Source: Halorussus litoreus
GTDB lineage: Archaea > Halobacteriota > Halobacteria > Halobacteriales > Haladaptataceae
DNA: 33,847 nt
NCBI RefSeq assembly: GCF_003382685.1
Contig: NZ_QLVG01000060.1
Coordinates: 1 to 33,847 of the forward strand
Direction: 5' to 3'
Position 1 is the first letter of the stretch, and each line of letters opens with the position of its first letter. Positions 1 to 33,847 of this stretch are shown one piece after another. The translations under genes were made by a program, and so were the position numbers. The notes below the pieces were generated by a model. It saw only the letters and a program-made list of their open reading frames with translations, had not been told where the DNA came from and did not search any database.

Positions 1-53
1 GGCGGGGGGGGGGGGGGGGGGGGGGGCCGGCCCCCCCCCCCCCCCCCCCCGCC
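1..53. repeat. GC-only foldback at window start (probable contig-end artefact)
   Basis: The sequence reads GGC, a run of 23 G, CCGG, a run of 20 C, then GCC, which is a nearly perfect palindrome made only of G and C. Homopolymers of this length are not seen elsewhere in the window. The reading frame of the following partial gene stays open through it as poly-Gly then poly-Pro, but a sequencing or assembly artefact at a contig end is the simplest explanation. Confidence 0.75.
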
Positions 54-397
54 TCCGGGAGGACGGCAGGGTCGAGATTCGCGGCTCGACGCTGGTCATC
101 CCGCTCGGGGACGACCCGGCCGGGCGCAACTGGTGGGCGGTCCTGGAGTACCTTCGCGAGTCGGTCGCCGACCTCGCGGCCAAGGCCAGCCGGGTCCGCA
201 GTCGGATGGTCGTCACCAGCGCCTCGGGCCTGCTGGTGACGGCGTGGGACTCGGTGACCGAGCGACTCGACGTACTCGCCGACGTGCTGGAGGCGATGAC
301 CGCCAACGGCCGGTACGCGGGCCGCTCGGTCAACGCGGGCGACGGGCCGGACGAGTTCGTGACGTGGACGGCCGACCAGTTCGGGGGCGAGCGATGA
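54..397 (+). CDS. C-terminal part of an unrecognised protein (5' end missing)
   Basis: An open frame with no start in reliable sequence runs to TGA at 395-397 and gives about 114 residues. It begins near codons for REDGRVEIRGSTLVIP, continues through a Trp-Trp pair, and ends in a mostly helical, acidic stretch. The natural N-terminus is lost at the window edge; the Met codon at 206 is internal, because coding-like acidic sequence continues upstream of it in the same frame. No family is recognised. It lies just upstream of the AAA+ ATPase on the same strand, and its stop overlaps the ATG at 394 (ATGA), so it is probably the previous gene of the same operon. Confidence 0.6.
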
Positions 398-456
398 CCG
401 CCGGAATCGACGCGCAGCTTCGACAGCGACAGCGGACGTTCAGGAGCGAACGATGA
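394..456 (+). CDS. possible 20-residue mini-ORF bridging two genes
   Basis: ATG at 394 overlaps the stop of the upstream gene as ATGA, and its own TGA at 454-456 overlaps the ATG of the AAA+ ATPase, again as ATGA. The 20 codons give a basic, Arg/Gln-rich peptide (MTAGIDAQLRQRQRTFRSER). It could be a coupling ORF that hands ribosomes from one gene to the next, or simply a spacer that is open by chance. No similarity is recognised. A 44-codon ORF with the same double-ATGA arrangement occurs at 22093-22227. Confidence 0.3.
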   Translation: MTAGIDAQLRQRQRTFRSER

Positions 457-2198
457 GCAAGACCAACCTACAACCGATAACGAACGAGAGCCAGCCAACC
501 TCGCACGTCAAGATCGGCGAGAGCCGGGTCGGCGGGTCGGACCTGGTCCGGCTCGAACACCGGGGCGTGAGCGCCTTCTTCTACGTCAAACCGGTCGAGG
601 ACTTCGTCGGCGGCATCGGCAACAAGGTGAAGTTCCACGACAACGTCGCCAAGCTGTTCGGCGGCATCGACTTCTCCTCGCCGTTCTACGTCGACGCCAA
701 GGTGAGCAAGCGCGACGTGGAGGCGGCACGGAGCGTGGAACTCCACGTCCGGGGCGCGCCCGAAGACGAGATAGAGACGTTCATGCGCGAGAGCGAGTAC
801 CTCGTCCACAACATGGAGGAGGTCATCAGCAACGGCGACGACCTCGTCCCCGTGCAGGTGTACTCGATGGAGCCGTCGGGTTATCGCACCCTCCGGGTCA
901 CCTCAGACACCGACATCGAGTTCGTCTCGCGAACGGACGTGGAGGACCGCTCGCCGGCCAGCCCCGGCAGCGCTGGCGGTGGAGCCGGCGGAGCAGGCGG
1001 TGGCGGCGGTCCCGGCGCAGGCCCCGGCGACGGAGGCGGGGGCGGCGAGGACGAGGTCGACATCGACGTGACGCCGAAGAAGCCGACCAAGAGCTTCGAG
1101 GAGGACGTGGCCGGACTCGACACCGTCAAGCGAACCGCACGGACCATGCTGGCGATGTTCGACCCCCAGAAGCAGCGAGAGGTCAAGGAGCGCTACGGCG
1201 AGGACTTCGCCGCCCGGGGCGGGAGCATGATGCTGTACGGCCCGCCTGGCTGCGGGAAGACGCTCGTCTCCGAGGCCATCGCCCACGAGGCCAAGGAGGA
1301 GACCGACATCGAGGCCGAGTACGGCGACGTGAAGTTCCTCGAAGTGAAGGGCGGCGACGTGCTGTCGCGCTATCCCGGCGAGTCCGAGCGCCGCATCGAG
1401 GCCGTCTTCGATCAGGCTCACCGGACCGCACAGGACGGCTTCGCGGTCCTCTTCTTCGACGAGGTCGAGACCCTCATCCCCGACCGGAGCGACGACGACC
1501 TCCAGCGCCACGAGCGCTCGCTCACCAACGCCTTCCTTCAGGAGATGAACGACGTCGAGGACAACCTGCTGGTCATCGGCGCGACGAACATGCCCTTTAC
1601 CATCGACCCGGCAGCGACGCGGCGATTCCCCATCCAGCAGTTCATCCCCCAGCCAGACGCCGATGTGATGTCTCAGGTCTGGGAGGTCAACCTCAAGCAC
1701 CTGCCGAACGCCGACGAGATCGACTTCCATCGGCTCGGCGAGGAGTCGGTGGGCTACACGCCCGCCGAGATCGCCGACCGGGTGCTCGGCAGCGACCTCC
1801 AGCGCGAGTTCGTCGAGAGCGTGGTCAAGCCCGATCGGGACCCCATCACCCCGGACACCGACTACCTGCTCGACTGGCTCGGCGACACCGAACCCAAGAC
1901 GGTGCGCCAGTACGTCTCCAGCGTGCGCGAGCAGCTCGACGACCTCGAAGGCTACCCCAAGATGAAGGACTACATCGAGGATCAGGCCGAGCAACACGAC
2001 ATCTCGCTCGGCCGGGGTGGCGGCGGTCTCGGCGACCTGCTCTCGTCGGCCGCGGGCGATGGCGGTGACGGCGGCAGTGGCGAGAGCGGCGGTGGCGGTG
2101 ACGAGAGCGGAAACGGCGCGGACGGCGCGAGTGGCGGCACTGGTGGGGCTCCCGACGCGCCGACCAACGCGCCGACCGGCGGAGGGTCGGGCACGTGA
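453..2198 (+). CDS. AAA+ ATPase, CDC48/proteasome-regulator type, single ATPase domain
   Basis: This 581-residue protein is a probable ATP-driven remodelling or unfolding machine. Residues 1-160 form an unrecognised N-terminal domain, perhaps for substrate binding. A Gly-rich linker follows (about 172-198), then one AAA+ domain: Walker A GPPGCGKT at 263-270, a pore-loop-like RYPGESE near 306-312, Walker B VLFFDE at 332-337, and sensor-1 GATN at 376-379. A helical lid follows, and residues 525-581 are a disordered Gly/Ser tail. The ATG at 453 has GGAG six bases upstream. Its TGA overlaps the GTG of the next gene, so the two are translationally coupled. AAA+ families of this kind disassemble or unfold protein polymers; a role on the nearby tubulin-like proteins is inference from position only. 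No second ATPase domain and no membrane segment is visible. Confidence 0.9.
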   Translation: MSKTNLQPITNESQPTSHVKIGESRVGGSDLVRLEHRGVSAFFYVKPVEDFVGGIGNKVKFHDNVAKLFGGIDFSSPFYVDAKVSKRDVEAARSVELHVRGAPEDEIETFMRESEYLVHNMEEVISNGDDLVPVQVYSMEPSGYRTLRVTSDTDIEFVSRTDVEDRSPASPGSAGGGAGGAGGGGGPGAGPGDGGGGGEDEVDIDVTPKKPTKSFEEDVAGLDTVKRTARTMLAMFDPQKQREVKERYGEDFAARGGSMMLYGPPGCGKTLVSEAIAHEAKEETDIEAEYGDVKFLEVKGGDVLSRYPGESERRIEAVFDQAHRTAQDGFAVLFFDEVETLIPDRSDDDLQRHERSLTNAFLQEMNDVEDNLLVIGATNMPFTIDPAATRRFPIQQFIPQPDADVMSQVWEVNLKHLPNADEIDFHRLGEESVGYTPAEIADRVLGSDLQREFVESVVKPDRDPITPDTDYLLDWLGDTEPKTVRQYVSSVREQLDDLEGYPKMKDYIEDQAEQHDISLGRGGGGLGDLLSSAAGDGGDGGSGESGGGGDESGNGADGASGGTGGAPDAPTNAPTGGGSGT

Positions 2199-5100
2199 GC
2201 GACCGCGCCCCTGCGGGCGGCTACGCCCCCACGGCATCGTTCGAGTCGGGAGCGGTCACCGCGATGGCGGCCGACGCCGAGCGCGTCGTCCTCGGCACGG
2301 CGGTCGGCACGGTCGAGGTCGTGCGCGCGGACGGCCGGACCACCGTCGAGTTCGACGCGCCGGTAGACGATCTGGCGGTCGGCAACCGGGTGTACGCGCT
2401 GGTCGACGGCGCAGTCACCGCACTCTCGACCGGCGGCACCCGCGTCTGGTCGGTCGAACTCCCCGCGGCGCGCGAGATCGCGGCGCTTCCCGGGGCCGAC
2501 GTGCTGGGCGTCGTCACCGACGACGACGCGCTGGTCGGCTTCGACGGTGAGACGGGGAGCCAGGCGTTCGAGGTGGCCCGACCCCACGCCGACGTGACCG
2601 ACGACCCGGGCTTCGTCGGCGCCGACGGCGCGTTCGTGCTCTCGGCGTGGTCGTTCCTCGCGGTCCGGAACCTCGACGGAAGCGGGCGCTACGACCGGAA
2701 CCTCGACGGCGCGATAGAGTCGGTCGGCATCGTCGGCGAGACGGTCGTGGCCTCGCTCAAGGACGAGCGCGTGGTCGGCGTGAACGCCATGACAGGCGAC
2801 CAGCAGTGGGAGCGCGAACTCGCGGTCGCCGACCTACCCGACCGCGGCGAGGACGCCCTGCTGTTCACCGCGGAGGGCCAGCTCGTCTCGCTCGACCCCG
2901 ACGGCACGTACACCACGGTTGCGGACCTGCCGAGCGGCGACGTCTACCCGACCAGTGACGGCCGGCTGTTCTGCGCGGTCAGCGACGGCACGGTCGCGGT
3001 GTACTGCTCGACCGGCGACCCCGCGAGCGCGCTCGACGTGGCGGTCGACGACGAACTCGTGCCCGGCGAGACCGACGCGGTCGAGTGCGAGGTCACGAAC
3101 GCCGGCGAGCGCCCGGTCGCGGCGACCCTTCGAGCAGACGGCGAGGGGGTCGCGCTCCGGGACGCCGAGTGGGAGGTCGACCTCGCGCCCGGCGAGACAG
3201 CCTCGCGGTCGCTCGGCGTCGCCTCGGTGACCGCCGAGGACTCGGCGGCCATCGCGGTCGAGGCCGACGACGACCACCTCGCCTCGGTCTCGCTCCCGGT
3301 GACCGCTGCGCCGGGCGGCGCGCTCGACGCGACGGTCGAACTCGACGCGGTGACCGACGGCTCGGCCGCGCTCGCGGTCACGGTCGAGAACGTCGGCGAC
3401 GCGCCGGCGACCGACGTGTCGATCTCGCCCGGCGACGCGGGGTTCGACCGGCTCGCGCCCGGTGAAGCGGTCACCGTCGCGGTCGAGACGCCGTTCGACC
3501 CCGGCGCGGTCGTCCCCTGCGCGGTCCGGGCGGCGGACGCGGAGGCCGACGCCGAGGCGGCGCTCCCGGATCGGTCGTGCGAGGTCGGCGTCGAGGCCAC
3601 CGGCGACGGCTTCGTGGACGTGACGGTCGCGAACCCGACCGACGCGGCGCTCGCCGACGACCTCGCGGTGACCGGCGACCCGTTCGACGGGACGGTCGAG
3701 CGCCGGGTGGAACTCCCGCCCGGCGGCCGGTTCGTCCTCGCGCTCAGGCCCGACCGGCCGGCCGACGACGCGACGGTGGAGGCCAGCCTCGCGGGACTCG
3801 GTGCCCTCGAATCCGTCCAGCTCGGCGCGGTAGACGCGCCCGCCGGAAGCGAGAGCAGAGCGGCCGCCGGACGCGAGTCGGGCCGGCACGATTCGGGCCA
3901 GCGCGAATCCGGTCGGCGCGCGTCGGGTCGGCGCGAGGACGACCGACGACAGCCCCGCCGCGAGGCCGACGCTCGCCGGGAGCGCGAACCCCGCCGGGAC
4001 GACGCTCGACCGCGGCGCGAAGGCGGACGCGCCGACCAGCGCCGCCGAGACTCCGAGCGACCCCGGGATCCCGAACCGCGCCCTCGCGACGCTCAGGCCC
4101 CCCGCGAGGACGCCCGCCGACCGCGGCGCGACGACGCGCGGCCACGACGCGAAGGCGGTCGAGGTGAAGGCACCCGCGACGACCGACCGCCACGGGGTCG
4201 AGACGACCGCAACCGCCGGGACGCGGCTGGCTCGCGCCGGGCCGAGTCCGCGGACTCGGCCCGGCGCGAGCCAGCCGACCGCGGCCCAGACGACGCCGGA
4301 GCTTCCGGAGCTGCTGGGACTGCTGGTGCGGCCGGGGCTGCCGAAACAGCCGAAGAGTCCGGTGGGCAGAACGCCGCCGGAGCCGCGGGAACTGCCGGAG
4401 CCGCGGGCGCGAGCGCCGGCACGTCCGAATCGGGCGCGAGCCTCTCGGCCGACCGTCGACTGGAGGACACCGACCCCGACCGGACGCAGGGCGTCCGCGA
4501 GCGCGTCACGGTGACCAACGAGGGCGACGCGGTCGCGGAGGACGTGGCGGTGTCGTTCGCCGCAGAGTCGTCGGCGGCGGCGTCGGCCGACGACGAGTCG
4601 GTCGACCTCGGCGACCTCGCGCCCGAGGAGTCCGAAACGGTCGAGCGCCACCACGCGTTCGCCGACACCGGCTCGGCCGAGATTCCGGCGGGGACGGTCA
4701 CCGCCGAGAACGCGGCCGACGAGCGCATCGACGCGCGCCACCTCTCGGTGTCGCCCGCCGAGTTCGCGGCCGACGTGGAGGTCGAGGCCGACGACGGCTA
4801 CCGGGTCCGGGTCGAGATCGCCAACGACCGGGACGCCGCCTGCGTCGTCGAGCGCATCGGCGTCCGGGAGTTCGGCGTCTGGAACACCGACCTGCGCGTC
4901 CCAGCGGGCGAGACGGTCGAGTGGACCCGCGCGGTCGACGCGCCAGACGCTCCCGTCTCTGCGGTCGAGGCGGCCGTCGAGTACGCCGTGGAGGGCAGCG
5001 GTGAGCAGGTCCACTGGGGCACCCTCGCGCGCGTGCCCGACCCCGCCGAGGTCGACCCGGATGGAACCGAAGCGCTCTCGGTCGCGGTCGGCGAGGAGAC

Positions 5101-5476
5101 CCGCGTCTCGGGCGGCTACGGCAGTGTCGTCCTCGTGGTGGAGAACGCCGGCGGCTCGCCGGTCGAGAACGTGTCGGTCGCGGCCGACGGCGAGGCGGTC
5201 AGCGACCTGATGTACGCCGGCGGCGAGTCGACCGACCGGCTGGCCCCCGGCGAGACGTTCACCCACTTCGTGGACGTGGAGACCGAGGGCGAGGCGACGG
5301 TCCCCATCGCGCTCTCGCTCGGCGAGGAGGAGTCCGAGGACCTCGTGTTGGCCGGGCCTGCACCGGCGAACGAGGACGACTGGTCGGCGGCCGAACTCGA
5401 CCGGTGGCGCGTCGAGCGCGAGGGGGAGGCCGGCGAGTCTCGGAGTCACGTGGCCTCGGCGTTCGAGCAGGTGTGA
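2195..5476 (+). CDS. beta-propeller / CARDB-like protein with arginine-rich central segment
   Basis: The protein has 1093 residues and no signal peptide or membrane segment, so it is probably cytoplasmic. Residues about 14-270 are repeated beta blades of PQQ/WD40-like type. Residues 275-550 are CARDB/Ig-like sandwiches with repeated LAPGE and VTVEN-type turns. Residues 555-697 are extremely Arg-rich with many Asp, Glu and Ser, and contain RRDDARPRREGGR twice. Residues 698-755 are Ala/Gly-rich, and more Ig-like domains run to about 1070. The start is GTG at 2195, overlapping the stop of the AAA+ gene as GTGA, with GGAGG at 2181-2185 as ribosome binding site. Its fusion of propeller and Ig modules suggests a scaffold or adaptor. 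The basic segment is odd for a salt-in halophile. A perfect 54-base palindrome lies within that segment (4224-4277). Function unknown. Confidence 0.85.
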   Translation: MSDRAPAGGYAPTASFESGAVTAMAADAERVVLGTAVGTVEVVRADGRTTVEFDAPVDDLAVGNRVYALVDGAVTALSTGGTRVWSVELPAAREIAALPGADVLGVVTDDDALVGFDGETGSQAFEVARPHADVTDDPGFVGADGAFVLSAWSFLAVRNLDGSGRYDRNLDGAIESVGIVGETVVASLKDERVVGVNAMTGDQQWERELAVADLPDRGEDALLFTAEGQLVSLDPDGTYTTVADLPSGDVYPTSDGRLFCAVSDGTVAVYCSTGDPASALDVAVDDELVPGETDAVECEVTNAGERPVAATLRADGEGVALRDAEWEVDLAPGETASRSLGVASVTAEDSAAIAVEADDDHLASVSLPVTAAPGGALDATVELDAVTDGSAALAVTVENVGDAPATDVSISPGDAGFDRLAPGEAVTVAVETPFDPGAVVPCAVRAADAEADAEAALPDRSCEVGVEATGDGFVDVTVANPTDAALADDLAVTGDPFDGTVERRVELPPGGRFVLALRPDRPADDATVEASLAGLGALESVQLGAVDAPAGSESRAAAGRESGRHDSGQRESGRRASGRREDDRRQPRREADARREREPRRDDARPRREGGRADQRRRDSERPRDPEPRPRDAQAPREDARRPRRDDARPRREGGRGEGTRDDRPPRGRDDRNRRDAAGSRRAESADSARREPADRGPDDAGASGAAGTAGAAGAAETAEESGGQNAAGAAGTAGAAGASAGTSESGASLSADRRLEDTDPDRTQGVRERVTVTNEGDAVAEDVAVSFAAESSAAASADDESVDLGDLAPEESETVERHHAFADTGSAEIPAGTVTAENAADERIDARHLSVSPAEFAADVEVEADDGYRVRVEIANDRDAACVVERIGVREFGVWNTDLRVPAGETVEWTRAVDAPDAPVSAVEAAVEYAVEGSGEQVHWGTLARVPDPAEVDPDGTEALSVAVGEETRVSGGYGSVVLVVENAGGSPVENVSVAADGEAVSDLMYAGGESTDRLAPGETFTHFVDVETEGEATVPIALSLGEEESEDLVLAGPAPANEDDWSAAELDRWRVEREGEAGESRSHVASAFEQV
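4224..4277. repeat. 54-base perfect palindrome with no spacer, inside a gene
   Basis: Bases 4224-4250 are the exact reverse complement of 4251-4277, with the axis between 4250 and 4251 (GAGTCCG/CGGACTC). The reading frame of the propeller protein stays open through it, encoding an Ala/Ser/Arg/Glu stretch near residue 685. The flanking bases (4223 and 4278) do not pair. Confidence 0.9.
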
Positions 5477-5490
5477 ATTCGGAGTTCGAG

Positions 5491-5506
5491 TCTGTTATTC
5501 TGTTTT
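5491..5506 (+). terminator. T-rich terminator after the plus-strand operon
   Basis: A T-rich stretch (TCTGTTATTCTGTTTT) begins 14 bases after the stop codon at 5476. Archaeal RNA polymerase commonly stops at such oligo-T tracts without needing a hairpin. No stable hairpin immediately precedes it. Confidence 0.45.
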
Positions 5507-5604
5507 GAGTTTGAGACGGTCGAATCGGTGCCGGTCTGGTCGATGCAATTGATAATTGGACCCGTGCGGCGGCGGCGCGAGCAACGCGCGCGAGGTCTGC
5601 GCGA

Positions 5605-5911
5605 GTGGAACGAGCGCAGGCTCGTCGGAGCGTGCTCCGACGGTGGACGAGTGAGCGAAGCGAACGAGGAGGCTGGGGAGGTGTGAGGTTGCGGCGACTC
5701 ATGTGCCTCGGCAGTAGCTAGCTTCTCTGTCCTTCTGACGGACGTAGCGTGATTCACGAAGCTAGCTACTGCTTGAGCCTAGGAGAAACCGCACAGCACG
5801 GCGACCGCGCCTCGTCCTCCCCAGCCTCCTGCGCTTCTCGGCCTCCGTTGCACTCCGGCCTGCGATGCTCGTCCCTCGCACGTTTGGGCGCGACACGAGC
5901 GTCGCGCCCAA
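5605..5911. repeat. nested inverted repeats (possible non-autonomous element)
   Basis: An inner pair of exact 15-base arms lies at 5711-5725 (GCAGTAGCTAGCTTC) and 5758-5772. An outer pair of exact 15-base arms lies at 5667-5681 (AGGAGGCTGGGGAGG) and 5816-5830. Imperfect pairing appears to extend outwards to about 5605 and 5890. A separate hairpin with 11-base arms (TTGGGCGCGAC) and a 6-base loop lies at 5884-5911. The element contains GAGTGAGCGAAGCGAACGAG, a wording common in haloarchaeal intergenic repeats. It could be a MITE-like remnant or a bidirectional transcription-end structure. Confidence 0.65.
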
Positions 5912-6067
5912 TCGCGCGCCGGGTGGAGAGCCGAACCGGCCGCACGATGGGTACGAGTCGAATCGAGCGCACGCCAGACAGATGAAAAATCGGGTCAACG
6001 CCAAAGATTCGTTCCAGAAGCGACGCACTCGACCAGTTCACTCCGAACGAAAACACCGCGCCGAACG

Positions 6068-6073
6068 AAAAAA
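6068..6073 (-). terminator. oligo-T terminator after the tubulin-like locus
   Basis: On the minus strand the sequence CCGTTTTTTCG lies about 30 bases beyond the stop of the last gene. A run of six T is a typical archaeal intrinsic terminator. Confidence 0.5.
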
Positions 6074-6100
6074 CGGAGTCGAACCGAATCGAGTCCCAGC

Positions 6101-8803
6101 CTACGACGCAACGAGGAAGTCGCCGCTGACCGCCTCGCGGGCGTCCCGAACGTAGGCGTAGGTGTTCCGACCGAGGTAGCCGAGCAGCGCGAGGAACACC
6201 AGCCCGTACGCCGCGGTCGAACCGTACATCGTGAGGCGCGCGAACTGATACCGGCTGGCCGCCTGCTGGCGCTCGTCGGCGACGTCCTGGGCCTCCTCGC
6301 TCGCGCCCGCCGTGGCGAACGAGGACTCGGCGTCGTCGTAACCCGAAAGCGAGTCGGCGGCCGTCGTCTCGAAGGCGTCCCACTTCGCGGGGTTGAGCAT
6401 CAGCGGTTGGCCCAGCACCACGGTCAGCATCGACTCGTCCATCTCCTCGCGGAGCTGGCGGGCCGACTGGCGCTGCTCGTTGCCCTGTTGGACCGTCGCG
6501 GTGTAGTTCTCGAACGCGCCAGCGGACTCGGCCCGCAGGCGCTCGGCGCGCTGCTCGTCGCCCTGGAGCGACGCCAGCTGGGCGAGTTGGCGGTTGATGT
6601 GGGCGCGCTCGATCATCGTCACGTCACCGGATTCGAGCTGGTCCTCGTAGTAGCTGCGCTGCTGGTCGACGAGACTGTTCACCCGGTCGCGGGCCGCCGT
6701 CCGGGACTCGTTCGCGGTCGAGCGCAGTTCGGAATCCTCGAGGTTCGCAATGTAGCTGTCGAGCAGGTTGTACGTCGCCGCCGCCTTCACGACCTCGGGC
6801 TGGGCGGCCTCGTTACCCTCTGACTCCAGCGTTCCGGTGGCGTTCTCGACCGACTCGATGAACAGGATGGTCGAGCGACCGGCCGCGATGCCGGTCGAGA
6901 GGTCGGTGCGCGAGACCTCCCCGCCGTCCCGGAGCTTGGTCTCCAGCTGGTCGAGCGTGTCGACCATGCCCGAAGCCGTGTCGGCCTGCCAACCGCCCGC
7001 GTCCGTGCGGTCGGCCAGCGGGCTCCGGATGCCTTCGAGCGACACCGGCTCGGGCGTCGCGGTGACGGTGATCGTCTGTGCGTCGATGCCGTCACCCTCC
7101 ACGCGGTACTCCCACGTGTACTCGCGGTACAGCTCCGCCCCGGTGTCGAACTGGACCGCGACGACGAACGGCGCGGCGTCGCCAGCGGTCAGCCGCTCGG
7201 GCGGGCGTTCGACGACCGTGAGCCACTGGTCGGGGCCGGACTCCTTGGTGATCGACAGGTCGGTCACGTCCTGGTACTCCAGGGTCTCGGCCACGTCGGT
7301 ACTCTGGGTGAGGTTCTCGGTGATGACCACGTCGCCGAAGCCCAGCGAGGTGCGCTCGACCGACAGCGCCACCTCGTGGGTGACGCCGACGCTGCTGGTG
7401 ACGGTCTCGGTGCCGTCCTCCTGGGAGTTCACGTCGACCGACAGCGAGTAGCTTCCCTCGGACGCCGTGGGGTCGGCCTCGACCTCGACGACCACCTCGC
7501 CGCTGCTCTGGCCGTCGATCTGGCCGTCGTAGTCGGCGACGCTCGCGGACACCTGCCCGCTGTCCGTACTGGCCGAGACGCCCTGCACGTTCATCGTCTG
7601 GTCGCCCGCGTTGGGCACCTCGACAGTGACGGTCTCGGTGTACGAAGACACCTGCGACTGGGGCTCGTCGAACACCATCGAGGTGTCGGGCATCGAGACG
7701 TCGCCGAACCGCGGCGGGTAGATGACTCGGCCGGTGAACGACACCGACTGGCCCACGCCGTCCTGATTGTCGGGTTCGAGGTACGCCGTGAAGCCGATGT
7801 TGCTGTGCTGGTTGGCGCTGTCCTCGACGGAGACAGTCACCTCTGCGTTCGAACTCCCGCCCGCGTCCGTACTCAGGTATCGCAGGTCGTCGAAGCTGAT
7901 CGAGCCGTACTGGTCGGACTGGGTCACCTGCGAGTTGACGCCGTCGATGCCGGTGTAGCCGCCCGTCTCGCTGATTGGCAGGTCGACGGTCTTGTCGCTA
8001 CCGACCAGCACGTCGCCGAGGTCGACCGCACCGTTGTCGCCGGCTTCGAGAACCGGCGGCTTGCGAACGGTCACCTCGACGGGCACGTCGAGCGTATTAC
8101 CGAGATTGTCCTCGACCGTCGCGGTGAACTGGTAGGACCCCTTGTCGACCGACGAGTCGGTCGACATGTCGAGCGTGACGGCCTGGCTCTCCCCGCCGGG
8201 AATCGAACCGGGTAGCTGGGAGTAGCTGAGGGTGACCCCGTCGGGGACGCCGCTGAACGTGACGTCCGCGGGAATCATCAGCCCCTGTCCGTCGTTCGGG
8301 ATGGGAACGTCTAACGTGGTCGAGGCCTGATCGTTCGACTCGAACACGAGTTCGGTCTGCTGGGTCGAGACGTAGCCGAACGCGGGTTCGAGTACGTCCA
8401 CTGTGAGCGTCTCGTCCCACGCGGGACTGCTAAAGCCGCTGACCGTCTCGACGTCGTAGTAGCCGCTCGCGCTCTCGGTGACCGTTGCCTCGTAGGTCAC
8501 CCGGTAACTGTTGCCCGCGCGAACCTGCCACGAACTCCCGGTCCCGTCGCGGTTGGTGTCGAGGCTCTGCCACTCGACGAACTCGAAGCCGACTTCGCCG
8601 TCGGTTATCTGTCCGCGGACGCTCGCAGTGTCGTTCGACGGCGCGGTGAACTCGTAGGTCAGCGTCTCGGTAACCGACCCGCCATCGGCGATGACGGTGG
8701 CCCGGTTCACGGTCGTGTCCGGGTTGGCCATCGCGGTCCCGGCAACCCCGTGGAGTCCGACGAGCAGTACCACAGCGACCGTCACGAGCGTTCGACTATC
8801 CAT
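6101..8803 (-). CDS. secreted, C-terminally anchored Ig-like and helical protein
   Basis: This 900-residue protein has a signal peptide at 1-26 (likely cut after AMA). Repeated beta-sandwich (Ig/HYDIN-like) domains run from about 28 to 610. A long helical, Gln/Glu-rich region follows at 615-855, then one transmembrane helix at about 861-880 and a short basic cytoplasmic tail. Most of it therefore lies outside the cell. Several Asn-X-Ser/Thr sequons fit S-layer-type glycosylation. The ATG at 8803 is preceded by a near-perfect Shine-Dalgarno (AGGAGGTGA) and overlaps the upstream gene by eight bases. It is the last gene of the unit. Its neighbours share the plan of an exported domain plus terminal anchor, suggesting one envelope complex. 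No catalytic motif is seen; function unknown. Confidence 0.85.
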   Translation of the reverse strand: MDSRTLVTVAVVLLVGLHGVAGTAMANPDTTVNRATVIADGGSVTETLTYEFTAPSNDTASVRGQITDGEVGFEFVEWQSLDTNRDGTGSSWQVRAGNSYRVTYEATVTESASGYYDVETVSGFSSPAWDETLTVDVLEPAFGYVSTQQTELVFESNDQASTTLDVPIPNDGQGLMIPADVTFSGVPDGVTLSYSQLPGSIPGGESQAVTLDMSTDSSVDKGSYQFTATVEDNLGNTLDVPVEVTVRKPPVLEAGDNGAVDLGDVLVGSDKTVDLPISETGGYTGIDGVNSQVTQSDQYGSISFDDLRYLSTDAGGSSNAEVTVSVEDSANQHSNIGFTAYLEPDNQDGVGQSVSFTGRVIYPPRFGDVSMPDTSMVFDEPQSQVSSYTETVTVEVPNAGDQTMNVQGVSASTDSGQVSASVADYDGQIDGQSSGEVVVEVEADPTASEGSYSLSVDVNSQEDGTETVTSSVGVTHEVALSVERTSLGFGDVVITENLTQSTDVAETLEYQDVTDLSITKESGPDQWLTVVERPPERLTAGDAAPFVVAVQFDTGAELYREYTWEYRVEGDGIDAQTITVTATPEPVSLEGIRSPLADRTDAGGWQADTASGMVDTLDQLETKLRDGGEVSRTDLSTGIAAGRSTILFIESVENATGTLESEGNEAAQPEVVKAAATYNLLDSYIANLEDSELRSTANESRTAARDRVNSLVDQQRSYYEDQLESGDVTMIERAHINRQLAQLASLQGDEQRAERLRAESAGAFENYTATVQQGNEQRQSARQLREEMDESMLTVVLGQPLMLNPAKWDAFETTAADSLSGYDDAESSFATAGASEEAQDVADERQQAASRYQFARLTMYGSTAAYGLVFLALLGYLGRNTYAYVRDAREAVSGDFLVAS

Positions 8804-9818
8804 GGGTCACCTCCTGTGCGGACACGATGTCGTCGACCTGCGAGTCCTCCACGTCGCGGGCCCACGCCGACAGCCGGTGGGCGACCGTCATCGCGACCAG
8901 CGCGACTACGAGCGCGAAGCCGAGCGCGAGCATCGCGCTGGCGAGCGCGAGCGAGGTCACCGCCGACCCCGACTGCTCACGCAGCGACGACACCGTCTCG
9001 GCCCGGTCCGCGAGGCCGTGTTCGGCCGCCAGATCACCGGCGGTGGCGAGCCGACCGTCCGTCGTCCGGGCGTCGCCGTACAGTCCGAACACCGCGGTCG
9101 AGTGGGTGGTGAGCGCGCCGACCGCCGACCCGCAGGCGTCCTCGCAGCGCGACCCGAACTCCCGGGCGGCCGCGACCGACTCGTTCAGCGTCTCCACGTC
9201 TGACTCGTAGGTCGACTGGAGCCGCTCGCGCTGGACGACGAGGTTCGAGTACTGCTGGACCGCGCCGCCCTGCTGGTACGCGTTGGCGGCGCTGCCCATC
9301 AGCGCGAGTCGCTCGCGGGTGTCGTTGGTCTCCAGCGCGGTCTCGTGGAGCGCCTCGCCCTGATTCTGGTAGAATCGGTCGAGCGCCACGGTGGTCAGCG
9401 CCGCGTACTGGCTCCCACCGGCGTTCCGAAGTTGGGTCACCAGCGCGGCGGTCTCGTTGGCCTGTTCGACGCTCGCGGCGCGGTCGCCGTTCCCGCTCAG
9501 GGTGTACGCCTCCTCGAACGTCGTCAGCACGTCGTACACCAGCGCCATCCGCTTGGCCTTGGCGTCGGTGAACTCGCCGACCTGCACGGCCGAGACGGCC
9601 TGTGCCCGGACTACCTCGAACTCGCTGTACTCCTGAAACGCCTCCTGCCCTTCGAGCGCGCGGAACGCTTCGAGGTACTCGTCCGCCGTCTCGGGCGACG
9701 AGTCCCCGTCCTGCGCCGTCGCCGTGGCCGCCGGGGCGACCAGCGACAGACAGAGCAGCAGCACCGCGAACCCGCATCGGGCGTACCGTTTTCGCTCCGA
9801 AGTTACTGTGCCTCTCAC
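8796..9818 (-). CDS. secreted helical protein with C-terminal membrane anchor
   Basis: This 340-residue protein has a signal peptide at 1-35 (cut near ATA-QD). A mostly helical extracellular region rich in Glu, Ala and Gln occupies about 40-285, with a Cys pair (CEDAC) that may form a disulphide. One transmembrane helix lies at about 287-312, followed by a 27-residue acidic cytoplasmic tail. The start is GTG at 9818, two bases after the stop of the 949-residue gene; no good Shine-Dalgarno is visible, so coupling is likely. Its plan resembles the helical C-terminal half of the next gene, so both may contact the same partner outside the membrane. No family is recognised. Confidence 0.8.
   Translation of the reverse strand: MRGTVTSERKRYARCGFAVLLLCLSLVAPAATATAQDGDSSPETADEYLEAFRALEGQEAFQEYSEFEVVRAQAVSAVQVGEFTDAKAKRMALVYDVLTTFEEAYTLSGNGDRAASVEQANETAALVTQLRNAGGSQYAALTTVALDRFYQNQGEALHETALETNDTRERLALMGSAANAYQQGGAVQQYSNLVVQRERLQSTYESDVETLNESVAAAREFGSRCEDACGSAVGALTTHSTAVFGLYGDARTTDGRLATAGDLAAEHGLADRAETVSSLREQSGSAVTSLALASAMLALGFALVVALVAMTVAHRLSAWARDVEDSQVDDIVSAQEVTHG
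8807..8815 (-). promoter_or_regulatory. strong Shine-Dalgarno for the 900-residue protein gene
   Basis: AGGAGGTGA, near-perfect complementarity to the archaeal 16S rRNA 3' end, is placed 3 bases before the ATG at 8803 and lies inside the previous gene. It fixes the start and indicates strong independent initiation within the operon. Confidence 0.7.
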
Positions 9819-9820
9819 GT

Positions 9821-12670
9821 TCAGAACACCGTCCTCTCTAACCGTTCACGCAGTTGGTCGTGGTCGAACAGCTCGTCGACGCCGTCGAGCAGTCCGCCCG
9901 CCGCGAACGCGACCGCAGCCCCGCGGACCGGGTCGTCGCCGCGTTCCTCGTTGACGAACGCCTTCACGCCGTCCCAGAGTTCGCGGGCCGGCGCGACCAC
10001 CGCCAAGTCCGAGCGCTCGGCGTTGATGCGGTCGTCGACCGCCCGGAGCTGGGTCAGCACGGTCTGGCGCTGGGCGGTCCGGTCCTCCTCGAGCAGTTCG
10101 AACAGCGTCGCCACGTCGAAGCCGCCTTGCCACTCGACCCGCTGGTCGCGCATGTCCACGCAGGCACCGAACAGGTCGGTGTTGCGCTTGGTAGTCATCG
10201 CGTCGTTCACGAGTTCGACCGCCGCGTCGGCGGCGTCGAGCAGCGCGTCGGCCACCTCGTCGGGGTCGGCCTCCGCGCTGGCGAACCGGTGGCCCTCGCG
10301 GGGGAGTCGCTCGACCGTCTCCAGCAGGCTTGTCACGACGCTGCCGTAGTACCGCGGGATGGCGACGTCCCGGCCGGAGGTCGAGACGAGCGCGTCCACG
10401 TCCTGTCGGATGGAGGTGACGCGGTCGCGCTGGTTGCGAGCCAGACTGAACTCGAAGCTCGCGTCCAGGCTCTCGCGGGCGGTCCGGCCGTCCCGGATCC
10501 GAACCCGCGACGACTCGACCGCGAAGGCGGTCCCGCCGCCCGGCACGTCCATCCCGACCTCGTACTCGCCGACGAGCAGGTCGTCGAAGCTCGTGACGCC
10601 CTCGCTGTCGGTCGTGGCCGTGCGCCGACTCGCGCCGAGGCTCTTCACGTCTTCGCCGACCGGCTCGACCTCGACGGTCAGCCCGCCGACTGCGGTGCCG
10701 CCGACGGTCGCGGTCACGTCGAGGTCGCCCGCGAGCGGCTGGATGTCGAGTCGCGCGGTCGCGTCCGACCCGCCGGCGACCGACGCGGTCGCGCTGTCGC
10801 CGTCGTACTTCTCGTGGTCGGCCGCCACCTCGACCTCGTCGGCGGCCAGCGGCACGTCGAAGGTGACCTCGCCGTCGGCGTCGGTCTCGCCCTCGCGCGG
10901 GCGGCCCTCGTCGGGGGTGCACGTCACGGGCACGCCCGAGAGCGGCTCGCCGCCGTCGGCGACCGCGACCTCGACCTGCTTCGGGCCGAGTTCGAACGTC
11001 ACCGGCTGGTTCCGGAACGGTGCGCGCACCTCCCGTCGCTCGGAGACGCCGTGGCTCCCGACCTCGACGACCCACGTGCCGCGGTCGAGGGTCAGGCTCC
11101 CCGTGCCGTCCGACAGCCCGGTCGCCTCGCTGCTCGGCCCGCCGTTCCGGTAGGCCGTGTCGTCGGCCTTCTGTCTGGCCTTCAGCTCGGCCGAGATCGT
11201 CGAGCCGGTGCCGGCGTCCTCGACCCGGAAGTCGACGTCGTGACCCTCGTCGTGGGTCGAGGACGTGACTCCCGGCCCGTCCGCGCCGTCGGGCGTCGGG
11301 TCCGAGTCGTCGCCGGTCAGCCGGATGACGACGACAGCGACCCCGAGGACGAGGAAGCCGACGAGCACCCCGACTACGGGCAGCCCGCCCGGTACTACGG
11401 CGAACAGGCCGCCGGAGCTCTCGCCGGAGCCGTCACCGCCCTCGCCGCCCTGCTGGCTTCCCGCGGCCGCGTAAAACAGCGAGTCGTCGGGGTTGTCGAC
11501 CGACGCGTTATGGGGCACCACCTGTGCGCGAACCGACTCGTCGCCCGTCACAATGAGCCGGTAGCTCGCGTTCTCGTTGAGCAGGTAGTCGGTCGCGTTC
11601 AGGTTCACCGAGCCGTTGTCGACCGGGGCGGACAGCTGGACGTACCGCGTGCTGTTGGCGAGCCAGACGGTCGTCTCGTTCGCGTCGAGCGTCGAGCCGT
11701 CGATGGCGACTGCGGTTCCGTTGTCGGTCACGCTCGCGTTCGGGACGCCTGCCACGTCGCGCTCGTAGGGCACGTTCTCGACCACCGCGTTGCCGCCGCG
11801 GTGCACCGACACCGAGAGGGCGTCGGCGCTCGCCAGCGTCTCGTCGGTCACCGTCAGGTTCCCGTCGCCGTCCGCGGCGACGGTGCTCGCGAAGGTGGCG
11901 TTGGTCGCGGGTTCGATCATCGTGAGGTCGTACTCCAGCCCGTCAGCGATCAGGGGGCTGTCGACCCCTAGGGTCTCGTCGTCCTGTCGCTCGACGCTGG
12001 TCACCTCACGGCTGAGCTGCCAGAGGTTCAGGTCCGTCTGGTCGCCGCGCTCGGCCGCCAAGGTGGCTCCCTTCGACGGGGGCAGGTGGACGCTCCCGGC
12101 GTCGAGCGACACCGCGAGCACCGTGCTGCCGTTGCGGTACTGGACCGTCGCGTCGGCGACCGGCGCAGTCTCGCCCGAGAGCGTGACCTCCGCGCTGTCC
12201 CCGTCGGCGTAACCGAGCGCCTGCTGGAGCGGGACTTCGAGCGTCCCGTCCGCGAAGCTTGCGCCTCCGGAGCCGCCGAACGACAGCGTCCGGAGGTCGA
12301 CGTATTCGGTGACCGCGGTCCCGTTCTCGCCCTGCGGCTCGACGGTGACCGACGCGTTCGAGAGGTCGGTCTCCGGCGAGCTGAGTTCGGTGACTGCGAC
12401 CGAGTACGTGGACTCGTTGTTCGCGGTCCCGTCCGGGGACAGCGACGCCGACTGGCCGCCGGTCACGCGAACGGTGACGTTCCGGTCGCTCCCGTTGAAG
12501 TGCTCGTCCCCGAGCGCGATTTTGAGCTGACCACCGGAGCGCTCCACGTGGTCGACGTCTCCGTGCGCGGTCCCGACGCCCGTGACTCCCGCGACGACCG
12601 ACAGCGCCAGCAGGACCGCCAGCAGGGTCGCCCCGAGGCGCTCGCGTCGGTTGGTGGGGCTGGCCGTCAT
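9821..12670 (-). CDS. single-pass receptor-like protein with beta-sandwich domains on both sides of the membrane
   Basis: This 949-residue protein has a signal peptide at about 1-36 and an extracellular region at 37-400 rich in beta structure and Asn-X-Ser/Thr sequons. A Gly/Ser stalk (405-421) and a transmembrane helix at about 429-450 follow. The cytoplasmic half is large. It has carboxypeptidase-regulatory/CNA-B-like beta modules at about 480-730, with repeated TDADGEVTF/TDSEGVTSF-type turns, and then a helical domain at about 745-949. Placing such modules inside the cell is unusual and suggests a mechanical link between the envelope and a cytoplasmic partner. The ATG at 12670 starts two bases after the stop of the tubulin-like gene just upstream, making that protein the obvious candidate partner (inference). 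Confidence 0.85.
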   Translation of the reverse strand: MTASPTNRRERLGATLLAVLLALSVVAGVTGVGTAHGDVDHVERSGGQLKIALGDEHFNGSDRNVTVRVTGGQSASLSPDGTANNESTYSVAVTELSSPETDLSNASVTVEPQGENGTAVTEYVDLRTLSFGGSGGASFADGTLEVPLQQALGYADGDSAEVTLSGETAPVADATVQYRNGSTVLAVSLDAGSVHLPPSKGATLAAERGDQTDLNLWQLSREVTSVERQDDETLGVDSPLIADGLEYDLTMIEPATNATFASTVAADGDGNLTVTDETLASADALSVSVHRGGNAVVENVPYERDVAGVPNASVTDNGTAVAIDGSTLDANETTVWLANSTRYVQLSAPVDNGSVNLNATDYLLNENASYRLIVTGDESVRAQVVPHNASVDNPDDSLFYAAAGSQQGGEGGDGSGESSGGLFAVVPGGLPVVGVLVGFLVLGVAVVVIRLTGDDSDPTPDGADGPGVTSSTHDEGHDVDFRVEDAGTGSTISAELKARQKADDTAYRNGGPSSEATGLSDGTGSLTLDRGTWVVEVGSHGVSERREVRAPFRNQPVTFELGPKQVEVAVADGGEPLSGVPVTCTPDEGRPREGETDADGEVTFDVPLAADEVEVAADHEKYDGDSATASVAGGSDATARLDIQPLAGDLDVTATVGGTAVGGLTVEVEPVGEDVKSLGASRRTATTDSEGVTSFDDLLVGEYEVGMDVPGGGTAFAVESSRVRIRDGRTARESLDASFEFSLARNQRDRVTSIRQDVDALVSTSGRDVAIPRYYGSVVTSLLETVERLPREGHRFASAEADPDEVADALLDAADAAVELVNDAMTTKRNTDLFGACVDMRDQRVEWQGGFDVATLFELLEEDRTAQRQTVLTQLRAVDDRINAERSDLAVVAPARELWDGVKAFVNEERGDDPVRGAAVAFAAGGLLDGVDELFDHDQLRERLERTVF

Positions 12671-12672
12671 GG

Positions 12673-13893
12673 CTACCCCTCGTTGATCTCCATGTACTCG
12701 GTCAGGTTGTCCTCGATGCGCCGGAGCTCGTCGGCCGGCAGCCGGGCGTTACCGAGCGACCGGCCGGACTGGAGACTCTCCTTGTACTCCTCGAACTCCT
12801 CCCACGAGTGGTCGAGCAGTGGGTCGAGGTCGAAGCCGCCGAGCAGCAAGAGTACGTCGACCGAGTCGCCCCGCTCCTGCTTTGGCGTCAGGCTGGTCAT
12901 GCCCGAGGCCCCGAGCAGGCCGTGCTCGCGCTTCCACTGGTTGAACGCGTTCTGCACGTCGGGCTCGGTGATGTCGCCGCTCTCGATCATGTGCTCGGGC
13001 GCGCGGACGACCGCGTACGTGACCCGCGAGGTGCCCACGTCCATCGGGACGAACGCGTTCTCGGCGGCCTTGTCGAACATATACTCCAGTTCGAACATCC
13101 CGCCGTTGAGGTCGGTCGCCACCGCGGGCGTGAAGTGGTACGCGCCGATCTGGGAGGGGATGGTCACGTAGTCCTGCACGTCGATGACGCCCCGCGTCTC
13201 GCGGCCCGCGCCGATCATCAGGTCGATGGCCGAGATGATCTGCTCGTTGACCTCGCTGTAGTCGGTACCGGTCGCGTCGTCGTCGCTCAGGTGGGAGTTG
13301 GCCGCCAGGAGCACCATGTCGGCGTTCTGGCTGCCGTCGGGCGACCGGATGAGTCGCGAGAGGCCCGCGACCGCGTTGAACTGGCGCTGGGGGGCCTCGT
13401 AGTAGTACGGCCACACGGCGAACGCGGTGTGGATGGTGCTGTCCATCCAGTTCTTCCGCCGGTCAGTGTCGAGGCCGCTCTTGAACTGGTCGATGACGTA
13501 GGGGATCGAGCCGTTGCCGGTCCCGCCGCCGAGGGTCGCGGCGTGGAGGAACGCGTCGACGTTCCCGCCCTCGGTCGCGAGGTCGCCGATGTTGCCGACG
13601 ATGCGGTCCAAGTCCTCGCGGGCGGCCTCCATGCCGGTCACGAAGAAGTTGCCCGCGCCCTGCTGGGAGCCGAACTCCAGCGCGTGCTGGGAGGGGTCCT
13701 CGCCTTCGGCGAAGTTCGACTCCATGTGGCTGATAGTGTTTCGGATGTCCGCACGATTCGTGTTCATCACGAGGATGCGGTCGTCGATTCCGGGGTTGTC
13801 CGACCGGGTGAAGAACTGCGAGGCGATGCGACCGCCTCCCTCGCCCGAGGCGACGACCGCCCATCGCGTGTACGTGTCTCTTACCTGTGACAT
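12673..13893 (-). CDS. FtsZ/tubulin-superfamily GTPase, divergent (copy 1)
   Basis: This 406-residue protein is a probable GTP-binding, filament-forming member of the tubulin/FtsZ superfamily. Visible signatures are a T1-like glycine loop SGEGGGR (16-22), MNTN (43-46), the signature T4 loop GGGTGNGS (122-129), a T6-like AANSHL (197-202), and a T7-like VIDVQDYVT (236-244). By eye, D238 and D241 align with the two catalytic aspartates of FtsZ, but the preceding Asn is Val. There is no membrane segment and no FtsZ C-terminal tail. It fits the non-canonical Tubulin_2/FtsZl-1 type better than FtsZ1, FtsZ2 or CetZ. It is one base downstream of the 701-residue gene and two bases upstream of the receptor-like gene. 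I expect GTPase activity, but polymerisation is inference. Confidence 0.85.
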   Translation of the reverse strand: MSQVRDTYTRWAVVASGEGGGRIASQFFTRSDNPGIDDRILVMNTNRADIRNTISHMESNFAEGEDPSQHALEFGSQQGAGNFFVTGMEAAREDLDRIVGNIGDLATEGGNVDAFLHAATLGGGTGNGSIPYVIDQFKSGLDTDRRKNWMDSTIHTAFAVWPYYYEAPQRQFNAVAGLSRLIRSPDGSQNADMVLLAANSHLSDDDATGTDYSEVNEQIISAIDLMIGAGRETRGVIDVQDYVTIPSQIGAYHFTPAVATDLNGGMFELEYMFDKAAENAFVPMDVGTSRVTYAVVRAPEHMIESGDITEPDVQNAFNQWKREHGLLGASGMTSLTPKQERGDSVDVLLLLGGFDLDPLLDHSWEEFEEYKESLQSGRSLGNARLPADELRRIEDNLTEYMEINEG

Positions 13894-13894
13894 A

Positions 13895-16000
13895 TCATTC
13901 TCTCCGTGTGAGTCCGCTCGCGCCGAGTTCGACGGCGTCGGCGAACGCGGACTCGGTCACTGCGTCCCGGACGACGTCGTCCGGGAGAGGTGCCGACAGG
14001 AAACGGTCCCTGAGGTCGTCGTACGACATCGCCTCGCCGTCGTCGAGGTTGTGCTGGACGACCATCTCGACCTCGTCGGTGAGTTCGGCGCGGTCGTACG
14101 CGACCACGCCGTCGGCGTCGGTCCGGGTGACCGACAGGCCCTGCTCCTCGGCCCACAGCGCGAGCAGACAGGGGACGTAGTCGTCGGTCACGGGGTAGTC
14201 CATCGACGCCGAGAGGTAGCCCGCGTCGCGGTACTGGTCGCGCAGGTCGTCGGTCAACTCGGGCAGGTACTCCCTGATGTCGTCCTCGATGCCGTCGCAC
14301 ACCTGCTCGCGCAGGCCGACCTGCGCCATCGTGAGTTCGACCGACGCGTCCGCGTCGACCACGACGGTCTCCTCGGGCGTCCGGTAGTCGTCGGGGTCGG
14401 GGTCGGCCCGGACGGTGTACTCGCCGCGGGGCACCTCCTCGAAGGTGACCTCCTCGGCGAGGTGGGTCCGGGCGTGCTCGCTGTCGCTGTGCGCGGTGCC
14501 CTCGATCTCGAGGTCGACCCCGCGCTTGGGGCCGCCCTCGTCGAACTGCGCGAGCACCGTCACGTCGTACGTCTCGCCGTCGCCCGCCGCCACGAGCGCC
14601 GGGCCGTCGGGTTCGTACGAGGCCTCCGGGTGGCTCCGGGCGTACAGTTCCATGAACGCGCCGGCGTCCTTGACCGGCAGGTCGTCGGCGGTCACCTCTG
14701 CGGTCGCGCGGAGTTCGTCGTCGATCACGCCCTCGATGTCCTCGTACGACCGGGCGACCGACGCCTTGCCCTTCAGGTCGTCCAGCGCGCCCGACAGGTC
14801 GCCGACCGCGCCGGTCCACGTCAGCCGGAACTCGGCGAGATCGTCGGCCCGCCGGAGGTCGTCGGCGTACGCCTCGTCGGCGGCCGACGGCCACTCGTAG
14901 TAGTCGGCTGGCACGTCGGCCTGCCCGAGCGCCGACAGGTCCGCGTCGAGGTCGTCCTCCAACTCCTCGACCATCGCGACGCAGACCTCCCGCAAGTCGT
15001 CGCGGTGGCGTCGCAACTCGCCAACGTCGAGTGCGGAGTCGAGCGACGCCATCGCGGCGTCGATCTCCTCGACGCGCTCGACGTGGCGGTTCGAGACGTA
15101 CTCCTCGACCACCGACGACCGGACGGTCTCCAGCAGGTTCTCGACGCCCTCGCGGTCGGCTTCGAACCGGCCGGACAGGTCGCCTTCGAGCGCGGCCTGC
15201 GCGTCGAGCACCGCGTCGGCGGCCCCGGCGTAGTCGTCGGCCGCGGCCCGCGACTCGGCGTCGTCGAGCAGGTCGGTCACCCGCCCTTCGTCGACCGGGT
15301 CGGTCACGTCCGCGAGCAGCCCCTCGACCTCGCCGCAGGCCCGCCGGACGGTTTCGGTCGCGTCCTCGCGGTGGGTCGAGAGCACGTCTTCGAGCGCGCC
15401 CGGGTCGCCGGTCGCGTCGTCGACCGCGCTCTGGCCCTGCCACGTGCCGACCGAGACGAGGCCGGCGTCTTCGAGTCGCGCCAGCGCGTCGCGGGTCCGC
15501 CGGAGTTCGTCCCGGACGAACGTCTCGAACGACTCGGCCAGCACGCCGTCGAGGTCGTCGATGTCGCCCCGGACGCGTTCGAGCTCCTGGATGTCGGCCG
15601 AGGCGAACCGCTCGGTCGAGTAGGTGCCAGCCTCGGTGTCGAAGCTCACGCCGTGAGAAGAGAGGTCGTCGGCGACCCGCTCCAGTTCGTCGGTCACGTC
15701 AGTCGCGTCCCAGCCGGGGTACTCGGCCCGCCGGCCGTCGAACGCCACCTGGAAGTCCTGGAGCGCGGAGGCCGTCTCGGTGGCCTGCTGTTTGGCGTAG
15801 CTCGACTCGCTGGTCCCCTGACTGGAGACCACGGTCCGGACGTACAGCCCCACGCCGACGATGAGGAGCGCGGGGATGCCGACCACGACGAAGCCCACGC
15901 CGAGTTCCGAGGTCGTGAACAGGAACAGGCCGACCCCCACGAGCGCAGCCACGAGTACGATACCGCCGATGCCGAGTGCCGCTCTGTGTTCTCGCTTCAT
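13895..16000 (-). CDS. two-TM coiled-coil membrane protein with cytoplasmic CNA-B-like domain
   Basis: This 701-residue protein has two transmembrane helices close to the N-terminus (about 8-30 and 34-54). Long helical, acidic, coiled-coil-prone sequence runs from 60 to 435. A carboxypeptidase-regulatory-like beta module lies at about 445-530 (VPRGEYTVRADPD), and a helical C-terminal domain runs to 701. The bulk therefore lies in the cytoplasm under the membrane. The open frame extends upstream to 16810, but that part reads as Arg-rich antisense-like sequence overlapping the previous gene. The ATG at 16000, overlapping the preceding stop as ATGA, is the clear start. Likely role: membrane anchor or adaptor for the tubulin-like protein encoded one base downstream (inference). 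No family is recognised. Confidence 0.85.
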   Translation of the reverse strand: MKREHRAALGIGGIVLVAALVGVGLFLFTTSELGVGFVVVGIPALLIVGVGLYVRTVVSSQGTSESSYAKQQATETASALQDFQVAFDGRRAEYPGWDATDVTDELERVADDLSSHGVSFDTEAGTYSTERFASADIQELERVRGDIDDLDGVLAESFETFVRDELRRTRDALARLEDAGLVSVGTWQGQSAVDDATGDPGALEDVLSTHREDATETVRRACGEVEGLLADVTDPVDEGRVTDLLDDAESRAAADDYAGAADAVLDAQAALEGDLSGRFEADREGVENLLETVRSSVVEEYVSNRHVERVEEIDAAMASLDSALDVGELRRHRDDLREVCVAMVEELEDDLDADLSALGQADVPADYYEWPSAADEAYADDLRRADDLAEFRLTWTGAVGDLSGALDDLKGKASVARSYEDIEGVIDDELRATAEVTADDLPVKDAGAFMELYARSHPEASYEPDGPALVAAGDGETYDVTVLAQFDEGGPKRGVDLEIEGTAHSDSEHARTHLAEEVTFEEVPRGEYTVRADPDPDDYRTPEETVVVDADASVELTMAQVGLREQVCDGIEDDIREYLPELTDDLRDQYRDAGYLSASMDYPVTDDYVPCLLALWAEEQGLSVTRTDADGVVAYDRAELTDEVEMVVQHNLDDGEAMSYDDLRDRFLSAPLPDDVVRDAVTESAFADAVELGASGLTRRE

Positions 16001-17124
16001 AGTAGCTCTCCGAGTGTGCCGAATCCATCGAGTACGAACAGCGCCGCCAGCGTCAGCACGACCGCGAGCGCCGCGAGGCCGGCCGCCCACGCGAGCACTC
16101 GCGGGGAGTAACTCACGCTGGAGTTGACCTCCCGGTCCTGTCGGATGCGTTCGAGTCTGGTCGCGGTCAGCTTCCAGCCCGGCACCGCACCGACCACGAG
16201 ACCGGCCACGAGCGCGCCCGCGAGATTGACCATCCCGGTCGAGCGCGCGTCGCTCTCGGCGGCTTCGAGCGTTGCGAGGTAGTGTCGCTTCGCCGCGTCC
16301 GCGCTCGCCTTCGCCGAGCGCTCGCGCTCTTGTGCGGCTTCCAGCGCGGCCAGTGCGTTCGACCCGCCGCTGGCGCGCCACGCGGTTCCGTAGAGCCCGG
16401 CTTCGAGGTCGGCCCGCGCCTCCGTCACCGACTCGCTGCTGTCGTTGATCGCCGCGAGCTGCTCCTCGGTGACGTTGCTCAGGTTCGCCTCGCCCGACTC
16501 GACCGCGGCAGCCGACTCGTTCAGCGCCTCGGCCGCGCTCGTGAGGTTCGACGCAGCCGCGAGGAACCGCGTCTCGTTGTCGGTGTAGTCCGTTTTCGCG
16601 TCCTCGCTCTCGAACGTTATCGAGTCGTTCGCCAACTCCGAGTCGACCGTCGCGGGCCGCGGCACGTCGATGGAGACCGCGGGGATTTCGCCCTTCCGGT
16701 CGACGAGACCGAGCACGTCGACGTGTGACGTCTCGCCGGTCACCCGAACGGTCGCCGTCGCGTCGGTCGAGTCGAGTATCTCCAGCCCCTCCGAGTTCGA
16801 CAGTTCCCACTCGGAGCCGTACGTGTTCAGCGCCGACCGCTCCTCGCAGAGCGCCAGCTTGAGCGTCGTTCCGGCGTACAGCGTGGCGTTCTCGCCGGAC
16901 CCTGTCAGCACCTGCGTGCCGGTCGTCGACGACGAGCCCGGCAGGATGCCGACGAGGTGCTGCCCGCCGCTGGTCTCCCCGCAGGCAGCGTCGGCGTCCG
17001 GGTAGGTCGCCGCGGCCGCGGGGCTCGCGGCGAACAGGGCCGCCGAACAGACCACCAGTAGGCCGACCGCCAGCACCGAGACGCGCTGGCGAACGTGCTC
17101 TTCAGGGGTACCGTCGCGGCTCAT
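15997..17124 (-). CDS. exported membrane protein with helical ectodomain and two C-terminal TM helices
   Basis: This 375-residue protein has a signal peptide at about 1-38 (AAAA before TYPD). A small beta-rich part with Cys pairs precedes a long Ala/Glu helical region (about 165-295) with several sequons. Transmembrane helices lie at about 298-318 and 344-364, with a short basic cytoplasmic loop between them (RLERIRQDRE). The start is ATG at 17124, overlapping the stop of the 92-residue gene as ATGA. The frame is open upstream, but the extension is Arg-rich shadow sequence. Its stop overlaps the next ATG as ATGA, so it sits in a chain of coupled membrane proteins between two tubulin-like genes. 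No family is recognised. Confidence 0.85.
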   Translation of the reverse strand: MSRDGTPEEHVRQRVSVLAVGLLVVCSAALFAASPAAAATYPDADAACGETSGGQHLVGILPGSSSTTGTQVLTGSGENATLYAGTTLKLALCEERSALNTYGSEWELSNSEGLEILDSTDATATVRVTGETSHVDVLGLVDRKGEIPAVSIDVPRPATVDSELANDSITFESEDAKTDYTDNETRFLAAASNLTSAAEALNESAAAVESGEANLSNVTEEQLAAINDSSESVTEARADLEAGLYGTAWRASGGSNALAALEAAQERERSAKASADAAKRHYLATLEAAESDARSTGMVNLAGALVAGLVVGAVPGWKLTATRLERIRQDREVNSSVSYSPRVLAWAAGLAALAVVLTLAALFVLDGFGTLGELL

Positions 17125-17399
17125 TCGTTCCCACCTCGCGTCGCGTACGCGAGGAGGCCGCCGCCGAGGAGGCCGACCGCCAACCCGAGGCCGAGTCCGG
17201 CGGTCCGGGGCACCCACGGACTGTTCGTGAGCGCCATCGCGTCGGCCGTGGCGTCGGTCTGCTCCTGTATCTGGTTGGCGAGCCGGTCGTCGGCGGGCGA
17301 ATCCTCCGCGCCGTCCACGACCCCGGGAACGCCCACGAGTGCGGCGGCGACGAGTGCAAGAACGGCCACAAAGCCTATAAAAACGACTGTGCGCGTCAT
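17121..17399 (-). CDS. small membrane protein (92 residues), signal or TM plus C-terminal TM
   Basis: A hydrophobic N-terminal segment (about 4-26) is either a signal peptide or a first membrane helix. An acidic loop follows (30-60, AEDSPADDRLANQIQEQTDA), then a glycine-rich transmembrane helix at about 66-86 ending in TRGGNE. Both ends overlap neighbours by four bases (ATGA with the tubulin-like gene upstream and with the 375-residue gene downstream), which makes it a real, coupled gene despite its size. The longer open frame upstream (to 17555) lies inside the tubulin-like gene and is rejected. Function unknown; it could be a small subunit stabilising the membrane complex. Confidence 0.8.
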   Translation of the reverse strand: MTRTVVFIGFVAVLALVAAALVGVPGVVDGAEDSPADDRLANQIQEQTDATADAMALTNSPWVPRTAGLGLGLAVGLLGGGLLAYATRGGNE

Positions 17400-18601
17400 A
17401 TCGTCTGCCCGACCTCGCTCTCGGCCTCGTACTCGTCGGCCCGATCCTCGATCTCGGTGATGCGGTCGACGTTCTCCCGCCGGTAGGTGAACAGCGAGGT
17501 GAACGACGCGAGGTTCCGGCGGGTGAGCGCGACGCCGAGGTTGACCTCGGGGCACTGGGCCTCGAGGAACCGGCGGATGGTCGAGGTCTCGATGCGGTTG
17601 TCGCCGCCGGAGATGTACTCGACCGGTGCGCGGACCAGCCCGATGGCCTTCTCGGCCTCCTCGGGCGAGACGCCCGAGAGCGTCTGCTTGCTCGTCGCCA
17701 GCCTCGAAAGCGCGCTGCTGTCGACCTCCTGGCCGCCCACGAACGGGACGAGGTAGCCCAGCAGCGACCGGGTCATCGACACCGAGCGGCCGATGGTGGC
17801 GTACCCCGGCGTGGGGTTGGTGCCGCGCGTGTCGAACGACAGCGAGGTCACCACGTCCTGGAGGTCGACCACTGGCGGGTCGACGTCGTCGTACTCGCCC
17901 GGGTCGATGCGTTCAAGCGTCGACCCGGAGATGAGGTCGACCAGCCCCGAGGCCACGTACTCGTTGTACTCCGAGAACCGGCCCTCGGCGGCGTCCTCGT
18001 AGGCCAGTCGCTGGTTGTCCACGAGGACGATGCCGTCGACGGACTCCTCCAGCCTGTCGAGCCCGTAGACGGTGTTCCACGCCTGTCGGCCCGCGCTGAT
18101 CTGCTCGTCGTCCTCCGATACTGGTCCCTTCGTGTTGGGGAGCACCGCGACGGCGATGATCTGAGCCACGCCGTCGGTGTACTCCTTGATCGCGTCGGCC
18201 ACGTGGGGAGCGATACCACATCCGGTCCCACCACCGAGTCCGAGGCAGACGAACGCGAAGGGGATGTCCCCCGGCGTGCCGTCGTCCTCGTCGAAGTGCG
18301 ACGAGAGGGTGCCCAGCAGTTCCTCGCGGTTGTCGGACATCACCTCGTCAGCCTGAACCGGGTTGCGGCCGAAGCCCCCGGTCACCTGTTCCTCGAAACC
18401 CGGCGTTCCCCGCTCGACGAGTCCGTGGCGCTCGGCGATGCCGTACTGGTTCGCCTCGTCCACGTTCGAGAGGTTGCGGAGGTCCCGGATGGTCGAATTG
18501 AACACCAGTGGCGAGGCGGGGGTCGAGACGCGCCGATGGCCGAACACGTCGTCCACGATAGCGCTGCCCGCTTGCCCGGTGCCAGCAAATACGTAAACCA
18601 T
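17396..18601 (-). CDS. FtsZ/tubulin-superfamily GTPase, divergent (copy 2)
   Basis: This 401-residue protein has clear nucleotide-binding loops: T1 AGTGQAGS (6-13), T4 GGGTGCG (123-129), T6-like VDNQRL (194-199), and T7-like VVDLQDVVT (244-252). D246 and D249 fit the catalytic positions of FtsZ; the Asn before them is replaced. The C-terminal part is acidic and helical with no membrane segment. I chose ATG 18601 because T1 then begins six residues in, as in other family members, and because a TATA-like element lies about 38 bases upstream. A GTG at 18637 in frame is the alternative and would add 12 residues. It is the first gene of the second transcription unit and overlaps the 92-residue gene. 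GTP binding is very likely; filament formation is inferred. Confidence 0.87.
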   Translation of the reverse strand: MVYVFAGTGQAGSAIVDDVFGHRRVSTPASPLVFNSTIRDLRNLSNVDEANQYGIAERHGLVERGTPGFEEQVTGGFGRNPVQADEVMSDNREELLGTLSSHFDEDDGTPGDIPFAFVCLGLGGGTGCGIAPHVADAIKEYTDGVAQIIAVAVLPNTKGPVSEDDEQISAGRQAWNTVYGLDRLEESVDGIVLVDNQRLAYEDAAEGRFSEYNEYVASGLVDLISGSTLERIDPGEYDDVDPPVVDLQDVVTSLSFDTRGTNPTPGYATIGRSVSMTRSLLGYLVPFVGGQEVDSSALSRLATSKQTLSGVSPEEAEKAIGLVRAPVEYISGGDNRIETSTIRRFLEAQCPEVNLGVALTRRNLASFTSLFTYRRENVDRITEIEDRADEYEAESEVGQTI

Positions 18602-18634
18602 GTCGGTACGTCGGTCATTTATCCACAAAGCGGA

Positions 18635-18647
18635 CACATATACCTAA
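18635..18647 (-). promoter_or_regulatory. TATA-like promoter of the second tubulin transcription unit
   Basis: The minus strand reads TTAGGTATATGTG. Counting about 27 bases from the TATA centre puts transcription start near 18613, giving a leader of roughly a dozen bases before the ATG at 18601. It follows directly on an oligo-T tract, so it separates this unit from the 551-residue gene upstream. Confidence 0.45.
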
Positions 18648-18679
18648 CGGAAGTACGAATTCTAGCACACGTTACAGGC

Positions 18680-18685
18680 AAAAAA
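18680..18685 (-). terminator. oligo-T terminator after the 551-residue protein gene
   Basis: On the minus strand, TGA at 18693-18691 is followed by GACGGTTTTTTGCC. Six T within ten bases of the stop fit archaeal termination and mark the end of the first transcription unit. Confidence 0.45.
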
Positions 18686-18690
18686 CCGTC

Positions 18691-20346
18691 TCAGCCTCGA
18701 AGTCGTCGAAGCATCACGCTGTACTCGTTGCGCTCGTAGAGATTCTCCACGTAGTCGAGAGTTTCGTCTGCGGCCGCCACCATCCCGGCCGCTCGGGCGT
18801 CGTCGCCGCCCGCCGCGGCCCCCTCGGCGTCGTCGAGGAGCGCGTCCACCAGCGAGAGGAAGTGCAGCGGGATGGAGTGGTTGTGGTCGCGCCGCCCGTC
18901 CACGTACCGGTCCTCGACCTCCTCGCGGCGGTCGGCGACCGCCTCGCGGCGCTCTCCGACTCCCTTCGCGGAACCACTAGCTTCCATCGCCGCCCCGTCG
19001 GCGGACGCGCCGCTGCCGGCAGCGGCGCGTCCGCCGACTGCGTCGAGTTGGGACAGCAGCGTGCTGTCGTAGAACCGCAGTTCCGACCGGACCGCGTACG
19101 GGACGACGGCGTTCGACTCGTCGGCCCGGTCGAGCATCTCGCGGAGGTCGGCGATCCGGTCCTCAACCGCGTCGGCGACCGGGCCCGACCTGCCGTCGAG
19201 GTCCGCCGCCACGTCGTCCGCGAGTTCCTCGACCGCGTCCTGGTCGAGGTCCGCGACGACGCTCTGGGTCGTCGAGGCGGCGTCGAGCTGGTCGACCGCG
19301 GTTTCGAGCGCGGCCCGGAGGTCGCCCATCCCGGGCGAGGCGAGGCGGTCGAGCAGTCGCTTGGCGACCGCGCTCTCGGGGCGGCGCTCGCGGCGCACCT
19401 CGCCGGCGACCGACGACGCCTGTCCGCCCGAGGCCTCGCCGTCGGTGAACACGAGTTCGTCGCGCTCGACCGCGTCGGCGAGCACGCCCAGTCGCTCGGC
19501 CACCGGTCGGCCGCTGTCGGGTCCTACGTCCACGTCGGTCGCGCCGGTCGCGGCCGCGGTGAGCGCGTCGGTTGCCTCGCCAATCTGATCGCGCTCGCTC
19601 TCGCGGCGGTCGGCGCTCGACCGACGTTCGGCGGCCGCCTCGGCCAGTCCGACGACTGCCGAGGCGGTCTCGGAATCGAGGTGGTCGAGTTCCTCGCGGA
19701 TTCGTCGAACGTCACCCGGTGCGACCCCGTCCGAGTCGGACACCTCGGCCACCGCGCGGTCGAGCGCCTGCTGGGTGTCCAGCGCCGCGGCGGCGTCTGT
19801 CAGCACGCCATCGAGGTCGTCGGCGCGCTCGGGCGAGGCCAGCGCGTCGAGCAGTCGGCGGCCGGCGGGCGAGGACGGCGACTGCTCGCGCCGGAGCCGG
19901 GTCGCCGCGTTGGCGGCCGCGCCGTCGGCGGTGTCAGTGCCTCCAGGTGTCCCGCCGGGGCCAACCGACAACTGGTCGCGCCGGACTGCCCGCGAGAGGG
20001 CTTCTGCCTTCTCGACGGCCGAGGCGTCGGGCTGTGGCGCGTCCCGGAGGTGCCGGTCGAGGTCGGCGTCGGCGACCAGCGCGTCGACGGCCTCCTCCAG
20101 CGCGTCGAGTTCGCGCTCTATCGATTTGGGGTCCTCGCGGGCGTCGAGCCGCCGGGCGATTCCACTCAGGTCGCCGTCGCCGTCGTCGGAGCCGCCGAAC
20201 AGGCCCAGCACGCCGACCGTGGCCAGCGCGGCGACGGTCGCGACCGTCGCCGCGCTGGCCGCTCCGATTCCGGGGAGAACGGTTTCGGGAAGGACGAGTC
20301 CGGGGGTCGCGAGTCCTGCAAGTCCGAGGGAGGCGAGTCCCGGCAT
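18691..20346 (-). CDS. helical/coiled-coil protein with N-terminal TM segment
   Basis: This 551-residue protein has a hydrophobic N-terminus with one likely transmembrane helix (about 27-50, ending GVLGLFGG). The remainder is a very long, acidic, Ala/Asp/Glu/Arg-rich helical region. Two related blocks resembling RRLLDALASPERADDLDG and KRLLDRLASPGMGDLRA suggest an internal duplication. A conserved-looking C-terminal helical part ends EYSVMLRRLRG. The open frame extends to 20580, but that lies within the tubulin-like gene. ATG 20346, four bases after that gene's TGA, is chosen; there is no Shine-Dalgarno, so reinitiation is likely. Probably a membrane-tethered partner of the zinc-finger tubulin (inference). 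A perfect 42-base palindrome lies near its 3' end (18997-19038). Confidence 0.8.
   Translation of the reverse strand: MPGLASLGLAGLATPGLVLPETVLPGIGAASAATVATVAALATVGVLGLFGGSDDGDGDLSGIARRLDAREDPKSIERELDALEEAVDALVADADLDRHLRDAPQPDASAVEKAEALSRAVRRDQLSVGPGGTPGGTDTADGAAANAATRLRREQSPSSPAGRRLLDALASPERADDLDGVLTDAAAALDTQQALDRAVAEVSDSDGVAPGDVRRIREELDHLDSETASAVVGLAEAAAERRSSADRRESERDQIGEATDALTAAATGATDVDVGPDSGRPVAERLGVLADAVERDELVFTDGEASGGQASSVAGEVRRERRPESAVAKRLLDRLASPGMGDLRAALETAVDQLDAASTTQSVVADLDQDAVEELADDVAADLDGRSGPVADAVEDRIADLREMLDRADESNAVVPYAVRSELRFYDSTLLSQLDAVGGRAAAGSGASADGAAMEASGSAKGVGERREAVADRREEVEDRYVDGRRDHNHSIPLHFLSLVDALLDDAEGAAAGGDDARAAGMVAAADETLDYVENLYERNEYSVMLRRLRG
18997..19038. repeat. 42-base perfect palindrome with no spacer, inside a gene
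   Basis: Bases 18997-19017 are the exact reverse complement of 19018-19038 (axis GCTGCC/GGCAGC). In the 551-residue protein it encodes a Gly/Ala/Ser-rich stretch. The next flanking bases do not pair. Confidence 0.9.
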
Positions 20347-20350
20347 GGGT

Positions 20351-22096
20351 TCAGGCCATGTTCTCCCGGCCGAGACACGAGAACAGCGGGTCCACGAGGT
20401 GCCAGATGTCCCGGAGGCTCTCGGCCTGTCTGCTGTTGCCCTCCTCCTTGAGCGTCTTGGCGTGTTCGTACATCGCCTCCAGCGACGGCATCTTAGGGTT
20501 CCACAGCGTGCCCCACAGATACACGTCGTCGAGGTACGGGATGACCATCTGGCTGATGTGGATGTCGATGGACTCGGCACCGCTCACGTCGTCGACGTTC
20601 AGGAACTCCTCGCCGCCGATGATCTCCCGGAGCGTGTTGTCGTTGACGTACGGCGAGACGTGCTCCATCTTCTCCTCCGGCCCGTAGATGATGAACGTGC
20701 CGCCCCACGCGGTCGTGGGGTCGAAGTCCGAGAGCTTGTTGTGGAACAGCGCGTTCCGGACCAGAATTTCGAGCCCGGACTTGTCGAGTTGGGCGTCACG
20801 CGACCGGCCGAGCACCGGCGCGAGGATGACCGCAGGCGTGTACTCGCGGTCGAGGTCGAGCGGATACTTGTCCTCGACCGGCCGGAAGCTGTCGGAGACG
20901 TCGAACACGTCACCCTGGATCGACATGGTGGCGTCCTGGTCGACGATCTGGGGCGTCGAGGACATGGTGAACGCTTCCAGGAACGCGACGAGGGGCTTGT
21001 TGAGTTCGGTGTACTGCGGCGGGTTGTACCGCTCGATGCCCTCGATGCGGGGCTTGATGTCGCCCTGCACGTCCTGAAGTCGCTCGTTGTTGAACGGGAT
21101 AATGGCGTCGGCGGTCTGGGACATCCGGGCGAGCCCGACCGCGCCGTTGGTCCGGGCCCGGCCGCCGAACTTGTCCTCTGCCGAGGGGATGACGACCGAA
21201 CTCAGCAGCGCCTTGTCGATGACGTAGTCGTCCGACAGCACCTCCTCGCGCACGTGCTCGGCGAGCGCGGGCGTCGACCCGCAGCCGGTGCCCTTCGTGA
21301 CGCTGTGGACGAACATGAGCGCCTGCGCGTCCCGGACGTGCTGGGGGTCCATGTCCCACCGGTCGCGGAACGGGTTGCCGTCCTCGAAGTCGGCCCGGAG
21401 CACCTTCTCGCCGTTGTCCCACCGCCGCCCCATGCCGGAGTAGTCGTGCTTGCCGAACCCGATGATGGCGTTCGGGAGCAGGTCGTTGCGGCTGTACTGC
21501 TTCAACTCCTGGGCGTAGTAGGTCTGCTCCAGCTCCGCGATGTTGGTGTTCAACATCCCGTAGCCCGCGAGCCCGCCGCGCCACACCAGCGCGCGGTCCT
21601 CGTTGTTGTGCTCCAGGGTGTTCTTCCGGAGCAGGATGGCGTCCATGATGTTGTTGCCCGCGCCGCCGACGCCGATCATGTACCACTTCTTGCCGTAGGC
21701 GTCGTCGAGCAGGTCGACGTCCCCGGCACCGCCGGACCCGCCGCTTCCCGGACCGCCCGCTCCGCCGGGGACGCCAGAGCCGCCGGCCCCCGCCGAATCG
21801 TCGGTCCCGCCGAGCGGCCCGGGCGTCGTCGAGCCTCCGGACCCTCCCGACCCAGCCGAGCCGCCCGATCCACTCGTCGGCGCTCCGGGGCCGCCAGCAT
21901 CCGGCCCGCCAGCGTCGCCTGCTGCGCCGTCGTCACCGAGGTCGGCCCCGCCGTTCTCGAACAGTTTCTCGTGACGGTCGCTGTACACTGCGCGCACTGA
22001 CGTCTCGTCGTCGGCGTGCGAGCCCAGCAGGTGTTCGTCGAGGCTGTCCTCCGCCCATTCCGTCTCGGTCTCGAAGCAGATTCTGCACTTTGTCAT
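20351..22096 (-). CDS. FtsZ/tubulin-superfamily protein with N-terminal zinc finger (copy 3)
   Basis: This 581-residue protein has a C2H2-type zinc finger at its N-terminus (C4, C7, H22, H27). A disordered Gly/Ser/Pro linker follows (about 50-126), then a tubulin-like GTPase domain: T1 IGVGGAGNN (141-149), MLNTN (181-185), T4 KGTGCGS (268-274), T6 NNERL (336-340), and a T7-like IVDQDAT (384-390). T4 lacks the first Gly of the canonical GGGTG motif, and the T7 spacing is one residue short, so hydrolysis may differ or be lost. The domain runs to the C-terminus with no membrane segment. ATG 22096 has no Shine-Dalgarno but overlaps the stop of a 44-codon ORF (ATGA). The 551-residue gene follows after four bases. 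GTP binding is likely; the finger's target is unknown. Confidence 0.85.
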   Translation of the reverse strand: MTKCRICFETETEWAEDSLDEHLLGSHADDETSVRAVYSDRHEKLFENGGADLGDDGAAGDAGGPDAGGPGAPTSGSGGSAGSGGSGGSTTPGPLGGTDDSAGAGGSGVPGGAGGPGSGGSGGAGDVDLLDDAYGKKWYMIGVGGAGNNIMDAILLRKNTLEHNNEDRALVWRGGLAGYGMLNTNIAELEQTYYAQELKQYSRNDLLPNAIIGFGKHDYSGMGRRWDNGEKVLRADFEDGNPFRDRWDMDPQHVRDAQALMFVHSVTKGTGCGSTPALAEHVREEVLSDDYVIDKALLSSVVIPSAEDKFGGRARTNGAVGLARMSQTADAIIPFNNERLQDVQGDIKPRIEGIERYNPPQYTELNKPLVAFLEAFTMSSTPQIVDQDATMSIQGDVFDVSDSFRPVEDKYPLDLDREYTPAVILAPVLGRSRDAQLDKSGLEILVRNALFHNKLSDFDPTTAWGGTFIIYGPEEKMEHVSPYVNDNTLREIIGGEEFLNVDDVSGAESIDIHISQMVIPYLDDVYLWGTLWNPKMPSLEAMYEHAKTLKEEGNSRQAESLRDIWHLVDPLFSCLGRENMA

Positions 22097-22227
22097 TGTG
22101 AGTGTGTCCGGTCGGTCGTTCGCTCGAACCGCGGGCCCTTCATCCTGTCGCGTCCGGCGGCAGTCGTCCTGCGCCCGGAGGGCATCGTCCCGCTGCGCGC
22201 CGGCGTATCCGCGAGTTGTCGAGTCAT
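22093..22227 (-). CDS. possible 44-residue basic mini-ORF between membrane-protein and tubulin genes
   Basis: The 127-base gap is one continuous ORF: its ATG overlaps the stop of the 668-residue gene (ATGA), and its TGA overlaps the ATG of the zinc-finger tubulin gene (ATGA). GGAG lies about nine bases before the start. The product is Arg/Thr-rich and basic, unusual for this organism. It would explain how the tubulin gene is translated without its own Shine-Dalgarno. No similarity is recognised, and it could also be an open spacer. Confidence 0.35.
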   Translation of the reverse strand: MTRQLADTPARSGTMPSGRRTTAAGRDRMKGPRFERTTDRTHSQ

Positions 22228-24227
22228 CCGTACTGCTCCTGATACCGCCCGTGGAGCGCGTCGATGGCGCGCTCGACCGAAGTGCCCTCCTTCGGCACGA
22301 GTTCGACGAACCCCGGCGGCGCGTTCTCCTGGACGTCCAGAGACTCGATCACGTCGGTCTGGCGCTGGCCGAACCGCTCGATCTGGGCAAGCACCGCGGG
22401 CGTCGCGACGGTCTCGGGCAGATCGCCGGTCTGGAGTTCGGCCCGGTCGTCGTCGGTCGCCCGCCCGGCGTTCTTGAGCTCGCGGAACACGAACAGCACG
22501 GAGTCGATGGTCTCCTCCGGCCGGGCGGCGCGGTCGGCCGAGTCGACCGACCCGCCGCCAGCGCCCGCTTCGGCCGTCGAACTGCCATGCCCGCTCGACG
22601 CGCCGCGCCCGCTCGCGCCAGCGCCAGCCGACTCGCGGTCGCCCGCGTCGGTTCGCTCCGTCGCGGCTGCGCGACCCGCCGCGTCCGCAGCGCCGGCGCT
22701 TCCGGCACCGCCCGCTTCGGCCGTTCCGCCGGCCGGCGAGCCTGCCGCCGGGGCGTCCTCGTAGTCGATGCGGACCGCGTCGCCCTCGACCCGGAGCTGC
22801 GCGCCGTACTGGCTGGCGAACGCCGGGCGGAGCTCCTCGACCAACGCGGGGTCGACGCCCGCCGGGAGCGAGACGCGGTCGCCGTCGTGGTCGACCGTGC
22901 CGACCACGCTCCAGACGAACTCGACGACCGTCACGAGGTCACCAGCGTCCGCGGCGGCCGCCTCGGCCGCGCGTTCGGCGTCGTCGAACTGACAGTCGTG
23001 GAGCGCGTCTCGGCCCTCGGCGAGCCGATCCTCTACGTCGCCGACGCCGGCGGTTCCCTCTCGGCGTCCCTCGACGACCAGCTCCGAGAGCCGGTCGGCG
23101 ATCGCGCCGTCGAACCGCTCGACCTTCGTTCGAACGGTCTCGACGTCCGACTCGGCGGCCGCGGCGGTCTCGGCGAACGTCGCTTCGCGCTCGGCCACGT
23201 GCTCGTTCACGCGCGCGAGGTGACTTTCCACGTTCTCGACCGCCGCGGCGATAGTTTCGAGGTCCTCGTCGCGCTCGATGCGGTCGAGCAGCGCGTCGGA
23301 CACTTGATCGACGTGGACCGACGAGTCGAGCGCCGCGAGGTCCACGTCGCGGAACCGCGCCGGTAGGTTCACCAGCTCGTACTCCCGGTCGTATCGCGAC
23401 CAGCTCTGGACCGTGCCGTACGTCGTTCGGATGCCCGACGCGACCCGGTCGCGGAGTTCGCCGTCGATGCGCTCGACCTCGCCCTCGGGGTCGAGCTCCT
23501 CGACGCGGCTCCGGAGCGAGGCCGCCTCGGCTCGGAGCTGGTCGGCCGACCCGCGCTCGGCCGCGGACGCGTCGGCCGCGATCTCGTCGCAGCTGTCGAG
23601 GAACTCCCGGCGGCTCTCTCTGGCCTGCTCGACGCCGGTCGGTGCCACGTCCTCCAGCGCGTCGAGGTCGCCGATCCGTCGTCGGTAGGCCTCCTCGAAC
23701 GCCTCGCGTTTCCGGTCGAGTTCGGCCGACACCTCGGCAAGCTCGGCGGATTTCTCCTCGACGACCGTCCCCTCCCAGTCGTGAGCGAGCGCGGCCCCGA
23801 TGGCAGCTCCCGAGGCGACCACCGGCACCGCGAAGAACGCCACGACCTGCGCTGTCGGCACGTCCGAGCCGAACATCGGGAGGTAGACGCCGAGAAAGAG
23901 CGCGAAGAACAGCACCGAAACCAGCCCCGCAGCGGCGAACGTCACGTCTCGGTTCCCGCGGGCGAACTGCGCGACGCCCTGTGCGAGCCACGCGCCGGCG
24001 ATGAGGACGAACAGCCCGAACACGAGCGTCGGGCTCTGCCACATCAGCACCGCGGCCTCGTCGAACACCGCGACCGAGCGGATCGCGTCCTGCAACGCGG
24101 CGAGCCCTGCCGCTCCGAGCGTCGTCTCCAGCATCGCCAGCGTCGTCTGTATCAGCGTTGCGAGTATCGGTATCCCCGCGAGCCCCCACGCGGCGAGCGT
24201 CGGTTCAATTCGACGACTTGTAGCCAT
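22224..24227 (-). CDS. four-TM membrane protein with long cytoplasmic coiled coil
   Basis: The protein has about 667 residues. Four hydrophobic segments lie in the first 150 residues (about 10-34, 66-86, 96-118, 127-148), with a helical loop between the first two. A long acidic coiled coil follows (about 155-430), then a compact region with DHDGDRVSLPAG near 452-463, an Ala/Gly/Ser low-complexity linker (about 505-575), and a helical C-terminal domain (575-667). GTG at 24230 directly precedes ATG 24227; ATG is preferred because a TATA-like element lies about 27 bases upstream, consistent with a leaderless mRNA. First gene of the first transcription unit. Likely a membrane platform for the zinc-finger tubulin (inference). 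No family is recognised. Confidence 0.82.
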   Translation of the reverse strand: MATSRRIEPTLAAWGLAGIPILATLIQTTLAMLETTLGAAGLAALQDAIRSVAVFDEAAVLMWQSPTLVFGLFVLIAGAWLAQGVAQFARGNRDVTFAAAGLVSVLFFALFLGVYLPMFGSDVPTAQVVAFFAVPVVASGAAIGAALAHDWEGTVVEEKSAELAEVSAELDRKREAFEEAYRRRIGDLDALEDVAPTGVEQARESRREFLDSCDEIAADASAAERGSADQLRAEAASLRSRVEELDPEGEVERIDGELRDRVASGIRTTYGTVQSWSRYDREYELVNLPARFRDVDLAALDSSVHVDQVSDALLDRIERDEDLETIAAAVENVESHLARVNEHVAEREATFAETAAAAESDVETVRTKVERFDGAIADRLSELVVEGRREGTAGVGDVEDRLAEGRDALHDCQFDDAERAAEAAAADAGDLVTVVEFVWSVVGTVDHDGDRVSLPAGVDPALVEELRPAFASQYGAQLRVEGDAVRIDYEDAPAAGSPAGGTAEAGGAGSAGAADAAGRAAATERTDAGDRESAGAGASGRGASSGHGSSTAEAGAGGGSVDSADRAARPEETIDSVLFVFRELKNAGRATDDDRAELQTGDLPETVATPAVLAQIERFGQRQTDVIESLDVQENAPPGFVELVPKEGTSVERAIDALHGRYQEQYG

Positions 24228-24250
24228 CACCTTTATACCTCTCAGGGGGG

Positions 24251-24258
24251 TTTCAAAA
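24251..24258 (-). promoter_or_regulatory. TATA-like element of the first tubulin transcription unit
   Basis: TTTTGAAA on the minus strand is centred 27 bases before the ATG at 24227, the usual distance for a haloarchaeal leaderless gene; a purine-rich stretch precedes it. A second TATA-like string (GGTATAAAG) lies too close to the start to serve it. Confidence 0.4.
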
Positions 24259-24365
24259 CGTTTGCCCTTGCCGTAACGTCGCCGAGAGCGGGCAGACGGC
24301 GATGTGTCGGGTGAGCTCCGAATAACTAGTCCCGAAGCTATCAGGACGCGGTTACTTTCGTCCGG

Positions 24366-24784
24366 CTACGGAATTTGTCCATCGAACTCGTACTCTTCGG
24401 CCCAGTTGATCGACGGATGGTCTATCTCGGCGTCGAACCGAAGCTCCATCTTCTGTTCGGTTACATCTTCGATGTCGATCCAGTACGTCTTTCCGGTCGA
24501 GGAATGCCGGACGATGAACGCATCTACCTCGCCGTGATACGTGTCTTCGTGGTACGCCCCCGCTCTGGTAGTCTGCGAATGCGTGTTGAAGCGAATCGTC
24601 TCGGGTTTGTTTTCCCATGCCGTCTTGCACTGGAACGATAGAGCGCGCTGCCGTCGTCCACGACGAGATCGTACTTGTCGTTGTCGCCGAACGGGATGGA
24701 GACGCTGTATCCGGCGGAGACCAACTCCTCGAGTATCTTGACCTCGGTCTCGTCGCCCTTATCCTTGGTATTTGGCTCCTTCAT
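24366..24784 (-). pseudogene. group I intron-associated PD-(D/E)XK endonuclease, frameshifted
   Basis: The first 51 codons or so read MKEPNTKDKGDETEVKILEE, then SVSIPFGDNDKYDLVVDDGSALYR. After that the frame changes: one missing base near 24637 moves the continuation (QCKTAWENKPETIRFNTHSQ, onward to EYEFDGQIP and TAG at 24366) to the next frame. Restoring one base gives about 139 residues. The D-x(n)-QCK core is the PD-(D/E)XK nuclease motif of the haloarchaeal family commonly named group I intron-associated endonuclease. A good leaderless promoter is intact. Either a recent inactivation or a sequencing error in the short TT/CC run; both halves are otherwise undamaged. Confidence 0.8.
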
Positions 24785-24809
24785 GAACAGCTATCGACAC
24801 CACAAGTAG

Positions 24810-24815
24810 TATAAA
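24810..24815 (-). promoter_or_regulatory. TATA box of the endonuclease gene
   Basis: TTTATA on the minus strand is centred about 28 bases before the ATG at 24784. This is the classical haloarchaeal promoter spacing for a leaderless transcript. Confidence 0.6.
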
Positions 24816-25110
24816 TTGACTACTTCGGCAATATGCGCCCCTTGGTTCCGAAAACTGGATAGGTGAAACTCAGCTGGGGACCTCTACTGTAATCAAATGT
24901 TCACGAGCGCCGAGCAGGCGCTACCGCGGAGCTTGTGGGAGCAGTTCACAGCAGAAAGCGCCCGAGGCGGGATTTGAACCGGAGCCAGACGGGCTCGCTC
25001 CCTTCGGTCGCTGTGCGCGACTGGCAGGGTTCAAATCCCTCCGATGGGTATTTCGTGCTCACAGTGACGCGAGCAGACAGGCTGCTCGTGGCTTGATTCG
25101 TAGGAAAATA
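24816..25110. other. gene-poor junction with tRNA-derived debris
   Basis: No convincing gene lies between the endonuclease promoter and tRNA-Asp. A 26-codon frame from ATG 24897 (MFTSAEQALPRSLWEQF...) has protein-like composition but runs into the tRNA fragment and stops, so it may be a truncated gene. The stretch 24959-25046 contains a copy of the tRNA-Asp 3' end and a T-arm-like sequence in the opposite orientation. Confidence 0.5.
24959..24980 (-). repeat. copy of the 3' end of tRNA-Asp (attachment-site-like)
   Basis: These 22 bases are identical to 25111-25132, which is the discriminator, acceptor 3' strand and T-arm of tRNA-Asp, in the same orientation and 152 bases away. Such partial 3' copies are what tRNA-targeting integrases leave. 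No integrase gene is in view. An inverted T-arm-like partner (GGTTCAAATCCC) lies at 25028-25039. Confidence 0.65.
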
Positions 25111-25183
25111 CGCCCGAGGCGGGATTTGAACCCGCGTCACAACCGTGACAGGGTTGTATGATGGGCCACTACACCACCCGGGC
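25111..25183 (-). tRNA. tRNA-Asp (GUC)
   Basis: A complete 73-base cloverleaf reads on the minus strand. The acceptor stem GCCCGGG pairs with CTCGGGC with one G-U pair. The anticodon stem ACAACC/GGTTGT encloses loop CTGTCAC with anticodon GTC, and the T-arm is GCGGGTTCAAATCCCGC. The discriminator base is G, as expected for Asp. CCA is not encoded. A TTAAG-type TATA element lies near 25216-25222 upstream. It is intact despite the partial copy of its 3' end nearby. Confidence 0.95.
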
Positions 25184-25508
25184 TTCCGACGCATTACCTC
25201 CTTACCGGGTTGCAGACTTAAGGCTTTCCAAACGGTCTCCGTGTGACAGCGGATACCGCAGGACGACGGCCGGGGTGAATGCCGTGCGATACGCACCCCC
25301 GCCCCAAACGATTTATACCTCGATGGAGTGGACTCTCCCATCGGCAGCACCCACGATCTGGCTCTGCTTGCGGTCGATCCGATGCGTGGGTCGAACAGCG
25401 AGCGGTGCGCGGAACACTTAGCAAGCGTTAAATGACTCGGCTGTGTATTGCCCTGTAGTATCTCGTGATAGCCGTTTCTCCCACTGCGCAGACAACCCAC
25501 CGCCACAC
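25184..25508. other. divergent promoter region between tRNA-Asp and the RNA polymerase operon
   Basis: This 325-base stretch has no gene. It carries the minus-strand promoter for tRNA-Asp, a strong plus-strand TATA box at 25313-25318, and a weaker TTAAA-type element near 25428-25432. If the first is used, the rpo mRNA has a leader of about 165 bases with a possible stem (ACCCACG at 25349-25355 with CGTGGGT at 25385-25391). Confidence 0.6.
25313..25318 (+). promoter_or_regulatory. TATA box upstream of the RNA polymerase operon
   Basis: CCAAACGATTTATACC matches the haloarchaeal BRE plus TATA layout. Transcription would start near 25342, about 165 bases before rpoH. Confidence 0.55.
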
Positions 25509-25736
25509 ATGGTAGATGTAAGCCAACACGACATGGTTCCGGACCATAGCGTCGTCGACGACGAGGAGCTGGACGACGTGATGGAGGAGTACGACATCAA
25601 ACCGACCGATCTGCCCAAGATAAAACGCACCGACGCCGCACTCCCTGACGAGGCGGAGATCGGCGACGTGATCAAGATCGTGCGCGACTCCCGAACGACG
25701 GACGTCGCGACTGTGTACCGACTCGTGGTCGAATAA
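25509..25736 (+). CDS. rpoH: DNA-directed RNA polymerase subunit H
   Basis: This 75-residue protein is the small archaeal homologue of the C-terminal domain of eukaryotic RPB5; it sits in the polymerase jaw near downstream DNA. The conserved core is visible: an acidic N-terminus, then [28 protein letters not shown] and VYRLVVE at the end, the normal length for the family. The start is ATG 25509 ([13 protein letters not shown]); the open frame extends upstream, but those 22 codons are not family-like. It is the first gene of the operon, two bases before rpoB''. Confidence 0.96.
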
Positions 25737-25738
25737 CA

Positions 25739-27304
25739 ATGAACAGGCAAGACAGACGTTCGATCTCCCGAGAGTACTTCTCGAAGGAGCGACTCGCCGA
25801 GCACCACTACCGCTCGTTCAACGCCTTCCTCACCCGCGGCATGCAGGAAGTCGTCGACGAGAAGGGCACCATCGACACCGACATCGGCGACAAGGAGGAC
25901 GAAGAGCCGGTCCACGTCGAGCTCGGCGACGTTCGTATCGTCACACCGCGCGTGCGCGAGGCCGACGGGAGCGAGGAGCTGCTCTACCCGCAGGAGGCTC
26001 GCCTCCGCAACATCACCTACTCCGCCCCAGTGTTCATGGAGATGTCCATCGTGAAGGGCGAGGGCGACGACGAGCGGGTCGTCGACGCCACCGAGACCAA
26101 GGTGGGCCGGATGCCCATCATGGTCGGCTCCGAGAAGTGCAACATCGCGGGCTTCTCCGACGAGGAGCTCATCGAGATCGGCGAGGACCCCGCCGACCCC
26201 GGCGGTTACTTCATCGTCAACGGGAGCGAGCGCGTCCTGATGACCAGCGAGGACCTCGCGCCGAACAAGATTCTCGCGGAGTACGACACCAAGTACGGCG
26301 ACGAGATCCAGGTCGCCAAGACGTTCAGCCAGCGTCGGGGGTATCGCGCCCTCGTCCTCGTGGAACGGACCCGCGACGGGCTGCTCGAAGTGTCGTTCCC
26401 CTCGGTCTCTGGCAGCGTCAACTTCGTCACGCTCGTGCGAGCGCTCGGACTCGAATCCGACGAGGAGATCGTCCACCGCGTCTCGGACGACCCCGAGATC
26501 GTGAAGTTCATGCTGGAGAACCTGGAGGAGGCCGACGTCCAGACCGAGGAGGAGGCCATCGAGACCCTCGGCAAGCGCGTCGCCTCCGGCCAGGGGAAGA
26601 ACTACCAGCTCAAGCGCGCCAACTACGTCATCGACCGCTACCTCCTCCCGCACCTCCACGAGGAGGGCGTCGAGGAGGAGGACGTGCGCATCAACAAGGC
26701 GTACTACCTCTGCCGGATGGCCGAGGCGTGCTTCGAGCTCGCGCTCGACCGCCGGGAACCCGACGACAAGGACCACTACGCCAACAAGCGCCTGAAGGTG
26801 TCGGGCGACCTGATGACCGACCTGTTCCGGACCGCGCTGAACAAGCTGGCCCGGGACGTGAAGTACCAGCTCGAACGCGCCAACATGCGCAACCGGCAGC
26901 TGTCGGTCAACACCGTGGTTCGCTCGGACGTGCTGACCGAGCGGCTCGAACACCCCATCGCGACCGGAAACTGGGTGGGCGGCCGCTCCGGCGTGAGCCA
27001 GCTGGTCGACCGCACGGACTTCATGGGCGTCCTGAGCCACCTTCGACGGCTCCGCTCGCCCCTCTCGCGGAGCCAGCCCCACTTCGAAGCCCGCGACCTC
27101 CACGCGACCCAGTGGGGTCGCATCTGCCCCTCGGAGACGCCCGAGGGACCGAACTGTGGGCTGGTGAAGAACTTCGCGCAGGCGATGGAGCTCTCCCAGA
27201 ACGTCGAGGAGGAACAGGACCTGAAACGAGAACTGGCGTCGATGGGTGTCGAGGGCATCCCCGGCATCGAAGGCGTCGATTCGGCGGCAAGCGCAGACGA
27301 CTAA
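25739..27304 (+). CDS. rpoB2: DNA-directed RNA polymerase subunit B'' (N-terminal half of beta)
   Basis: This 521-residue protein is the N-terminal part of the beta/RPB2 subunit, which in halophilic and methanogenic archaea is encoded as two genes. It includes the lobe and protrusion regions ([26 protein letters not shown]) and the conserved fork region near the end ([14 protein letters not shown] at about 461-474). The split falls at the usual place, so it is not a broken gene. The stop is followed by a single C before the ATG of rpoB'. The acidic C-terminal tail is typical of haloarchaea. Confidence 0.97.
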
Positions 27305-27305
27305 C

Positions 27306-29132
27306 ATGAGTCAGGGACGAGAAGCCAAAGTGTACGTGAACGGTAGTCTGGTCGGGACCCATCCCGACCCGGAACAGCTCGCAGACCAAGTCCGGCACGC
27401 CCGTCGGCGCGGCGACGTGTCCGAGATGGTCAACGTCTCGGTCAAAGAGCGCACCCGCGAGGTCATCATCAACGCCGACGCGGGCCGGGCCCGCCGACCC
27501 CTGCTCGTGGTCGAGGACGGCCAGCCCCTCGTCACCGAGGAGGAGATCGCCGCAGTCGAGAACGGCGACCTGACCTTCGAGGACCTCGTCGAGCGCGGGA
27601 AGGTCGAGTTCATCGACGCCGAGGAGGAAGAGGACATCTACGTCGCGGTCGACGAGGACGACCTCAACGTCGACCACACCCACCTCGAAGTCGACCCGCA
27701 GCTCATCTTCGGCATCGGCGCGGGGATGGTGCCGTACCCCGAGCACAACGCCTCGCCCCGGATTACGATGGGGTCGGGGATGATCAAGCAGTCGCTCGGG
27801 CTTCCGGCGGCGAACTACCGCATCCGCCCCGACACGCGCCAGCACCTCCTGCACTACCCCCAGCTCTCGATGGTCAAGACCCAGACCACCGAGCAGATCG
27901 GCTACGACGACCGTCCGGCGGCCCAGAACTTCACGGTCGCCGTGATGAGCTACGAGGGGTTCAACATCGAGGACGCGCTGGTGATGAACAAGGGGTCGGT
28001 CGACCGCGCGCTCGCCCGGTCGCACTTCTTCCGCACCTACGAGGGCGAGGAGCGGCGCTACCCCGGCGGACAGGAGGACCGCTTCGAGATCCCGAGCGAC
28101 GACGTGCGTGGCGCGCGCGGTGAAGACGCGTACACCCACCTCGACGAGGACGGCCTCGTCAACCCCGAGACGAGAGTCGACGAGAACTCGGTCCTGCTCG
28201 GCAAGACCAGCCCGCCGCGGTTCCTCGAGGAGCCCGACGACATGGGCGGCCTCTCCCCGCAGAAGCGCCGAGAGACCTCGGTGACGATGCGCTCGGGCGA
28301 GTCCGGCGTGGTCGACACCGTGACCCTGATGGAGGGCGAGGACGGCTCGAAGCTCTCGAAGGTGTCGGTGCGCGACGAGCGCATCCCCGAACTCGGCGAC
28401 AAGTTCGCGTCCCGGCACGGACAGAAGGGCGTCGTCGGCCACATCGCCCCGCAGGAGGACATGCCGTTCACCGAGGAGGGCGTCGTGCCCGACCTCGTGC
28501 TCAACCCGCACGCGCTGCCGTCGCGGATGACGGTCGGCCACGTGCTGGAGATGATCGGCGGTAAGGTCGGCGCGCTCGAAGGCCGACGAGTCGACGGCAC
28601 GCCGTTCACTGGCGAGGACGAGGACGAACTCCGCGAAGGCTTAGAGGAGAAGGGGTTCAAGTCCTCGGGCAAGGAGATCATGTACTCGGGCGTGACCGGC
28701 GAGAAGATCGAGGCCGAGATCTTCGTCGGCACCATCTTCTACCAGAAGCTCTACCACATGGTGTCGAACAAGCTCCACGCCCGTTCACGCGGCCCCGTGC
28801 AGGTGCTCACGCGCCAGCCCACCGAGGGCCGAGCGCGCGAGGGCGGCCTGCGGGTCGGGGAGATGGAGCGGGACGTGCTCATCGGGCACGGCGCGGCGCT
28901 GACCCTGAAGGAGCGACTGCTCGACGAGTCCGACCGCGAGTGGATCTACGTCTGTGCGAACTGTGGCATGAGCGCGGTCGAGAACGTCGACCAGAACCGC
29001 GTCTACTGTCCGAACTGCGACGAGGAAACCGACATCCACGAGATCGAGATGTCGTACGCGTTCAAGCTCCTGCTCGACGAGATGAAGGCGCTGGGCATCG
29101 CACCGCGACTGGAACTGGAGGACGCAGTCTAA
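27306..29132 (+). CDS. rpoB1: DNA-directed RNA polymerase subunit B' (C-terminal half of beta)
   Basis: This 608-residue protein is the catalytic half of beta/RPB2, containing the hybrid-binding and clamp-anchor regions. Visible motifs are [15 protein letters not shown], the RHGQKG box (about 370-375) and a zinc-binding C-terminal site with C550, C553, C568 and C571. The start is ATG 27306 ([13 protein letters not shown]), one base after the rpoB'' stop; the open frame begins earlier inside rpoB''. It pairs with B'' to form one functional beta subunit. Confidence 0.97.
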
Positions 29133-29133
29133 C

Positions 29134-32061
29134 ATGTCAACAGGACAATCACCCAAGGAGATCGGCGAGATCAGCTTCGGGCTGATGGACCCGGAGGAGT
29201 ACCGAGAAATGTCGGCGACGAAGATCATCACAGCCGACACGTACGACGACGACGGGTTCCCCATCGACATGGGGCTGATGGACCCACGGCTGGGCGTCAT
29301 CGACCCCGGACTGGAGTGCAAGACCTGCGGCAAGCACTCCGGGTCGTGCAACGGCCACTTCGGCCATATCGAGCTCGCCGCGCCCGTCATCCACGTCGGG
29401 TTCACGAAGCTCATCCGGCGACTGCTCCGGGGCACCTGCCGGAACTGCTCGCGACTCCTGCTCACCGAGGACGAGCGCGAGAAGTACCGGACCAAGCTCG
29501 ACCGGACCCGCGAGTTGGGCAACGACGTCAACGACGTGACCAAGGCCGCCATCCGTGAGGCCCGCAAGAAGGACCGGTGTCCGTACTGCGGCGAGGTCCA
29601 GTACGACATCAACCACGAGAAGCCCACCACCTACTACGAGGTCCAGCAGGTTCTCACCAGCGAGTACTCCGAGCAGATCGCCGCCGCGATGCAGGGCAAG
29701 AGTCCCGACGGCGACGACGAGGAGGGCCGCGAGCCGATGGCCCCGCAGGAACTCGCGGAGGCCACCGACATCGACCTCTCGCGCATCAACGACATCATGT
29801 CGGGCGAGTTCCGCCCCCGCGAGTCCGACCGGAAGGCCATCGAGAAGGCCCTCGACCTCGACCTGACCGAGGAGGACATGAACAAACTGATGCCCAGCGA
29901 CATCCGGGACTGGTTCGAGGACATCCCGGACGAGGACGTGGGCGTGCTCGGCATCAACCCCGAGCGCTCCCGCCCCGAGTGGATGATCCTGACCGTCCTG
30001 CCGGTGCCGCCGGTGACGGCACGGCCGTCGATCACGCTCGACAACGGCCAGCGCTCCGAGGACGACCTGACCCACAAGCTGGTCGACATCATCCGCATCA
30101 ACCAGCGGTTCATGGAGAACCGTGAGGCCGGCGCGCCCCAGCTCATCATCGAGGACCTCTGGGAGCTGCTTCAGTACCACGTCACGACGTTCATGGACAA
30201 CGAGATCTCGGGCACGCCGCCGGCCCGCCACCGCTCGGGCCGACCGCTCAAGACACTCAGCCAGCGACTGAAGGGCAAGGAAGGTCGCTTCCGGGGCTCG
30301 CTGTCCGGCAAGCGCGTCAACTTCTCGGCCCGGACCGTCATCTCGCCCGACCCGACCCTCTCGCTCAACGAGGTGGGCGTCCCCGAGCGCGTCGCCCGGG
30401 AGATGACCCAGACGATGAACGTCACCGAGCGCAACACGGATGAGGCCCGCCGATACGTCGCGAACGGCCCCGGGGGCCACCCCGGTGCGAACTACGTCAA
30501 GCGACCCGACGGCCGCCGGCTCAAGGTGACCGAGAAGAACTGCGAGGAGCTCGCCACGAAGGTTGAGGCGGGCTGGGAGGTCAACCGTCACATGGTCGAC
30601 GGCGACATCATCATCTTCAACCGCCAGCCGTCGCTCCACCGGATGTCGATCATGGCCCACGAAGTGGTCGTGATGCCGTACAAGACGTTCCGGCTGAACA
30701 CGACGGTGTGTCCGCCGTACAACGCCGACTTCGACGGCGACGAGATGAACATGCACGCGCTCCAGAACGAGGAAGCCCGCGCGGAAGCGCGCGTCCTCAT
30801 GCGCGTGCAGGAGCAGATCCTGAGCCCGCGCTTTGGCGAGAACATCATCGGCGCGATCCAGGACCACATCTCCGGCACGTACCTTCTCACCCACGAGAAC
30901 CCCCGGTTCAACGAGACCCAAGCGCTCGACCTCCTGCGGGCGACCCGCATCGACGAGCTTCCGGAGCCGTCGGGCGAAGAGGAGGGCGAGCCGTACTGGA
31001 CCGGTCGGGACATCTTCTCGGAGCTGCTGCCCGACGACCTCGATCTGGAGTTCACCGGGACCGTGGGCGACGACGTGATCATCGAGGACGGCCAGCTCGT
31101 CGAGGGCACCGTCGCGGAGGACGAGGTGGGCGGCTTCGGCGGCGAGGTCGTCGACACCATCACGAAGGTGTACGGCAACACCCGCTCGCGCATCTTCATC
31201 AACGAGGTGGCGGCGCTGGCGATGCGCTCGATCATGCACTTCGGGTTCTCCATCGGCATCGACGACGAGACGGTGCCCAAGGAGGCCCAGGACCGCATCG
31301 ACGACGCCATCGACAACGCCTACGACCGGGTCGAGGAGCTCATCGACACGTACCAGAGCGGCGACCTCGAATCCCTGCCCGGCCGGACCGTCGACGAGAC
31401 CCTGGAGATGAAGATCATGCAGACGCTCGGCAAGGCCCGTGACTCCGCGGGCGACATCGCCGAGGACCACTTCGACGACGACAACCCTGCCGTGGTGATG
31501 GCCGACTCGGGCGCGCGTGGTTCGATGCTGAACCTGACCCAGATGGCGGGCTGCGTGGGCCAGCAGGCGGTCCGCGGCGAGCGGATCAACCGCGGCTACG
31601 AGGACCGCACCCTCAGCCACTACAAGCCCAACGACCTCTCGGCGGAGGCCCACGGTTTCGTGGAGCACTCGTACACGGGCGGACTCGACCCCCGCGAGTT
31701 CTTCTTCCACGCGATGGGCGGCCGCGAGGGGCTGGTCGACACGGCGGTCCGGACCTCGAAGTCCGGCTACCTCCAGCGCCGGCTCATCAACGCCCTCTCA
31801 GAGCTCGAAACGCAGTACGACGGCACGGTCCGTGACACCAGCGACACCGTCGTCCAGTTCGAGTTCGGCGAGGACGGCACCAGCCCCGTGAAGGTCTCCT
31901 CGAGCGAGGACGGCGACATCGACGTCGAACACATCGCCGACCGCGTCCTCGACGAGGAGTTCGGCAGCGACGAGCGCAAGCAGGAGTTCCTCGGCAAGAA
32001 GCGACCACCGACGAACCTGTCCGAGCACGTGGACGCGCGACAGGTCCGCGGAGACGACTGA
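29134..32061 (+). CDS. rpoA1: DNA-directed RNA polymerase subunit A' (N-terminal half of beta')
   Basis: This 975-residue protein carries the active site. The absolutely conserved NADFDGD loop is at 530-536, with D532, D534 and D536 holding the catalytic magnesium. N-terminal clamp zinc ligands include C62, C65, C72 and H75. A second zinc region contains CRNC and CPYC. The lid/rudder region (KGKEGRFRGSLSGKRVNFS) and bridge-helix region are intact. The length is normal for haloarchaea, which carry an acidic insertion near 185-205. It starts one base after the rpoB' stop. Confidence 0.97.
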   Translation: MSTGQSPKEIGEISFGLMDPEEYREMSATKIITADTYDDDGFPIDMGLMDPRLGVIDPGLECKTCGKHSGSCNGHFGHIELAAPVIHVGFTKLIRRLLRGTCRNCSRLLLTEDEREKYRTKLDRTRELGNDVNDVTKAAIREARKKDRCPYCGEVQYDINHEKPTTYYEVQQVLTSEYSEQIAAAMQGKSPDGDDEEGREPMAPQELAEATDIDLSRINDIMSGEFRPRESDRKAIEKALDLDLTEEDMNKLMPSDIRDWFEDIPDEDVGVLGINPERSRPEWMILTVLPVPPVTARPSITLDNGQRSEDDLTHKLVDIIRINQRFMENREAGAPQLIIEDLWELLQYHVTTFMDNEISGTPPARHRSGRPLKTLSQRLKGKEGRFRGSLSGKRVNFSARTVISPDPTLSLNEVGVPERVAREMTQTMNVTERNTDEARRYVANGPGGHPGANYVKRPDGRRLKVTEKNCEELATKVEAGWEVNRHMVDGDIIIFNRQPSLHRMSIMAHEVVVMPYKTFRLNTTVCPPYNADFDGDEMNMHALQNEEARAEARVLMRVQEQILSPRFGENIIGAIQDHISGTYLLTHENPRFNETQALDLLRATRIDELPEPSGEEEGEPYWTGRDIFSELLPDDLDLEFTGTVGDDVIIEDGQLVEGTVAEDEVGGFGGEVVDTITKVYGNTRSRIFINEVAALAMRSIMHFGFSIGIDDETVPKEAQDRIDDAIDNAYDRVEELIDTYQSGDLESLPGRTVDETLEMKIMQTLGKARDSAGDIAEDHFDDDNPAVVMADSGARGSMLNLTQMAGCVGQQAVRGERINRGYEDRTLSHYKPNDLSAEAHGFVEHSYTGGLDPREFFFHAMGGREGLVDTAVRTSKSGYLQRRLINALSELETQYDGTVRDTSDTVVQFEFGEDGTSPVKVSSSEDGDIDVEHIADRVLDEEFGSDERKQEFLGKKRPPTNLSEHVDARQVRGDD

Positions 32062-32103
32062 CGACGAACGGCCACACAGCCACACCCAAACCCACGCCAA
32101 ACC

Positions 32104-33300
32104 ATGACACGATCCGACGTATCCGAAGACATCGAGGCCGTCGTCGAGGACACCGACCTCCCGCGCCGGCTGAAAGACGAGGTGTACAGCACGGTCGCCG
32201 GCCGAGACGGCGTCACAGCCGAGCAGGCCGACCAGATCGCCCGCGCGGTCGAGAACGAGTATCTCGACACCCGCGTCGACCCGCTCGACCCGGTCGGGAC
32301 GGTGTCGGCCCAGAGCATCGGCGAGCCCGGAACCCAGATGACGATGAACACGTTCCACTACGCGGGCGTCGCGGAAATTGACGTTACACAGGGTCTCCCG
32401 CGGCTCATCGAACTCGTGGACGCCCGGAAGACGCCGGACACGCCGATGATGACCGTCCACCTCGAAGAGGAGTACGCCACCGACCGCGAGAGGGCCCACG
32501 AGGTCGTCTGGCAGATCGAGGCGACGAAGATCCTCGCGCTGGGCGACATCTCGACCAACGTCGCGGACATGGTGGTCTCCATCGACCTCAACGAGGACAC
32601 GCTCGAAGAACGGATGATCACCCCCGACGAAATCGCCGAGATCATCGAGGACGAACTCGGCGTGAAGACGAACCAGCAGGGCGCACTCGTGGAGTTCGGC
32701 CCGGAGCAGCCCAGCTACCGCGAACTCCTCCAGCTGGTCGAACAGCTCCGGGACATCGTGTTCAAGGGTATCGAGGACGTAACTCGTGTGGTCATCCGCA
32801 AGGAGCAACTCGACGAGGGCGAGGAGTTCGTCCTCTACACCGAGGGATCGGCGTTCGGCGACGTCATCGAGATCGAGGGCGTCGACGCCTCACGGACGAC
32901 CTCGAACAACATCCACGAGATCAACAAGAACCTCGGCATCGAGGCGGCCCGCGAGTCCATTATCGAGGAGACGATGAACACCCTCGAAGAGCAGGGGCTC
33001 GGCGACGTGAACATCCGCCACCTGATGCTGGTCGCCGACATCATGACCAACCAGGGAACCATCGAGTCCATCGGCCGTCACGGCATCTCCGGTAGCAAGG
33101 ACTCGGTGCTGGCCCGCGCCGCGTTCGAGGTGACGGTCAACCACCTGCTCGACGCCGCCATCCACGGCGAGGTCGACGACCTCAACGGCGTCACGGAGAA
33201 CGTCATCGTCGGCAAGCCGATCAAGCTCGGCACCGGCGACGTCGACCTCCGGATGGGCTCGTCGTCCGGCGGTGACGCCGAGCCGGAAGCCTCCGACTGA
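32104..33300 (+). CDS. rpoA2: DNA-directed RNA polymerase subunit A'' (C-terminal part of beta')
   Basis: This 398-residue protein completes the largest subunit. The trigger-loop motif [18 protein letters not shown] lies at 71-88, followed by the jaw and clamp-foot regions, and a conserved [19 protein letters not shown] near the C-terminus. It ends in an acidic Ser/Glu tail. ATG 32104 is 42 bases downstream of the rpoA' stop, the only sizeable gap inside the operon; the spacer is AC-rich and shows no hairpin. The frame is intact with no intein or intron. Confidence 0.97.
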
Positions 33301-33302
33301 GG

Positions 33303-33743
33303 ATGGTCGTCACGCTCTCGGACGCCGCGCGCCGGTACATCGCATTGTTCGAGGAGGAGACGGAGGCGACCGCCCGCGACTGTCTCGTCCCCGACGAGAG
33401 CGGCGTCGAGGGCGACGACCGGGTCGTCTTCCTCGTCAAGCCCGGCGACATGGGGAGGGCCATCGGCTCGGGCGGCGAGACGGTCCGCGAACTGGAGCGT
33501 CAACTCGGCACGGAGGTGACCCTCGTGGAGGACGCCGACACGGCCGAGGCGTTCGTCGCCAACGCGCTCGCTCCGGCCGCCGTCTACAACGTCACCGTCA
33601 GCGAGGACGACGAGACGGTGGCCTACGCCGAGGTCGACGACGACGACACCGGCGTCGCCATCGGCGAAGGCGGTCGCAACATCGCGGTCGCAGAGCGGCT
33701 GGCCGAGCGCCACTACGACGTCGACTCGATCCAGTTGACGTGA
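33303..33743 (+). CDS. nusA: NusA-like transcription factor, two KH domains
   Basis: This 146-residue protein is the archaeal short form of NusA: it keeps only the two KH RNA-binding domains and lacks the bacterial polymerase-binding N-terminus and S1 domain. The GxxG-type loops are visible at IGSGGET (54-60) and IGEGGRN (120-126). It starts two bases after the rpoA'' stop. In archaea the usual next genes are rps12 and rps7, which would lie beyond the window. Probable role: RNA binding during transcription elongation or termination. Confidence 0.93.
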   Translation: MVVTLSDAARRYIALFEEETEATARDCLVPDESGVEGDDRVVFLVKPGDMGRAIGSGGETVRELERQLGTEVTLVEDADTAEAFVANALAPAAVYNVTVSEDDETVAYAEVDDDDTGVAIGEGGRNIAVAERLAERHYDVDSIQLT

Positions 33744-33760
33744 CCGACGATAGCGATGCA

Positions 33761-33777
33761 GTTCAGGTGACCTGAAC
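33761..33777. promoter_or_regulatory. palindromic site downstream of nusA
   Basis: GTTCAGGTGACCTGAAC consists of two exact 8-base arms around a central G. It lies 18 bases after the nusA stop, in the gap before the gene expected next. It could be a repressor operator, or a small hairpin. No oligo-T follows. Confidence 0.4.
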
Positions 33778-33815
33778 GGTCGCCCCATCGGGACGAGCCA
33801 AGCTGCGCGGCCGAC

Positions 33816-33847
33816 CGCGGGCCGCCGACGCGCGTCGGCGGCCCGCG
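33816..33847. repeat. 32-base GC palindrome at the window end
   Basis: CGCGGGCCGCCGACG, CG, CGTCGGCGGCCCGCG is a perfect palindrome ending exactly at the last base. Its coincidence with the end of the sequence suggests the assembly stopped there; it may also be a true hairpin in the gap after nusA. Confidence 0.75.

Follow-up and report, generated by a model that had tools for sequence, protein, structure and literature searches.

Two gene modules with divergent tubulin-superfamily GTPases and membrane and surface partners: a candidate envelope-linked cytoskeleton of archaea

Archaeal tubulin relatives outside the FtsZ and CetZ families are usually termed 'non-canonical' and have stood without known partners. 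The nearest published proposal to the gene set described here is the membrane-remodelling system built on FtsZl1 (Tubulin_2), put forward by Makarova and Koonin in 2010 (PMC2875224). FtsZl1 is a protein of ~1000 aa with a coiled coil and a C-terminal helical domain. Halo.Tub is a sparse halobacterial paralogue placed between CetZ and the tubulins, which occurs in quasi-tandem copies with coiled-coil neighbours (Santana-Molina et al. 2023, PMC9871819); the main text of that paper is silent on a set of partners, on pairing, on the exchange of modules and on occurrence in other phyla. In BtubA/B and the Asgard AtubA/B, two distinct tubulins are encoded together. Additionally, tubulins are found with NTPases and membrane parts in the modular and patchily distributed conflict systems of Kaur et al. 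2020 (PMC7159879).

The window, that is, the whole stretch of DNA analysed, has 33,847 bases and makes up one whole contig of a haloarchaeal draft genome with Halorussus species as close relatives; its right end holds the RNA polymerase operon. The gene set comprises ~16 genes for divergent tubulin-like proteins and their membrane and surface partners. These are listed below, the minus-strand genes being delimited by start and stop codons and written in the direction of reading.

Beyond the contig end in relatives, plus-strand operon: F11 and F12, in conserved order
2-397, plus: F13, a ~214-aa protein of which the contig end leaves the C-terminal part; 66% identity to F13 of genome G118, with the order F11-F12-F13-AAA-propeller conserved
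453-2198, plus: AAA ATPase, CDC48/CdvC-like, 581 aa; Pfam AAA 106.7 bits; tracks Tub3
2195-5476, plus: PQQ/beta-propeller and CARDB protein, 1093 aa, without signal peptide; PF13360 33.0 bits, PF07705 33.4 bits
24227-22224, minus: 4-TM coiled-coil protein of the Tub3 module; hydropathy scan, neighbourhood matching
22096-20351, minus: Tub3, 581 aa, with a C2H2-type zinc-finger-like N-terminal segment, a linker and a divergent tubulin domain; PF00091 38.8 bits; invariant C4, C7, H22, H27
20346-18691, minus: cc551, coiled-coil protein of the Tub3 module with one weak N-terminal TM; hydropathy scan, neighbourhood matching
18601-17396, minus: Tub2, tubulin-superfamily GTPase, 401 aa; PF00091 43.6 bits; clade support 99/99
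17399-17121, minus: tiny 92-aa protein with two TM (or signal peptide and TM); hydropathy scan; sequence recognisable mainly within the genus
17124-15997, minus: exp375, exported, with C-terminal TM segments; hydropathy scan, ORF-level matching
16000-13895, minus: cc701, with two TM helices at the N-terminus, helical bundles predicted to be cytoplasmic, a transthyretin-like beta domain and a C-terminal domain; AlphaFold2 model
13893-12673, minus: Tub1, tubulin-superfamily GTPase, 406 aa; PF00091 39.9 bits; clade support 99/98
12670-9821, minus: receptor-like protein with signal peptide, ~380-aa ectodomain, TM, cytoplasmic transthyretin/CNA-B-like domain(s) and helical C-terminus; sub-threshold SdrD_B/SpaA/CarboxypepD_reg matches
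9818-8796, minus: exp340, exported helical protein with C-terminal TM and cytoplasmic tail (WARDVEDSQVDDIV); paralogous to the C-terminal region of exp900 (hhalign 98.2%, 249 columns)
8803-6101, minus: exp900, exported, with Ig-like repeats, helical stalk, C-terminal TM and short cytoplasmic tail (YVRDAREAVSGDFLV); co-occurrence, C-terminal homology to exp340

Like the FtsZl1 system, this locus joins divergent tubulin-superfamily proteins to membrane partners. However, its tubulins are much shorter than FtsZl1, its constant core consists of a tubulin pair and paralogous surface proteins, and no vWA, OmpA, kinase or P-loop GTPase was recognised by Pfam in the window. Compared by description only, Halo.Tub may well be Tub1 or Tub2. 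With CetZ and FtsZ1/FtsZ2 the present proteins share the superfamily and the T1, T4 and T7 motifs, whereas those families form separate, well-supported clades and are unlinked to the present partners. The chains of BtubA/B and AtubA/B were matched in profile searches; Tub1 and Tub2, a putative pair, are likewise two distinct tubulins encoded together but are far more divergent. The window proteins also differ from the systems of Kaur et al., as Pfam recognised no GAP1, DO-GTPase, HSP70 or vWA in them. The gene set was undescribed in the literature searched, which left out most subscription papers. With a probability of roughly 60%, we consider the locus to encode one envelope-linked tubulin cytoskeleton of two coupled modules, a Tub1/Tub2 core and a regulatory module.

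The 11 minus-strand genes span 24227 to 6101, and eight of their ten junctions overlap or are at most 4 bases apart, which bears out the earlier note that nearly all junctions overlap or touch. That note had further suggested production of the proteins in fixed ratio; this is unsupported for the whole set, because gaps of 89 bases before Tub2 and 127 bases before Tub3 could hold promoters. Its outline of the partners (proteins with four, one and, in the tiny one, two TM segments, a receptor-like protein and exported anchored proteins) agrees with the hydropathy scan. The extent of the locus was set by gene clustering, ORF-level matching and a tblastn search in which the window proteins were compared with the regions around Tub2 orthologues. 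The minus-strand set held, but the outline proved too small, as the convergent plus-strand operon at 2-5476 (F11-F12-F13-AAA-propeller), absent from the earlier note, is part of the same system; its genes F11-F13 lie mostly beyond the contig end. A G run followed by a C run at positions 1-52 is probably an assembly artefact, and in relatives the system extends past the contig start. By the same methods, gene order and orientation were found to be kept among Halorussus relatives as well as in representatives of four further families, so that the neighbourhood survey found the genes together and not dispersed.

All three tubulin candidates exceed the PF00091 gathering score of 33 in Pfam, as expected from their first description as divergent tubulin/FtsZ-like proteins. 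In an alignment with the FtsZ and CetZ of the same genome, T1, T4 and the D-x-x-D of T7 are present and conserved in each; the T4 motif reads GGGTGNG in Tub1, GGGTGCG in Tub2 and a deviant KGTGCG in Tub3. The N-terminus of Tub3 additionally bears an invariant, zinc-finger-like C-x2-C...H...H pattern. The family profiles match solved chains of FtsZ, CetZ, TubZ or tubulin, Tub3 weakly (E ~1e-3). Tub3 was the tubulin modelled with AlphaFold2, and as the model is too poor for use (pLDDT 42.5), its tubulin fold, like that of Tub1 and Tub2, is a prediction from sequence profiles. As to PF13809 (Tubulin_2, cut-off 27), Tub2 reached 21.4 bits in the Pfam scan and Tub1 and Tub3 were unmatched.

The distribution of the genes speaks against a single set of three equal tubulins, as first supposed, and for two separable modules. 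Tub1, Tub2 and exp900 were found in exactly the same 13 of the 146 haloarchaeal genomes surveyed; with such patchy presence the system is therefore not a basic housekeeping cytoskeleton in haloarchaea. Tub3 occurs in 11 of these 13 and as one divergent copy in G006, and the AAA ATPase gives a strong match in the same 11 genomes, its one match elsewhere being a fragment from an incomplete genome. The F11-to-propeller operon of G076 is still kept although ~250 kb separate it from the tubulin operon; two adjacent CetZ-like genes are located ~3 kb from the separated operon (L169:1160-3481). G132 and G138 possess the Tub1/Tub2 core and lack Tub3, AAA, F11-F13, cc551 and the 4-TM protein. Both carry instead a Tubulin_2 protein of ~1,150 aa, above the cut-off in each, together with two paralogous proteins, a multi-TM P-loop GTPase and one whose P-loop is degenerate. 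In these two genomes the core thus has FtsZl1 and the membrane GTPase as neighbours, so that the partner set, which the earlier note held to differ from the FtsZl1 system, does lack the defining features of that system in the window but is combined with them elsewhere. FtsZl1 with the multi-TM GTPase or its paralogue also occurs free of the core in several haloarchaeal genomes (L171-L176). Conversely, G006 has Tub3, cc551, the 4-TM protein, a receptor-like protein, a propeller and an AAA gene, and lacks Tub1 and Tub2. Because the core occurs without Tub3 and the Tub3 set without the core, the locus is a Tub1/Tub2 core plus a Tub3 module that is exchangeable or free-standing. The propeller protein is a neighbour in both the Tub3 and the FtsZl1 variant. 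Across the exchange, descent of Tub3 from FtsZl1 was unsupported (hhalign 4.3%), and no homology was found between the 4-TM protein and the FtsZl1 GTPase (hhalign 4.7%). The genes beside the Tub3-only variant of G006 (L167:2888-12524) encode two unknown proteins, a HEAT-repeat protein of 1490 aa and a MoxR ATPase that scores just below the bpMoxR cut-off, and a second Tub1-like gene of G138 with a partial score is found on another contig (L170:12242).

Within Halorussus, 6 of 18 genomes have the system, all adjoining the rpo operon; the G130 copy is divided between contigs, with the Tub3 end next to rpo. An empty site is seen in 11 Halorussus genomes, where the flanking CrcB genes lie ~0.5-1.6 kb from the flank genes on the opposite, rpo side. 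Owing to these empty sites and the rpo-side placement, the ~26-kb set is considered to be gained or lost as a unit.

The core is not restricted to haloarchaea. Scanning of genome contigs with the Tub1 alignment gave 57 loci, all archaeal, a result bounded by the short peptide patterns on which the scan is based. Tub2, cc701, Tub1, exp340 and exp900 are neighbours in Methanoperedens, Hydrothermarchaeota and euryarchaeal genomes. The core of Tub1, Tub2, the 2-TM helical-bundle protein and two exported proteins is also present in ANME-2, and partially in Altiarchaeota and Micrarchaeota. Where Tub1 lies apart from Tub2 (ANME-2/Methanosarcinales, Altiarchaeota, Micrarchaeota), Tub2 is still encoded in all ten genomes tested, which were chosen as having a seemingly isolated Tub1 (ANME-2, Altiarchaeota) or a distant Tub2 (Micrarchaeota); it scores 134-272 bits there against at most 54 for CetZ and FtsZ. 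In ANME-2, exp340 and once also exp900 adjoin Tub2. The full partner set is not universal, because in Altiarchaeota it is reduced to Tub1, Tub2 and, beside Tub2, a weak match of exp340. Pairwise distances of Tub1 and Tub2 are correlated (Spearman 0.76, Pearson 0.90), uncorrected values that shared ancestry alone can produce. The recurrence of the core in distant archaeal groups points to an undescribed skeleton gripping the cell envelope.

The main rival explanation is a conflict system against invaders or for cell suicide, in which tubulins, GTPases, MoxR/vWA proteins and propellers would form NTP-driven complexes with effectors at the surface or membrane. The patchiness of the locus, with clean presence or absence at one site, would suit such a system, as would the exchange with FtsZl1-GTPase modules and the published assignment of tubulin-vWA-GTPase sets to conflict systems (PMC7159879). 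The Tub3-only variant of G006 adjoins a MoxR ATPase near the bpMoxR model, and the AAA protein matches IetA models. These last matches are, however, expected for any CDC48-like AAA; the NCBIfam IetA score is 81 against a cut-off of 510, and no protease was recognised among the neighbours of the AAA gene. In a PADLOC scan covering the other module proteins except exp375, the tiny protein and exp340, one marginal match was obtained, and Pfam scans recognised no nuclease, protease, NADase effector or vWA. Moreover, the core is kept across phyla, also when its genes are unlinked. Thus, we regard a conflict function as unlikely.

The envelope-linked cytoskeleton that we favour draws further on the exported proteins. 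Over ~250 C-terminal residues, exp340 and exp900 are paralogous, comprising a helical membrane-proximal region, a TM helix and similar, short, predicted cytoplasmic tails. A pattern D/E...G-[D/N]-x-[L/V/I] is found in the tails of 33 of 46 exp900 and 22 of 50 exp340 members, against 2 of 337 other C-termini, the pattern having been chosen after inspection of the tails and the counted rows being related sequences. For cc701, the AlphaFold2 model is confident (mean pLDDT 86.6) except for the first ~63 residues, so that the TM helices are predicted with low confidence. Residues 473-561 form a beta domain that is transthyretin-like in a fold search (Z ~10), and the helical bundles gave no specific relative there; a spectrin/EzrA-like anchor was considered and was absent from the matches. 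Two TM helices combined with a basic N-terminus suggest that the large part of cc701 is cytoplasmic. The receptor-like protein adjoins Tub1 or exp900 across phyla. As judged from sequence, superfamily membership, conservation, co-occurrence, module exchange and the exp340/exp900 paralogy are established.

With four to five exported or two-sided proteins, the locus might also be read as a surface apparatus for adhesion, an appendage or secretion, whose exported proteins are merely positioned or assembled by the tubulins. Its Ig-like and transthyretin-like domains are reminiscent of modules in pilins and adhesins, and CetZ genes sometimes adjoin type IV pilus genes (PMC9856176). But transthyretin-like matches are a common arrangement, and Pfam and NCBIfam scans recognised no pilin, secretion ATPase, sortase or assembly-platform gene, which leaves this reading improbable.

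In the tree, Tub1, Tub2 and Tub3 (support 100/100) each form a clade of their own, CetZ stands apart and the branches are long, in line with the first description of these proteins as distinct from FtsZ1/FtsZ2 and CetZ. TIGR00065, the FtsZ equivalog with a cut-off of 295.2, gives 20.3, 37.9 and 34.0 bits for Tub1, Tub2 and Tub3, all below it. The source genome contains six further PF00091 genes, including FtsZ and CetZ genes. An accessory cell-division or cell-shape system, branching off FtsZ or CetZ, can be given very little credence, for although Tub2 is closest to CetZ by profile (hhalign 99.8%), the genome already has FtsZ and CetZ genes, the TIGR00065 scores of 20-38 fall far short of 295, each Tub family has its separate clade and most Halorussus genomes lack the system.

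For the proposed cytoskeleton, we infer polymerisation, contact between Tub1 and Tub2, tail binding, the direction of force and the biological purpose. Tub1 and Tub2 would be paired GTPases, probably co-assembling at the cytoplasmic side of the membrane. Anchorage there may come from cc701, with its two TM helices and large cytoplasmic helical domain, and also from exp340 and exp900, which would hold the tubulins with their cytoplasmic tails and act at the cell surface with their outer parts (helical stalk; Ig repeats). A second two-sided link could be provided by the receptor-like protein. Tub3, the 4-TM and coiled-coil proteins, the AAA ATPase, the propeller and F11-F13 might drive or dismantle core assembly, and in two genomes FtsZl1 with its membrane GTPase takes the place of this presumed regulatory module. 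GTP-dependent assembly would then pull on, cluster or position surface proteins, leading to envelope remodelling. More tentatively, and at clearly less than even odds, Tub1 and Tub2 may be an old obligate archaeal pair whose filament, built from both in the manner of alpha/beta tubulin or AtubA/B, holds on to the cytoplasmic tails of paralogous surface proteins; this would be an envelope-spanning machine of several archaeal phyla, regulated by the Tub3/AAA or the FtsZl1/GTPase set.

Two families of the 'non-canonical' group are here tied, in several groups of archaea, to each other and to membrane and surface proteins. As carriers include culturable haloarchaea (Halorubrum, Halobaculum, Natrinema and Halorussus), the tubulin-to-envelope link is testable. 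Furthermore, exchange of the Tub3/AAA and FtsZl1/GTPase sets gives the FtsZl1 proposal of 2010 a concrete partner set.

Some minor features lie to the right of the module. Two exact copies of the tRNA-Asp 3' end are located at 24959-24979 and 25111-25131, and like repeats occur at most Halorussus sites, module or not. Because they are present at most empty sites, the repeats are no marker of the module, and its integration at tRNA-Asp was rejected. At 24352-24784, a gene of up to ~147 aa, which in relatives has a conserved place separating the module from rpoH, appears here in two frames, possibly owing to a frameshift.
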